In this document: piece after piece, positions 1 to 51,435 of the stretch
How the letters are laid out: every line of letters starts with the position of its first letter
Numbering within the stretch: the stretch's first letter is position 1
Assembly (NCBI GenBank): GCA_024401055.1
Contig: JAKSLT010000009.1
Coordinates: 1-51,435 of the forward strand
Direction of reading: 5' to 3'
Source: Bacteroidaceae bacterium
Lineage (GTDB): Bacteria; Bacteroidota; Bacteroidia; Bacteroidales; Bacteroidaceae
DNA length: 51,435 nucleotides
Notes under the pieces: generated by a model
Seen by the model: only the letters and a program-made list of their open reading frames with translations
Database searches by the model: none
What the model was told of the DNA's origin: nothing
Translations under genes and position numbers: made by a program

Positions 1-128
1 AAGCCGTTGAAGTCGCCGTCGTTGCGGTAGATGTAGAAGGCCTCGCCGTTCACCAGCGTCTGCCCCGCCATCTGTATGCTGCAAGCCACTGCCAGCAGTA
101 TACCAAGAATATACCTCTTAGTTTTCAT
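1..128 (-). CDS. Secreted protein of unknown function, N-terminal fragment
   Basis: Only the first 42 codons are inside the window; the gene runs off the left edge. Translation from the ATG at 126-128 gives a signal peptide (MKTKRYILGILLAVACSIQ) followed by a segment containing GEAFYIYRNDGDFNGF. I have seen similar openings in large secreted Bacteroidales proteins of unknown function, so this is probably an exported protein. Its start codon overlaps the stop of the 157-residue gene upstream (ATGA at 125-128), so the two are probably co-transcribed and translationally coupled. No function can be given from this fragment. Confidence 0.75.
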   Translation of the reverse strand, partial: MKTKRYILGILLAVACSIQMAGQTLVNGEAFYIYRNDGDFNG

Positions 129-598
129 CGCTTCATAAATTTAAGGCTCTGGTCGCCCACCTTCACGACGTAGGTGCCGGCAGGGAGATTCTGGAGCGAG
201 AAATGAACATTGTTTCGGTTGCCTTCAGCCGTGCCGCTCTCCAGCAGGCGGCCGTTGAGGTCGTAGAGCTGTGCCGTGCCGTCGGGGGCGAGGCCATAGA
301 CATCGATGTCGTCGCCGTTCTGGCGGAAACCCGTGCCGTCGGGCAGGGGAGTCTCGATGCTTGTGTTCACACCCTCGTAGGTGTAGCGCAGGATGTTGGA
401 AAGCTGGTACTCCACGCGCACATTGTTCGTCGTGATGACGAGCAGTCCGTTCTCAAAAGTCGTGTGGGGCTCTTCGGCCAAATCGTAGAATACCTTCTGG
501 CCATTCTTCTGCCACACCACGAGCCGCGGGGCAGCCCACGTTCCGGTGCAGAACACAAGGCTCAGCACCAGCAGGAGGATAGTTCTTTTGGCTTTCAT
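125..598 (-). CDS. Small secreted protein with C-terminal sorting-type domain
   Basis: 157 residues with a clear signal peptide (about 1-22, ending TWAA). The middle is unremarkable. The C-terminal 50 residues contain AQLYDLNGRLLESG, LPAGTYVVKV and a final LKFMKR, the usual layout of a type IX secretion (Por) C-terminal sorting domain, or of the related Bacteroidales tag left on proteins that are not exported by T9SS. The bulk before the tag is only about 80 residues, so the protein may be an accessory to the larger secreted product encoded immediately downstream, with which it overlaps by 4 bp. A consensus promoter lies about 30 bp upstream. Function is not recognised. Confidence 0.8.
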   Translation of the reverse strand: MKAKRTILLLVLSLVFCTGTWAAPRLVVWQKNGQKVFYDLAEEPHTTFENGLLVITTNNVRVEYQLSNILRYTYEGVNTSIETPLPDGTGFRQNGDDIDVYGLAPDGTAQLYDLNGRLLESGTAEGNRNNVHFSLQNLPAGTYVVKVGDQSLKFMKR

Positions 599-627
599 AA
601 CAATTATGTATTAGAGGTTTACCGCCC

Positions 628-660
628 CAAAAATACATAAAAATCCCCGCCGCCACCAAA
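628..660 (-). promoter_or_regulatory. Bacteroidetes sigma-A promoter for the 157-residue gene
   Basis: Read on the minus strand, TTTG (657-660) is followed after 21 bp by TATTTTTG (628-635). This fits the Bacteroidetes consensus TTTG-N19-21-TAnnTTTG and lies just upstream of the start codon at 598. Confidence 0.7.
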
Positions 661-845
661 TTTTTTGTTCAAAAAGAGTCAAAACCTCACCTGTCTTCGC
701 TGATTTTGCAAACATGGCGTTGCAAATTAGCGCATAGCGTATTTCTCCAAAGCCCTGCCAGTCCTTACATATATTCATCGGAGTTACATTTGCTGCTACA
801 TCTCCTACATTGCTACATTTTAGGCGAAAGATTATTTTTTTTGTT

Positions 846-1039
846 GCTGTTGTGCCCCGTTGGGGCGGGACTTCACTGCTCCGATCACCAGGGGCGTTGC
901 CCCTGGCTGGGATGTTACGCCCCTTCGGGGCTTAACACCCAATGGCTCTTGCTGTTGTGCCCCGTTGGGGCGGGGACTTCACTGCTCCGATCACCAGGGG
1001 CGTTGCCCCTGGCTGGGATGTTACGCCCCTTCGGGGCTT
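846..1039. repeat. Two direct copies of an 88-bp GC-rich palindromic repeat
   Basis: Copies at 846-933 and 951-1039 are nearly identical (one inserted G in the second) and are set 105 bp apart. Each contains three small palindromes: CCCCGTTGGGG, CCAGGGGCGTTGCCCCTGG and GCCCCTTCGGGGC. Short open frames across them are by-products of the repeat and are not called as genes. Confidence 0.85.
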
Positions 1040-1207
1040 GCGTAAGCCCCTCCTTCTGACAACCTTTCAAATCTCCAGCATTTATACGGGATACACAAGA
1101 TTAGATTTTTTTTTGCCGGACACTCATAAAAGTCAATTATCGCTCTTGTAAATGTCACTATCCCCTACTTCCGTTTCGTCAGCACACGTGTGCAAACGGA
1201 TTTAATC

Positions 1208-1554
1208 CGGCCAAAGTAGGGCTTACGCACCAAATATATTGTTTTATTCAAGTTTTGCGGGTGTGCCTGGAAGGCACTACAGCCTCGCAGAGGCGGTCAG
1301 TAACCGGGTACGAAGTGCCCGGAATAACTGGCAGAGATGTGGCTGCCTGAAAGGCAGTACCTTGTCAGAAAGTACGCTGCATTTCCCAAGGTAGTGCCTT
1401 CCAGGCACGCATAGGGGAGATATGTTTATCCGGCAGCATCTCCTTCGTCGATGCAGCCGGTTACTAAGGTAGAGGCTTCCAGCCTCATCATGGGGCTAAT
1501 AATATGTTAATTGTATAAAACAACCTATTTGGTGCGTAAGCCCTGCGGCCAAAG
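1208..1554. mobile_element. MITE, 329 bp, with terminal inverted repeats and 9-bp target duplication
   Basis: The element spans 1217-1545. Its ends are inverted repeats of about 31 bp: the left begins TAGGGCTTACGCACCAAATA and the right, read inward, CAGGGCTTACGCACCAAATA. Both then have four variable bases and GTTTTAT. It is bracketed by a perfect 9-bp direct repeat CGGCCAAAG (1208-1216 and 1546-1554), the expected footprint of transposition. There is no transposase frame inside. The interior has several small palindromes of the form GCCTGnAAGGC, including an inverted pair GTGCCTGGAAGGCACTAC / GTAGTGCCTTCCAGGCAC near 1263 and 1391. It should be mobilised in trans by an IS with matching ends, not present in this window. 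A 9-bp duplication is common in IS4-like families, but the family is not identified. Confidence 0.88.
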
Positions 1555-1611
1555 GGCGCGGAATGCCCTGAAAGGAAAAGGGTGGAGGCGCTGTGGATTA
1601 CGGCGTATGGG

Positions 1612-1653
1612 AAGGCCCCCGCGATGAAAGCGTTCTTTCGTCGTGGGGGCCTT
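1612..1653. terminator. Hairpin terminator downstream of the DUF721 gene
   Basis: AAGGCCCCC at the left pairs with GGGGGCCTT at the right, with a partly paired loop. On the plus strand it is followed by TGTTTG; on the minus strand there is no long T run. It probably ends transcription of the minus-strand genes to the right. Confidence 0.55.
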
Positions 1654-1692
1654 TGTTTGCGGTGAGGCTCACAGGGTGGTGGGCTTCGTGTG

Positions 1693-2007
1693 TCAGTGGA
1701 GTGCGAGTGCGGTAATGACCTGTGCGTCCACGGCTTCGTTGAGGGCGGCGACGAGGGCGGGGGCCGTCATACGGAGTTGCTGGCGCAGGGCAGGGGAGGA
1801 GAGGGAGACGTGGAGCGTCTGGTTCTCGATGCGCAGGGCTGTGGTGGCAGCGGCTATGCGCGAGCCCACGGCGTCGCCGCAGTGGGCGGCGACGACCTCG
1901 GGCCACGCCTTGATGAGACGGTGCTCATTGAGTGGACTCTCCAGCCCGTTGGCACGCAGGAATTGCTGCACGAGCGAGGTGATGGGTTCTTCTTTGGTGC
2001 GTTGCAT
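1693..2007 (-). CDS. DUF721 domain protein (DciA-like)
   Basis: 104 residues, the usual length for Bacteroidetes members of the DUF721 family. The family pattern is visible: an N-terminal helix with LVQQFLRANGLESPLNE, then IKAWPEVVAAHCGDAVGSR, and a beta segment LRIENQTLHVSLSSPALRQQL. DUF721 is the fold of DciA, the loader of replicative helicase in many bacteria lacking DnaC. Whether the short Bacteroidetes version does this is not established here. It lies 77 bp downstream of the C69 dipeptidase on the same strand. The gap holds a small simple repeat. Confidence 0.82.
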   Translation of the reverse strand: MQRTKEEPITSLVQQFLRANGLESPLNEHRLIKAWPEVVAAHCGDAVGSRIAAATTALRIENQTLHVSLSSPALRQQLRMTAPALVAALNEAVDAQVITALALH

Positions 2008-2029
2008 AATAGGGAGCCCCTGATTCTGT

Positions 2030-2063
2030 CGATTGGAATCGATTGAATCGATTGGAATCGGGA
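2030..2063. repeat. Simple repeat of GATTGGAATC / GATTGAATC
   Basis: Three tandem degenerate units in the gap between the DUF721 gene and the C69 dipeptidase. It is low-complexity spacer sequence similar in style to other AT-rich simple repeats in this window. Confidence 0.6.
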
Positions 2064-2084
2064 AGAACCAATCGGGGGAGGAGG

Positions 2085-3854
2085 CTACTTCTGAAGGTAA
2101 TGCTTTCCTGTTTCTTCTATAATTTTCTTACGGTATTCCATGGGGTAGCCGGGGCGCTCGGGGGGTACGGCGAGGCCGTCGGGGGTCTTCTGGAAGGTGC
2201 CGCGGGCGTCTTCTTTCTTCACGGCCATGTCGTTGTACTTCACGATTATCTTCTCGCCGAGTTTCTTCCAGCGGGCGAGCATACCTTGGGCCTTGCGTAC
2301 GCCGTAGCCGGAGAGGAGGCGCCGGGCCTCGGTGTGGTGGCCTTCTTCGCAGAGGCGGACGGCCTTGGCTTCTATGTCGCTCTGGGCTTTGAGGAGGGCG
2401 TCCTCAATGGCGTCGCGCTCCTTCTGGAGCTCGGGGAATATGACGGAGTAGCGTGGATACACCATATTGGCCACCCAGTTCTCTACCCAGAAGGCGGACT
2501 TCCACGAGAAGGTGACGTCAGTGGCCGTGCCTTCGGCGTAACACTCGGGGATGCGGGTGGTCTGGCAGTAGATGGGCGTGTAGGCGCACATGTTGGGGTC
2601 GTCGTTGCCAATCCAGATGACGCCGCCCACGGCATTGGGCATCGTGCCGCGCAGCTGGGCGATGTAGGTCATTGCCGTCTGCTGCGTGGAGATGGGGCGC
2701 TCGTTGAAATACTTCTGTCCGTCGGGGCCGTCGAAGGTGAGGGGCGTGGGACGGTAGGGCATTTCCCACGGGCCCTGGCCGAGGTCCTTCTGCACGTCGA
2801 AGGGGGTGCCTTCGTAGTGGTCGCGCATGGACATCATCACGTCGTGGAGCGAAAGTTTCTGGCGCGGCACGAACCACAGGGGCATCACCTCGGGGTTCTC
2901 CTGGCAGTGGAGGCCGTCGACGAAGGGGAGGTAGCGGTCCATACCGTCCACCCACTTGTTGAAGAAGCTCCATGCGCGGGCATCGCAGAAGCGCTGGCTG
3001 CTCAAGTCGGCTGGCGAATAGGCTGCGGAGAAGGAGAAGTCGGCGTCCTTGCCGGAGAAGAAGCCTTTCTCGCGGGCGAAGGCGATGACGTCCTTGCTGC
3101 AGATGACGTTCTGCTTGTCCTTCATGTTGAACTTATGGATGCGGCTCTGGTTGGCGTGGCAGCAGATGGCATCGTCGGGGATGCGCTGGGCCACCCATAC
3201 GGCACCTTTGCGGCCGGGGCCCTTGCCTATCATCTCCATCACCCATACTTCGTTGGGGTCGGCAATGGAGAAGGACTCGCCCTCGGAGGCGTAGCCGTAT
3301 TCGGCCACGAGGTCGGTCATCACCTTGATGGCCTCGCGTGCCGTCTTGGCGCGTTGCAGGGCGAGGTGCATGAGGCTGACGTAGTCTATCTTGCCGGTGA
3401 GGGTGTCGGCGAGTTCGAGGCGGCCACCGAAGGTCGTCTCCATAATGGCGAGCTGGTGCTCGTTGATGTAGCCGACGACCTGATAGGTGTGGGCCACTTC
3501 GGGAATGTCGCCGTAGTAGTGGTTGGCGTCGCCGTCGAATATCTTGCGCACGGCACCGGCGGGATGGTCGGCGGCGGGGAGATACACGAGGTGGCCGTAC
3601 ATACCGTAGGAATCCTGATTGTACGTAATCATTGTACTGCCGTCGGCGGAGGCGTTCTTACCGATGAGGAAGTTGGTGCACGCCAATGACGGAGCGAGGG
3701 AAAGGAGGGTGAAGAGAAGAACAGCCTCTCCCCGACGAAGCTGCCTGTGGCACTTCGTCACCCCTCCCCTGTTGCTTTTGGCGACGGCCAAAATGCCGAG
3801 GGGGAGAATACCCTGAATCCTTGAAATAAAGGAGGAAAAAGAGAATAAGGACAT
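2085..3854 (-). CDS. C69 family dipeptidase
   Basis: Secreted or periplasmic N-terminal-nucleophile dipeptidase. The mature protein begins at Cys59 in CTNFLIGKNASADGS, the family hallmark: the cysteine freed by signal cleavage is the catalytic nucleophile. The rest matches the family (TYNQDS, a long PepD-like body, and a C-terminal helical region with KKEDARG). Length from the ATG is 589. The segment before the hydrophobic core is unusual. Residues about 13-46 are encoded by one copy of the two-hairpin repeat (3722-3812), giving a long basic n-region (KSNRGGVTKCHRQLRRGE) before AVLLFTLLSLAPSLA. An in-frame GTG inside the repeat (3759-3761) would give a normal 27-residue signal peptide, so the true start may be there. 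Upstream on the same strand is nadC. Confidence 0.88.
   Translation of the reverse strand: MSLFSFSSFISRIQGILPLGILAVAKSNRGGVTKCHRQLRRGEAVLLFTLLSLAPSLACTNFLIGKNASADGSTMITYNQDSYGMYGHLVYLPAADHPAGAVRKIFDGDANHYYGDIPEVAHTYQVVGYINEHQLAIMETTFGGRLELADTLTGKIDYVSLMHLALQRAKTAREAIKVMTDLVAEYGYASEGESFSIADPNEVWVMEMIGKGPGRKGAVWVAQRIPDDAICCHANQSRIHKFNMKDKQNVICSKDVIAFAREKGFFSGKDADFSFSAAYSPADLSSQRFCDARAWSFFNKWVDGMDRYLPFVDGLHCQENPEVMPLWFVPRQKLSLHDVMMSMRDHYEGTPFDVQKDLGQGPWEMPYRPTPLTFDGPDGQKYFNERPISTQQTAMTYIAQLRGTMPNAVGGVIWIGNDDPNMCAYTPIYCQTTRIPECYAEGTATDVTFSWKSAFWVENWVANMVYPRYSVIFPELQKERDAIEDALLKAQSDIEAKAVRLCEEGHHTEARRLLSGYGVRKAQGMLARWKKLGEKIIVKYNDMAVKKEDARGTFQKTPDGLAVPPERPGYPMEYRKKIIEETGKHYLQK
3722..3812 (-). repeat. 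Two-hairpin repeat copy, inside the C69 dipeptidase 5' end
   Basis: The first stem is a perfect GACGAAG (3734-3740) / CTTCGTC (3753-3759) around the conserved CTGCCTGTGGCA. The second, C-rich/G-rich arm is longer than usual because it carries an extra GTTGCTTTTGGCGACGGCCA segment. It is translated in frame on the minus strand as part of the dipeptidase leader. Confidence 0.85.
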
Positions 3855-3892
3855 ACTATATAATATCTAATAATGTGTAATATGCAAAAGTA

Positions 3893-3957
3893 TTTTCCCC
3901 CTCCCTAACAGGGGAGGGGTGGCGCGGTGCGTTAGCAGCCGCGACGGGGAGAGGCTA
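3893..3957 (+). repeat. Two-hairpin repeat copy between nadC and the C69 dipeptidase
   Basis: It contains CCCTCCCTAACAGGGGAGGG, then GGCGCGG / CCGCGAC around TGCGTTAGCAG, and ends ACGGGGAGAGGC. It abuts the nadC stop codon (3955-3957). Confidence 0.85.
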
Positions 3958-4809
3958 ATTCACGGCCTTGAAACTCAAGTCCAGCCCCTTGACGCTGTGG
4001 GTGAGGGCGCCGAAGGAGATGAAATCGACGCCGGCCTTAGCGTAGGGAATCATCGTGTCGAAGGTTATGCCGCCGCTGGATTCCGTTTCGCACTGGCCGT
4101 TCACCATCTCGACGGCGCGGGCGGTGTCTTCGGGCGTGAAGTTGTCGAACATAATGCGGTCGGGGTGCTCGGCGAGAGCCTCCTCCAGTTCCTGGAAGTT
4201 GCGCACCTCAATCTCAATCTTGAGGTCCTTGCCCTGTGCCTTGCAGTATTCCTTGGCGCGGGTGATGGCGTTGTGGATGCCGCCGCAGAAATCGACGTGG
4301 TTGTCCTTGAGCAGAATCATATCGAAGAGACCTATGCGGTGGTTCGTGCCGCCGCCTATCTTCACGGCCTCTTTCTCCAACATACGCATGCCGGGCGTGG
4401 TCTTGCGGGTGTCGAGCACGCGGGTCTTCGTGCCGGCATCGATGAGGGCCTGCTGATACTTGTGCGTCATGGTGGCGATGCCGCTCATGCGCTGCACGAT
4501 GTTGAGCATGAGGCGCTCTGTCTGGAGGAGAGAGCGCACACGGCCGCGGACAATCATCACGATGTCGCCGGGCTGGATGGCGTCGCCGTCGTTGAGGAAC
4601 TGCTCAATGACGAGTTCGGGGTCGAAGCGGTGGAATACCTCACGGGCTATGCGCACGCCGGCCAGTATGCCGGGTTGTTTTACGAGCAACTTCTGGGCAC
4701 CCATCGCGTCGGCGGGGATGCTGCAGAGGGTGGTGTGGTCGCCGTCGCCGATATCCTCGGAGAAGGCCAGGTCAATGAGTTTGTCGTTGAGTTCGTCTAC
4801 TGTGTACAT
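3955..4809 (-). CDS. nadC: Nicotinate-nucleotide pyrophosphorylase (carboxylating)
   Basis: Quinolinate phosphoribosyltransferase of de novo NAD synthesis: quinolinate + PRPP gives nicotinate mononucleotide + CO2 + PPi. 284 residues from MYTVDELND, the normal size. Family blocks seen: EDIGDGDHTT, VRGRVRSLLQTERLMLNIVQRMSGIAT, VLDTRKTTPGMRMLEKEAVKIGGGTNHR, LKDNHV, IEIEVRN and SGGI. A longer frame runs upstream to about 5061, but it begins outside homology. The part from 4893 is coded by a fragment of the two-hairpin repeat and an AAAAGTT simple repeat, and a -7 promoter box at 4909-4916 would lie inside it, so the start at 4809 is preferred. Confidence 0.95.
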   Translation of the reverse strand: MYTVDELNDKLIDLAFSEDIGDGDHTTLCSIPADAMGAQKLLVKQPGILAGVRIAREVFHRFDPELVIEQFLNDGDAIQPGDIVMIVRGRVRSLLQTERLMLNIVQRMSGIATMTHKYQQALIDAGTKTRVLDTRKTTPGMRMLEKEAVKIGGGTNHRIGLFDMILLKDNHVDFCGGIHNAITRAKEYCKAQGKDLKIEIEVRNFQELEEALAEHPDRIMFDNFTPEDTARAVEMVNGQCETESSGGITFDTMIPYAKAGVDFISFGALTHSVKGLDLSFKAVN

Positions 4810-4823
4810 GATATTGGGAGGAG

Positions 4824-4890
4824 TTAAAAAGTTAAAAGTTAAAAGAGAAAAGTTGGGAATGGGGAGGCCCGCGACGGGGAGAGGCTGTGT
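4824..4890. repeat. AAAAGTT simple repeat and a partial two-hairpin repeat
   Basis: 4824-4856 is a run of GTTAAAAG units. 4858-4887 is a truncated copy of the two-hairpin repeat (CCCGCGACGGGGAGAGGC). Both lie in the nadC leader. Confidence 0.65.
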
Positions 4891-4908
4891 CATGGTGTAT
4901 AATTGTTG

Positions 4909-4916
4909 CAAAGATA
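4909..4916 (-). promoter_or_regulatory. -7 box of the nadC promoter
   Basis: TATCTTTG on the minus strand, matching the Bacteroidetes TAnnTTTG element about 100 bp before the nadC start. No well-spaced -33 TTTG was seen. Confidence 0.55.
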
Positions 4917-5023
4917 CGCATTTATCCTGATACTTGCCACATTGCCTTGTCAAAAAGTGCGAGCAAAAAGGTGAAAACGTGCGATTTTTGCTATTTACTG
5001 CCCCGCTAAAGAGCAGAATGTCG

Positions 5024-5031
5024 TATTTTTG
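5024..5031 (+). promoter_or_regulatory. -7 box upstream of the winged-helix gene
   Basis: TATTTTTG followed by C, about 45 bp before the ATG at 5077. The upstream TTTG is too far away for the consensus spacing, so only the -7 element is claimed. Confidence 0.55.
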
Positions 5032-5076
5032 CACTCGTCGCAAGACACAACATTTATTCACTAAACATTAACAGTT

Positions 5077-5280
5077 ATGTTGACAACGAAAGCCGGCGAA
5101 CTGGCCGGAGCAATCTGGGTAGCCCTCAGCGAGCAGGGCACTCTCACTGGTAAAGAACTGAAGAAAGCAGCAAAGATCAAGAGCGACAAGGACCTTTATC
5201 TGGGTCTCGGTTGGCTTCTCCGCGAGGATAAGGTCTATACTGCCGAAGTAGAAAAAGACATCACCGTTTCTCTGAAGTAA
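5077..5280 (+). CDS. Small winged helix-turn-helix protein (DUF2582 family)
   Basis: 67 residues. The whole protein fits the short winged-HTH domain common in Bacteroidetes, with AGELAGAIWVALSEQG, a recognition-helix region TGKELKKAAKIKSDKDLYLGLGWLLRED and a wing KVYTAEVEKDITVSLK. It is presumed to bind DNA or act as a small structural regulator; no target is visible. It has its own -7 box and a strong intrinsic terminator just after the stop, so it is probably a monocistronic, well-expressed gene. Confidence 0.85.
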   Translation: MLTTKAGELAGAIWVALSEQGTLTGKELKKAAKIKSDKDLYLGLGWLLREDKVYTAEVEKDITVSLK

Positions 5281-5298
5281 TTTCACCGGTGAAAGAAG

Positions 5299-5333
5299 GC
5301 CTCCTCCCCTTCCCGGGAGGAGGCTGTTTTTTT
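5299..5333 (+). terminator. Intrinsic terminator of the winged-helix gene
   Basis: A perfect 10-bp stem, GCCTCCTCCC (5299-5308) with GGGAGGAGGC (5315-5324), a 6-nt loop, and then TG followed by seven T. Confidence 0.92.
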
Positions 5334-5401
5334 AGTTGACACACATTTCCTTTTAATTCTCAATACTCCCCCTCATCTCCTCCTTAATATCCTAATGAGG
5401 T

Positions 5402-5466
5402 ATTTTCCCCTCCCTATGGGGGAGGGGTGGCGCGGTGCCGCAGGCAGCCGCGGCGGGGTGGGGCTT
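5402..5466 (+). repeat. Two-hairpin repeat copy upstream of hemW
   Basis: CCCTCCCTATGGGGGAGGGG, then GGCGCGG / CCGCGGC around TGCCGCAGGCAG. It ends 9 bp before the preferred hemW start and is in frame with it, but is not thought to be translated. Confidence 0.85.
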
Positions 5467-5474
5467 TTATATAC

Positions 5475-6584
5475 ATGACTTCCCTCTACATTCACGTGCC
5501 TTTCTGCCAGCGGCGGTGCGCCTACTGCGGATTTTACAGCACCACGCACACCGAACTGCAGGACGCCTACGTCGCTGCCCTCCTTCGTGAGATGGCGGCG
5601 CGGCCTTGTGCTGACGAAATCGGCACCGTGTATCTCGGTGGCGGCACGCCCTCGCAGTTGGGTGAGGAGCGGCTCGGGCGCATCCTCTCACGTGCGCGCG
5701 TATATTATAATATATGTGCGAACGCAGAAGTTACGGTGGAAGTAAATCCCGACGACGTCACGCCGAGCCTCGTTTCCGCCTTGCGTGAAGCGGGCGTGAA
5801 CCGCGTGAGTATGGGCATCCAGTCGTTTGACGACGGGGAGTTGCTGGCCGTGGGCCGCCGCCATACGGCCGAAGAGGCTTGCCGTGCCGTGGAGACCTTA
5901 TCCCGCGGCGGCATAGGCAATATCAGCATCGATTTGATGTACGGCCTGCCGGGCCAGACGCTGGAAAGTTTCGCCCGCAGCATAGACGCCGGCCTGCGCC
6001 TTCCCGTGCAGCATATTTCAAGCTACGCCCTAAGCGTAGAGGCCGGCACTCCCCTCCACGCCCGTCTCCGGAACGGCACATTCACGGAGACTTCCGACGA
6101 AGAACTGCTGGCTATGTTCACGCTTCTGCGTGAGCGCCTTATCTCGTCCGGCCTTGAACATTACGAAATCAGCAATTTCGCCCGCCCGGGCTACGCTTCG
6201 CGCCATAATTCCTCCTATTGGGACGGCACGCCCTACCTCGGTCTCGGCCCCGGCGCCCATAGCTACGACGGCCACGCCCTGCGCCGTGCCAACGCCCCCG
6301 ACCTGCGGGCCTATATCGCCGCCCCCGATGATGCGCCCCACTCCTTGGAGCACCTCACCCCCGACGCGCTCTACGACGAACTCGTCTTCACGCGGCTCCG
6401 CACCCGTCGCGGTCTTTCGGTGGCCGAAGTGCCTGCCGACCGCCGCGAATATCTCCTGCGTATGGCCGCCCCCCATATCGCCGCCGGCCGCCTGTCGCTG
6501 ACGGATGATGTCCTGCGCCTCACGCCCGCGGCACTCTTCATCAGCGACGGCGTGATGAGCGACTTGATGGCGGAGGAAGATTAG
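5475..6584 (+). CDS. hemW: Heme chaperone HemW / radical SAM coproporphyrinogen III oxidase-like
   Basis: 369 residues from ATG 5475 (MTSLYIHVPFCQRRC). The radical-SAM cluster motif is Cys11-x3-Cys15-x2-Cys18 in HVPFCQRRCAYCGF. HemN/HemW family blocks follow: YLGGGTPSQL, VTVEVNPDDV, GVNRVSMGIQSF, ISIDLMYGLPGQT, HYEISNFARPG and LGLGPGAHSY. HemW binds heme and delivers it to acceptor proteins; the short form without the HemN N-terminal extension is normally HemW, not an oxidase. Another in-frame ATG upstream at 5427 would add a repeat-encoded MARCRRQPRRGG segment with no homology, so it is not used. Confidence 0.92.
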   Translation: MTSLYIHVPFCQRRCAYCGFYSTTHTELQDAYVAALLREMAARPCADEIGTVYLGGGTPSQLGEERLGRILSRARVYYNICANAEVTVEVNPDDVTPSLVSALREAGVNRVSMGIQSFDDGELLAVGRRHTAEEACRAVETLSRGGIGNISIDLMYGLPGQTLESFARSIDAGLRLPVQHISSYALSVEAGTPLHARLRNGTFTETSDEELLAMFTLLRERLISSGLEHYEISNFARPGYASRHNSSYWDGTPYLGLGPGAHSYDGHALRRANAPDLRAYIAAPDDAPHSLEHLTPDALYDELVFTRLRTRRGLSVAEVPADRREYLLRMAAPHIAAGRLSLTDDVLRLTPAALFISDGVMSDLMAEED

Positions 6585-6657
6585 CGCAGCGCAGCTATGC
6601 TTGCATAATAAACCCAGCAATGTCCGTTTTCGGCCGGCTTGCCCGACGCGACATAAG

Positions 6658-6687
6658 AAGCCCCGTTTCCGAGAGGAGACGGGGCTT
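6658..6687. terminator. Hairpin between hemW and the convergent lipoprotein gene
   Basis: AAGCCCCGT (6658-6666) pairs with ACGGGGCTT (6679-6687). It lies between converging genes and could serve both strands. Neither side has a strong T run. Confidence 0.6.
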
Positions 6688-6728
6688 ATGTGTATTAAAG
6701 TCTGGCTTCGCGTTTTACCTACGAAGGA

Positions 6729-7169
6729 TTATTGCGGCTCGCCATTCTTTGCTATTTCAATCATTATTTTAAATATGGCATACACTTCGCCGTAGGTTCT
6801 GCCCTCAAATTGGTCTGTGACATCCATAGTGATGGTACGTCCATTGAGTTCAGCGTCATCTCCTTCTGCCTTAATTTCTTCATAAGCAATCTTAGCGAGT
6901 TTTTCGCTGGCGTATGTGGCTTTGGCAATGACTTTTGTCACCATTCCTGTCTTTTCATCAAAGCGCGCATTGATGACCTCTACAACATCTTCGTCGCTCA
7001 GCGTGATTTCAAGTTCAGTAGGAGTTTCCTTCGTGAATCTCGGCTCCACCTTGCCGTTGATGAGTTCTTCGAGATTGTTGATGTCTTCTTCGTCGTCACC
7101 ACAGGCGGTGAAAGTGAAGGTCATTGCTGAAAAAGCGAACAGCAGAGCAAAGAATTTTGTCAGTTTCAT
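6729..7169 (-). CDS. Lipoprotein of unknown function
   Basis: 146 residues with a signal peptide and the lipobox-like FTACGDDEED, so Cys23 should be lipidated. The acidic residues right after the cysteine resemble the surface-export signals known in Bacteroidetes lipoproteins, so the mature protein may face outward; this is inference. The remainder is acidic and predicted mixed alpha/beta, with no recognised domain. Its lower GC content and codon use (AAG/GAA-rich) differ from the neighbouring housekeeping genes. Confidence 0.78.
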   Translation of the reverse strand: MKLTKFFALLFAFSAMTFTFTACGDDEEDINNLEELINGKVEPRFTKETPTELEITLSDEDVVEVINARFDEKTGMVTKVIAKATYASEKLAKIAYEEIKAEGDDAELNGRTITMDVTDQFEGRTYGEVYAIFKIMIEIAKNGEPQ

Positions 7170-7242
7170 TTTTTTTGATATTAAGAGTTAAACAATAAGT
7201 GTGCGGTTTATTTTGGGAGACGATATACAATTTGGCACAATA

Positions 7243-7452
7243 TATTTTTATTTATCAAGAATTAAAGAATTAAGGAATTTTTTCGCAGTGTTCTAATAAT
7301 GAATTTTTAGGAATTACGCAGTGCTGGGCACTGCTGAATTGTTGTCCGCAGGAATTCTGCTGCATCAAGCAGCTAATTCAAAAGAATTCCAGACAGAAGA
7401 CTGACGGAGTAATTCTTTATTTCTGTAATTCTTGATAAAAATAAAAGACAGG
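7243..7452. repeat. AT-rich element with imperfect terminal inverted repeats
   Basis: The left end TTTTATTTATCAAGAATTA continues into AAGAATTAAGGAATT. The right end, read inward, is TTTTATTTTTATCAAGAATTA followed by CAGAAATAAAGAATT. The interior has an inverted GGAATTC/GAATTCC pair and GCAGTGCTGGGCACTGC. The layout suggests a small non-autonomous element filling this 318-bp gap, but I see no clear target duplication. Confidence 0.5.
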
Positions 7453-7487
7453 TAGGTTTGTGCCCAAAAGCATATCATTGCCTTATT

Positions 7488-8555
7488 TTATTTGTCCTCA
7501 AAGATTTTCTCCATCACGTCCTCATAATAAGCCAGCTGGCGGGCACGGTCGAGATAGAGGAGGCCCATCTCCAGTTCGGCGGGCACGCCAACCGAGCCAT
7601 GGCCCGCATCCTTCAGGGATTTGGTGTAGCTGATGGCGTGGGGGATGGCGGTGGTGCGGATATAATCCAACTGCTCCATCACGTTGGCGCGATAGAGGGG
7701 CACGTAGCGGGTGTAGAAGTCCTTTATGAGGTTGTCTATCTGTGCGGTCAGGGCAATATAGCGCTGGTTGCAGGCCTGGTCGTTGCCCGTGTCGTCCCAG
7801 CCGTTCTCTTCGCAGGCCTTTGTGAGTTCATCGTAGCGGTTCTTGAACTCCTTTTTCCAGAGCGCTACGCCCTCTTCGATAACTTTATCGCGTGCGAGGT
7901 CGAGTTCCATGATGTGCTGCATGTCTTTATTAACATCGCTGTTGGCGTCCATGAGGGCTTCCACCTTCTTGAGCTGGCGGTCGGAGTTGCGCACTTTCTG
8001 CTGCATCTTTGCTACCTCCTCCGGCGTGTAGGTGAGGCCCATTTGCTTGGCAATGTTGGCGCGCTGCTTGGGATCCTTCACGCTGGCCAGGGCTTGCATA
8101 TCGTCGATGGACATACCGTTGACGCGGGCATTAGCCATCATTTGCTGGCCCATCTTGGCGGCAGCGGCCTCGCGCTGGGCGGGCGACATCTTGGCCAGGG
8201 CGGCTACGTCGATACCGCCGGTGCGCTGCTTGGCCATCTGCATGGCGAAGGCCATCTGCTGTTCCTGCGTCATGCCTTCCATTTTCTCGGCCATCTTCTT
8301 GCCCTGTTCTATCTGTTTCTTCTGGGCATCGGACAGATGGTAGGTGTTCTCGTAGGTCTTGCCCACCAGTTCGTTAGCCTGCTCGCTGGCTTCCTTACAA
8401 TTTCCTTCAAACTCAAGGAAGGCGTCAGTCTTGTTGATCATCTCAAAGTCGGCAGGGAGGGTGGGGCACATGCCCAGAATGCCGTCAACCGTGATTTGTG
8501 CGTTTGCCGTGGCGGTCATGGCCATCGCGGCAATGAATAAAGCAATTTTTTTCAT
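7488..8555 (-). CDS. Secreted Met/Gln-rich helical protein of unknown function
   Basis: 355 residues with a signal peptide (MKKIALFIAAMAMTATANA). The mature part is almost wholly helical and rich in Met, Gln, Ala and Lys, for example KMAEKMEGMTQEQQMAFAMQ and KMGQQMMANARVNGMS, with probable coiled coil at about residues 70-220. The C-terminal third (YDELTKACEENG to VMEKIFEDK) looks globular. No catalytic motif is recognised. It is probably periplasmic. A -7 promoter box lies 33 bp upstream, so it is likely its own transcription unit. Confidence 0.78.
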   Translation of the reverse strand: MKKIALFIAAMAMTATANAQITVDGILGMCPTLPADFEMINKTDAFLEFEGNCKEASEQANELVGKTYENTYHLSDAQKKQIEQGKKMAEKMEGMTQEQQMAFAMQMAKQRTGGIDVAALAKMSPAQREAAAAKMGQQMMANARVNGMSIDDMQALASVKDPKQRANIAKQMGLTYTPEEVAKMQQKVRNSDRQLKKVEALMDANSDVNKDMQHIMELDLARDKVIEEGVALWKKEFKNRYDELTKACEENGWDDTGNDQACNQRYIALTAQIDNLIKDFYTRYVPLYRANVMEQLDYIRTTAIPHAISYTKSLKDAGHGSVGVPAELEMGLLYLDRARQLAYYEDVMEKIFEDK

Positions 8556-8587
8556 GTTTTAATATTTTGGTTGTAGGTTTCCGTCTG

Positions 8588-8595
8588 CAAAGATA
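8588..8595 (-). promoter_or_regulatory. -7 box for the Met/Gln-rich secreted protein gene
   Basis: TATCTTTG on the minus strand, 33 bp before the start codon. Confidence 0.55.
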
Positions 8596-8863
8596 CGACT
8601 TATTAAGGAAATAGCAACGAAAAGACGGGAAATTATGCATATTTTTGCCCTCGCCATTCCGAAAGGTGTGCCGCAGCCGGTGATTTCCGAAGCTTTTTCT
8701 TCCGTTTGCTGGAGCGTTCAGTCCGTCTGCCTTAGCCGGAAGGCGTCTTGCTGCTGACCGTCTGACTTGTTCAGGAAACTAATATGCCTTTCCCAACAAA
8801 ATTATAGGGAAAACTTGTTGCCGGAGCCGTAGCCGTCGTCCTTTGTCGGCATTTAGTCATCAT

Positions 8864-8973
8864 GGCCACAGCTGTGGCCGATATTTGTCACAGCTGTGAC
8901 GCATACTTGGCCACAGCTGTGACGCATACTTGGCCACAGCTGTGACGCATACTTGGCCACAGCTGTGGCCAAG
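8864..8973. repeat. Array of five CACAGCTGTG palindromes at 22-23 bp spacing
   Basis: Cores at 8867-8876, 8889-8898, 8912-8921, 8935-8944 and 8958-8967. The outer two lie in the 16-bp perfect palindrome GGCCACAGCTGTGGCC, the second is GTCACAGCTGTGAC, and the middle ones are hybrids. The repeated unit of the inner copies is GCCACAGCTGTGACGCATACTTG. The rest of this 650-bp gap shows only the two flanking promoter boxes. Confidence 0.9.
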
Positions 8974-9164
8974 ATGAACACTTCGGCAATTGAGCGTCGG
9001 CAAGGTGGGTCAGGACGTCGTGAAGGAGTGTGAGAAAGGCGCAGCGGGGAGGTGGAGGCAGATTGGCCTATTTACCTGCCAGGAAAGGTCGCAATAATGG
9101 CGTGTGAGGCGGGCGATATGTTAAAAAGAGTGGGGATGATGAGTGATAAGTCGGATTTTTTTTG

Positions 9165-9172
9165 TAACTTTG
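9165..9172 (+). promoter_or_regulatory. -7 box of the DUF975-rlmD unit
   Basis: TAACTTTG followed by CC, 31 bp before the ATG at 9204, matching TAnnTTTG. Confidence 0.6.
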
Positions 9173-9203
9173 CCGCGGTATTTATTATTAAAGTGTAAAG
9201 AGT

Positions 9204-10031
9204 ATGAAAACGAACTCGCAACTCCGCCGCCAGGCCCGCTTCGGACTGGAAGGCAACTGGGGCATGATGGCTTTGTGCTATCTGCTGATTATCCTGATGT
9301 CGTATATTCTGATGCTTCCCATCGAAGCCGGTGCCGCCATCTCGGCTATCAAGGGCGGAAGCGCCGCCGGTACGAACACCGTCTTTGCCAATGTGTGGCA
9401 GATACTGGTGGTGATTGCCATGCTTCCGGCCTCGTGGATGCTGAGCGTGATGTGCCTGCGCCTGGTGCGCGGCGATTACGGCCAGAAACAGGTGCGCCTG
9501 GGCGAGATAATGGAGGGCTATCGCCACACTAACCGCGTGGTGGGCGCATATCTGGCTATGGTGCTCGTGGTGATAGTGATATTAGTCGTTCCTGCTGTTC
9601 TGACGGTGTTGTGGTGCGGCGAGGATACCACCCGATGGCTGCATTCGCAGGATATTGTGGCACTTGGTCGGATGACGATGAAGTTTATCCCCTGCATCAT
9701 TATATATGTATTTGTAGCGCTGCGTCTGAACCTCTACTGCTTCCTGCTGTGGGACACCGACCTTGGGGCCTTTGCCGTGCTGAAAGAGAGCAACCGTATG
9801 ATGAAGGGCCGCTGCTGGAAGATGTTCTGCCTGTGGTTGAGTTTCATCGGGTGGGCCATTCTGGCAATGTTCACCTTGGGCATAGGTTTCTTGTGGTTGC
9901 AGCCTTACATAACGGCTTCGATGGGCGCCTTCTACGACGACATCCGTGCCGAAGAGGCCGCTGCCGCCGTGGAGTGTGAGGCCGTGGAAGAAATGCCCGC
10001 AGCCCTTGATGTAGAACCGAAAGACGAATAA
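9204..10031 (+). CDS. DUF975 family integral membrane protein
   Basis: 275 residues. The N-terminus TNSQLRRQARFGLEGNWG is the characteristic opening of the DUF975 family, followed by about five hydrophobic segments (near residues 22-45, 68-90, 115-140, 160-180 and 215-240). The tail is acidic and cytoplasmic (AEEAAAAVECEAVEEMP). The function of the family is unknown. It is followed after 7 bp by rlmD on the same strand and probably shares its transcript. Confidence 0.85.
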   Translation: MKTNSQLRRQARFGLEGNWGMMALCYLLIILMSYILMLPIEAGAAISAIKGGSAAGTNTVFANVWQILVVIAMLPASWMLSVMCLRLVRGDYGQKQVRLGEIMEGYRHTNRVVGAYLAMVLVVIVILVVPAVLTVLWCGEDTTRWLHSQDIVALGRMTMKFIPCIIIYVFVALRLNLYCFLLWDTDLGAFAVLKESNRMMKGRCWKMFCLWLSFIGWAILAMFTLGIGFLWLQPYITASMGAFYDDIRAEEAAAAVECEAVEEMPAALDVEPKDE

Positions 10032-10038
10032 AAGAACT

Positions 10039-11499
10039 TTGACAAGAAAGAAGAAACCCCTCCCTCTGCTTGAGGGCATAGAGATAACCGATGTGGCAGC
10101 CGAAGGCAAGGCGCTGGCACGGGTGGACGGCATGGCCGTGTTCGTGCCGTATGCCGTGCCGGGCGACATTGTGGACCTTCAGGTGCGCCGCAAGAAGCAC
10201 TCGTTCATGGAAGCCGACGTGGCAAGGCTGGTGAAGCCGAGCCCGTTGCGCGTGGAGCCGTTCTGCAAGCACTTCGGCGTGTGCGGCGGCTGCAAATGGC
10301 AGTGCCTGCCCTACGAAGAGCAACTGCGATGGAAGCAGAAACAGGTGGAGGACAACCTCCAGCGCATCGGCAAGGTGGAACTGCCGGAGACGAGCCCCAT
10401 CAAGGGCAGCCAACTGACGCGCGGCTACCGCAACAAACTGGAATTCGGCTTCTCCAACCGTCGCTGGATGACGGCCGAGGAGATGCGCGAGAAAGCCGAG
10501 TGGCAGCCCGGCGTGGGCTTCCACATCCCCGGCGCCTTCGACAAGATATTGGACATTGAGGAGTGCCACCTGATGGACCCCGTGCAGGACCGCTTGCGCA
10601 ACGGCGTGAGAGCGTTTGCACTGGAACACGGCATCAGTTTCTTCGACCTGCGGGCACAGAACGGCGTGGTGCGCAACATGATGGTACGCACGGCTTTGCC
10701 CCGCGAGGACGCCCCCGAAGGCGAACTGATGGTGGTGATGCAGTTCTGCTGGCAGACGCCGGAAGAAGAAGGCCAGGCCATGCAGGTGATGGACTACCTC
10801 AAGCGGGAGTTCCCCGAGATAACGTCGCTGATGTACGTGAACAACACGAAGTGCAACGACACCATAGGCGACCTGCCCGTGCTCCTGTACGCCGGACGCG
10901 ACCATCTCATAGAAACGATGGAGGGCCTGCGCTTCAAGGTGGGGCCCAAGTCGTTCTACCAGACCAATACGCTGCAGGCGTATGAACTTTATAAGGTGGC
11001 CAGAGAGTTTGCCTTCGGAGAGCAACTGTCAACTGATAACTGTCAACTGCCAATTGTTTACGACCTCTACACCGGCACCGGCACCATCGCCAACTTCGTG
11101 GCCGCCCGGGCGCGTCAGGTGATAGGCATAGAGTACGTGCCCGAAGCCATTGAGGACGCGAAGGTGAACGCCGCGCTGAACGGCCTGACGGACAAGACAC
11201 TGTTCTACGCTGGCGACATGAAGGACATACTGACCGACGACTTCATCAAGGAGCACGGGCGTCCCGACGTGATAATTACCGACCCGCCCCGCGCAGGTAT
11301 GCATCCCGACGTGGTGCAGGTGATATTGAACGCTGCCCCCGAGCGCATCGTCTATGTAAGTTGCAACCCCGCCACACAGGCCCGCGACCTGCAACTGATG
11401 GATGAGAAATACCGCGTGGAAAAAGTGCAGCCCGTGGATATGTTCCCGCATACGCATCACGTGGAGAACGTCGTGCTGCTCGTGAGACGGGAAAAGTAG
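10039..11499 (+). CDS. rlmD: 23S rRNA (uracil-C5)-methyltransferase RlmD-type
   Basis: 486 residues; SAM-dependent C5 methylation of a 23S rRNA uridine (U1939 in E. coli numbering). N-terminal TRAM domain (about 10-65), Fe-S ligands in FCKHFGVCGGCKWQC, methyltransferase motifs VYDLYTGTGTIANF and DPPRAGMHPD, and the catalytic cysteine in VSCNPATQARDL. The start is TTG at 10039; the next ATG would remove the TRAM domain. Oddity: about 11 residues (QLSTDNCQLPI) are inserted just before VYDLYTGTG. They are encoded by a CAACTGTCAACTGATAACTG-type simple repeat at 11023-11052. It lies on a loop before motif I, so activity is probably kept. Confidence 0.92.
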   Translation: MTRKKKPLPLLEGIEITDVAAEGKALARVDGMAVFVPYAVPGDIVDLQVRRKKHSFMEADVARLVKPSPLRVEPFCKHFGVCGGCKWQCLPYEEQLRWKQKQVEDNLQRIGKVELPETSPIKGSQLTRGYRNKLEFGFSNRRWMTAEEMREKAEWQPGVGFHIPGAFDKILDIEECHLMDPVQDRLRNGVRAFALEHGISFFDLRAQNGVVRNMMVRTALPREDAPEGELMVVMQFCWQTPEEEGQAMQVMDYLKREFPEITSLMYVNNTKCNDTIGDLPVLLYAGRDHLIETMEGLRFKVGPKSFYQTNTLQAYELYKVAREFAFGEQLSTDNCQLPIVYDLYTGTGTIANFVAARARQVIGIEYVPEAIEDAKVNAALNGLTDKTLFYAGDMKDILTDDFIKEHGRPDVIITDPPRAGMHPDVVQVILNAAPERIVYVSCNPATQARDLQLMDEKYRVEKVQPVDMFPHTHHVENVVLLVRREK

Positions 11500-11503
11500 C
11501 AGC

Positions 11504-11584
11504 CCCTCCCCGTCGGGGCAGGCCCCCTCTACCTCCCCCAAGGGGGAGAATCCGCGCCACCCCTCCCCCATAGGGAGGGGAGAA
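11504..11584. repeat. Two-hairpin repeat copy after rlmD
   Basis: CCCCTCCCCCATAGGGAGGGG with the tail GAATACTCCTAAAGG marks the second arm. The first arm is interrupted by an extra CCTCCCCCAAGGGGGAG hairpin. It is followed at 11625-11668 by a T-rich ATTTTTTACTTTTTAC simple repeat leading to the next gene. Confidence 0.75.
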
Positions 11585-11675
11585 TACTCCTAAAGGTCAG
11601 AGGCGGAAAGAAAAGAAAGAACAACTTACTTATTTTTTATTTTTTACTTTTTACTTTTTATTTAATTTATTACCC

Positions 11676-12173
11676 GTGGCGATAAAAGCAGACCCGTTGG
11701 TGGAAAGGCGCATAAAAGCGTGCGCATCGGCAGAGGAGTTCTGGACACTGCTTATGGAAGTGGTGCCGCAGAATAGCCGCGCCTACCTCGGGAGCGTGCT
11801 GAAACAGGGCGCACCGCTGTTGAGACAGGGACAGTTGGGACTGCCCGACGAAAGGTTGGGGCGTTTCTGCGCACAGGGCTCGGAGATAGACCGCGCCAAG
11901 GTGCTGGACTTCCTCCTCGGGTGCCCGGGAGTGGCCACATATTACGAAGCCTTCCAGTTGTTCAAACACATGGCCGACAACCGCGCCGCACTCTACCGTT
12001 ACTGCCAACGGCTGATGAACGAGGGCAGCGACATAAGTTATAATCTGGCCTCGGTGATGAGTCTGTATTTCGACCTTCAACTGCCCGCCACCTTTGCCCT
12101 GCGCGTGGAGCCCTACCAACTCTCCCGCCTCGATGCAGGCTATGACGCATTCAGAAAAATACTGAAACCATGA
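11676..12173 (+). CDS. Hypothetical protein, all-helical
   Basis: 165 residues from a GTG start at 11676. No domain is recognised. The sequence is mostly helical, soluble, and without a signal peptide (ADPLVERRIKACASAEEFW ... DAGYDAFRKILKP). Its stop overlaps the start of the following metalloprotease by 4 bp (ATGA at 12170-12173), so the two are likely translationally coupled. The T-rich simple repeat upstream leaves the native promoter unclear. Confidence 0.65.
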   Translation: MAIKADPLVERRIKACASAEEFWTLLMEVVPQNSRAYLGSVLKQGAPLLRQGQLGLPDERLGRFCAQGSEIDRAKVLDFLLGCPGVATYYEAFQLFKHMADNRAALYRYCQRLMNEGSDISYNLASVMSLYFDLQLPATFALRVEPYQLSRLDAGYDAFRKILKP

Positions 12174-14470
12174 GATATATCAAAGCATTCATCCTTCTCG
12201 CCCTTATCCTTCTCGTGCCCTTTACGGGTGAGGCACAGGAAAAGAGCAAGCCCGTAGAAACCAAGGGCCTCTTCAACGTTATCAAACAGGACGCTGACTA
12301 TTTCTTCGACGTGCCCGACGCACTGCTGTCGCGCCAACTGTTGGCCAGCGTGCGCTTCACCAGTACCCCGGCCGGCATAGGAAAATATGGCGGCGAGAGC
12401 ATCGTGACGCATACGGTTTACTTCCAGACGGCCCCCAACAATCAGTTGCTGCTGCGCTCCAATATCCTCGTGAACAACGCCGACCCCACGGACGAAATCA
12501 ACCGCGCCGTGCAGGCAGCCAGCGAAGACCCCATCATTGCCGCCTTCAAGGTGGAGAAGAGGGGCAAAGGCTTCCGCCGCATCAAAGTGTCGGACTTCTT
12601 CCGCGGCAGCGACGCCCTCGGCTTCCCGCAGAAGGTGAAACAACAGTTCAGCATCAGCCAGGTGAACGGCCAGCTGTCGTTTATTGATACCATCAAGACG
12701 TTCCCGATGAACACCGAGGTGCGTGTGACCCGCACTTACTACGGCAACACCGGCAGTTACGCCGCACAACTCACCGGCGGCGTGACCTTCGGCCTCAATA
12801 TCTCCTTCGTGCTTCTGCCCGAACAGCCCTATCAGCGCCGTCTGTTCGACCCCCGCGTGGGCTACTTCGCTGACAACTTCGCCTATTTCTCCGACAACCA
12901 GCAGCGCGTGCAGCCCCGCCGCTTCATCACCCGCTGGCGTCTGGAACCGAAGGACTCCGCCGCCATTGACTCCATGAAGCAGGGCTATCTGGTAGAGCCC
13001 AAGAAGCCCATCGTCTATTACATTGACCCCGCCACGCCCAAGCAATGGCGCCCCTACCTCATTCAGGGCGTGAACGACTGGCAGAAAGCCTTTGAAGCTG
13101 CCGGCTTCAAGAACGCCATACGCGGCGAGGAGTGGCCCAATGACTCAACAATGTCTATGGAGGACGCACGCTTCAGTGTGATTCGCTACCTTGCCAGCGA
13201 CATTGCCAACGCTTACGGTCCGCAAATCCACGACCCCCGCAGCGGCGAGATACTGGAGAGCCACATTTGCTGGTATCACAACGTGATGACGCTCGTCCAC
13301 GACTGGTATATGATACAGGCCGGCACGCTTGACGAGGCTGCCCGTCAGATGAAGTACGACCCCGAACTGATGGGCCAGCTCATCCGCTTCGTCAGCAGTC
13401 ACGAGGTAGGCCACACGCTGGGCCTGCGCCACAATTTCGGCTCTTCCAGCACCGTGCCCGTAGATTCCCTCCGCAATAAAGCCTGGGTGGAGGCCCACGG
13501 CCACACGCCCTCCATCATGGACTACGCACGCTTCAACTATGTGGCCCAGCCCGAGGACGGCATAAGCCACGACGGCATCTTCCCGCGCATCGGCGACTAC
13601 GACAAGTGGGCTATACAGTGGGGCTACACGCCGATGTTCGAAGCATACGACGATGACAGCGACCACTGGGAACTGGAGAAACTCATCGGCAACCGCCTGC
13701 GCGACAACCGCCGCCTGTGGTTCGGCGACGGCGAAACCAACCGCACCAACGACCCGCGCTGCCAGACCGAGGACCTCGGCGACGACGTCGTGAAAGCCTC
13801 CGAGTACGGCATCCTCAATCTCAAGCGCGAACTGAAGGCCCTGCCCGAGTGGACGTATGAGAGCAACGACATCAACGGCGCCAACCTCTCCTCCCTCTAT
13901 CGCGGAATAGGCCAGCAGCTGCAGCGCTACACCGGCCACGTGATGCGCCACTTCGGCGGTACGGAGTACAACTACCGCACCATCGACGAGCCCGGCGACA
14001 TGTACGTCCTCACCCCCCGTGCCAAACAGAAGGACTGCATGGCCTTCATGAAGCGCCTCTATCTCGACGCCGCACCCCGCTGGATGGTGGATTTGCCCTA
14101 CATCAAGCGCCTCACCCCCGACCCCGAGGACAACCTCTGCCGCCTGGGCAAGAGCGTAGTGGGCAATATGACGAGTGCCAGTGTACTGGAGCGCCTCACA
14201 AGCGAATATCCTGCCGACGACTACCTCTCCGACATTGAGGCCTCCGTATTCAAGGCCGGCGCCTCCGGCCTCTACCAGCGCGCCCTGCAGGACAGCTACG
14301 TGCGAGCCCTCTGCGATTATTATACGAGTAAGCTCGGGCAGAGCGACTATGCCGGTGTGTCCGCCGTAGTGTTCAAGCACCTCAAGGCCCTCCAGCAGCG
14401 CTTCGCCGGCAGCAGCGATGACTATACCCTTCGCCTGAAGGATGAAATAGACCGCGCGCTGAAGATTTAG
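12170..14470 (+). CDS. Secreted zinc-dependent metalloprotease (DUF5117/DUF5118 type)
   Basis: 766 residues with a signal peptide (MRYIKAFILLALILLVPFTGEAQ). The N-terminal half matches the DUF5118/DUF5117 architecture of Bacteroidetes metalloproteases (FFDVPDALLSRQLLASVRF, GESIVTHTVYF). The catalytic site is HEVGHTLGLRH at about residue 411, the HExxHxxGxxH zinc motif of the metzincins, followed by a SIMDY Met-turn. It is probably periplasmic or secreted; the substrate is unknown. It is slightly shorter than many relatives, which may reflect a short N-terminus. Confidence 0.88.
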   Translation: MRYIKAFILLALILLVPFTGEAQEKSKPVETKGLFNVIKQDADYFFDVPDALLSRQLLASVRFTSTPAGIGKYGGESIVTHTVYFQTAPNNQLLLRSNILVNNADPTDEINRAVQAASEDPIIAAFKVEKRGKGFRRIKVSDFFRGSDALGFPQKVKQQFSISQVNGQLSFIDTIKTFPMNTEVRVTRTYYGNTGSYAAQLTGGVTFGLNISFVLLPEQPYQRRLFDPRVGYFADNFAYFSDNQQRVQPRRFITRWRLEPKDSAAIDSMKQGYLVEPKKPIVYYIDPATPKQWRPYLIQGVNDWQKAFEAAGFKNAIRGEEWPNDSTMSMEDARFSVIRYLASDIANAYGPQIHDPRSGEILESHICWYHNVMTLVHDWYMIQAGTLDEAARQMKYDPELMGQLIRFVSSHEVGHTLGLRHNFGSSSTVPVDSLRNKAWVEAHGHTPSIMDYARFNYVAQPEDGISHDGIFPRIGDYDKWAIQWGYTPMFEAYDDDSDHWELEKLIGNRLRDNRRLWFGDGETNRTNDPRCQTEDLGDDVVKASEYGILNLKRELKALPEWTYESNDINGANLSSLYRGIGQQLQRYTGHVMRHFGGTEYNYRTIDEPGDMYVLTPRAKQKDCMAFMKRLYLDAAPRWMVDLPYIKRLTPDPEDNLCRLGKSVVGNMTSASVLERLTSEYPADDYLSDIEASVFKAGASGLYQRALQDSYVRALCDYYTSKLGQSDYAGVSAVVFKHLKALQQRFAGSSDDYTLRLKDEIDRALKI

Positions 14471-14564
14471 CCACGGGACAACAGACAGACAACAAGACAA
14501 CAGACGTCTTTCGCCTATGCGACGAAAGAAGACGGCAAGCCCGTCAGCAAAATACTGATTATAC

Positions 14565-15263
14565 GTGAACGAAATAGTAAATAACATTTGGCTTGAGTTC
14601 AGCAGTTACACGCAACTCATAATAAAGGGCCTGCTCATCGGCATCATCGCTTCGGCACCGATGGGCCCAGTCGGCATACTCTGCATCCGGCGCACACTGC
14701 GCAAGGGCCGCATCTACGGCCTCGTGACGGGTGCCGGCGCAGCGCTGAGCGACATTCTCTACGCCCTGATTACCGGTGCGGGCATGGCCTTCGCCGTGAA
14801 TTTCATTGAGAACAAACAGAACATCTTCTGGATGAAACTCATCGGTGCCGTGGTGCTCTTTGCCTTCGGTTTGTACCTCTTCCGCAGCCTGCCCAAGGCC
14901 GTGCCCGAGAGCAACCAGCCGCAGAAAGGCAACGGCACGCTGTGGAGCAATTTCCTCACCGCGTTCCTCCTCACCCTCAGCAACCCGCTCATCATCTTCC
15001 TGTTCCTCGCCGTTTATAATATGTTCACCTTCGTGATTCCCAACCACTGGTTCGCGCAGGCCCTCGGCTATCTCAGCATCGTGGGCGGCGCCATGCTATG
15101 GTGGGGCGGTCTGACGTGGGTGCTCGTCCACATGAACGACAGACTGGGCAACAACTTCGCACAGACCCTTAACCGTATCATCGGCACCCTCGTCATCATC
15201 GGCAGCGTGCTGACCATCGTAAAGACCCTTTTCAACCCTGCCTTCCTTTTCTTCCTCGACTGA
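14565..15263 (+). CDS. LysE/RhtB family transporter
   Basis: 232 residues, GTG start at 14565. Inner-membrane protein with about six hydrophobic segments and the family signature near the first helix, SAPMGPVGILCIRRTLRKGR, plus GAALSDILYALITG. LysE-type proteins export amino acids; the substrate here is unknown. The stop overlaps the ATG of the SDR gene by one base. Between it and the metalloprotease is a 94-bp gap containing an ACAACAGAC simple repeat (14482-14508). Confidence 0.88.
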   Translation: MNEIVNNIWLEFSSYTQLIIKGLLIGIIASAPMGPVGILCIRRTLRKGRIYGLVTGAGAALSDILYALITGAGMAFAVNFIENKQNIFWMKLIGAVVLFAFGLYLFRSLPKAVPESNQPQKGNGTLWSNFLTAFLLTLSNPLIIFLFLAVYNMFTFVIPNHWFAQALGYLSIVGGAMLWWGGLTWVLVHMNDRLGNNFAQTLNRIIGTLVIIGSVLTIVKTLFNPAFLFFLD

Positions 15264-15994
15264 TGAAAGCCATAGTAATAGGTGCCACCTCCGGCATAGG
15301 ACTTGAAGTGGCCCGCCTCCTGGCGCAGAAAGGCTGGACGGTGGGCATCGGCGGCCGCCGCGAAGAGTTGCTGGAAGCCCTCGTGAATGATACTCCGGGC
15401 ATAGTGGCCTGGCGGCGTATTGACGTCACCGCGCCCGACGCTCCCGAACAACTCACGGCGCTTGCTGACGAGATGGGCGGCATAGACCTCTACTTCCACG
15501 CCAGCGGCATAGGCTACCAAAACCTCTCCCTCAACGCCGACGAGGAACTGGCCACCGTCCTCACCAACGGCGAGGGCTTCACGCGCATGCTTACCGCGGC
15601 CTTCAATATGTTTGCGGCTCGCGGTGGCGGACATATCGCCGCCATCACCAGCATTGCCGGCACCAAAGGCCTGGGCGCTGCGCCCGCCTATTCCGCCACC
15701 AAGCGCTTCCAGCGGCATTACCTTGAAAGCCTTGATCAACTGGCCCACATGCGTCGCCTTCCCATCCGTTTCACCGAGATACGCCCCGGCTTTGTCAGCA
15801 CCGCCCTCCTCAAGGACGACTATTACCCCCTCCAGATGCAGCCCGCCGCCGTGGCCGCCTCCATCGTCAAGGCCGTAGAGAAGAAACGCCGCGTAAAAAC
15901 CATAGACTGGCGCTACCGCATCCTCGTATTCTTCTGGGGACTCATCCCCCGCTGCCTCTGGGTAAGGATGAACGTCAGGAGCAAAGAGGCCTAA
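15263..15994 (+). CDS. Short-chain dehydrogenase/reductase
   Basis: 243 residues. The Rossmann motif GATSGIG is at residues 7-13, and the catalytic YSATK is present with an upstream serine in ITSIAG. The C-terminal part (YRILVFFWGLIPRCLWVRMN) is hydrophobic, suggesting peripheral membrane contact as in some lipid-acting SDRs. The substrate is not predictable. It is coupled to the LysE gene (TGATG). Confidence 0.88.
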   Translation: MKAIVIGATSGIGLEVARLLAQKGWTVGIGGRREELLEALVNDTPGIVAWRRIDVTAPDAPEQLTALADEMGGIDLYFHASGIGYQNLSLNADEELATVLTNGEGFTRMLTAAFNMFAARGGGHIAAITSIAGTKGLGAAPAYSATKRFQRHYLESLDQLAHMRRLPIRFTEIRPGFVSTALLKDDYYPLQMQPAAVAASIVKAVEKKRRVKTIDWRYRILVFFWGLIPRCLWVRMNVRSKEA

Positions 15995-16045
15995 CCTTCC
16001 TCAAAACCATATAACCTCAAAACCTTATAACCCCAAAACCTCAAA
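15988..16045. repeat. Simple repeat CCTCAAAACC-TATAA
   Basis: Tandem degenerate units CTCAAAACCATATAACCTC in the gap before the aquaporin gene. There is no other structure. Confidence 0.55.
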
Positions 16046-16055
16046 AAACATTATT

Positions 16056-16742
16056 ATGAAAAAGTATCTTGCAGAAATGTTCGGCACCATGGTGCTCGTT
16101 CTCATGGGCTGCGGCGTGGCCGTAAGCCTCAACTGTTCTTCCGACTGCACCGTCACGATGAATGCCGGCAGTGTCATCGGCACGGCCCTCGCCTTCGGTC
16201 TCGCCGTAGTAGGCATGGCCTACACCATCGGCGGTATCAGTGGCTGCCACATCAATCCCGCCATCACCCTCGGCTGCTGGGCCACTGGCCGCATGAGCGG
16301 CAAGGACGCCGGCATGTATATGCTCTTCCAGGTCATCGGTGCCTTCATCGGCAGCGCCCTGCTTTGGCTCCTCGTAGGCAATGTCGAGGGGCTTGAAGGC
16401 ACAGGTGCCAACGACCTCCAGGCCGGCGTCAATGTCGTCGGCGGACTGCTGGCTGAAATCATCTTTACCTGCGTCTTCGTGCTCGTAGTGCTGGGTGCCA
16501 CCCACAAGACCAACGGCGCCACCAACAACTTCGCCGGCCTCGCCATCGGTCTCACCCTCGTGCTCGTCCACCTCGTCTGCATCCGCTACACCGGCACCAG
16601 CGTGAACCCCGCCCGCAGTATAGCACCCGCCATCTTCCAGGGTGGCACGGCCCTCTGCAACCTCTGGATTTTCATCGTAGGTCCCTTCGCCGGTGCCCTC
16701 GCCGCCGCCGGTATCTGGAAGGCCATCGAGACTAAGGAATAA
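16056..16742 (+). CDS. Aquaporin (MIP family, AqpZ-like)
   Basis: 228 residues with six transmembrane segments and both pore motifs: HINPAITLG in the first half and SVNPARSIAPA in the second. Length and motif spacing fit the water-channel branch more than the glycerol facilitators, which usually have longer loops and an Asp after the second NPA. It is followed by an intrinsic terminator. Co-direction with the SDR gene is probably incidental (61-bp gap). Confidence 0.92.
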   Translation: MKKYLAEMFGTMVLVLMGCGVAVSLNCSSDCTVTMNAGSVIGTALAFGLAVVGMAYTIGGISGCHINPAITLGCWATGRMSGKDAGMYMLFQVIGAFIGSALLWLLVGNVEGLEGTGANDLQAGVNVVGGLLAEIIFTCVFVLVVLGATHKTNGATNNFAGLAIGLTLVLVHLVCIRYTGTSVNPARSIAPAIFQGGTALCNLWIFIVGPFAGALAAAGIWKAIETKE

Positions 16743-16799
16743 AAGTCTTCGCTTCTTCTGAGCGCAGTCCCGTACAGTGGCTGCGCCCCCAATAGAAAA

Positions 16800-16834
16800 C
16801 AACGCCCCCCGTGCATCAAGCGCGAGGGGCGTTG
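16800..16834. terminator. Terminator of the aquaporin gene
   Basis: CAACGCCCC (16800-16808) pairs with GGGGCGTTG (16826-16834), followed by TAGTTTGTCGTTT. Confidence 0.75.
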
Positions 16835-16857
16835 TAGTTTGTCGTTTCACAGATTTT

Positions 16858-16984
16858 ACTCCAGTTTTCCCCTATAAGGACTGGAGTTTCTCCCTATAAG
16901 GACTGGAGTTTTATCCTATAAGGACTGGAGTTTCTTCCTATAAGGACTGGAGTCCTAACAGGGGAGGACTGGAGTCCTAAGGGG
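16858..16984. repeat. 22-bp tandem repeat with ACTGGAGT core
   Basis: CTATAAGGACTGGAGT recurs at exact 22-bp steps (16872, 16894, 16916, 16938), preceded by one inverted ACTCCAGT (16858) and followed by two degenerate GGACTGGAGTCCTAA units. Only the last six bases of each unit vary. It sits between the aquaporin terminator and the convergent GNAT gene. Confidence 0.88.
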
Positions 16985-16998
16985 GATACTGTGCCGTT

Positions 16999-17454
16999 TT
17001 ACAGGGAACCGATAATTTTCAGCGTGAAGAAACCTGTGTCCTTCACCGTGAAGCCGAGCGAGGCATAGAGGCTGCGTGCTGCCGTGCGGCTGGCGCGTGA
17101 GGTGAGTTGCAGGGTAAGGGGCGCGCCTCCGCCCTCCGTCTGCTTGGCGCGGCAGAAGTCCAGGATATGCTCCATAAGGGCACGTCCCAGGTGCTGACCG
17201 CGGCACATGGGGCTTACCACCACGTCCTCAATGCTCCCTTTCCACCCCAGGGGGGAGCAAAAGAGGCACAGCGTGGCGGAGCCCACGATGTGGCCTCCCT
17301 CATCCGTGGCCACGAAAAGGTGGCAGTCGCGGCTCGCAAGGGTGCGGCGCAGCGACGCCTCGCTACACTGGGCCGTGTCGCTCAAGTGGCGCATAAGTGC
17401 AGCCATCTCATCGCACAGGGTAGGGGAGTAGGCTATGACTTCGCTGATATTCAT
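16999..17454 (-). CDS. GNAT family N-acetyltransferase
   Basis: 151 residues. Acetyl-CoA binding motif A is VVVSPMCRGQHLGRALM (about residues 88-104); motif B-like SRTAARSLYASLGFTVKDTGFF follows. The acceptor substrate is unknown. It is 12 bp downstream of the C10 peptidase gene on the same strand, so it may be carried on that transcript. Confidence 0.9.
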   Translation of the reverse strand: MNISEVIAYSPTLCDEMAALMRHLSDTAQCSEASLRRTLASRDCHLFVATDEGGHIVGSATLCLFCSPLGWKGSIEDVVVSPMCRGQHLGRALMEHILDFCRAKQTEGGGAPLTLQLTSRASRTAARSLYASLGFTVKDTGFFTLKIIGSL

Positions 17455-17466
17455 CTCGCCTTCTCT

Positions 17467-19713
17467 TTATTTCACAATCTTCTTGCCGTCCTTTACGATA
17501 AGGCCCGTGCTTTGGGTGGCGGGGCGTCCTTGAAGGTCGTAGGGGGTTGACAGTTGGCCCGTCTGTTGTCTGTTGTCTGCTGTCTGTTGTCTTTCAATTC
17601 CCTCGGGATTGGTCAGCAGCTCGTAGGCTGTGCGGTCGGTCACGATCCAGTAGGTGTACTGGGCGTGGGGCAGCTTGTTGCAGAACACGGTGGAGAGGTT
17701 CGTGGTGCGGTCGCAGCCCAGATAGCCGGCCTCGGTGCGGATGCGGAAGATGCGTGAGGTGGCCTTGAGGGCGGCATCGTTGGTGTTCAGCGTCTGCGAG
17801 GTGGGCTCAAAGTGCAGCGTGAGGGGCGTGTCGGCGCTCGTCGTGCCGTTGCCCACCTTGAAACCCGAACTCTTGGCGCTCAACACGCCTTTGTCGTAGG
17901 CCACGTTGGCCTGCCAGCCGTCGGCGTGGGGCAGGATGCGGAGCATCGTGGGCTCGGCGCTGCTGGAGAGCGTGCAGGTGAGCTTGAAGGCCATCGTGAA
18001 GTTGTTGGTGCCGTCGTAGAGGCTGATGTTGTAGTTGTGCTCGGGGTTGAAGAGCTCGCGCTGGGTGTTCATATCGCTGGGGTTCTCGCCGATGTGGGTG
18101 GGGAGGAGCATCCAGCAAGCGTGGCCCAGCGAGTCGGCGGGCGTGGCGGTGCCGTAGCCGGCGATGCCCTTGCCGCCTACCTCGTTGCAGTCCATCACGG
18201 TGCCGTCCTGCTTCAGGTAGAAGTATTTAGGCGCCTTGTCGGGGAACATCTGCTTGACGGTGTAGGCGGCCTCCGGGCTGGCCGTGGAGCCTGCGTTGCC
18301 GCCGTTGGTGAGGGCGCCGAAGTAGTCGCCCGTGCCCGTCTGGATATAATAGGAGTCAGCCTTCTTATCCTTGGCGATGAAGCGCACGAGCATTGAGGCC
18401 CCCACCTCCGTAGGCTCGCCGCCGATGACGAAGCGCGCGTTCTGCACCGTCTTGCCGAGGCCCGAAGAGTGGGCGGCGGAGTAGCGGCCGCAGTTGTATA
18501 GCACATACCACTGGCCTTCCTCCATGCTGGTGCAGGGGTGCATGATGTCGGCGGCGGCGTAGAGGCCGCGCAGTTCCTCCAGGGGAGCGTCGGCGCTCAG
18601 CACCACGTCGTCGTTCTGCTTCGGCATGAAGAAGTTGGCGGCCTGGCCGCTGGAGAAGCCGTTCATGTTGGCAATGGTGTAGAAGCCGTTGCCGCCGCCG
18701 CTCCAGCCCATATTGAGGTGGAGGCGGCCCATGGTGTCGTAGCCGTCTGCCACGAAGGCGTGGTTGCCCTGACCGTTGTTGCCGGTGAGGAGGATGGGAT
18801 GGCCCTCGTCCAACTCGTCGTAGATACGCTGCTCAAAGGCCCCCAGGTCATAGCCCGAGAACTCCGAGCGGACGCCCTCGAAGAAAGCGTTCACGCCATC
18901 CGTCACCGTGGAGGTGTAGGTGCCCGAGTTGCCCGGGGCATAGTACATCTCCGAGGCCACGCCGCAAGCATACATCAGGCGGGCCACCGCCATCTGCGCG
19001 GCGTAGTTGGCGCTGCTGCTGTAGGTGGGCTTCATATTGGCCCAGTCCATAGGCATCGTGGCGAGGTTGGCCGTCACGTAGGCCATGTGGTAGGTGCCGT
19101 CCAGATAGAAGTAGCGCTTCTGGCCGCGGGCACGGGTGGGCACGCCGAACTTCTGGTTCATCGTGTAGAGAATCTGCGCCAGTGCCGTGGCCACGCAGCC
19201 GGAGGCCGAGCGGCGGTCCTCGCCGTTCTGGTAGAGCGTGGGGCACATCAGGTTGTAGGGCTCGCCCTGGTCCCACTTGCATTTCATCAATTCGGCCACA
19301 CCGAAGGGATTATACTGTGCCGTAGCACCGATAAACTGCGGCTCCGTGCCCGTCTCCGCGCAGTGTTGCAGGTAGGCGTCGAGGGAGGCGACATAGCCCT
19401 GGAAGTTCGTGTTGGTAGCGGCGTCGGCGTAGTTGTCGGTGCTGTAGCCCATCACGGCGGGCAGGCTCGTGTCGCGGCTCACGAGGGCGAAGCCCCCGTC
19501 CTTGTAACCTACGATGCCCATCTGGCGGTGACTGGCCAGCATCGTCACGGCCTCACGGCCGGAGGAAGCCACGGCCTTCGTGCGCATCAGACCTTGACGG
19601 CTGAACACCTGCGTGGCAGCGTTGAACATTTCCTGCGTGCTGCGCTCACGGGCGGTGGCAGGGATAAGGGTCGCTGCAACGAGCGCCAACATACAAACCT
19701 TTTGGAGAGTCAT
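17467..19713 (-). CDS. C10 family (streptopain-like) secreted cysteine peptidase
   Basis: 748 residues. Signal peptide (about 1-22), a C10 prodomain (QMGIVGYKDGGFALVSRD, ending near 130), then the catalytic domain with Cys173 in SASGCVATALAQ and His318 in GNHAFVADGY. A long C-terminal region follows and ends with a sorting-type tag, [20 protein letters not shown], so the enzyme is probably exported. Just before the tag, residues RQQTADNRQQTGQLS are coded by a GTCTGTTGTCTGCTG-type simple repeat (17545-17596). Expected role: extracellular proteolysis. It is 27 bp downstream of the M18 aminopeptidase. Confidence 0.92.
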   Translation of the reverse strand: MTLQKVCMLALVAATLIPATARERSTQEMFNAATQVFSRQGLMRTKAVASSGREAVTMLASHRQMGIVGYKDGGFALVSRDTSLPAVMGYSTDNYADAATNTNFQGYVASLDAYLQHCAETGTEPQFIGATAQYNPFGVAELMKCKWDQGEPYNLMCPTLYQNGEDRRSASGCVATALAQILYTMNQKFGVPTRARGQKRYFYLDGTYHMAYVTANLATMPMDWANMKPTYSSSANYAAQMAVARLMYACGVASEMYYAPGNSGTYTSTVTDGVNAFFEGVRSEFSGYDLGAFEQRIYDELDEGHPILLTGNNGQGNHAFVADGYDTMGRLHLNMGWSGGGNGFYTIANMNGFSSGQAANFFMPKQNDDVVLSADAPLEELRGLYAAADIMHPCTSMEEGQWYVLYNCGRYSAAHSSGLGKTVQNARFVIGGEPTEVGASMLVRFIAKDKKADSYYIQTGTGDYFGALTNGGNAGSTASPEAAYTVKQMFPDKAPKYFYLKQDGTVMDCNEVGGKGIAGYGTATPADSLGHACWMLLPTHIGENPSDMNTQRELFNPEHNYNISLYDGTNNFTMAFKLTCTLSSSAEPTMLRILPHADGWQANVAYDKGVLSAKSSGFKVGNGTTSADTPLTLHFEPTSQTLNTNDAALKATSRIFRIRTEAGYLGCDRTTNLSTVFCNKLPHAQYTYWIVTDRTAYELLTNPEGIERQQTADNRQQTGQLSTPYDLQGRPATQSTGLIVKDGKKIVK

Positions 19714-19740
19714 ATTGCTATATTATATATAATGTGTTGA

Positions 19741-21024
19741 TTAAAGATTATAGAACGCGCGGAAGGCGCGGATGCAGTATTCGTGGTCGGCGCAGGAGCC
19801 CGTCTCGCGGCAGGAGTGCATGGCCCAGATGGGGTTGCCCATGTCCACGCCGCGGAGGGGGAGGGAAGAGGCGAGGATGTTGCCGAGGGTGCTGCCGCCG
19901 GCTACGTCGCTGTGGTTGACGAAGCGCTGGCAGGGCACGCCGGCCTTCTCGCAGATGCTGGCGAAGACGGCGGCGGAGACGGCGTCGCTGGCGTACTTCT
20001 GGGCCGCATTGAACTTGATGACGGGGCCGCCGCCCATCACGGGGTGGTTGGTGGGGTCCATCTTCTCGGGATAGTTGGGGTGCCAGGCGTGGGCGTTGTC
20101 GGCGCTAATCATAAAGGCGTGTTCGACGGCGCGGGCGTAGTCATCGAAGGTGCCGCCCTGGAGCGTGACGATGCGCTGGAGGAGCGTGGCGAGGAAGGGG
20201 GATCCGGCGCCCTGCTTGGTCTGCGACCCCGTCTCCTCGTTGTCGAAGATGGCCAGTATCTGCGTGGTGCCGGGGGCCGCATCGGCAGAGAGGAGGGCTT
20301 CAAGGCCGGCGTGTACCATGGAGAGGTCGTCGAGACGGCCGCTGCTGATGAACTCGGCGTTGAGGCCTACGCGGGTGGCCGGTGTGGTGTCGTAGAGATA
20401 GAGGTCGAAGTCAAGGATGTCGGCGGTATCGCAGCCGATCTCGGCTGCGATGAGGGGGAGAAGCACGGGGGCGCTCTTATCCATCTGGGCGGCGAGCACG
20501 GGGAGCATATCCTTTTGCTTGGAGAGTTTCACGCCGTCGTTCACCTGACGGTTGAAATGGATGGCCAGGTTGGGGATGGTGAGCAAGGGACGCTGGATGT
20601 GGAGGAGGCGTGTGGCGGGGTGCATCGGGTCGTCGGTACGCACGATGACGCGGCCGGCGAGGGAGAGAGGCCGGTCGAACCATGTGGAGAGGATAGGACC
20701 GCCATAGACCTCGGTGTTGAGGCGTACGATGCCGCCTTCGCCGTGCATCTCTGCCGCGGGTTTGATGCGGAACGTGGGGGAGTCGCAATGGGCGCAAACG
20801 ATGTGGAAACCGGCCTCAGCGAGAGACTTGCTACCTATGCGCAGGGCGTAGAGCGAGGAATCGTTCTTGGTGAAATACACGGTGTCGCCGGCCTTGAGTG
20901 CGGGCATGGCGGCGGTGGCGTCAAGAGCGCGGAAGCCTGCTGGCTCCAGTCTATTGCGCAATGCCTCCACCGCCAAGAAGTTGACGGGGGAGGCATTGAG
21001 GAAAGAAATGAGGGAGTTGATCAT
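19741..21024 (-). CDS. M18 family aminopeptidase
   Basis: 427 residues, cytosolic. Dinuclear zinc aminopeptidase removing N-terminal residues, often acidic ones, from peptides. Metal-site segments: VCAHCDSPTF (His and Asp), IFDNEETGS (the DNEExGS signature), SADNAHAWHPNYP and GPVIKFN, with HSDVAGGSTLGNI near the end. It lies between the MFS transporter and the C10 peptidase on the same strand, consistent with peptide breakdown after uptake. The upstream gap holds an inverted pair of the two-hairpin repeat. Confidence 0.93.
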   Translation of the reverse strand: MINSLISFLNASPVNFLAVEALRNRLEPAGFRALDATAAMPALKAGDTVYFTKNDSSLYALRIGSKSLAEAGFHIVCAHCDSPTFRIKPAAEMHGEGGIVRLNTEVYGGPILSTWFDRPLSLAGRVIVRTDDPMHPATRLLHIQRPLLTIPNLAIHFNRQVNDGVKLSKQKDMLPVLAAQMDKSAPVLLPLIAAEIGCDTADILDFDLYLYDTTPATRVGLNAEFISSGRLDDLSMVHAGLEALLSADAAPGTTQILAIFDNEETGSQTKQGAGSPFLATLLQRIVTLQGGTFDDYARAVEHAFMISADNAHAWHPNYPEKMDPTNHPVMGGGPVIKFNAAQKYASDAVSAAVFASICEKAGVPCQRFVNHSDVAGGSTLGNILASSLPLRGVDMGNPIWAMHSCRETGSCADHEYCIRAFRAFYNL

Positions 21025-21047
21025 AGTAGGGAAAAAGATTCACGGCC

Positions 21048-21116
21048 CCTCCTCGTTGCGGCTGCCTGCGGCACCGCGCCACCCCTCCCCCTGCAGGGAG
21101 GGGAATATACCACTAA
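21048..21116 (-). repeat. Two-hairpin repeat copy upstream of the M18 gene
   Basis: GTTGCGG / CCGCGCC around CTGCCTGCGGCA, then CCCCTCCCCCTGCAGGGAGGGG and the tail GAATATACCACTAAAGG. It is in opposite orientation to the copy at 21178. Confidence 0.85.
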
Positions 21117-21177
21117 AGGATGGAGACGAGGGTATGAGACGGTGGAGTGATATTATTATATATAATGAGTGCGACCT

Positions 21178-21247
21178 TTAGGACATTATCCCCCTCCCAG
21201 CAGGGGGAGGGGTGGCGCGGTGCGAAGCAGCCGCGACGGAGAGGGGC
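21178..21247 (+). repeat. Two-hairpin repeat copy downstream of the MFS gene
   Basis: CCCTCCCAGCAGGGGGAGGGG followed by GGCGCGG / CCGCGAC around TGCGAAGCAG. Together with the copy at 21048-21116 it forms a head-to-head inverted pair around 60 bp of AT-rich sequence. Confidence 0.85.
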
Positions 21248-21248
21248 T

Positions 21249-22853
21249 TTACTTAATGTTAGGTTCTTCCAGTCCATAGCCCTTCTTCTTATCCACGGCC
21301 TTGAGGTAGACGCCGATGAAGAAGGCGGCCACGCCGAGGCAGGCGAGCATGACGAGGGGCCAGGTGTAGTCGTAGGCCACGGGGTCGGTGACGCCGGGAT
21401 TGGTCTTGTCGAGGACCTTGCCGATGAGGAGAGGGAAGAGCCAGAGGCCGATGTTCTGAATCCAGAAGATAAGGGCGTAGGCAGAGCCAATAATCTTTTC
21501 GTCAACGAGCTTGGGCACGCTGGGCCAGAGGGCGGCGGGCACGAGAGAGAAGCTGGCACCGAGCACGAGGATGGTGATGTAGGCCACCATGATACCGCCG
21601 GCGGCAGAGCCCTTGAAGAGCGGCAGCACGAAAGCGAAGGTGAGGTGGCAGAGGATGAGGAGCAGGGAGCCAATCATCAGCATGGAGGCTGCCTTACCCT
21701 TGTGGTCCACGTAGCTGCCGAGGATGGGGGTGATGGCCACGGCCAGCAAGGGGAATACAGCGAAGACCGTCTCTGCAGAGCCGCGGCGGTAGCCCATGTA
21801 GCAATATACGACGAGGGCCACGATGGCGGTAATCATGAGACCGTACTTCTTGGTCTTGTCCTTGGAGAAGTTGCTGGAGAAGGAGCAAACGGCCACGGCG
21901 AGCATGATGATGTACTGCACGATGGTCACAGTGTTGCTGGCCCAGAAGCCTTCGCCGGGCGTGAGGGTGAGGTTGCACTGGAGCATATTCACGGCATACT
22001 TCTGGAAGGGGAAGATGGCGCTGTAGTAGAGCACGCAGAGCAGAGCCACGAGCCAGAAGCCCTGGCTGGAGAGGATGCGGCCGATGTCACTAACCTTGAA
22101 GGGATCGTCCTTCTCTTCGGCCTCGCCGGTCTGGGCGTCGAGCTTCTTATCCATGAAGAAATAGACGATGCACATCATCAGGGCGATGCAGAGGAGCACC
22201 ACGCCGAAGGCTACGGAGCGGGACACGCTGATTTCACCGCCGAGTTTGGCGAAGAAGGGCGAGAATATCATGCAGGTAGCCACACCAAGACGGGCGAGGG
22301 CCATCTCTGAACCCATGGCGAGAGCCGTCTCGCGGCCCTTGAACCACTTCACGATGCCGCGGCTTACGGTGATGCCGGCCATCTCGCAGCCGCAACCGAA
22401 AATCATAAAGCCGACGGCAGCGAATTTAGCGCTTGCGGGCATACCCTGATAGAAGGGAGAAATACCGAGTTCGTCGAAGCCGGGGATGTAGTTGAGGTTG
22501 TTGGTAAACCAAGTCTCAAGACCGCTGCCGATGAAATAGTCGCTCACGGCGTAGTACTTGATGATACCGCCGCAGAGCATCACGGCACCGGAAAGGACGG
22601 CGGTGAAGCGCACGCCCATCTTGTCGAGAATAATGCCGGCGAAGATGAGGAAGAAGACGAAGACGTTGAGGAACGTTTCAGAGCCCTGCATCGTACCGAA
22701 GGCAGTGCTGTCCCACCCACGCTGGGACTGCATGAGGTCCTTGATGGGGGAGAGGATGTCCATGAAGATGTAGGAACAGAACATTGCCAGCGCCAGGAGG
22801 AGGAGCGCTGTCCAGCGCATAGCCGCGCTGTCACGAAGAGTTGTTTTTTGCAT
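21249..22853 (-). CDS. MFS transporter
   Basis: 534 residues with about 12 hydrophobic segments and a cytoplasmic loop between helices 6 and 7 (MDKKLDAQTGEAEEKDDPFK). MFS loop motifs are recognisable (LDKMGVRFTAVLSG after helix 2, and GIVKWFKGRETALAMGSEMALAR in the helix 4-5 region). The substrate is not determined by the sequence. Position between an S9 exopeptidase and an M18 aminopeptidase suggests small peptides or amino acids, but this is only context. Confidence 0.88.
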   Translation of the reverse strand: MQKTTLRDSAAMRWTALLLLALAMFCSYIFMDILSPIKDLMQSQRGWDSTAFGTMQGSETFLNVFVFFLIFAGIILDKMGVRFTAVLSGAVMLCGGIIKYYAVSDYFIGSGLETWFTNNLNYIPGFDELGISPFYQGMPASAKFAAVGFMIFGCGCEMAGITVSRGIVKWFKGRETALAMGSEMALARLGVATCMIFSPFFAKLGGEISVSRSVAFGVVLLCIALMMCIVYFFMDKKLDAQTGEAEEKDDPFKVSDIGRILSSQGFWLVALLCVLYYSAIFPFQKYAVNMLQCNLTLTPGEGFWASNTVTIVQYIIMLAVAVCSFSSNFSKDKTKKYGLMITAIVALVVYCYMGYRRGSAETVFAVFPLLAVAITPILGSYVDHKGKAASMLMIGSLLLILCHLTFAFVLPLFKGSAAGGIMVAYITILVLGASFSLVPAALWPSVPKLVDEKIIGSAYALIFWIQNIGLWLFPLLIGKVLDKTNPGVTDPVAYDYTWPLVMLACLGVAAFFIGVYLKAVDKKKGYGLEEPNIK

Positions 22854-22919
22854 AGTGTATTTTATTGTTTAATTTTATTGAGGCAAGAGTTGGAGTAGTT
22901 GCAGCAGAAAGGGAACCGT

Positions 22920-25127
22920 TTACTTCAAATATTTATCCAGGAAACGGAAGAATGTGCGCTGCCAGAGTATGCCGTTTTGGGGCTTGAGCACCCAGTGGTT
23001 CTCGTCGGGGAAGAGGAGGAGTTGGGCGTCGAGACCGCGGAGGCGGGCGGCGTTGAAGGCTGATTCGGCGTGGGTGTATTCAATGCGGAAGTCCTTCTGG
23101 CCGTGGATGCAGAGGATGGGCGTGTCCCAGTTCTGCACGTAGAGGTGGGGCGAAGTCTCGAAGGCTTTCTGCATTTGGCCTTTGGCGTTCTTATACCAGG
23201 GGGCGGCGCCCATGTCCCAGTTGGGGAACCACATCTCTTCGGTCTCCACATACTGCTGCATGGTGTTGTAGATGCCGTCGTGGGCGATGAAGGCCTTGAA
23301 GCGCTTGTTGTGGTTGCCGGCCAGCCAATAGACGCTGAAACCACCGAAGGAGGCACCCACGGCGCCGAGGCGGTTCTTATCCACGTAGGGCTCGTTGGCC
23401 ACGTCATCGATGGCGGCGAGGAGATCCTGCATACACTGTTCCGTGTAGTCGCCGGAGATTTCCTCAAGCCACTCCATGCCGAAGCCGGGAAGGCCGCGGC
23501 GGTTGGGGGCTACGACGATATAGCCGTTGGCGGCCATAATCTGCAAGTTCCAGCGGTAGGACCAGAACTGGCTCACGGGGCTCTGGGGGCCACCTTCGCA
23601 GAAGAGAAGGGTGGGGTACTTCTTGGCAGGGTCGAAGTGGGGCGGATAGACTACCCACGAGAGCATCTCCTTGCCGTCGGTGGTCTTTGTCCAGCGCTCC
23701 TTCACCTCTCCGAAAGCGAGGCGGGAGTATGTGGCGGCGTTGATGTCCGTCACGCGGGTCTCGCCGGCAGCGAGTCCTTGCTCCGTCAGGGGCTGACGGC
23801 TGCGGACGTCGGCGGTGACGAGCATAGGCTGCTTGCCGCGGGCGCGCTTGCCGTTGTATAATTTAATAAGGTAGAGTTCGTCGGCCTGGCAGAGGCTGTG
23901 GCGCTTGGCCCAGAGGTTCATGCCGTCGGCGGCGAGGGAGCAGAGGGAGTAGTCGCAGTAATCATCAGTGAGTTGCTCCACCTGTCCTTCCCTGTTGGTG
24001 GCGTAGATATTGGTGCGGCCGTGCCATACAGCCGTGAAGAAGAGGCGCTGACCGTCGGGGCTCCAGAGGAAATCCTCCACGCCGCTCTGGCGTCCTTCGC
24101 CGAGGTCCTCCGTCACGAAGGTGTGCTTGCCCGTAGCCACCTCCATGATGCAGAGGCGGGTGCGGTCGCTCTCGTAGCCGTCGCGGGCCATGGAGCGGAA
24201 AGCGATGTACTGGCCGTCGGGCGAGAAGGCGGGGTTGTCGTCGTAGCCCGGGAAGGGCACGGCACCGAGGTTGGCGGGCTGGTCGGCCAGCGTGCGGGTG
24301 GGGTCGGCGTGTACGGCCATGCGGTTGCTGGGCTGGTTGTCCTTGCAGAGGTTGCGCGTCTTACCCGTCGTGATGTCATAGAGGAAGATGTCGGAGTCGG
24401 TGCTGATGGCATAGTCACGGCCCGTCTTCTTGCGGCAGGTGTAGGCCACGGTGTTGCCGTCGGGGCTCCAGGCGAGTTGCTCCACACCGCCGAAGGGCTC
24501 CATCGGACTCTCGTAGGGCTCGCCTTCCAGAATGTCGCACACGAGGTTGGCCTTGCCGCCTTCAATCTTATAGAGGAAGGGGTGGGGAGCCTTCATTACG
24601 TAGTGGTCCCAGTGCTTATACATCAGGTCGTTGATGACCATGCCCGTGGCTTTGGGGAGGTCGGCCTCCTTGGCGGCTATGCTGGTGTTTTGGTCCACCT
24701 CCTTCACGAGGATGACCTTCGTGGCGTCGGGCGAGAAGAGGAAGTCGCCCACTTCGCCATCGGTCTCGGTGAGCTGCTGGCGACCGGTGCCGTCGGCCTG
24801 CATCACCCACACCTCGCCGCCCGAGAGGAAGGCGATACGTCCGTCGGGGAGATAGGTGGCGCTGCTCTCGCTCTTGCCATCGGCGGTGAGGCAGCGGGTC
24901 TGGTAGTTGCCGAGGTCCAGGAGGTAGAGGGCCGTGCGGCTGTTGTTCTTTTCCTTTGAATAGTACGACACGGCATACACGCCCTGCGTCCCGTCGGGCG
25001 AGGCGCAGAAGCTTCCCATGCGTCCCATGGCCCAAAGGTCTTCGGGGGTCATAAGGTCGTTGTTGCCTGCCATAGTAAAGTTAAAAGTGAAAAGAGAAAT
25101 GATTAAAAAAATAAAAGTTTTGCGCAT
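22920..25127 (-). CDS. S9 family peptidase (prolyl-oligopeptidase type, DPP5-like)
   Basis: 735 residues. N-terminal beta-propeller with WD-like/PD40 repeats (SPDGTQGVYAVSYY, SPDGNTVAYTC, SPDGQYIAFRS), then an alpha/beta-hydrolase domain with Ser593 in GASFGGFS, Asp in GQKDFRIEY and His711 in DENHWVL. This layout fits periplasmic dipeptidyl peptidases of Bacteroidetes. The signal peptide is odd: its hydrophobic core FLIISLFTFNFTMA is read from the antisense of an AAAAGTTAAAAGTGAAAAG simple repeat (25076-25115). It is 40 bp downstream of yidC. Confidence 0.9.
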   Translation of the reverse strand: MRKTFIFLIISLFTFNFTMAGNNDLMTPEDLWAMGRMGSFCASPDGTQGVYAVSYYSKEKNNSRTALYLLDLGNYQTRCLTADGKSESSATYLPDGRIAFLSGGEVWVMQADGTGRQQLTETDGEVGDFLFSPDATKVILVKEVDQNTSIAAKEADLPKATGMVINDLMYKHWDHYVMKAPHPFLYKIEGGKANLVCDILEGEPYESPMEPFGGVEQLAWSPDGNTVAYTCRKKTGRDYAISTDSDIFLYDITTGKTRNLCKDNQPSNRMAVHADPTRTLADQPANLGAVPFPGYDDNPAFSPDGQYIAFRSMARDGYESDRTRLCIMEVATGKHTFVTEDLGEGRQSGVEDFLWSPDGQRLFFTAVWHGRTNIYATNREGQVEQLTDDYCDYSLCSLAADGMNLWAKRHSLCQADELYLIKLYNGKRARGKQPMLVTADVRSRQPLTEQGLAAGETRVTDINAATYSRLAFGEVKERWTKTTDGKEMLSWVVYPPHFDPAKKYPTLLFCEGGPQSPVSQFWSYRWNLQIMAANGYIVVAPNRRGLPGFGMEWLEEISGDYTEQCMQDLLAAIDDVANEPYVDKNRLGAVGASFGGFSVYWLAGNHNKRFKAFIAHDGIYNTMQQYVETEEMWFPNWDMGAAPWYKNAKGQMQKAFETSPHLYVQNWDTPILCIHGQKDFRIEYTHAESAFNAARLRGLDAQLLLFPDENHWVLKPQNGILWQRTFFRFLDKYLK

Positions 25128-25167
25128 AGTCTTCTTTGGGCAGCCTCACTGCCCCCATTCAAGGTTC

Positions 25168-27102
25168 TTACTTTTTATATCTGGCCTGCTTCTCCTCCAG
25201 CATCTTCTGCTGTTGTTCCTGCAGGGCGGCGAGGCGCGCGGCAAAGCCGGTGGGCTTCTTGTTGGGATCCTGCTTGTTCTTGCGGTAGTTCTCTTCCAGC
25301 TTCTCCAGAAGTTTGGCATCGTCGGTGGTGGCGCGGAGGTACCACATCGTCAGGGCAGAGAAGAGGAGGGAGATGAAGTAGTAGAAGTTCAGACCGGCGC
25401 TGTACTTGTTGAACATAAAGAAGAAAATCACGGGCATGAGGTACATCATCCACTGCATCATCTTCATTTGCTGGGCCTGTTCGGGAGCCATGGCCATGGT
25501 GTCGCGCTGCTGGCGCATGGTCATATAACTGTAGAGCACGTTCGTGCCGCAGAAGAGGAGGCAGAAGAGACTCAGGTGGTTGCCTATGAGGGGGAGGTCG
25601 GTGCTCCAGCTCAGCAGAGAGTCGTACGTGCTGAGGTCGTCGGCCCAGAGGAGAGACTGCTGGCGCAGTTCGATGGCGTTAGGCACGAAGTTGAACATCG
25701 CAATCCAGATAGGCATCTGTATGAGCATAGGCAGGCAGCCGCCCATGGGGCTCACGCCGTACTGCGACTGCAGGGCCATCATCTCCTGCTGGCGCTTCAT
25801 GGCGTCCTCCTGGTTGGGGTATTTCTTCGTAATCTCATCCATCTTGGGCTTCAGCACGCGCATCTTGGCGCTGCTGAGGAAACTCTTCTTCGTGGGGCCA
25901 TACACGATGATGCGGAGCAACAGCGTGATGAGCAGCAGCACGATGCCCATGGGCAGACCCATCTTCGTCAGGAAGTCAAACACGTAGAGCGTGAAGAAAC
26001 GGTTGATCCAGCGCACCAGCGGCCAGCCCAGGTACACCAGTTCCTGCAGTTCCATTTCGTTCTCGGTGATGCGCACGTCCTCCATCTTTTGGAGCAGGCG
26101 GTAGTTGTTGGGGCCAAAATAGAATTGCAGTTTCGTGGCTTCTTTTCCGGTGGCGTCGAAGGCCACTTCGGCCTCGGCTTCGTAGTTCTTCAGGTAGCCG
26201 CTGCCTTCTTCCTCGGGCGTCACGTTGAGGCGGGCGTTCTGCAAGGGCTTGCCGCCGATGATGACGGCGGAGAAGTACTGATTCTTGAAGGCCATCCAGT
26301 CCACGGGCTTCTCGGGCTTGGCCTCCTCGGCCTTGCGCTCGCCCAGTTTCTCGGTGTCGCCGTCGCTGCGGTAGGTCAGCGTGGAGTACATGTTCTCGAA
26401 GTAGAAGCCCTTCTCCTGCTGGCGCACGCGGTCCTGTGCCGTCAGGCTTATGGTGCGCGTCTTGGCCGAGAACGTGTCGCCCAGACCGTGGGCCTGCACG
26501 GTGAGGTTAAGCATGTAGTTGTCCTTCAGCAGGGCGTATGTGTAGTCTATGCCCTTCTCTTCGGTGCCGAGGCGCAACGTGGCGGTGGTGTCGGTCTGGC
26601 TCACCACGGCGAAGCTGAAGTCGCTGCCCGTCAGGTTCTGCTCCTTCGTCTCGAAGAGCAGGTCGAACTTGGCCGTCTCCTTGTCGAAGAGCACGAGGGG
26701 TGCCTCTTTCTTGGCGGCGAAGTCGTCGTAGTTCTTGTATTCAGTGAGTTGCACGACGGCCGGCATGCCGCCCTGCGGGTCTATCTCCACCGTCACCTTG
26801 CCGTTTTTGAGCACTACGGGCTGGGCCTTCGCCGTGCTCTTTTCCAGAGGCGTGCCGCTGGAGGCTACGCGGTGGGCGGCGAAGAGCGACGCAGTGTCGG
26901 CGGCCAGTGTCTCGGCCTTCTGTAGGGCAGCCAGGCTGTCGGCCACGGCCTTTTTCTTGGCGCGTGCCTGTTCCACGAGGGCTATGCTGTCCTGTTGCGC
27001 CTGCAGTTTGGCCTGCTCCGAGTAGTTGTCTTGGTTGTAGTACGAGAAACCGATGAGGAGAATGGCGATGAGAATGAAACCTGTGATAGTATTTTTATCC
27101 AT
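25168..27102 (-). CDS. yidC: Membrane protein insertase YidC
   Basis: 644 residues, the usual size for Bacteroidetes. N-terminal anchor (TITGFILIAILLIGFSYY), a large periplasmic beta-sandwich domain (about 60-370), and the conserved C-terminal insertase core with MGIVLLLITLLLRIIVYGP, LKPKMDEITKKY, MGGCLPMLIQMPIWIAMF and IFFFMFNKYSAGLNFYY. The C-terminus is basic (QARYKK), as expected for ribosome contact. It inserts membrane proteins alone or with SecYEG. It leads a minus-strand run that continues to the GNAT gene; its promoter box is 60 bp upstream. Confidence 0.96.
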   Translation of the reverse strand: MDKNTITGFILIAILLIGFSYYNQDNYSEQAKLQAQQDSIALVEQARAKKKAVADSLAALQKAETLAADTASLFAAHRVASSGTPLEKSTAKAQPVVLKNGKVTVEIDPQGGMPAVVQLTEYKNYDDFAAKKEAPLVLFDKETAKFDLLFETKEQNLTGSDFSFAVVSQTDTTATLRLGTEEKGIDYTYALLKDNYMLNLTVQAHGLGDTFSAKTRTISLTAQDRVRQQEKGFYFENMYSTLTYRSDGDTEKLGERKAEEAKPEKPVDWMAFKNQYFSAVIIGGKPLQNARLNVTPEEEGSGYLKNYEAEAEVAFDATGKEATKLQFYFGPNNYRLLQKMEDVRITENEMELQELVYLGWPLVRWINRFFTLYVFDFLTKMGLPMGIVLLLITLLLRIIVYGPTKKSFLSSAKMRVLKPKMDEITKKYPNQEDAMKRQQEMMALQSQYGVSPMGGCLPMLIQMPIWIAMFNFVPNAIELRQQSLLWADDLSTYDSLLSWSTDLPLIGNHLSLFCLLFCGTNVLYSYMTMRQQRDTMAMAPEQAQQMKMMQWMMYLMPVIFFFMFNKYSAGLNFYYFISLLFSALTMWYLRATTDDAKLLEKLEENYRKNKQDPNKKPTGFAARLAALQEQQQKMLEEKQARYKK

Positions 27103-27162
27103 TAGTGTGTGATGTATGGCGAAAACGTCGCCGCGTTTTTAGTGTTATTACATTTTTCCGCG

Positions 27163-27170
27163 CAAAGTTA
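27163..27170 (-). promoter_or_regulatory. -7 box of the yidC promoter
   Basis: TAACTTTG on the minus strand followed by CGCGG, in the divergent gap between yidC and the DUF3078 gene. Confidence 0.6.
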
Positions 27171-27276
27171 CGAAATTAAGGCCGAAAATCAAAGGAAACA
27201 GCCCCTTTTCTTCCCTTTTAAGCCCCGCAAGGTGCAAAAATTGCGGTCGGATATGCGAAAAGACGTCAACTTTATG

Positions 27277-27284
27277 TATATTTG
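27277..27284 (+). promoter_or_regulatory. -7 box of the DUF3078 gene promoter
   Basis: TATATTTG followed by CACG, 25 bp before the ATG at 27310. Confidence 0.6.
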
Positions 27285-27309
27285 CACGTGAATAACTGTA
27301 ATTCCCACT

Positions 27310-28701
27310 ATGAAGCAAAATTCTCACGCCCTTTTCCTGGCACTTTTCCTCTTTTCCGCCGGCACGCTCAGCGCGTGGAGCAAGACGAACGCTCCTTCCC
27401 CTAAGGCCGCTATCCCGTCCTCAATGCCCGAGACCGCGGCTCCCGACAAGTACCTCGCGGCCCTCGACTCACTGCGCAAGGCCTACCTCGACTGGAAGTA
27501 CGAAGGCGGCGACACCCTCTCCAACCCCTACCTCTTCCAGCTCCTCTCTTCGCCCACTTACTTCAAGTCGGCCGCGCGGCAGAACTTCCAGTTACCAGCC
27601 GACACCCTTGCCGGCCAGATGTCGCAGCAGGTGGAGGAACGCACGCAGCTCATCAACAACCTCCTCTCCAACGTCTATGCCACGCAGCCCTGGCTCGTAA
27701 AACGCATAGAGGCTCCCCTTCAGCCGTCCACGGAAGGAGAGACCGCCGACACGTTGGAGAGTAAGGCCCCCATGCCTCTGGAAGAACTCAAGGAGACTCC
27801 CCCCGCTCCTGCGGCAGAGCCCGAAAGCACTACCTTCCTCGGCGACATGGATGCCTTCCACATCAAGGTGAAACGCCCCAACTTCTGGACTGTCAAGGGT
27901 AACTTCAACGTGCAGCTCCAGCAGACCTACATCTCCGACAACTGGTACCAGGGCGGCAACGACTCCTTCTCCGCCAACGGCCAGTTCACCCTCGAAGCCA
28001 ACTACAACAACAAGCAGAAACTCACCTGGGACAACAAACTTGAAGCCCGCCTCGGTTTCCAGACCATGGACCGCTATTCCCTCAACGGGCGCTTCAAACC
28101 CACCACCGACCTCCTGCGCTTCACCTCCAAGGTTGGCCTCAAGGCCTTCTCCCACTGGTACTACACCCTCGCCTTCCAGTCCTGGACGCAGATGACGCGC
28201 GCCTACGAATACTACAACGATGCCGACGGCCTGCAGCAGTCGCGCGTCACCTCCGACTTCATGTCGCCCTTCGAGGCCGTCCTCTCGCTCGGTATGGAGT
28301 ACAAACTCGAGAAGAAGCGCTTCACCCTCGGCGCCAACATCGCTCCCGTCGCCGTGAACTACAAGCATGTCAGCCGTACCCTCTACAAGCCCGACCAGCA
28401 TCTCTACCAGAAGTTCGGACTCGACCGCCACGACCGCTTCGACTTCGGTTCCAACCTCACAGTCAACGCCAAATGGGCCATCTGCAAGCAGCTCACGTGG
28501 CAGGGGCGCCTCTACTTCTTCACATCCTACCACCGCACCACCGCCGAATTCGAGAACACCCTGTCCCTCAAGGTGAACAAGTACCTTTCCACCATTCTTT
28601 TCCTCTATCCCCGCTTCGACGACGGCGTGAAACGCGGCGAAAATCACGGCTACTTCCAGTTCAAGGAGTACCTCTCCTTCGGCCTCGACGTAAGCTTCTA
28701 A
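27310..28701 (+). CDS. DUF3078 family outer-membrane protein
   Basis: 463 residues with a signal peptide (about 1-24). Residues about 185-280 contain the DUF3078 hallmark NWYQGGNDSFSANGQFTLEANYNNKQKLTWDN region (only part quoted: YISDNWYQGGNDS). The rest of the C-terminal half alternates aromatic and polar residues as in an outer-membrane beta-barrel and ends LSFGLDVSF, with terminal Phe as BAM substrates have. The function of the family is unknown. N-terminal Pro/Glu-rich segment (about 130-180) is probably a flexible linker. Confidence 0.88.
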   Translation: MKQNSHALFLALFLFSAGTLSAWSKTNAPSPKAAIPSSMPETAAPDKYLAALDSLRKAYLDWKYEGGDTLSNPYLFQLLSSPTYFKSAARQNFQLPADTLAGQMSQQVEERTQLINNLLSNVYATQPWLVKRIEAPLQPSTEGETADTLESKAPMPLEELKETPPAPAAEPESTTFLGDMDAFHIKVKRPNFWTVKGNFNVQLQQTYISDNWYQGGNDSFSANGQFTLEANYNNKQKLTWDNKLEARLGFQTMDRYSLNGRFKPTTDLLRFTSKVGLKAFSHWYYTLAFQSWTQMTRAYEYYNDADGLQQSRVTSDFMSPFEAVLSLGMEYKLEKKRFTLGANIAPVAVNYKHVSRTLYKPDQHLYQKFGLDRHDRFDFGSNLTVNAKWAICKQLTWQGRLYFFTSYHRTTAEFENTLSLKVNKYLSTILFLYPRFDDGVKRGENHGYFQFKEYLSFGLDVSF

Positions 28702-28735
28702 TCCGGCCGTCCGGGGTGCTCTTAGTTCCCTTTCA

Positions 28736-28761
28736 GGAGCCTCCGATGCGCCGGCGGCTCC
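28736..28761 (+). terminator. Hairpin after the DUF3078 gene
   Basis: GGAGCCTCC pairs with GGCGGCTCC with one mismatch, followed by AATTAAAA. There is no strong T tract, so it is a weak terminator or processing hairpin. An AT-rich CATAAAAATC simple repeat (28776-28895), with a later inverted part, follows. Confidence 0.5.
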
Positions 28762-28900
28762 AATTAAAACTGGAGAAAAATCATAAAAATCCTATTTTAT
28801 CATAAAAATCCGAATAGCGAAGCAGGCTTAAGGCGCTGCGCGGCTATTATGATTGACATGATGGAGTATGATTTTTATGATTTTTTTCTTTTGTGGCGAA

Positions 28901-29084
28901 ATACTTCCCATGTGATTTCAACTCCTTCCCATTAAATTCGCACTAATCCCCATTTAATTCAAACTACTTCCCATTTAATTCGCACTAGTCCCCTTTTAAT
29001 TTGTACTAGTTCCCATTTAATTTTTGCTAAAAGGGAAGAACGGAAAATTAAAAGGGAACTACGAAAAATTAAATGGGGAGTAGT
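28901..29084. repeat. 21-bp repeat array, five forward units and two inverted units
   Basis: Forward units start at 28921, 28942, 28963, 28984 and 29005 (type ACTACTTCCCATTTAATTCG), with a degenerate unit at 28901. Inverted units are at 29044-29063 and 29064-29084 (AAAAATTAAATGGGGAGTAG). The array can therefore fold back on itself. A sister array of the same unit lies at 45010-45120. Confidence 0.9.
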
Positions 29085-29114
29085 AAAGCAGGAAAAGGGC
29101 GTATCTTTGCGGGA

Positions 29115-29145
29115 AAGAAAAAACGCAGCCTCCGGTGGGGGCTGC
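29115..29145 (-). terminator. Intrinsic terminator of the DUF5715 gene
   Basis: On the minus strand GCAGCCCCC pairs with GGAGGCTGC around ACC, followed by GTTTTTTC. It sits 50 bp after the stop of the DUF5715 gene. Confidence 0.82.
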
Positions 29146-29194
29146 GCTGTTGGAATATGGGGTAGGGGAAAAATCAGGACGGGGACAGGGGAAC

Positions 29195-30025
29195 TTATCG
29201 GCAAGTAATGTGGAAGCAAGGCTCCTTGCGTTCGTATTTCACGTAGCAAGTTCCCTTTTGCCGCATGTCGCGGAGCACCTCGGCCAGCACCTGTTTGAGC
29301 TGGAGACCGTAAGGACTGACGGCAGTGTCGGGGGGGCACGTCTCACCCACGGGCGCGTAATAATTATAAGAGATGTCGAAGGTGGTGCCGTAGAGGTGGC
29401 AGCTGCGGGACTTGGCATTAACATTGCGGCGTTGGAGTCTTTTCACGTCGTCGAGGGTGCGAAGGGCACTGCTCACCTCGAGCTTGTGGGCCGGAAGCCC
29501 CTTGCAGAGGAGAGAATCCTCGAAGGCGCGCGCTATAGCCTCGAGCAGGCGGTCGGCACGGGGAGTGAGATAAGGTGCGGAGTATTTCATGGGCCGCAGG
29601 GCGAAGAGGGGCGACGCGCCGATGAAGACAAGGTCGTGCGTCATCGCGGCGGCTTCGTCGTGAGTCTTCGGGAAACGGCGGAGGCCCAGCTGCGTGGCGG
29701 TGGTGAGCTGCACGTCGTTCTCGTCGGGGAAAGCACCGGCGTATGACCTGACGCTGAGGATGCGGTGCTTTTGGATGCGTCCCTGGGCATCGGTGTCGGG
29801 GACGAAGACGTAGGGGGCGCAGAAGATGCTGTCCACGCTCAGCGCGTGGCGCCGCACGGAGTCGGAGGGCAGGGTCAATGCCGCAAGGGCGGCCTGCGTG
29901 CGATAGCGCTTCCACTGACGGAGGGGGTGCGCGATGCAGCAGGTCACAATGAGGACGAGGGTGAGAATGACGAGGCTCACACGCCCCCAGCGGATTTTAC
30001 GTTTGCGTTTGCGGCTCTTATTCAT
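29195..30025 (-). CDS. DUF5715 family protein, M15 peptidase-like
   Basis: 276 residues from MNKSRKRKRKIRWG. A basic N-terminus is followed by one membrane anchor (VSLVILTLVLIVTCCIA), then a periplasmic domain. Near the end SCHLYGTTFDIS and CFHITCR resemble the SxHxxGxAxD and C-terminal His zinc sites of M15 D,D-carboxypeptidases, with which DUF5715 is related. A role in peptidoglycan is therefore plausible but not shown. The frame extends upstream to 30148 (MRAKKSCD), but that part crosses the -7 box at 30034-30041, so the internal ATG is preferred. Confidence 0.82.
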   Translation of the reverse strand: MNKSRKRKRKIRWGRVSLVILTLVLIVTCCIAHPLRQWKRYRTQAALAALTLPSDSVRRHALSVDSIFCAPYVFVPDTDAQGRIQKHRILSVRSYAGAFPDENDVQLTTATQLGLRRFPKTHDEAAAMTHDLVFIGASPLFALRPMKYSAPYLTPRADRLLEAIARAFEDSLLCKGLPAHKLEVSSALRTLDDVKRLQRRNVNAKSRSCHLYGTTFDISYNYYAPVGETCPPDTAVSPYGLQLKQVLAEVLRDMRQKGTCYVKYERKEPCFHITCR

Positions 30026-30033
30026 ACGGTGTG

Positions 30034-30041
30034 CAAAGGTA
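30034..30041 (-). promoter_or_regulatory. -7 box of the DUF5715 promoter
   Basis: TACCTTTG on the minus strand, 9 bp before the chosen start codon at 30025. Confidence 0.5.
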
Positions 30042-30184
30042 ATAAAAAAAAAGCAAACGGACAAGCTCGCCGGCCATTTTTTTTTGTTTTTAGAAATCAA
30101 AAGGAAATAGTTCCCTTTTACGGCGTCGCAGCTTTTTTTAGCACGCAAAAGTAAAGAAAACGCCGCATTGCTTTCTGTTTTCGT

Positions 30185-30290
30185 GCTTTTTTTGTAACTC
30201 TAAACTCCGTTTTTAGTTACTTTCGCTCGGAAAACCAAAGAAAAGCGGGCTTTCCTTTGTTTTTCGCTCGCTTATTCGTAACTTTGCCGC
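30185..30290 (+). repeat. Promoter-bearing repeat upstream of phoH
   Basis: Contains GTAACTCTAAACTCCG, TTAGTTACTTTCGCTCGG, CAAAGAAAAGC, then TTTCCTTTGTTTTTCGCTCG and TTATTCGTAACTTTGC. The same ordered blocks occur upstream of kdsA (45622-45815). Confidence 0.85.
30256..30286 (+). promoter_or_regulatory. Consensus promoter of the phoH operon
   Basis: TTTG (30256-30259), 19-bp spacer, TAACTTTG (30279-30286): an exact Bacteroidetes promoter. It lies at the right end of the repeat and 25 bp before the phoH start. Confidence 0.85.
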
Positions 30291-30310
30291 GAAAATTAGT
30301 AAATTAACAA

Positions 30311-31279
30311 ATGACAGAGCGACATTTTGTTATTGAGGACGCCGACCCCGCTATACTCTATGGTGTGGGCAACCAGAACTTGCGCCTGTTGCGCGCCCTT
30401 TGCCCCAAACTGCGCATCATAGCCCGCGACAACGTGGTGAAAGTGATGGGCGCGGAGGAGGACATGGCCTTTTTTGAAGACGTGTTCCGACAGATGGAGC
30501 GCCATTGCGCCACCTACAACCAACTCACGGAGGAAAATATCGTAGGTTTCGTGAAGGGGCGCCAGCCCGTGGATGACGAGGGGCAGCCGCAGGGGGCTAT
30601 CGTCTATTCCGCCTCGGGAAAGGCCATCACGCCACGCTCCGAGAACCAGCGCCGCCTGGTGGAAGCCTTCAGGAAGGACGACATGGTGTTTGCCGTAGGT
30701 CCCGCCGGCAGCGGAAAGACGTATATCGCCATCGCCCTCGCCGTGCGCGCCCTGAAAAATAAGGAAGTAAAGAAAATCATCCTCGCGCGCCCCGCCGTGG
30801 AGGCCGGCGAGAAACTCGGCTTCCTGCCCGGCGACATGAAGGACAAGATAGACCCCTACCTGCAGCCCCTCTACGACGCCTTGCAGGAGATGATACCCGG
30901 CGCGAAGTTGCAGGAATACATGGAGCAGAACGTCATACAGATAGCCCCGCTGGCCTTCATGCGCGGCCGTACGCTCAACGACGCCGTAGTCATCCTCGAC
31001 GAAGCGCAGAACACCACCTCGGCGCAGCTCAAGATGTTCCTCACCCGCATGGGCTGGAACACGAAGATGTTCATCACCGGCGACTGCACGCAGATAGACC
31101 TCCCGCGCCAGACGCAGAGCGGCCTCGTGCAAGCCCTCCACATCCTGCGCGACATCCCCGGCATCAGCTTCGTGGAGATGGGCAAGGAAGACATCGTGCG
31201 CCATAAACTGGTGACGAAGATAGTGGAGGCTTATAGTAAGAAACCTCAGGAAGAGACCCCATTGGAGACAGCAGATTAA
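30311..31279 (+). CDS. PhoH family ATPase
   Basis: 322 residues. P-loop protein with Walker A GPAGSGKT (about 131-138), Walker B VVILDEAQN and sensor-like FITGDCTQIDLP. PhoH proteins are ATPases linked to RNA metabolism (YbeZ-like, partner of the RNase YbeY); the exact reaction here is not proven. It is the first gene of a plus-strand run that extends to glgB, led by a consensus promoter. Confidence 0.92.
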   Translation: MTERHFVIEDADPAILYGVGNQNLRLLRALCPKLRIIARDNVVKVMGAEEDMAFFEDVFRQMERHCATYNQLTEENIVGFVKGRQPVDDEGQPQGAIVYSASGKAITPRSENQRRLVEAFRKDDMVFAVGPAGSGKTYIAIALAVRALKNKEVKKIILARPAVEAGEKLGFLPGDMKDKIDPYLQPLYDALQEMIPGAKLQEYMEQNVIQIAPLAFMRGRTLNDAVVILDEAQNTTSAQLKMFLTRMGWNTKMFITGDCTQIDLPRQTQSGLVQALHILRDIPGISFVEMGKEDIVRHKLVTKIVEAYSKKPQEETPLETAD

Positions 31280-31284
31280 GACGT

Positions 31285-32106
31285 ATGGCAAAGAAGGTGG
31301 CAAGTATTGAAGTAAAGGACACGCTAATTCGCACAATGCAGCAAAATGGCATGGACTATGTCTGTCTTACGGATATAGCACGCCAAAAAAATGCGGAAGA
31401 GCCCAAAGATGTCGTGAAGAACTGGTTGCGTCTTAAAAATACGATTGAATATATGGGGCTTTGGGAGAAGTTGAACAATCCACAATTTAAAGGGGTCGGA
31501 TTCGACCCCCTTTGGGAGGAAGCGGGTACAAACGCTTTCACTTTGAGCCCGACGAAATGGATAGAGAGTACCAACGCAATAGGAATTCTTTGTGTTCAAG
31601 GTCGTAACGGCGGAACTTACGCCCAAAGAGACATCGCTTTCAAGTTCGCCAATTGGGTGTCGGTGGAGTTTGAACTTTATCTCGTCAAGGAATTCCAGCG
31701 CCTCAAGGAAGATGAGCAGAAGCAAATAGGTTGGTCAGCAAAGCGCGAACTCTCAAAGATAAACTACCGTATTCACACCGACGCCATCAAGCAAAACATA
31801 GTTCCCGAAGAAATAGACGACTATCACAAGTCACTCATCTATGCCGAGGAGGCCGACGTTCTCAATGTGGCAATGTTCGGCATTACTGCGAAAGAGTGGC
31901 GGGAGGCTAACCCAGACAAGAAGGGCAACATTCGCGACTATGCCACAATCAACGAACTTATCTGTCTCTCAAATATGGAGAACCTTAATGCCGTGTTCAT
32001 CAATGACGGTATTTCGCAGAGCGAGCGGCTTGTAAAACTCAATCAGGTTGCTATTCAACAGATGCGCGTACTTGAAGAGTCTGAGAACCGCCGGCTTTTG
32101 AAATGA
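31285..32106 (+). CDS. KilA-N domain protein
   Basis: 273 residues. The N-terminal 130 residues are a KilA-N DNA-binding domain (YVCLTDIARQKNAEEPKDVVKNWLR, FTLSPTKWIE, GGTYAQRDIAFKFANWVSVEFELYL; quoted in part). The C-terminal part (NYRIHTDAIKQNIVPEEI to ESENRRLLK) is helical and common in bacterial KilA-N proteins. The domain is typical of phages and mobile DNA. Base composition is clearly richer in A+T than both neighbours, suggesting transfer. It lies 5 bp after phoH and 64 bp before the hexosaminidase, inside an otherwise housekeeping run. No other phage genes are nearby. Confidence 0.9.
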   Translation: MAKKVASIEVKDTLIRTMQQNGMDYVCLTDIARQKNAEEPKDVVKNWLRLKNTIEYMGLWEKLNNPQFKGVGFDPLWEEAGTNAFTLSPTKWIESTNAIGILCVQGRNGGTYAQRDIAFKFANWVSVEFELYLVKEFQRLKEDEQKQIGWSAKRELSKINYRIHTDAIKQNIVPEEIDDYHKSLIYAEEADVLNVAMFGITAKEWREANPDKKGNIRDYATINELICLSNMENLNAVFINDGISQSERLVKLNQVAIQQMRVLEESENRRLLK

Positions 32107-32170
32107 AGCAGACATGATCTTGCAGAAACTGTTACTGGAACAAAAACAATTAAAATTCTACAAAACTAAA

Positions 32171-35100
32171 ATGAGAAAGATTTTTGCTTTCTTGGCAACA
32201 ATGATATCGGCGCTCACGCTTTCTGCCGCCACGATGCCGGAGGTAAGCACGGCGGAGAATCCCGTGTGGTACTTCGTGAAGTTTATGAACGGTGGCTCCG
32301 TGATGGAGGCAAAGGCCTCGGGGGCGCAAGTGGCCACTGCCGCCCAGACGGGCGACGACGCGCAGTTGTGGCGCCTGGAGGGGAGCAGCACGTCGGGTTA
32401 CACCTTCGTGAGCCGCAGCGGTATGACGCTCTACACCAACACGACGGCACTGAACGGTATGTTCTACGCAGCCAGTAAGCCCGCCAGCAACACCCTGTTC
32501 TCTGTCAAGGCGACCACATTAGGTGGCTATACCGACGGCTTCACTATCTCGCCGAAGGCCAACGGAGGCGTGTTTATGAACCAGTGGGGTGGGGCAGGTA
32601 CCGGCAAACAACTGGGCCTGTGGAACAGTGTGGACAGTAACTGCCCGTTGCAGTTCCAGACCATAGAGGAATATGAGGCTGAACTGAAACTGGCCTCGCT
32701 GCCACTCATCCCGATGCCGAAGGAAGTGACGATGAAGAGCGGCTCCGCACCTGTCGCCTCTTTTACGGCGATTGCCTATCCCGAAGAGGAGTATGAACCT
32801 CTGGCTAAGCAGTTTGCTGAACTGCTGGGCAAGGTGAGCGGTACCAAACTGTCCGCGAAGCAAGGTGCAACGGCTGAAACCGGCACTGTCGCTTTGATGA
32901 TAGACGAGAAGATAACGGATGAGGCCTATCGTCTCAGCGTGAACTCCGACGCCTCGGCGGTGATAACGGCGGGTACGGCTCACGGTCTGTTCAATGGCTT
33001 GCAGACATTGCGCCAACTCTTCTACGATGCGAAGTATAACAACGAGGGGCAGATGCAACTGATGGACATCGCCGACGAACCGCTTTTCGGTTATCGCGGC
33101 TTTATGCTCGACATCGCCCGCCACTACTTCGACAAAGAAGAGGTGAAGAAACTGCTCGACGTGATGGCACTGTATAAGATAAACAAATTCCACTGGCACC
33201 TGACGGACGACCAGGGGTGGCGCGTGGACATTCCGGAGTACCCCCTCCTTGTCGAGGTGGGCGCCATTCGCGACAAGAGCGAGACGAGTGCCGGTACGAG
33301 CCCGTGGTTCTATGACGACACGGAGTATGGCCGCGGGATGTACTACTCGCTGGACGACCTTCGCGAGGTGGTGGAATACGCCCAGAAACTTCACATCGAC
33401 ATTATGCCGGAGATAGACCTTCCGGGCCACATGGTGGCCGCCGTGACGAGCTATCCCAAGGAACTGTCGTGCGACCCGTCGAAGACCTACACGGTGCGCG
33501 TGGACCAAGGTATCAGCACCGACGTGCTCAACGTGGCAAAGCCGGAGGTGATGACCTTCATCAAGTGCGTGCTGGGACACATTGCCGAGGTGTTCCCTTA
33601 TCCCGTCATGCATATCGGAGGTGACGAGTGCCCCACTACGGCATGGAGCAATTGCAAGGACATTCCCGCCTTCCTCAAAGCCAACGGCCTTGCCGGCGTG
33701 AACGACATTCAGCCGTGGCTCGTCAACGAGTTGGGCAAATGGCTGAAGAAGGAGTACGGCAAGGACGTGGTGTGCTGGAACGAGCTGACGAACCACTGGA
33801 ACAAGTCGTATGAGACGCAGCCCATCATCATGTGCTACTCCGACTATGGACAGAACGCCATGAAGGCCGCCACGAACCTCGGCCTGCGCACCATCTACAC
33901 GGGTTGCTGGCCCTTCTATCTGGATATGTACCAGACCTACGGCAACTACCAACAGGCCGCCGACCATCAGTTTGATGAAATCTATCAGGGCGGCTACGGC
34001 AACAACACCCTGCAGGCCTGTTACAACGCTACGCCGTTGAGCAACATCGCCGGCAAGGAGAATCTCTGCCTCGGTGTGGGCGGTAACCTGTGGACTGAGA
34101 CCTGCAGCAGCAATGCCGCCGCCGAGCACCAGTACTTCCCGCGTATCCTCGCTATTGCCGAGGTGGGCTGGCTGCCGCAGCAGAAGAAGAGTTGGCCGTT
34201 GTTCAGGGGCAGAGTGCAGACACACTTCAATGTGCTGGAAGAGTTGGGCGTGAACTACGCCACTTATGACAAGGAAGAGGTAGTCCCCACGCTAGTCTTC
34301 ATTAACGAGGAACTGGAAGCGCAGCGTCTGCTGAAGGACGCCCAGCCCGACAAGGTGGGCTATCCCTCTGCCGGTTCCTATGATACTCTGCGCAAGGCTC
34401 TTGAAGCCCTTCTGGCCGATAAAGAGCGCAGCGAGGCCACGGGTGTGGCCCTTCGCAGCGCCATTGCCGCTTTCAAGTCAGCCCCCGTGACGCAGCCCGA
34501 CCCCAACAAGACCTACCGCATTATTTCTGCCTCCGTCTATTACACGCAGCATTATGACGGCTCGGCCCTCTACCTTACCGACGACGGCAAGAACTTCCGT
34601 TTTCACTACACCCAGCAGACGGAGCCCGAAGAACTCTTCCAGTTCGTGCCTTACAACAAGGACTTCCGCATTCAGAGCCGCTTCAATAGTCGCAAGCGTC
34701 TCAATCTGGGTACGCTCAACGCCAAGATAACCTCCTCGTCTCTCGGCACTACGCTGCGAATGGACGCTCCTACCGTTGCCAGCACCAGTCCTGCTTATTA
34801 CGATTATGTGCCCGGTATGGTTATCCTCTCAGCTGTCAACGGCTATACCACGGACGGTGCCAGCAGCAAGCGTGTCAACGCTCAGCCCGACGGCTATGTG
34901 TATGTGAAAAGCGACGCCACCGTAGGCCATACGGGCTGCTGGCGCATAGAAGAAGTGACGGACTTCGCCGCCGAACTCCGTGCCCTCATCGCCAAGTGCG
35001 AGCGCCTCGGCATTCTGACTGATGAACTCGTGACACCCGCCTCCGCCCTCATCGATGACCACGATGCTGCCGGCCAGACGGTGAGTGCCGAGGAGTATGA

Positions 35101-35278
35101 CGTCTTTGCCGCCATCTACGCTGCGTATAGAGGTGTGGAGTATATTCCCACGGGTATCACGCCGTTGGTTTCCCACGCTGATTCTACAAATGGCCAGACC
35201 TATGACTTGCAGGGCCGCCCCGCCACCGCGAACAGCGGTGTGGCGGTGAGCTCTAACCAGAAAAAACTTGTTAAATAA
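32171..35278 (+). CDS. Beta-N-acetylhexosaminidase, GH20, secreted
   Basis: 1035 residues from [20 protein letters not shown], a signal peptide; the frame begins 57 bp earlier, but that part has no signal. Order: an N-terminal beta domain (about 25-165), GH20b domain (about 180-290), the GH20 catalytic barrel from [13 protein letters not shown], with the Asp485-Glu486 catalytic pair in [12 protein letters not shown], and a C-terminal region with beta domain and helical FIVAR-like segments. It ends in a sorting-type tag [17 protein letters not shown]. It should release terminal GlcNAc/GalNAc from host or fungal glycans outside the inner membrane. purC follows 5 bp later. Confidence 0.93.
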
Positions 35279-35283
35279 ACAAT

Positions 35284-36222
35284 ATGAAAGCCTTAACTTC
35301 AACTTCCTTCAACTTCCCCGGCCAGACGGGCGTTTACCACGGAAAAGTCCGTGACGTGTATAACCTTGGCGACAAGCTCGTGATGGTGGCTACAGACCGC
35401 ATCTCGGCATTCGACGTCATCCTGCCCGAAGGCATTCCCTACAAGGGCCAGATGCTCTCGCAGATTGCAGCCCGCTTCCTCGATGCCACCACAGACATCT
35501 GTCCCAACTGGAAACTCGCCACACCCGACCCTATGGTGACCGTGGGTGTGTTCTGCGAGGGCTTCCCCATTGAGATGATTGTGCGCGGTTATCTCTGTGG
35601 CAGCGCCTGGAGAGCCTACAAGAGCGGCGTGCGCGAAATCTGCGGCGTGAAACTGCCCGAAGGTATGCGTGAGAACGAGAAGTTCCCCACGCCCATCATC
35701 ACCCCGACCACCAAGGCCGAAATCGGTGAGCACGATGCCGACATCAGTAAGGAGGAAATCCTGGCCCGCGGCCTTGCCACGCCCGAGGAATATGCCTTGC
35801 TGGAGAAATATACTCTTGCCCTCTTCCAGCGCGGTACCGAGATTGCTGCCAAGCGCGGCCTCATCCTCGTGGACACAAAGTATGAGTTCGGCAAGCATAA
35901 TGGCGAAATCTACTTGATGGACGAGATTCACACGCCGGACTCTTCCCGCTACTTCTATGCAGAGGGCTATGAGGAGCGCTTTGCCGCCGGCGAGCCCCAG
36001 AAGCAACTCTCCAAGGAGTTTGTTCGCGAATGGCTTATGGACAACGGCTTCCAGGGCAAGGAGGGCCAGAAGGTGCCCGAGATGACGCCCGAAATCGTGC
36101 GCGGCATAAGTGAGCGCTACATTGAGCTCTATGAGCATCTCACGGGCGAGACCTTCCAGCGTGAAGACGATACTGACCTGGCAGCCCGCATAGAGAAAAA
36201 TGTTATGGATTATCTTAAGTAA
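35284..36222 (+). CDS. purC: Phosphoribosylaminoimidazole-succinocarboxamide synthase
   Basis: 312 residues. SAICAR synthetase of purine synthesis: CAIR + Asp + ATP. Family blocks: [76 protein letters not shown] and [12 protein letters not shown] (quoted in part). The size is normal for the long bacterial form. It belongs to the phoH-glgB run, with 5- and 6-bp gaps on either side. Confidence 0.95.
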
Positions 36223-36228
36223 ACAACA

Positions 36229-37167
36229 ATGAAGAAACTGAATTACATCCTTGCAAGTGCTCTCATGGCATTTGCGCTTATCACGATTGTCTCTTGTAGT
36301 AACGATGAGGAAACTCCCCAAAGCATTGTAGCTAACACCTCTTGGCAGTGGGAGGATCCGACACATGCGTCTTTTTTCCCGGGCTCTCTTGCACGCGAGG
36401 AACGCAACTTGGTGCTCTATAGTAACGGCTATGCCCAGATGCGCGATGAAACCTGTATCTGGATGGGTACCGACACCCTGATGCACATAAAGGACTACCA
36501 TCATTACACTTATACCTTCGACGATGCCACCAATACAGGCGTCCTTTCCCTCTATGCCATGGAAACCTATCAGGAGGAAACCCATCATATAGATTATATG
36601 ACGAAGGACTATAACTTCATCTACGACCCCGTGAATAGCACACTGACAGTCCAAGACAGCACTGTCAAGGGTGATGGTCACAAGGAATTGGTGGAACGCG
36701 TGTTTAACAGTGTCACCTTTAAGCAAAGCGAACAGCCCCAGCTGCCGGAAACGCCAGCACTTACTTTTGTGGCTCCCGTTACGGATTGGACAGTAGGAAT
36801 AGCCGAGGTGCGTAAGTACATGGCTGAGAAACTCCCTAAATTCAAAGAGGAAGTCGATGAAACCATAGGCGGCACGCATTACTATTTCAATAATAAAAAA
36901 GAGACCATCTCATACAACTATGTTGTCAAGGAGGGTAAGTTGGTCTCTTCGTCAGTCAGCTACTACGGCATGAATGCTCACTTCGATTACTTCAAGTCTC
37001 AAGTGTCCGGCACCTTTGATATATGGTCTTGGAAGCAACAGCCCGTTGAACAAGGCGTTCATTGGTGGTATGGCACTTCCGACAGCGTCGGTCTGAATGC
37101 AAGCATAGGTTGGAGCGACAACTACGGCGGTTATATGTATGCCGATTTTACACCTCTTGCAAACTGA
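36229..37167 (+). CDS. Lipoprotein of unknown function
   Basis: 312 residues with a lipoprotein signal ending ITIVSCSNDEE, so Cys22 to Cys24 region is the acylation site (SCSNDEE). Acidic residues after the cysteine suggest possible surface exposure. The first half is beta-rich with a lipocalin-like pattern (SWQWEDP, LVLYSNGYAQM, YHHYTYTFDDATNTGVL). No family is recognised with certainty. Lower GC than neighbours. It is between purC and menG in the same run and is probably not related to their metabolism. Confidence 0.75.
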   Translation: MKKLNYILASALMAFALITIVSCSNDEETPQSIVANTSWQWEDPTHASFFPGSLAREERNLVLYSNGYAQMRDETCIWMGTDTLMHIKDYHHYTYTFDDATNTGVLSLYAMETYQEETHHIDYMTKDYNFIYDPVNSTLTVQDSTVKGDGHKELVERVFNSVTFKQSEQPQLPETPALTFVAPVTDWTVGIAEVRKYMAEKLPKFKEEVDETIGGTHYYFNNKKETISYNYVVKEGKLVSSSVSYYGMNAHFDYFKSQVSGTFDIWSWKQQPVEQGVHWWYGTSDSVGLNASIGWSDNYGGYMYADFTPLAN

Positions 37168-37176
37168 TAATCCCAA

Positions 37177-38040
37177 GTGTATAAACAAGAAGAAATAAAG
37201 CCCTATTCTCAAACGGGAGAGAAGGCCGAGCAGGTGGAGCAGATGTTTGATAACATCGCGCCGACCTACGACCTTCTCAATCATCTCCTATCCCTCGGCA
37301 TAGACCGCCGCTGGCGGCGCAAGGCCCTCGACACGCTGAAACCTTACAAACCGCAGCGTATGCTCGACGTGGCCACGGGAACGGGCGACTTCGCCCTACT
37401 CGCCGTCAAAAGGTTGGCCCCGCAGTCTTTGCTCGGCGTGGACCTCAGCGAGGGTATGATGAATGTGGCCCGCAAGAAAGTGGAGGAGGCCGGCCTATCC
37501 TCCGTCATCAGTTTCCAAAAGGAGGACTGCCTAAACCTTACGCTGGCCGACAACACCTTTGACGCCATCACCGTGGCGTATGGCGTGCGTAACTTCCAGG
37601 ATCTGGAGCGCGGACTCGGCGAGATGCTGCGTGTGCTGCGTCCCGGCGGTCGTCTCGTCATCATAGAACTTACCGCCCCGCGCCGCTTCCCGATGAAACA
37701 ACTCTTTTGGTGTTACAGCCACGTGGTGATGCCCCTCATCGGCCGCCTTGTCAGTCGCGACAGCAAGGCTTACACCTATCTGCCCCACACTATGGAAGTA
37801 TTCCCGCAAGGCGAGGAAATGCAGAAAATCCTTGAAAAGGTTGGCTATACTGACGTGCAGTTCAAGAGGTTTACATTTGGTCTTTCAACATTATATACGG
37901 CGCAGAAGAAGACCCTCACATCAAGCCCCTCTTCAAGCCCCTCCCCGTCGGAGCCTCCTGCGGAGCTCCGCCACCCCTCCCCCTGTAGGGAGGGGAATAT
38001 ACCCCTAAAGGCAGCCAGCGCGTCACTAGCCGCCGAATAA
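37177..38040 (+). CDS. menG: Demethylmenaquinone methyltransferase with repeat-encoded tail
   Basis: 287 residues, GTG start. UbiE/MenG family: SAM-dependent C-methylation in the last step of menaquinone synthesis. Motifs: [72 protein letters not shown] and [14 protein letters not shown] (some quoted in part). The family core ends near residue 245. The last 40 residues ([20 protein letters not shown] and beyond) come from a two-hairpin repeat copy read in frame, so this is a terminal extension rather than a domain. It is followed by aroE after 73 bp. Confidence 0.93.
37935..38010 (-). repeat. Two-hairpin repeat copy forming the MenG C-terminus
   Basis: GTCGGAG (37947-37953) / CTCCGCC (37966-37972), then CCCCTCCCCCTGTAGGGAGGGG and GAATATACCCCTAAAGG. 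It is translated on the plus strand as [17 protein letters not shown] and following residues. A shorter related C-rich fragment lies at 38042-38090. Confidence 0.88.
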
Positions 38041-38113
38041 GACCCTCCCCCTCCCCCCTCCCTAAAGGGCGGGGAGTAGATGCTCCTACAAAAAGTACTT
38101 CTCTTTCTATTAT

Positions 38114-39841
38114 ATGGGTAAAGACAAAATATTGTATCCCTCGAATGTAATATCCCCCTCCCTAACAGGGGAGGGGTGTCAAAGTGCCGTAGGCAGCTTT
38201 GACGGGGAGAGGCTGGGGGCAGGCGTGCTTCTTTTCGGTCTCATCGGCCATCCTCTCGGCCACTCCTTTTCCGCCCGCTATTTCGCAGAGAAATTCGCGG
38301 CAGAGGGTATTGATGCCCGCTACGACAACTACGACCTTGACGATATCAGTGAGGTGGAGACCTTGCGCCGATTAAGCGGCTTCAACGTCACCATCCCCTA
38401 CAAGCAAGCCGTCATTCCCTACCTTGACGGTATGAGCGACGAGGCCCGTGCCATAGGAGCCGTCAATACTGTCCGCGTGGAGGACGGCCGCTTTTACGGA
38501 TACAACACGGACGTCATCGGCTTCCGCGAGTCCCTCTGCGACTGGTTTTCAGAGGATAACGCCTCCGTCCGCTCGGCCCTCGTCCTCGGCACAGGTGGCG
38601 CCTCGAAGGCTGTATGCTACGCCCTCACGCAACTTGGCATAGCCTGGCAACTCGTAAGCCGCACGCCCAAGGAAGGCTGTCTGACGTATAACGACCTCCG
38701 CAAGGATACCTCCATCCTGGCCTCTACGGCCCTCATCGTCAACTGCACCCCCCTCGGCACTTTCCCTAACGTTGATGCCTGCCCTGACATTCCCTTCGAC
38801 TTGCTTACCCCTGCCGTCCGTCTCTATGACCTCGTTTACAACCCCGAGGAGACGCTCTTCCTCCGCCGAGGCCGCGAGCATGGCTGCCCCGTAAAGAACG
38901 GCCTTGAAATGCTCCACAGGCAGGCCGAGGCGGCGTGGAAGATATGGAGCCTCACCCCGTCGGAGCCTCCTTCAGACCTCCGCCACCCCTCCCCCTGTAG
39001 GGAGGGGGATATACCTCTAAAGGTAGCAGGCGCGTCACCATCCGCAGGAGCATTCTCCCCTTCCCTACAGGGGGAGGGGTGGCAGGGTGGCGCAGCCAGC
39101 CCTGACGGGGAGAGGCTTGGGAAGCCCCCCTACTTAGACATCTTCCTCGACTTCGACGACACCCTCTACAACACGCGAGGCAACGCGGAGACAGCGCTGG
39201 CAGAACTCTACGACGAACTCGGCCTCAACCGCTATTTCCCCGCCCTTGAAGCCTTCACCGTTCCTTACTGGCAGGCCAACATTGAACTCTGGGAACAGTA
39301 CAGTGCCGGCAAAATCACGCGCGACTATCTCATCGTCGAACGCTTCCGCCGGCCCCTCTCGCAGGGTCAGGGCCTGCAAGTCACACGCGACCTCTGCCTT
39401 CGTGCCAGCGACATCTTCCTCGGGCTCTGTGCCCACAAGCCCGGTCTTTTGGAAGGTGCCCGTGAGCTCCTTGACTACCTGCATCCCCGCTACCGTCTCC
39501 ACCTGTGCAGCAACGGCTTCCACGAGGTGCAGTACCACAAACTCCGAGCCTCCGACACCCTTCGCTATTTCACAACGGTTATCCTCTCCGAGGATGCGGG
39601 CTACAACAAGCCCTCCGCCGAATACTTCGACTACGCTTTCCGCGTCTCGGGTGCCAATCCCGCCACGACCCTTATGATAGGTGATAATCCCGTGACCGAC
39701 ATCCAAGGTGCCGCCCGTGCCGGCCTTGACACTATCCTCTTTGAGCGTTGGGGACCCTCTCCCGAAACCGAGGCGACCTATAGGGTGAAGAAACTTGTGG
39801 ACATTATTAAGACCCTCCCCCCAACCCCTCCCTTAAAGTGA
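38114..39841 (+). CDS. Fusion: shikimate dehydrogenase + HAD family hydrolase
   Basis: 575 residues in one open frame. Residues about 38-279 are AroE: GLIGHPLGHSFS, FNVTIPYK with catalytic Lys97, GYNTDVIGF with Asp133, and the NADP-site LGTGGASKA. Residues about 341-565 are a HAD phosphatase of the YjjG type: DFDDTLYNT, CSNGF, GYNKPSAEYF and GDNPVTD. Residues 280-340 between them are translated from two opposed copies of the two-hairpin repeat. Residues 12-36 come from another copy, and the final LPPTPPLK from a fragment. No ATG, GTG or TTG exists in frame in or after the linker close to the HAD start, so the HAD is made only as a fusion unless an unusual start is used. AroE reduces 3-dehydroshikimate; the HAD substrate is unknown. 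Confidence 0.9.
   Translation: MGKDKILYPSNVISPSLTGEGCQSAVGSFDGERLGAGVLLFGLIGHPLGHSFSARYFAEKFAAEGIDARYDNYDLDDISEVETLRRLSGFNVTIPYKQAVIPYLDGMSDEARAIGAVNTVRVEDGRFYGYNTDVIGFRESLCDWFSEDNASVRSALVLGTGGASKAVCYALTQLGIAWQLVSRTPKEGCLTYNDLRKDTSILASTALIVNCTPLGTFPNVDACPDIPFDLLTPAVRLYDLVYNPEETLFLRRGREHGCPVKNGLEMLHRQAEAAWKIWSLTPSEPPSDLRHPSPCREGDIPLKVAGASPSAGAFSPSLQGEGWQGGAASPDGERLGKPPYLDIFLDFDDTLYNTRGNAETALAELYDELGLNRYFPALEAFTVPYWQANIELWEQYSAGKITRDYLIVERFRRPLSQGQGLQVTRDLCLRASDIFLGLCAHKPGLLEGARELLDYLHPRYRLHLCSNGFHEVQYHKLRASDTLRYFTTVILSEDAGYNKPSAEYFDYAFRVSGANPATTLMIGDNPVTDIQGAARAGLDTILFERWGPSPETEATYRVKKLVDIIKTLPPTPPLK
38150..38213 (+). repeat. Two-hairpin repeat copy in the AroE N-terminus
   Basis: CCCTCCCTAACAGGGGAGGGG, then a perfect GTCAAAG / CTTTGAC around TGCCGTAGGCAG. 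It is read in frame as SPSLTGEGCQSAVGSFDGER. A native AroE would begin near VLLFGLIG; there is no ATG between the repeat and that point. Confidence 0.88.
38953..39024 (-). repeat. Two-hairpin repeat copy, first half of the AroE-HAD linker
   Basis: GTCGGAG / CTCCGCC around CCTCCTTCAGAC, then CCCCTCCCCCTGTAGGGAGGGG and the tail GATATACCTCTAAAGG. It is read as [20 protein letters not shown], nearly the same peptide as the MenG tail. Confidence 0.9.
39050..39118 (+). repeat. Two-hairpin repeat copy, second half of the AroE-HAD linker
   Basis: CCTTCCCTACAGGGGGAGGGG, then GGCAGGG / CCCTGAC around TGGCGCAGCCAG. It is read as [20 protein letters not shown], matching the peptide in the AroE N-terminus. 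It is in opposite orientation to the copy just before it. Confidence 0.9.
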
Positions 39842-39940
39842 GGGGAGTATATACTCAAGGCGATGGATAATAAAAGTAAAAAAAATAATTTCTTATAAAT
39901 TCTTTCAGTTAAGCAAGGCTGCCTTGCATGCCCTCCCTTT

Positions 39941-42025
39941 ATGAAAAAGAAGTCTGATCACAAAGCAAACTCGTCCGCCTCCCCATTATACTCCCCGCCC
40001 TCTAGGGAGGGGAAGGGGGCGGGTCTCTACCTCCTCCGCTCTGACCGTTGGCTTCGCCCCTTTGCCTCCGCCATTGAGGGCCGCCACGAATGGTATCTTC
40101 ATAAAAAGGCTGAACTCACCCTGAACGGCCGCAAGACGCTTTCCGACGTGGCCACCGGTCATCTGTACTACGGTCTCCATCGCACGCCCCGCCAGTGGGT
40201 GTTCCGTGAGTGGGCCCCCAACGCCACCGCCATCTATCTCATAGGCGACTTCAACGGCTGGCAGGAGACAGAGGACTTCCGCCTCCAACCTCTCGGCGAC
40301 AGCGGCAACTGGGAAATCAAGCTTCCCGCCCGATCCCTCTCTCACGGACAGCTCTACAAGATGAGCGTCCACTGGCCCGGCGGACAGGGTGAGCGCATTC
40401 CCGCATGGTGCCAGCGTGTGGTGCAGGATGATCACACCAAACTCTTCTCCGCGCAGGTGTGGGCTCCCGAGCCATACCAGTGGCAGGTGAAGAAGTTCCG
40501 CCCCAAGCGCGACCCGCTACTCATCTACGAGTGCCACGTCGGCATGGCGCAGGACGCCGAGAAGGTGGGCACATACAATGAGTTCCGCGAACTCGTTCTC
40601 CCGCGCATTGTCCGCGCCGGCTATAATTGCATACAGATTATGGCCATTCAGGAGCACCCCTATTACGGCTCCTTCGGCTATCACGTTTCCTCTTTCTTCG
40701 CTCCCTCCAGCCGCTGCGGCACCCCCGAGGAACTCAAGGCCCTCATCGATGCCGCCCACGCCCAGGGCATCAGCGTCATAATGGATATGGTGCAGAGCCA
40801 CGCTGTGAAGAACGAGAACGAAGGCCTCGGCAACCTCTGCGGCGATCCCTGCCAGTATTTCTATCAGGGCGGCAAGCGCGAGCACAGCCAGTGGGACAGT
40901 CTCTGCTTCGACTACGGCAAGAACCAGGTCATCCATTTCCTCCTCTCCAACTGCAAATACTGGCTCGAGGAGTTTCATTTTGACGGCTTCCGCTTCGACG
41001 GCGTCACCTCTATGCTCTACCACAGCCACGGCCTCGGCGAGTCCTTCAACGGCTACGGCGACTACTACAACGGCGGCCAGGACGACAATGCCATCTGCTA
41101 CCTCACCCTCGCCAACGACCTCATCCACGAGGTCAATCCCCGCGCCATCACCATCGCCGAGGAGGTTAGCGGTATGCCCGGCCTCGCCGCCCCAATCAAG
41201 CACGGCGGCTACGGCTTCGACTACCGCATGGCCATGAACATCCCCGACTACTGGATAAAAATCATCAAGGAGCGCAAGGACGAGGACTGGCATCCCTCCG
41301 GCATCTTCTGGGAACTCACCAACCGCCGTCGTGGTGAAGCCACCATCTCCTACGCCGAGAGCCACGACCAGGCCCTCGTGGGCGACAAGACCATCATTTT
41401 CCGCCTCATCGACGCCGATATGTACTGGCACTTCCGCCGTGGCGACGAGAACGCAGCCGCCCATCGCGGCATAGCTCTCCACAAGATGATACGCCTCGTC
41501 ACCGCCTCCACTATCTGCGGCGGCTACCTCAACTTCATGGGCAACGAGTTCGGCCATCCCGAATGGATAGACTTCCCCCGCGAGGGCAACGGCTGGAGCC
41601 ATAAATACGCCCGTCGCCAGTGGAACCTCGTCGATAATCCCGAACTCTGTTATCACCTCCTCGGCGACTTCGATGCCGCCATGCTCCACCTCCTCGGCCA
41701 GACGCCCAAGTTCCAGCGCACCCCCGTACAGGAGATTTGGCACAACGACGGCGACCAAATCCTCGCCTTTACCCGCGGTGACCTCCTCTTCGTCTTCAAC
41801 TGGAGTCCCACGCGCTCCTTTACCGACTACGGCTTCATGGTGCCTGAGGGCAGCTACGAGGTCGTCCTCAACACCGACGACCCCGCCTTTGGCGGTTTCG
41901 GTTCAACGGACGACACCCTTACCCATTTCACCGCCCCCGACCCGCTCCTCGCGCCCCAGCACAAAGGCTGGCTCAAACTCTATATCCCCGCCCGCTCCGC
42001 CGTGGTGCTGAGGAAAAGAGACTGA
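39941..42025 (+). CDS. glgB: 1,4-alpha-glucan branching enzyme (GH13)
   Basis: 694 residues, cytosolic. Makes alpha-1,6 branches in glycogen. Order: N-terminal extension, CBM48 domain (about 70-165, FREWAPNATAIYLIGDFNGW), the GH13 barrel with Asp353 in FRFDGVTSM, Glu407 in IAEEVSG and Asp476 in ESHDQ, and a C-terminal beta domain. It is of the eukaryote-like GH13_8 type. The first 28 residues contain SPLYSPPSREGKGAG, a short fragment of the C-rich repeat (39985-40022), placed before the native-looking LYLLRSDRW. It closes the phoH run and is followed by a strong bidirectional hairpin. Confidence 0.94.
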   Translation: MKKKSDHKANSSASPLYSPPSREGKGAGLYLLRSDRWLRPFASAIEGRHEWYLHKKAELTLNGRKTLSDVATGHLYYGLHRTPRQWVFREWAPNATAIYLIGDFNGWQETEDFRLQPLGDSGNWEIKLPARSLSHGQLYKMSVHWPGGQGERIPAWCQRVVQDDHTKLFSAQVWAPEPYQWQVKKFRPKRDPLLIYECHVGMAQDAEKVGTYNEFRELVLPRIVRAGYNCIQIMAIQEHPYYGSFGYHVSSFFAPSSRCGTPEELKALIDAAHAQGISVIMDMVQSHAVKNENEGLGNLCGDPCQYFYQGGKREHSQWDSLCFDYGKNQVIHFLLSNCKYWLEEFHFDGFRFDGVTSMLYHSHGLGESFNGYGDYYNGGQDDNAICYLTLANDLIHEVNPRAITIAEEVSGMPGLAAPIKHGGYGFDYRMAMNIPDYWIKIIKERKDEDWHPSGIFWELTNRRRGEATISYAESHDQALVGDKTIIFRLIDADMYWHFRRGDENAAAHRGIALHKMIRLVTASTICGGYLNFMGNEFGHPEWIDFPREGNGWSHKYARRQWNLVDNPELCYHLLGDFDAAMLHLLGQTPKFQRTPVQEIWHNDGDQILAFTRGDLLFVFNWSPTRSFTDYGFMVPEGSYEVVLNTDDPAFGGFGSTDDTLTHFTAPDPLLAPQHKGWLKLYIPARSAVVLRKRD
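39985..40022. repeat. C-rich repeat fragment in the GlgB N-terminus
   Basis: CTCCCCGCCCTCTAGGGAGGGG with flanking bases, matching only the second hairpin of the repeat. It is translated in frame. Confidence 0.6.
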
Positions 42026-42042
42026 AGCCTATACATAAAAGA

Positions 42043-42079
42043 AGCAAGCGGGCCTGTCTTCATGACGGGCCCGCTTGCT
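42043..42079. terminator. Bidirectional terminator between glgB and the DUF262-HNH gene
   Basis: AGCAAGCGGGCC (42043-42054) pairs perfectly with GGCCCGCTTGCT (42068-42079), between converging genes. T-rich sequence is moderate on both sides. Confidence 0.85.
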
Positions 42080-42097
42080 ATATATAATAATGTGTGC

Positions 42098-43270
42098 CTA
42101 TTTGTTTCCTTTCGCTCTGTTGTGCGTCGTGCAGAGCATCTGGCAGTTGCCAATGGTCGTGCTGCCGCCGTGGCTCCAGGCCGTTACGTGGTCGGCGTCC
42201 ATCTCTGTCTCTTTATAGATGCGCGTCCTGTTCGCGTCTTTTCCTATGGCGCATAAGGGGCAGTTGCTGATTCCCGCCTTTCGGGCCGCCTGTGTCTGGT
42301 GCATATAGACGCTCCTGATGGTAGATTTCTCAAACACGCGGATATGGAGTAGCCTCGTGTCCTTTTCTTCTCCCAGCACGAACTCAAAGATGCCTTTCTT
42401 GTCCGTTACGCGCTCGTCGGTCATAAGTTCTTCCACCCGTTTCGCCAGCCGGTCGGGCATATAGGCCTTCGTGTGATATTCTTCGTAGAGGCGTCCCCAT
42501 TCGCGGCCGCACATTTCCTTGTAAACATCTTTGAAGGTGGCCGACACCCAATCTATCACGGAGTTGAAGTAAGTCTGCAATTCGTTTATGTCAGTGTCTT
42601 GCCTGTGCTTGCTCATGTAGCTGGCCACGTCGCCGCGGCTCACCCACGAGAGGGCGGCGTGAAGATAATCCTGTCGTTTCACATTGCCGGCCATGTAGGC
42701 GCTCCATTTCTGCACCAGCGGGTTGTTGCTGTTGCTGAATTCCGCCTTGGCCTTCGTCACGAAAGGCCCGTAGTAGGTAGCATTCAGCATCTCTTGCTCG
42801 TTAAGCGGAATGCCGGCTATATTAATAGTCCTGAACCATTCGCGAATCTGCGTCTCCGTACCTTCGCAGATATACACGAGCAACTTTGTCTGCTCGATTC
42901 TCTCGCGTATGTCGGCGGCCAGGCTGCTGATGTTCTGATTGCGGCCTTCGGCATCGATGATGTCGAGTTTATTTGTCATGAAGCGCCCGAGGGAGGTGAT
43001 GCGCTGCTGGCCGTCCAGCACCTCATAGGTATCCTCGCCTGTCTTGTTGAAGTATATGAGGCCGAGAGGGTAACCCTTTATCACGCTCTCAATCACGGCC
43101 ACGTCGCGCTTGCCGTCGGCATAGATATAGTTACGCTGATATTCCGGCTGAATCACGAGTTTGCCGTTCAAACCGAACAGCCCTTTGCCTTCAAACTCAT
43201 TATAGACAAAACCCTCACAAATGTCCTTGATTGTAATTTCGCGAAGAATCGCTTTCATTGGTGCTTCCAT
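42098..43270 (-). CDS. DUF262 (GmrS-like) protein with C-terminal HNH nuclease domain
   Basis: 390 residues. The N-terminal DUF262/ParB-like part has PEYQRNYIY and the signature DGQQRITSL (residues 86-94), associated with nucleotide hydrolysis in GmrSD-type enzymes. The C-terminal 65 residues form an HNH domain: CPLC zinc-type cysteines, [24 protein letters not shown]. An alternative start at Met5 is possible. It begins 3 bp after the stop of the EcoRI-family methyltransferase, so the two are one unit. Expected role: DNA cleavage in a restriction or anti-phage setting, with the methylase protecting the host. Similar DUF262-HNH proteins also occur alone, so the pairing is inference. Confidence 0.88.
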
Positions 43271-43273
43271 AGT

Positions 43274-44425
43274 TTATTGCTTTTTGCGGATAAAAATTCT
43301 TTGATACACGACTTGCGCTTTTCCTTCTGCTGTCAGTAGGTAAGGGTTCTGGATGCGCCAGGTCTTGTCTTGCTTTTTGTATGTTTCTGCATCTTCTTTT
43401 GAGGGAGGAGTATAAAACGTACACTCATTTTCAGCCCATTCAATGTCTCCTCCTCTCCAGATTACTTCAAATTGTTCAGGGCAGTATTTATCAAGAAAAG
43501 AAATTGGAACTCCCATGAACCCTTCATAGTCAGCGGGGATGGCATCTGTATAAGGTACTTCTATTGCATCATAGTTTTCGTAGTGGTCGTAATCAGTTTT
43601 ACCTTTTACCTCTTTGTGCTTGCTAAATTTAAGATTGTCTGCCATAGTCATGAGCGGCAAAGGTTGATGGCGGCGGCCATGGTCTATGTTTGTGAGCCAG
43701 CAGCAATTTCTAAACTTTACCAGTCCCGTGTTCTCATCGTAGACGCCATTGGAGTATTCTTTTGTTATGGGTGTCTTGAAGAAAGCATTACCTCCTTGAA
43801 AACCATAGCCCAACCATGCTTTATTATCTTTGACACAATGGAAAATTTCCTTATAAGTAATTGCATTCATATTCCCAATTATCAAGAACTTCTTTTCGCT
43901 CTCCATAACCCACGCAAAGAACTCGCGGAAAAGAGAGAAGGGTGGATTGGTTACGATGATATCGGCCTCATCGCGGAAAGCACGGACTTCTTTGCTGCGG
44001 AAGTCGCCATCGCCCTCAAGATACTGCCATTGCAGGTCGTCAATATCTATGCGGCCGTTGCCGTCCACGTCCACCTCGCGATCGAGTACGAACAGTTTAC
44101 CGCGAGTCTGCGACTTGGACGCATCAAACTGCGGGCTCTCCGACTCAAACATCGTAATAAGAGGAGCGGCCTGCAACTTCTTCTTTTCTGGCGCATAACT
44201 CGTACTGATAAGTTTGCGCAGTCCCAAGTCCTCAAAATGGAGGGCGAAGTAACGTGTGAAGTTGCTCCATTCCGGATCGTCGCAAGGCAGGAGCACCACC
44301 TTGTCGCGGAAGGTGTCGGGGTTGAATTCAAGGTAGGCGTTTACCTCCTTCTCAATGTCGGCGTATTGCGTGTAGAACTCGTCGTTCTTGTCGTTTTTCG
44401 CCTTCGAAAGGTTTGCGTTGGCCAT
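43274..44425 (-). CDS. EcoRI-family adenine-specific DNA methyltransferase
   Basis: 383 residues. The N-terminus NLSKAKNDKNDEFYTQYADI and PCDDPEWSNFTRYFALHF are typical of the EcoRI methylase family, and the N6-adenine catalytic motif TNPPFSLF is at residues 159-166. The C-terminal part is conserved to the end. It should transfer a methyl group from SAM to adenine in a specific site; the site cannot be read from the sequence. The gene has a consensus promoter (44780-44810) about 350 bp upstream and a long leader with strong secondary structure. Its partner is the DUF262-HNH gene 3 bp downstream. Confidence 0.92.
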   Translation of the reverse strand: MANANLSKAKNDKNDEFYTQYADIEKEVNAYLEFNPDTFRDKVVLLPCDDPEWSNFTRYFALHFEDLGLRKLISTSYAPEKKKLQAAPLITMFESESPQFDASKSQTRGKLFVLDREVDVDGNGRIDIDDLQWQYLEGDGDFRSKEVRAFRDEADIIVTNPPFSLFREFFAWVMESEKKFLIIGNMNAITYKEIFHCVKDNKAWLGYGFQGGNAFFKTPITKEYSNGVYDENTGLVKFRNCCWLTNIDHGRRHQPLPLMTMADNLKFSKHKEVKGKTDYDHYENYDAIEVPYTDAIPADYEGFMGVPISFLDKYCPEQFEVIWRGGDIEWAENECTFYTPPSKEDAETYKKQDKTWRIQNPYLLTAEGKAQVVYQRIFIRKKQ

Positions 44426-44427
44426 AA

Positions 44428-44458
44428 AGATGATAGATTTCGCATCAATCTATCATCT
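44428..44458 (-). promoter_or_regulatory. Perfect 12-bp hairpin 2 nt before the methylase start codon
   Basis: AGATGATAGATT (44428-44439) and AATCTATCATCT (44447-44458) with a 7-nt loop. In the mRNA the hairpin ends two bases before AUG, so it could control ribosome access or be an operator for a dimeric protein. Confidence 0.85.
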
Positions 44459-44479
44459 GGCATTCGTCTGCGCGAAAGA

Positions 44480-44695
44480 CATAAGAAAAGGGTGTGAACA
44501 CTTCTTATGGTCTTCCGAGGCAAGCGTAGGATACTGAACCTCCATCCGATATAAGAATGCCCACACCCAAAGGGTGAAGACATTGACCTTATAATATCGG
44601 ATGGATAGTTCCTACGCCACGACGAAGAAACCAACCATTATTGGTGTGGTGCTATATTCAGATTGAAAGTTTCCTACGCTTTTTCTGGAAGACCA
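44480..44695 (-). ncRNA. Candidate structured leader RNA of the methylase-HNH unit
   Basis: Nested pairings read on the minus-strand transcript. Outer stem: 44508-44516 with 44687-44695 (TGGTCTTCC / GGAAGACCA). Second stem: 44522-44531 with 44672-44681 (10 bp perfect). Third: 44542-44555 with 44588-44604 (CCATCCGATATAAG and complement with a bulge), capped by CACCC-AAA-GGGTG. A side hairpin at 44617-44649 joins ACCAA to TTGGT and CCAC to GTGG. A separate CATAAGAA/TTCTTATG hairpin is at 44480-44509. Segment 44524-44531 can pair equally with 44610-44617, so two folds compete. No known riboswitch class is recognised, and an alternative is a folded mobile-element remnant. Confidence 0.6.
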
Positions 44696-44779
44696 CAATA
44701 ATAGTCAATGCTGTATGTAATATAATGTTTGTTTTTCTAAACTTTCTGTTTTGTCGTGTCTTGTAGGTTTTATTCGCTG

Positions 44780-44810
44780 CAAAAATACAAAAAACTCGCG
44801 AAGGAGCAAA
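44780..44810 (-). promoter_or_regulatory. Consensus promoter of the methylase-HNH unit
   Basis: On the minus strand TTTG (44807-44810), 19-bp spacer, TATTTTTG (44780-44787). This places the transcript start near 44775 and implies a leader of about 350 nt. Confidence 0.8.
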
Positions 44811-45009
44811 ATTTCATTGCAGAAACTTCCTTTTAGTCACGGCGTTGGCGGTGGAAAACGTGCTTTCGGCTCAGAGAAGCGCGTCTTTTTGTCCAAAAAC
44901 ATCCGCGGCGCCCCGCTTTTTTCTCCGCGCGAAACTGTAAAAAATTTTGACAAAAGGAAAAAAGTGAGCAAACGAAGTCGCGCTGAAACCGACTTCCGAT
45001 TCTCGCGTC

Positions 45010-45120
45010 ATTAGTCCCCTTTTAATTTGTACTACCTCCCTTTTAGTAGAAATTAAATGGGAAGTAATTCGAATTAAATGGGAAGTAATTCAAATTAAAT
45101 GGGAAGAAGTTCGCATTAAG
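45010..45120. repeat. 21-bp repeat array, sister of the one at 28901-29084
   Basis: Two forward units (TTAGTCCCCTTTTAATTTGT at 45011 and ACTACCTCCCTTTTAGTAG at 45031), then three inverted units at exact 21-bp steps (45052, 45073, 45094; ATTAAATGGGAAGTAATTC). The gap from 44811 to 45834 otherwise holds two copies of TGTAAAAAATTTTGACAAAA-like sequence (near 44935 and 45325), two GCGGGAAATAAT units (45491-45526), a C-rich repeat fragment (45528-45560) and the promoter repeat; no credible gene. Confidence 0.88.
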
Positions 45121-45621
45121 ACTGGATTAGTTCTCAGTGGAGCGCGGGCAGTTTTGCTTACTAAAAGGGAAGAAATTGCGGATTTTTGAAACGCGCAGAT
45201 TTTGGTATGTTGTAACGAAGGGTAAATCAGCGATTTGCGCAACTCTCGCGTGACGGCGATATTCGCGTCCAAGATTTTCGTGATGCGAAATATCGTCAGG
45301 AAATGGCAGTTTAGAGGGTCGAAATTGTAAAATTTTTTGACAAAAATGGGGAAGGAATAAATGCCTACAGCGCTACATGAATTGGGAATAAATTAGGAAA
45401 AAATTTTAGATGGCTGGAGCGGGTAGGAAGGCGTTCGTTTGCGAGGGGTAGAGTTTTGTCGGCTGGCGCCGAGAAATAAGGCCGCCCTGTGGGCGGGAAA
45501 TAATAAGCCGCTTTGCGGGAAATAATTAAGACCCCCTCCAACTCCCCCGGGGGGGGAGAGCCTGAGACGCTCCGTGAACACTAAATCGTATATTATTGCC
45601 CGTAAGTTTGGCTCTTTGCAG

Positions 45622-45815
45622 ATTTATTCGTAACTTTAAACTCCGTTTTTAGTTACTCTCGCTCGGAAATACTCAAATTTCGCTGCGCTTATTTGGTATT
45701 TCGCTCGCTTATTCGTAACTCTGGACTTCGTCCCAAATTACTTTCGCTCGGAAAAACAAAGAAAAACGCAGCTTTCCTTTGTTTTTCGCTCGCTTATTCG
45801 TAACTTTGCAGCGCG
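45622..45815 (+). repeat. Promoter-bearing repeat upstream of kdsA
   Basis: TTATTCGTAACTTTAAACTC opens it, TTAGTTACTCTCGCTCGG follows, then an intermediate CGCTTATTCGTAACTCTGG, CTTTCGCTCGGAAAAACAAA and the terminal TTTCCTTTGTTTTTCGCTCG plus TTATTCGTAACTTTGC. The last 37 bp match the phoH copy exactly. Confidence 0.88.
45778..45808 (+). promoter_or_regulatory. Consensus promoter of kdsA
   Basis: TTTG (45778-45781), 19-bp spacer, TAACTTTG (45801-45808), 27 bp before the kdsA start. It is identical in sequence to the phoH promoter. Confidence 0.85.
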
Positions 45816-45834
45816 ATAATATATATTATAAGGT

Positions 45835-46599
45835 ATGACTCCTCTTTTCATTGCAGGGCCGTGCGTCATAGAGAGCGCGGAATTGCTTGACACGGTGGCT
45901 GCAGAACTGCGGCGCATCGCGGACGCGACGGGGGCCGAGATTGTCTTCAAGGCTTCGTTCGACAAGGCGAACCGCACGAGCATTCACTCCTTCCGCGGTC
46001 CGGGGATGGAGCGCGGCTTGCAGATGCTCGCCGACGTGAAGGCCCGCTACGGCCTGCGCGTGACGACCGACGTGCACGAGAGCTATCAGGCCGAGGCCTG
46101 TGGCGAGGTGTGCGACGTGCTGCAGGTGCCGGCGTTCCTCTGCCGACAGACCGACTTGCTGACAGCGTGCGCCCGGACGGGTCGCGTGGTGAACATCAAG
46201 AAGGCGCAGTTCCTCTCCGGCGAGGATATGCGCTACCCCGTGGAGAAGGCCCGCGAGGCCGGTGCCACGGAGGTGTGGCTCACGGAGCGCGGCAATACCT
46301 TCGGCTACAATACGCTGGTGGTGGACTTCCGCAATCTGCCGATAATGCGGCAGTGGGCCGACCGCGTGGTGATGGACTGCACGCACTCGGTGCAGCGTCC
46401 CGGGGCGGCTGGCGGCAAGACGGGCGGCGACCGCCAGTATGTGCCCGCCATGGCACTGGCGGCCAAGGCTTTCGGTGCTCAGGGGTATTTCTTTGAGACG
46501 CACCCCACGCCGGATACGGCCCTCTCGGACGGGCCTAATATGCTGCCGCTGGAGGATATGGAGGGGATGATAAAAAGACTGAACCAAAGCCCTACCTAA
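45835..46599 (+). CDS. kdsA: 3-deoxy-8-phosphooctulonate synthase (Kdo8P synthase)
   Basis: 254 residues. Condenses phosphoenolpyruvate with arabinose 5-phosphate in Kdo/LPS core synthesis. Blocks: FIAGPCVIES, FKASFDKANRTS, GLRVTTDVHE, LQVPAFLCRQTDLL, VNIKKAQFLSGEDM, TERGNTFGYNTLVVD and DCTHSVQRPG. The cysteine in GPCVIES (Cys10) marks the metal-dependent type, as the metal-independent enzymes have Asn there. It starts from a repeat-borne consensus promoter, and two tandem copies of the two-hairpin repeat follow it. Confidence 0.95.
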   Translation: MTPLFIAGPCVIESAELLDTVAAELRRIADATGAEIVFKASFDKANRTSIHSFRGPGMERGLQMLADVKARYGLRVTTDVHESYQAEACGEVCDVLQVPAFLCRQTDLLTACARTGRVVNIKKAQFLSGEDMRYPVEKAREAGATEVWLTERGNTFGYNTLVVDFRNLPIMRQWADRVVMDCTHSVQRPGAAGGKTGGDRQYVPAMALAAKAFGAQGYFFETHPTPDTALSDGPNMLPLEDMEGMIKRLNQSPT

Positions 46600-46611
46600 A
46601 GCCCCACCTAA

Positions 46612-46690
46612 AGCCCCACCCCGTCAACGCTGCCTGCGGCACTTTGACACCCCTCCCCCATAGGGAGGGGAAGATACCCCTAAAGGAAGG
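46612..46690 (-). repeat. Two-hairpin repeat, first tandem copy after kdsA
   Basis: GTCAACG / CTTTGAC around CTGCCTGCGGCA, then CCCCTCCCCCATAGGGAGGGG and the tail AAGATACCCCTAAAGG. Confidence 0.9.
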
Positions 46691-46695
46691 GGAGC

Positions 46696-46776
46696 AGCCC
46701 CACCCCGTCAAAGCTGCCTGCGGCACTTTGACACCCCTCCCCCATAGGGAGGGGAAGATACCCCTAAAGGAAGGGG
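46696..46776 (-). repeat. Two-hairpin repeat, second tandem copy after kdsA
   Basis: It differs from the preceding copy at one visible base in the first stem, which makes this stem perfect (GTCAAAG / CTTTGAC). It is followed by an AACTTTTAACTTTTAAT simple repeat (46807-46840) and psd. Confidence 0.9.
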
Positions 46777-46845
46777 GGCGATGGGGAGAATAGCTTGTAA
46801 CAATCCCAACTTTTAACTTTTAATTTTTAACTTTTAACTGAAGAA

Positions 46846-47544
46846 ATGGGACGCCGAATTAAGAAGATTAAGAAGATTCGCCTGCATCATGAGGGCAACC
46901 ACACGCTGCTGTTGGCCTTCGTGCTGTTTGCGCTGTTGTTTGCTGCCTGCCGCGTGTGGCTGTACCCCGTGAGCGTGGCGGCGTTCTATGTGGTGGTGGC
47001 CGTGGCCGCCGTGGTGATGGGCGTGCTCATCAATTTCTTCCGCTGTCCCATTCGCACGTTTGAGGGCGAGCCGGAAGGCATCGTCGTGGCCCCCGCCGAC
47101 GGCAGGGTGGTCGTGATAGAGGAAGTGGAGGAGAACGAATATTTCCACGACCGTCGCCTGATGGTGAGTATCTTCATGAGCCTTACGAACGTCCATGCCA
47201 ACTGGTTCCCCGTGGAAGGCATCGTGAAGAAAGTGGAGCATCAGGACGGTAACTTCCACAAGGCCTGGCTGCCGAAGGCTTCGATAGAAAACGAGCGCAG
47301 CACGGTGGTCATCGAGACCCCCGACGGCCAGGAAGTCCTCGTGCGCCAGGTGGCCGGCGCCATGGCCCGCCGCATAGTGACCTATGCCGAGGAGGGCGAC
47401 CACTGCTTCATCGACGAGCACATGGGCTTCATTAAGTTCGGCTCGCGCGTGGATACCTTCCTGCCCCTCGGCACGGAACTCTGCGTAAACTTCGGCGACA
47501 AGACTACCGGCAACGAAACCGTGTTGGCAAGGCTGAAAGCATAA
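46846..47544 (+). CDS. psd: Phosphatidylserine decarboxylase proenzyme
   Basis: 232 residues, the short (archaeal-like) class found in Bacteroidetes. Two membrane segments near the N-terminus ([14 protein letters not shown] and [18 protein letters not shown]), then [41 protein letters not shown] and the self-cleavage site in IKFGSRVD, where Ser200 becomes the pyruvoyl group. It makes phosphatidylethanolamine from phosphatidylserine. It is paired with pssA 16 bp downstream, which supplies its substrate. Confidence 0.95.
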
Positions 47545-47560
47545 GGATTCAAACATAAAT

Positions 47561-48295
47561 ATGAAAAAACATATCCCCAACATTATTACCTGCTGCAACT
47601 TGCTTTGCGGCTGTATGGCAACATACGTGGCCTTTATGAGCGTGTCCAAGCCCGGCCCTTACTACCTGATTGTGGCCTTCTGCTTCATTATCGGAGGAGC
47701 CGTGTTCGACTTCTTCGACGGCTTCACGGCGCGCCTGCTGGGCGTCAGCAGCCCTATCGGTAAGGAACTTGACTCGCTGGCCGACGTCATCACCTTCGGC
47801 CTGTCGCCTGCCGCCATCGTTTTTGACGTGCTCTGCTGGATACTTCCCGAGGCGTACACTTGGGCGGCGGCCGTAGCCCTCCTCATTGCGGCCTTCTCGG
47901 CTCTGCGCCTGGCCAAATTCAACCTCGACACCCGCCAGACGATGGGCTTCATCGGACTCCCCACGCCCGCCAACGCCCTCTTCTGGGGCGGACTGGCCCT
48001 CACGTTGATGCAGCACCGCACGTGGTGCGAGGATAACGCCGTGCCCGTGAGCATACTGCTCGTAGTGGGAGTGCTCCTGAGCTGTTGGCTGCTGGTGTGC
48101 GAGGTGCCCATGTTTGCACTGAAGTTCCATGACTACTCGTGGAAGAACAACCGCCTGCGCTACAGCTTCATCCTTGCCAGCGCCGCCATCATCGTCCTGA
48201 CGAAATGGACGGGACTGGCCATCGTCGTGGTGCTCTACATCGTGTTGAGCATCCTGCAATCGCTGCTACCTCAAAAAGTGAAAAGTGAAGAGTGA
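47561..48295 (+). CDS. pssA: CDP-diacylglycerol-serine O-phosphatidyltransferase
   Basis: 244 residues, integral membrane. The CDP-alcohol phosphotransferase signature DG-x2-AR-x8-G-x3-D-x3-D is complete in FDGFTARLLGVSSPIGKELD and the following SLAD. About seven hydrophobic segments. It makes phosphatidylserine, the substrate of Psd. The stop codon lies within a run of AAAAGTGAAAAGTGAAG simple repeat (48271-48307), which supplies the last residues (QKVKSEE). An ATTCATAATTCTTAATTC repeat follows (48318-48361). Confidence 0.95.
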   Translation: MKKHIPNIITCCNLLCGCMATYVAFMSVSKPGPYYLIVAFCFIIGGAVFDFFDGFTARLLGVSSPIGKELDSLADVITFGLSPAAIVFDVLCWILPEAYTWAAAVALLIAAFSALRLAKFNLDTRQTMGFIGLPTPANALFWGGLALTLMQHRTWCEDNAVPVSILLVVGVLLSCWLLVCEVPMFALKFHDYSWKNNRLRYSFILASAAIIVLTKWTGLAIVVVLYIVLSILQSLLPQKVKSEE

Positions 48296-48369
48296 AAAGT
48301 GAAAAATAAGAGAGTGATAAATCATAATTCCTAATTCAAAATTCATAATTCTTAATTCACAATTTATAA

Positions 48370-51300
48370 ATGGAACGTCTAATTAAAAAATTCCTGTTCG
48401 TTCTTGCTGTGCTTTGCCCGGCGCTGGCTTTCGCTGATGTGACAAGCCTGCCCGCCGACATCATCGTCATACCGACCAAGAACGACGCCACCAAGCCCTT
48501 CTCGGCTTCGTCCACCTCGGACAGCCGCACCACCAACACATGGCTACAGACTTTCCATACCACACGCACCATCTCCGGCCAGAGCTATGAATGCCTGCGC
48601 TACGAGAGTCCCAAATTCAAACTCACGAGCGGCGTGAAGAAACTCGTGATAACCGTCACCCACACCCCGCTCGACCGTACGCCCAACGCCAAGACGGACG
48701 GCCCGTACTTCAACATCAGCGAGCTCTTCTTCTACGACGGTGACGGCAAGGAGGTGAAAATCCCCGCCAGCAGCATCAAGTCCAACGCCCCTGACGCCGA
48801 AGGAGGCGTGGTGGGCAACCTCGTGGACAGAGATATCAGCACCCACTTCCACTCCTCATGGAAAGAAGCAAAGGCCCCCGCGGAGTACTACCACAACATC
48901 GTGGTGACGCTTCCCGAGAGCCTCAACGCGTTCAGTTTCGCTATGGAGCATGATTGGATCAACACCCGTCTGTATAATATGCCGACGGAAGTTATCGTAT
49001 CGGAGTACAGCGAGCACACTGACAACCTCGATGCCCTGATAGCCCAGGCCGAGAACATCAATGTAGAGGGCGGCGATGACCCCGGCTTTGCCACCGGCGA
49101 CTACAGCGCGTTCTACAAAGCCCTTGACGACGCCCACAAGGTGGCCTCCGACGTCTCCGCCACGGCAGAGCAGCGACAGGCTGCCGCCGAAGCCCTCAAG
49201 GCTGCCCTCGAACAGGCCAGCAAGGCCGAGATGCGCTGGCCCGAGGAAGACAAGGAGTACAACCTCGTCTGTGGCTTCGACAAGTTCTTCTACTATCAGA
49301 ACACCCCCAAGGCCCTCTCCTCGATGGAGGACGACGTGCTGTGGTGGGAGAATGCCGACGGCTATTCCCATAACCAGCTCTTCACCTTCAAGCGTCAGGG
49401 CGGAAACGCCACCGACGGCTACACCTATTACATACAGCACACGGCCACCGGCAAGTACATCGGTACGATATGCGAAGATACCGGAGCCGACGGCGTCGTG
49501 TGGGGACAGCCTTCTCACATACACCTCGTCACGGAGCCTGAACTCGTGCGCCTCCATCCCTTGGGCGGCGGCCAGTTTAACATAGAAGTGAAGGGCTCCT
49601 CCGGCCAGTGGTCGCGCGTGTTCCTTCACACCGGCTACCACAACGGAGGTCTGCCCCTCGGCGTACATCCCACCGATGGCGGCGGCATAAGTAAAAGCCG
49701 CTCCGAAGGCCTCGCCGTATATGGCGTGCAGGGCCCCGTCATTCCCTACGACGGCGGCATCGGCAGCCAGTCGGCCTGGTACATCCGCGAGCTTCGCGGT
49801 CTGCCCTCTACCCTCACGCTCGAGAAGTCCGCGCTGGGCGGAAATGTTTACACCGCTCCCACCGTGCACCTCAACAATGGCGTGATACAGTTTAAGATAA
49901 AGGGCAACGTCGATTGCGCCTTCGCCGACTTTGAACTCCGCAACTTGCAGGGCGAAGTCATCCCCTGCACGCTGAAGCCCACCGACGGCGGCACACTCGT
50001 CCTCCTCAATAACTATGTGGAGAGCTTCAAGTTCACCTTCACCAATACCGAGGGTGTCCGTCGCGTGACCATCTCTGTGCCCAAGAGTGTGTATAAGGAG
50101 CAACTCCGCGTGATGACCTTCAATGTGCCCAAGACCAACATAGCCTCCGAGGGCGTAAATCTCTGGAGCAACCGCGTTGCTGCAATTCAGAAATACTGGA
50201 AAACCGTGCGCCCCGATGTCATCGGTATGCAGGAGCCCAAGAAGTCAGACCTTCAGGATTACCTCTCCGGCCTGCCCGAATATGCCATGGTGGGCGTGGG
50301 CCGCGACAACGGCAAGGAAAAGGGTGAGTACAACCCCTTGCTCTACAACACCCGCAGCATCCGCGTGGAGGACCACGGCTACTTCTGGCTCTCCACCACG
50401 CCCGACACGCCTTCCAAGTCTTACGGCAGCCAGTTCAACCGTATGTGCACTTGGGCTCTGATGCGCGACACTCGTACGCAGGCTCTCTTCCTGATGTGCA
50501 ACCTCCACCTCGACCACACCTCCGACGCCTGCCGCGAGAGTCAGGTGAAGGTGGCCAAGGCTCAGATAAAGATTGTGCAGGAAAAACTGATGAAGAAGTT
50601 GCCCGCCAGTGCTTTCGGATCTCACGGTGAACTGCCTACCATTCTCACCGGAGACTTCAATACCCTCGCTAGCCAGCCAGGCTACGATTATGCTCGCGGA
50701 GAGGCCTTCCCGATGTTTGATGCCTGGAGCATGTCGCCCGACCGCAACGGCACGGGCTACAGTATGGTGGCCTCGAAGCGCAAGCTCGACTATATCTTCA
50801 CCACGGCCTCCGTCTATTCCGTGGCCGGCTACCTTGAATTGAGTCTGCAACCCTCTGGCCTGCAGTACTCCGACCACAACCCGCAGTATGCCGACGTCGC
50901 ATGGGAACTCAACCCCGTGCCCGAGGCCGAGCAACTCCTTCAGAAAGCACAGGCCGAACTCGACGGCACGCTGAAATACAACGTCGGCACCACCGGCCTT
51001 ATCACCAACGCCACCGACGGCAACGCCGGCTGCCAGTTGAGCGCCGATGCCGTGGAGACCTCCGAGGGTCAGTACTTCAAGTACCTCGTTGACGGCAAGA
51101 CCAGCACCTATCTGCACTCCCTCTACTCCACACTGCCCTCCAACAATCCCCGTTGGCTGCAAGTGAAGTTCAATGAAGAGGAGGAGCGCTTCGTGATGAG
51201 TTATATCCGCCGCGACGTCGCCAACGGCATCTCTGACCGTTGGGACGACATCTTCATCCAGGCCTCCAACGACGGCAAGACCTGGGACGACATCACGCAG

Positions 51301-51435
51301 ATTCACGCCTTTGGCGGCGAGGCCCTCAAAGCCTACAAGTCTGACGTCATCGAACTTCACAAGCCCTACGGCTATGTTCGCTTCAACATCATCCGTACGG
51401 CAGGCATGCGCCTCTGCAACGGCAATCCGATGTAT
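48370..51435 (+). CDS. Secreted endonuclease/exonuclease/phosphatase family protein, 3' end missing
   Basis: 1022 codons are open to the right edge of the window from ATG 48370. Signal peptide (RLIKKFLFVLAVLCPALAFA). The N-terminal 500 residues are beta-rich with one helical FIVAR-like segment (about 220-295, EQRQAAAEALKAALEQASKA). The catalytic domain is at about 575-845: RVMTFNVPK, DVIGMQEPKKSDL, LHLDHTSDACRESQ, LTGDFNT, RKLDYIFTT and SDHNPQ, matching EEP-fold metal-dependent phosphoesterases. A discoidin/F5-8C-like beta domain (about 895 on) is cut by the edge. It could hydrolyse nucleic acid or phospho-sugar/lipid substrates outside the cell. One motif departs from the usual: the opening block reads FNVPKTNIAS rather than FNI(R/W). 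Confidence 0.88.
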   Translation, partial: MERLIKKFLFVLAVLCPALAFADVTSLPADIIVIPTKNDATKPFSASSTSDSRTTNTWLQTFHTTRTISGQSYECLRYESPKFKLTSGVKKLVITVTHTPLDRTPNAKTDGPYFNISELFFYDGDGKEVKIPASSIKSNAPDAEGGVVGNLVDRDISTHFHSSWKEAKAPAEYYHNIVVTLPESLNAFSFAMEHDWINTRLYNMPTEVIVSEYSEHTDNLDALIAQAENINVEGGDDPGFATGDYSAFYKALDDAHKVASDVSATAEQRQAAAEALKAALEQASKAEMRWPEEDKEYNLVCGFDKFFYYQNTPKALSSMEDDVLWWENADGYSHNQLFTFKRQGGNATDGYTYYIQHTATGKYIGTICEDTGADGVVWGQPSHIHLVTEPELVRLHPLGGGQFNIEVKGSSGQWSRVFLHTGYHNGGLPLGVHPTDGGGISKSRSEGLAVYGVQGPVIPYDGGIGSQSAWYIRELRGLPSTLTLEKSALGGNVYTAPTVHLNNGVIQFKIKGNVDCAFADFELRNLQGEVIPCTLKPTDGGTLVLLNNYVESFKFTFTNTEGVRRVTISVPKSVYKEQLRVMTFNVPKTNIASEGVNLWSNRVAAIQKYWKTVRPDVIGMQEPKKSDLQDYLSGLPEYAMVGVGRDNGKEKGEYNPLLYNTRSIRVEDHGYFWLSTTPDTPSKSYGSQFNRMCTWALMRDTRTQALFLMCNLHLDHTSDACRESQVKVAKAQIKIVQEKLMKKLPASAFGSHGELPTILTGDFNTLASQPGYDYARGEAFPMFDAWSMSPDRNGTGYSMVASKRKLDYIFTTASVYSVAGYLELSLQPSGLQYSDHNPQYADVAWELNPVPEAEQLLQKAQAELDGTLKYNVGTTGLITNATDGNAGCQLSADAVETSEGQYFKYLVDGKTSTYLHSLYSTLPSNNPRWLQVKFNEEEERFVMSYIRRDVANGISDRWDDIFIQASNDGKTWDDITQIHAFGGEALKAYKSDVIELHKPYGYVRFNIIRTAGMRLCNGNPMY

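What the first reader, a model, noticed from the sequence alone, without database searches (positions are those of the whole stretch)
3722..46776. Dispersed two-hairpin element with a covarying first stem, about 14 copies in 51 kb
Copies at 3722, 3893, 5402, 11504, 21048, 21178, 37935, 38150, 38953, 39050, 46612 and 46696, plus fragments (4858, 38042, 39822, 39985, 45528), share one layout: stem 1 around TGCC..GGCA, a C-rich/G-rich stem 2, and the tail GAATATACCCCTAAAGG. Stem 1 changes between copies but stays paired: GACGAAG/CTTCGTC, GTCAAAG/CTTTGAC, GGCGCGG/CCGCGGC, and near-pairs such as GGCAGGG/CCCTGAC. That is what selection on a fold, rather than on sequence, would leave. Seen directly: the copies and the pairing. 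Inferred: a REP-like mobile or RNA element; its mobiliser is not in the window.
Basis: partly seen in the sequence, partly recalled or inferred. Interest (0 to 1): 0.8.

Follow-up and report, generated by a model that had tools for sequence, protein, structure and literature searches.

The report
Hairpin ends of a nuclease-gene element
This bacterial genome holds at least 169 copies of a DNA repeat that is predicted to fold into hairpins, and five pairs of copies enclose a gene for a DUF559 protein, predicted to be a small DNA-cutting enzyme, so the repeats are likely the ends of a new sort of jumping DNA that may move by cutting its own hairpins.

Summary
The window holds 12 copies and its genome at least 169; 58 of 60 relatives gave none. 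Stem 1 differs between copies but stays paired. In 108 gap-free copies, 642 of 648 variable pairs are Watson-Crick and only 2 are G-T, which points to a DNA hairpin rather than an RNA. One T·C mismatch in the stem is itself conserved. Neighbouring copies face each other tail to tail (53 of 62). Five such pairs are 448-540 nt apart and enclose a DUF559 gene, whose product is predicted to have the Vsr/homing-endonuclease fold. A wider sample agrees: 65 of 78 scanned DUF559 loci have inverted repeats on both sides, against 0 of 209 control intervals. The four RAYT-type genes of this genome show no significant copy beside them. A close relative (91-97% identical flanks) has two readable empty sites, where 14 and 19 nt of host DNA, with a stop and a start codon, were replaced. 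Elsewhere, DUF559 lies in frame inside leuS, recG and other genes. Best reading: ends of a DUF559-carrying mobile element plus gene-less derivatives. That DUF559 moves them is inferred. I found no such link in print.

The parts
3723..3817 (+). two-hairpin unit with an extra hairpin in the loop of stem 2
   Evidence: R1 hit 60.5 bits; the same stem-2 variant is the left end of the DUF559 element at L082:1501
3879..3956 (-). two-hairpin unit, partner of 3723 (tails facing)
   Evidence: R1 hit 77.6 bits
4861..4886 (-). truncated unit: box 1 and part of stem 1 only
   Evidence: repeat family D10; sequence read
5388..5465 (-). two-hairpin unit just upstream of a start codon
   Evidence: R1 hit 90.6 bits; 9 nt from the called gene
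11501..11599 (+). two-hairpin unit whose stem 1 carries an inserted one-hairpin unit
   Evidence: R1 hit 58.3 bits; a like insert at the same place in L097
21044..21122 (+). two-hairpin unit, left member of a pair
   Evidence: R1 hit 93.1 bits
21172..21248 (-). two-hairpin unit, right member; abuts a stop codon
   Evidence: R1 hit 82.4 bits
37177..38040 (+). ubiE/COQ5-type methyltransferase ORF whose C-terminus is encoded by the element
   Evidence: empty site in G009
37936..38014 (+). two-hairpin unit
   Evidence: R1 hit 99.3 bits; empty in G009
38041..38076 (+). one-hairpin sister unit (GACCC.. + C/G hairpin)
   Evidence: sequence read
38136..38214 (-). two-hairpin unit, encodes the N-terminus of the aroE ORF
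   Evidence: R1 hit 90.9 bits
38114..39841 (+). ORF fusing shikimate dehydrogenase and a HAD hydrolase through an element pair
   Evidence: the two genes are separate and overlapping in G009
38948..39026 (+). two-hairpin unit, left member of the 170-nt pair
   Evidence: R1 hit 92.1 bits; stands where G009 has 19 nt with the aroE stop and HAD start
39039..39117 (-). two-hairpin unit, right member of the 170-nt pair
   Evidence: R1 hit 88.6 bits
39811..39847 (+). one-hairpin sister unit, left member of a pair
   Evidence: sequence; absent from G009 at this junction
39990..40025 (-). one-hairpin sister unit, right member of that pair
   Evidence: sequence; absent from G009
45530..45558 (+). one-hairpin sister unit
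   Evidence: sequence read
46612..46689 (+). two-hairpin unit, first of a tandem pair
   Evidence: R1 hit 93.4 bits
46696..46773 (+). two-hairpin unit, second of a tandem pair
   Evidence: R1 hit 96.6 bits

Best explanation
The repeat is the hairpin end of a likely mobile element: in this genome five full-length copies enclose a DUF559 gene, whose product is predicted to be a Vsr-fold DNA nuclease and would cut the folded ends to move both them and the many gene-less pairs. Anatomy (shown): box 1, consensus AGCCYCWCCCC; stem 1, paired but variable in sequence, with a conserved T·C mismatch one pair above its base and a one-sided C; then CCACCCCTCCC/GGGAGGGG (stem 2); then a variable tail. Two units face each other tail to tail around either a DUF559 gene (602-694 nt in all) or 9-199 nt of other DNA. 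Working (inferred): the unit folds out as a DNA hairpin, in single-stranded DNA or as a cruciform; the nuclease recognises box 1 plus the imperfect stem and cuts at the unit's edge; the excised or copied pair is joined at a new break with loss of some 15-30 nt of the target; gene-less pairs move in trans. Insertion between or within co-directional reading frames is tolerated because the GC-rich unit, by its composition alone, has few stop codons.
Against: No cutting or movement was shown. 15 of 60 relatives have DUF559 without the searched end motif, and G035 has paired ends but no DUF559 hit (G035 is 83% complete). 13 of 78 DUF559 loci miss the 30-bit threshold; 6 of 12 plasmid loci miss it, 12 of 33 loci showed no repeat. 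At the Novosphingobium gene the order is + - gene +, not + gene -. The copies are not enriched for open frames beyond base composition. About 17% of this genome is missing, so another mobiliser could be unseen, and I searched for no transposase family other than Y1. Target replacement rests on two junctions against G009, with a looser case in capF; beside the units, the window also has 34 and 18 nt (first junction) and 0 and 18 nt (second) of unaligned sequence, so the original event is not fully read. Most other placed sites were too diverged to read.
Confidence: 0.7

Rival explanations
1. The DUF559 gene is a passenger: the hairpin pairs are moved by an unseen transposase or by host recombination, and DUF559 sits inside some of them for another reason (defence, mismatch repair).
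For: A Caulobacter DUF559 protein (VsrA) is linked to cytosine methylation and DNA damage (PMC12907096, passages read). About 17% of this genome is missing. 6 of 12 plasmid DUF559 loci miss the 30-bit repeat threshold, and three of the 12 lie beside BREX or DUF1156 genes, two of those three without a repeat.
Against: Bracketing recurs in 65 of 78 loci and in other phyla; in the five own copies nothing else of gene size lies between the ends.
Confidence: 0.17
2. REP/REPIN element mobilised by a RAYT (Y1) transposase.
For: Four Y1_Tnp genes exist in the genome; inverted doublets and abundance resemble REPINs. A 10.9-bit fragment (E 0.19) with the box-1 string AGCCTCACCCCG lies about 100 nt upstream of the Y1 gene in L005.
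Against: By eye the Y1 genes have other palindromic repeats beside them. The best R1 score in their four loci is 16 bits (E 0.0075), about 1 kb from the gene. DUF559 genes, by contrast, are bracketed by strong matches.
Confidence: 0.06
3. The stem-1 changes arise from hairpin-templated correction (one arm copied onto the other during replication) and not from selection for recognition of the fold.
For: Almost no intermediates: 4 mismatched and 2 G-T cells of 648.
Against: The T·C mismatch persists in 83 of 108 copies and in Novosphingobium, which indiscriminate correction would erase. The two explanations can both be true.
Confidence: 0.3
4. A selected RNA structure (terminator, mRNA stabiliser or regulator).
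For: Most copies lie between co-directional genes and are probably transcribed.
Against: No Rfam match; near absence of G-U pairs; 1 convergent of 81 flanking gene pairs against 13 of 68 in the background, where terminators should be common; none in 58 of 60 relatives at R1 sensitivity.
Confidence: 0.04

Closest known systems
REP / REPIN elements with RAYT (Y1) transposases
   Same: High copy number, imperfect palindromes, inverted doublets, gene-less units, gene boundaries and in-frame cases (PMC3733652: abstract, sections 6 and 15 and passages read; PMC3116915 seen in listings only)
   Different: The bracketed partner gene is DUF559, not Y1; two stacked hairpins; rare at convergent sites, whereas that paper places REPs between unidirectional and convergent ORFs
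CGTC-tagged REPs, described as lacking a dedicated transposase (PMC3733652)
   Same: A CGTC motif lies at the foot of stem 1; dimers; reported in Bacteroidetes too (passage)
   Different: Their stems begin with A-T pairs and they have one hairpin in 20-40 bp; here G-C, then the T·C mismatch. Whether DUF559 serves them is untested
Vsr-like homing endonucleases (I-Bth0305I, PDB 3r3p)
   Different: No Rfam intron (or any Rfam family) in 14 DUF559 loci; hairpin inverted ends and a large gene-less population. Intein domains were not searched for separately
Rickettsia palindromic elements (RPE)
   Same: Palindromic elements read in frame inside genes (PMC10969869, passages read)
   Different: Here full-length versions carry a nuclease gene
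MITEs
   Same: Short non-autonomous inverted-repeat pairs
   Different: Two readable junctions show replacement of target bases and no evident target-site duplication; a DDE transposase partner was not searched for

Membership tests
REP/REPIN-RAYT | A RAYT gene in the genome is flanked by the same repeat | tested here: not met
   Four Y1 loci, no significant R1 match beside the gene; one 10.9-bit fragment (E 0.19) near one; genome 83% complete
REP/REPIN-RAYT | Palindromic units in inverted doublets | tested here: met
   53 of 62 neighbours +-
CGTC-REP | Stem of 8-9 bp starting with A-T pairs after CGTC | tested here: not met
   Base of the stem is G-C then T·C; definition from PMC3733652 section 6
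Vsr-like nuclease (protein level) | PD-(D/E)XK Vsr fold with conserved acidic/His residues | tested here: met
   (a predicted model; activity not shown)
Homing endonuclease gene | Cleaves the unoccupied site and is copied into it | not testable with these tools
   Needs biochemistry
MITE of a DDE transposon | Target-site duplication at the ends | tested here: inconclusive
   Two readable empty sites in G009 show 14 and 19 nt replaced and no evident duplication; most other placed sites too diverged
RPE-like in-frame element | Unit read in frame inside protein genes | tested here: met
   Window AroE-HAD fusion; 11 of 15 short pairs spanned by an open frame reaching 20 aa or more on both sides; but open frames are not enriched over composition
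Known Rfam RNA | Match at gathering score | tested here: not met
   No family in the window or in 14 DUF559 loci

The most novel reading that the evidence does not exclude
A class of bacterial mobile elements, present in Bacteroidota, Alphaproteobacteria, Cyanobacteria and Deinococcota, whose only enzyme is a Vsr-fold nuclease (DUF559). In its two-hairpin form the nuclease recognises the conserved T·C mismatch in its own extruded hairpin ends, much as Vsr recognises a mismatched T, and nicks there. It inserts by replacing a short host stretch at gene junctions or in frame inside essential genes such as leuS, and it spawns more than a hundred gene-less hairpin units in one genome.
Probability: 0.35. 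Interest if true: 0.93.

Novelty: new variant of a known kind. Interest (0 to 1): 0.8.

Why it matters
[quoted passage not shown] A nuclease family of unknown function that is bracketed by such repeats gives them a candidate mobiliser and gives DUF559 a candidate role, and both can be tested with one protein and one oligonucleotide. It would add a nuclease-only route to the known ways in which bacterial DNA moves. It would also explain why DUF559 domains sit inside leucyl-tRNA synthetase, RecG and guanylate kinase in some species. The covarying stem in at least 169 copies is a clean natural data set for hairpin recognition.

Tried and rejected
RAYT as mobiliser: four Y1 genes found, each with other palindromic repeats beside it by eye; R1 gives three sub-threshold matches in the four loci, the strongest 16 bits about 1 kb away and one of 10.9 bits (E 0.19) about 100 nt from the L005 gene. 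RNA family: none in the window or in 14 DUF559 loci. tRNA or tmRNA in the window: none. Enrichment of open reading frames in the unit as an adaptation: not found; mean 2.83 stop-free frames of six against 3.10 in shuffles, 158 copies. DUF559 relative in viral contigs with the own protein: none confirmed. A fixed target motif: 162 outer flanks show only weak preferences (A/C at -1, A at -2 and -6), with a box-1-like AGCCY within 20 nt in 26 of 162 against 7 of 162 in the next 20 nt. leuS insertions as one clade: their common ancestor holds 34 tips of mixed hosts, so a single origin is not supported by this quick tree. Early count of convergent sites as zero of 69 arrays became 1 of 81 gene pairs when gene-overlapping copies were included; gene calls are my own crude codon-usage calls and the background comes from the same loci. 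Stem-2 loops agree within pairs (18 of 34, chance 0.108), box-1 type too (34 of 53, chance 0.278), stem-1 triplets less so (11 of 38, chance 0.177); I have no firm explanation. Literature: the eight searches showed no paper linking DUF559 to palindromic repeats or to in-frame insertion; these are listings of capped length. 14 papers hold 'DUF559', of which two were opened at the matching passages and 12 were not opened. Only open-licence papers are held, so absence in print is not proven.
Full report
What is there. The window lies in a 2.31-Mb, 83%-complete genome in 103 contigs. A relative placed in the same genus, G007, is an Alloprevotella MAG by record title: its contig of 92621 bases and its DUF559 gene match JAFUZP010000023.1. 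A covariance model R1 was built from 10 window copies. It finds 12 copies in the window and 169 in the window plus 78 fetched stretches. The genome-wide call scored only 150 of 3673 candidates and all 150 matched, so the true number is not known. Of 60 relatives only G009 (7, three of them weak) and G007 (2 weak) match; that call used stricter filters.

The fold. Each unit reads: box 1 (consensus AGCCYCWCCCC), stem 1, then CCACCCCTCCC-loop-GGGAGGGG (stem 2), then a variable tail. On the model-fitted alignment of the 150 best copies, 11 of 19 pairs have changes on both sides and 362 cells changed on both sides, against 102.7 +- 21.6 shuffled and 32-49 in slid controls; one measure, the number of further pair types, did not clearly exceed its shuffles (25 against 23.3, 87 of 500 as high). 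Because that alignment leans towards the structure, I repeated the count by position alone in the 108 copies with identical spacing. At the six variable pairs, 642 of 648 cells are Watson-Crick, 2 are G-T and 4 are mismatched; 24 of 29 distinct states are fully Watson-Crick. RNA helices normally pass through G-U (general knowledge, no comparison run here), so the near absence of G-T argues for a fold kept as DNA. Pair 13/36 is the exception that is itself conserved: T·C in 83 of 108 copies.

Arrangement. Neighbouring copies within 400 nt are +- in 53, ++ in 4, -- in 3 and -+ in 2 of 62 cases. The + and - copies face each other with their tails. The centre is 9-199 nt, exactly 12 nt in 11 of 53. 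Flanking gene pairs are 76 co-directional, 4 divergent and 1 convergent, against 45, 10 and 13 for element-free gaps over 60 nt (convergent against the rest, Fisher p = 1.6e-4; crude gene calls). Pairs often reach from within a few bases of a stop codon to within a few bases of a start codon. Eleven of 169 copies exceed 82 nt; by eye, because other hairpin-forming sequence lies in a stem or loop.

The gene inside. Five + ... - pairs are 448, 452, 477, 498 and 540 nt apart and enclose one gene each, all hitting Pfam DUF559 (PF04480, E 1.3e-30 to 1.6e-34). The full elements are 602-694 nt. The search found six DUF559 genes in the genome; the sixth is bracketed by a one-hairpin inverted repeat. 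The five form a clade with two MAG proteins, L208 and L211 (support 0.83). The four Y1 transposase genes have other repeats beside them and no significant R1 match; one 10.9-bit fragment, E 0.19, lies about 100 nt upstream of the gene in L005.

Generality. A scan of species genomes gave 80 DUF559 loci (the best of at least 559). Of the 78 with both flanks of at least 200 nt, 65 have an inverted repeat of >=30 bits between the flanks and 44 of >=50 bits; 209 control intervals in the same loci have none even at 25 bits; 31 of 160 cross-locus pairings reach 30 bits because the ends resemble each other between genomes. The commonest end among the best matches is AGCCTCACCCCC + 2 nt + CCCCTCTCC-loop-GGAGAGGGG, that is, box 1 plus stem 2 without stem 1; other loci have C-rich relatives of it. 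Two-hairpin ends occur, by eye, in L229 and L250 and at the G009 gene (L127). An exact end pattern occurs in 7 of 61 genomes with its reversed control in none; 6 of these 7 have DUF559 (Fisher on the 60 relatives p = 0.013), and + - pairs away from DUF559 are seen in G007 and G035 (G035 has no DUF559 hit). Among 33 loci of the relatives search, 21 rows showed a repeat at E <= 0.01, including one short contig with overlapping flanks and one duplicate locus, and 12 showed none. On plasmids of other phyla, 6 of 12 loci show repeats of >=30 bits against 1 of 12 controls, the control being that of L317, one of the six. A Novosphingobium plasmid has two-hairpin units with the same GTC...GCC stem foot beside its DUF559 gene, though there the order is + - gene +. 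14 DUF559 loci hold no Rfam match, so no known intron.

Insertion. G009 has 91-97% identical flanks at two readable sites and lacks the element there. At the junction of aroE and the HAD gene, G009 has overlapping stop and start codons; 19 nt there have no counterpart in the window, which has the 170-nt pair plus 18 nt, so that the two genes read as one ORF. At the methyltransferase-aroE junction 14 nt of G009 are replaced by the pair plus 34 and 18 nt of other sequence. A third junction has a one-hairpin pair in the window and none in G009. Of 99 arrays, 19 could be placed on the fetched part of G009, and most of those were too diverged for base-level reading. At one of them G009 holds a collapsed box 1-stem 1-box 1 remnant where this genome has a pair (L056).

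In-frame nuclease insertions. Of 80 DUF559 loci, 15 passed a length filter for long open frames; in 11 of these I read host protein sequence in frame, and 4 (L201, L208, L219, L278) have long upstream frames without a host that I recognise. Seven of the 11, and two more, were scanned with Pfam: DUF559 lies inside leucyl-tRNA synthetase (Pedobacter, Cytophagales), another class-I tRNA synthetase (isoleucyl by my reading), RecG (Winogradskyella), an ABC protein, a GH31 glycosidase, an epimerase/polysaccharide-synthesis protein and a DegT aminotransferase, and at the N-terminus of guanylate kinase. In the epimerase gene the empty G036 homologue suggests that about 10 residues were replaced (77-89% identity, approximate).

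Verdict. Shown: the copies, the paired and mismatched stem, the pairing of units, the DUF559 gene inside, the recurrence of that layout, and the empty sites. Inferred: that DUF559 cuts the ends, that it moves the gene-less pairs, and that insertion replaces target bases as a rule. It is not filed as a REP/RAYT element, since that defining feature failed. The unproven but testable reading that a Vsr-like enzyme uses the T·C mismatch of its own hairpin is given as the novel case; one-hairpin ends have no such mismatch stem, which counts against it as a general rule.

Noticed in passing
window 855-1039: Two 79-nt copies, 94% alike (106 nt apart), of another GC-rich hairpin repeat (..CCAGGGGCGTTGCCCCTGG..GCCCCTTCGGGGC..).
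   Followed up: no
window 28897-29105 and 45009-45132: Degenerate 21-nt tandem repeats around CCCATTTAATT at one place, with an inverted 120-nt match (78%) at the other.
   Followed up: no
window 8863-8978: Five tandem 22-23-nt units, each with the palindrome CCACAGCTGTGG or a near variant.
   Followed up: no
window 16858-16967: 22-nt tandem repeats of the type ACTGGAGTTTNNNCCTATAAGG.
   Followed up: no
L129, L133, L232, L251 (leuS): DUF559 in frame at about the same loop of leucyl-tRNA synthetase in four distant genomes (two confirmed by Pfam, two by reading): recurrent target or homing.
   Followed up: partly
L115, L111, L053 (tails): The tail next to stem 2 is tandemly repeated three to four times inside some pairs.
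   Followed up: no
L318 and L322: DUF559 genes sit between sufB and sufC on a Sphingomonas plasmid and between paaD and paaZ on a Deinococcus plasmid.
   Followed up: partly
L002-L005: By eye each of the four Y1 transposase genes has its own short palindromic repeats beside it, possibly separate REP families.
   Followed up: no
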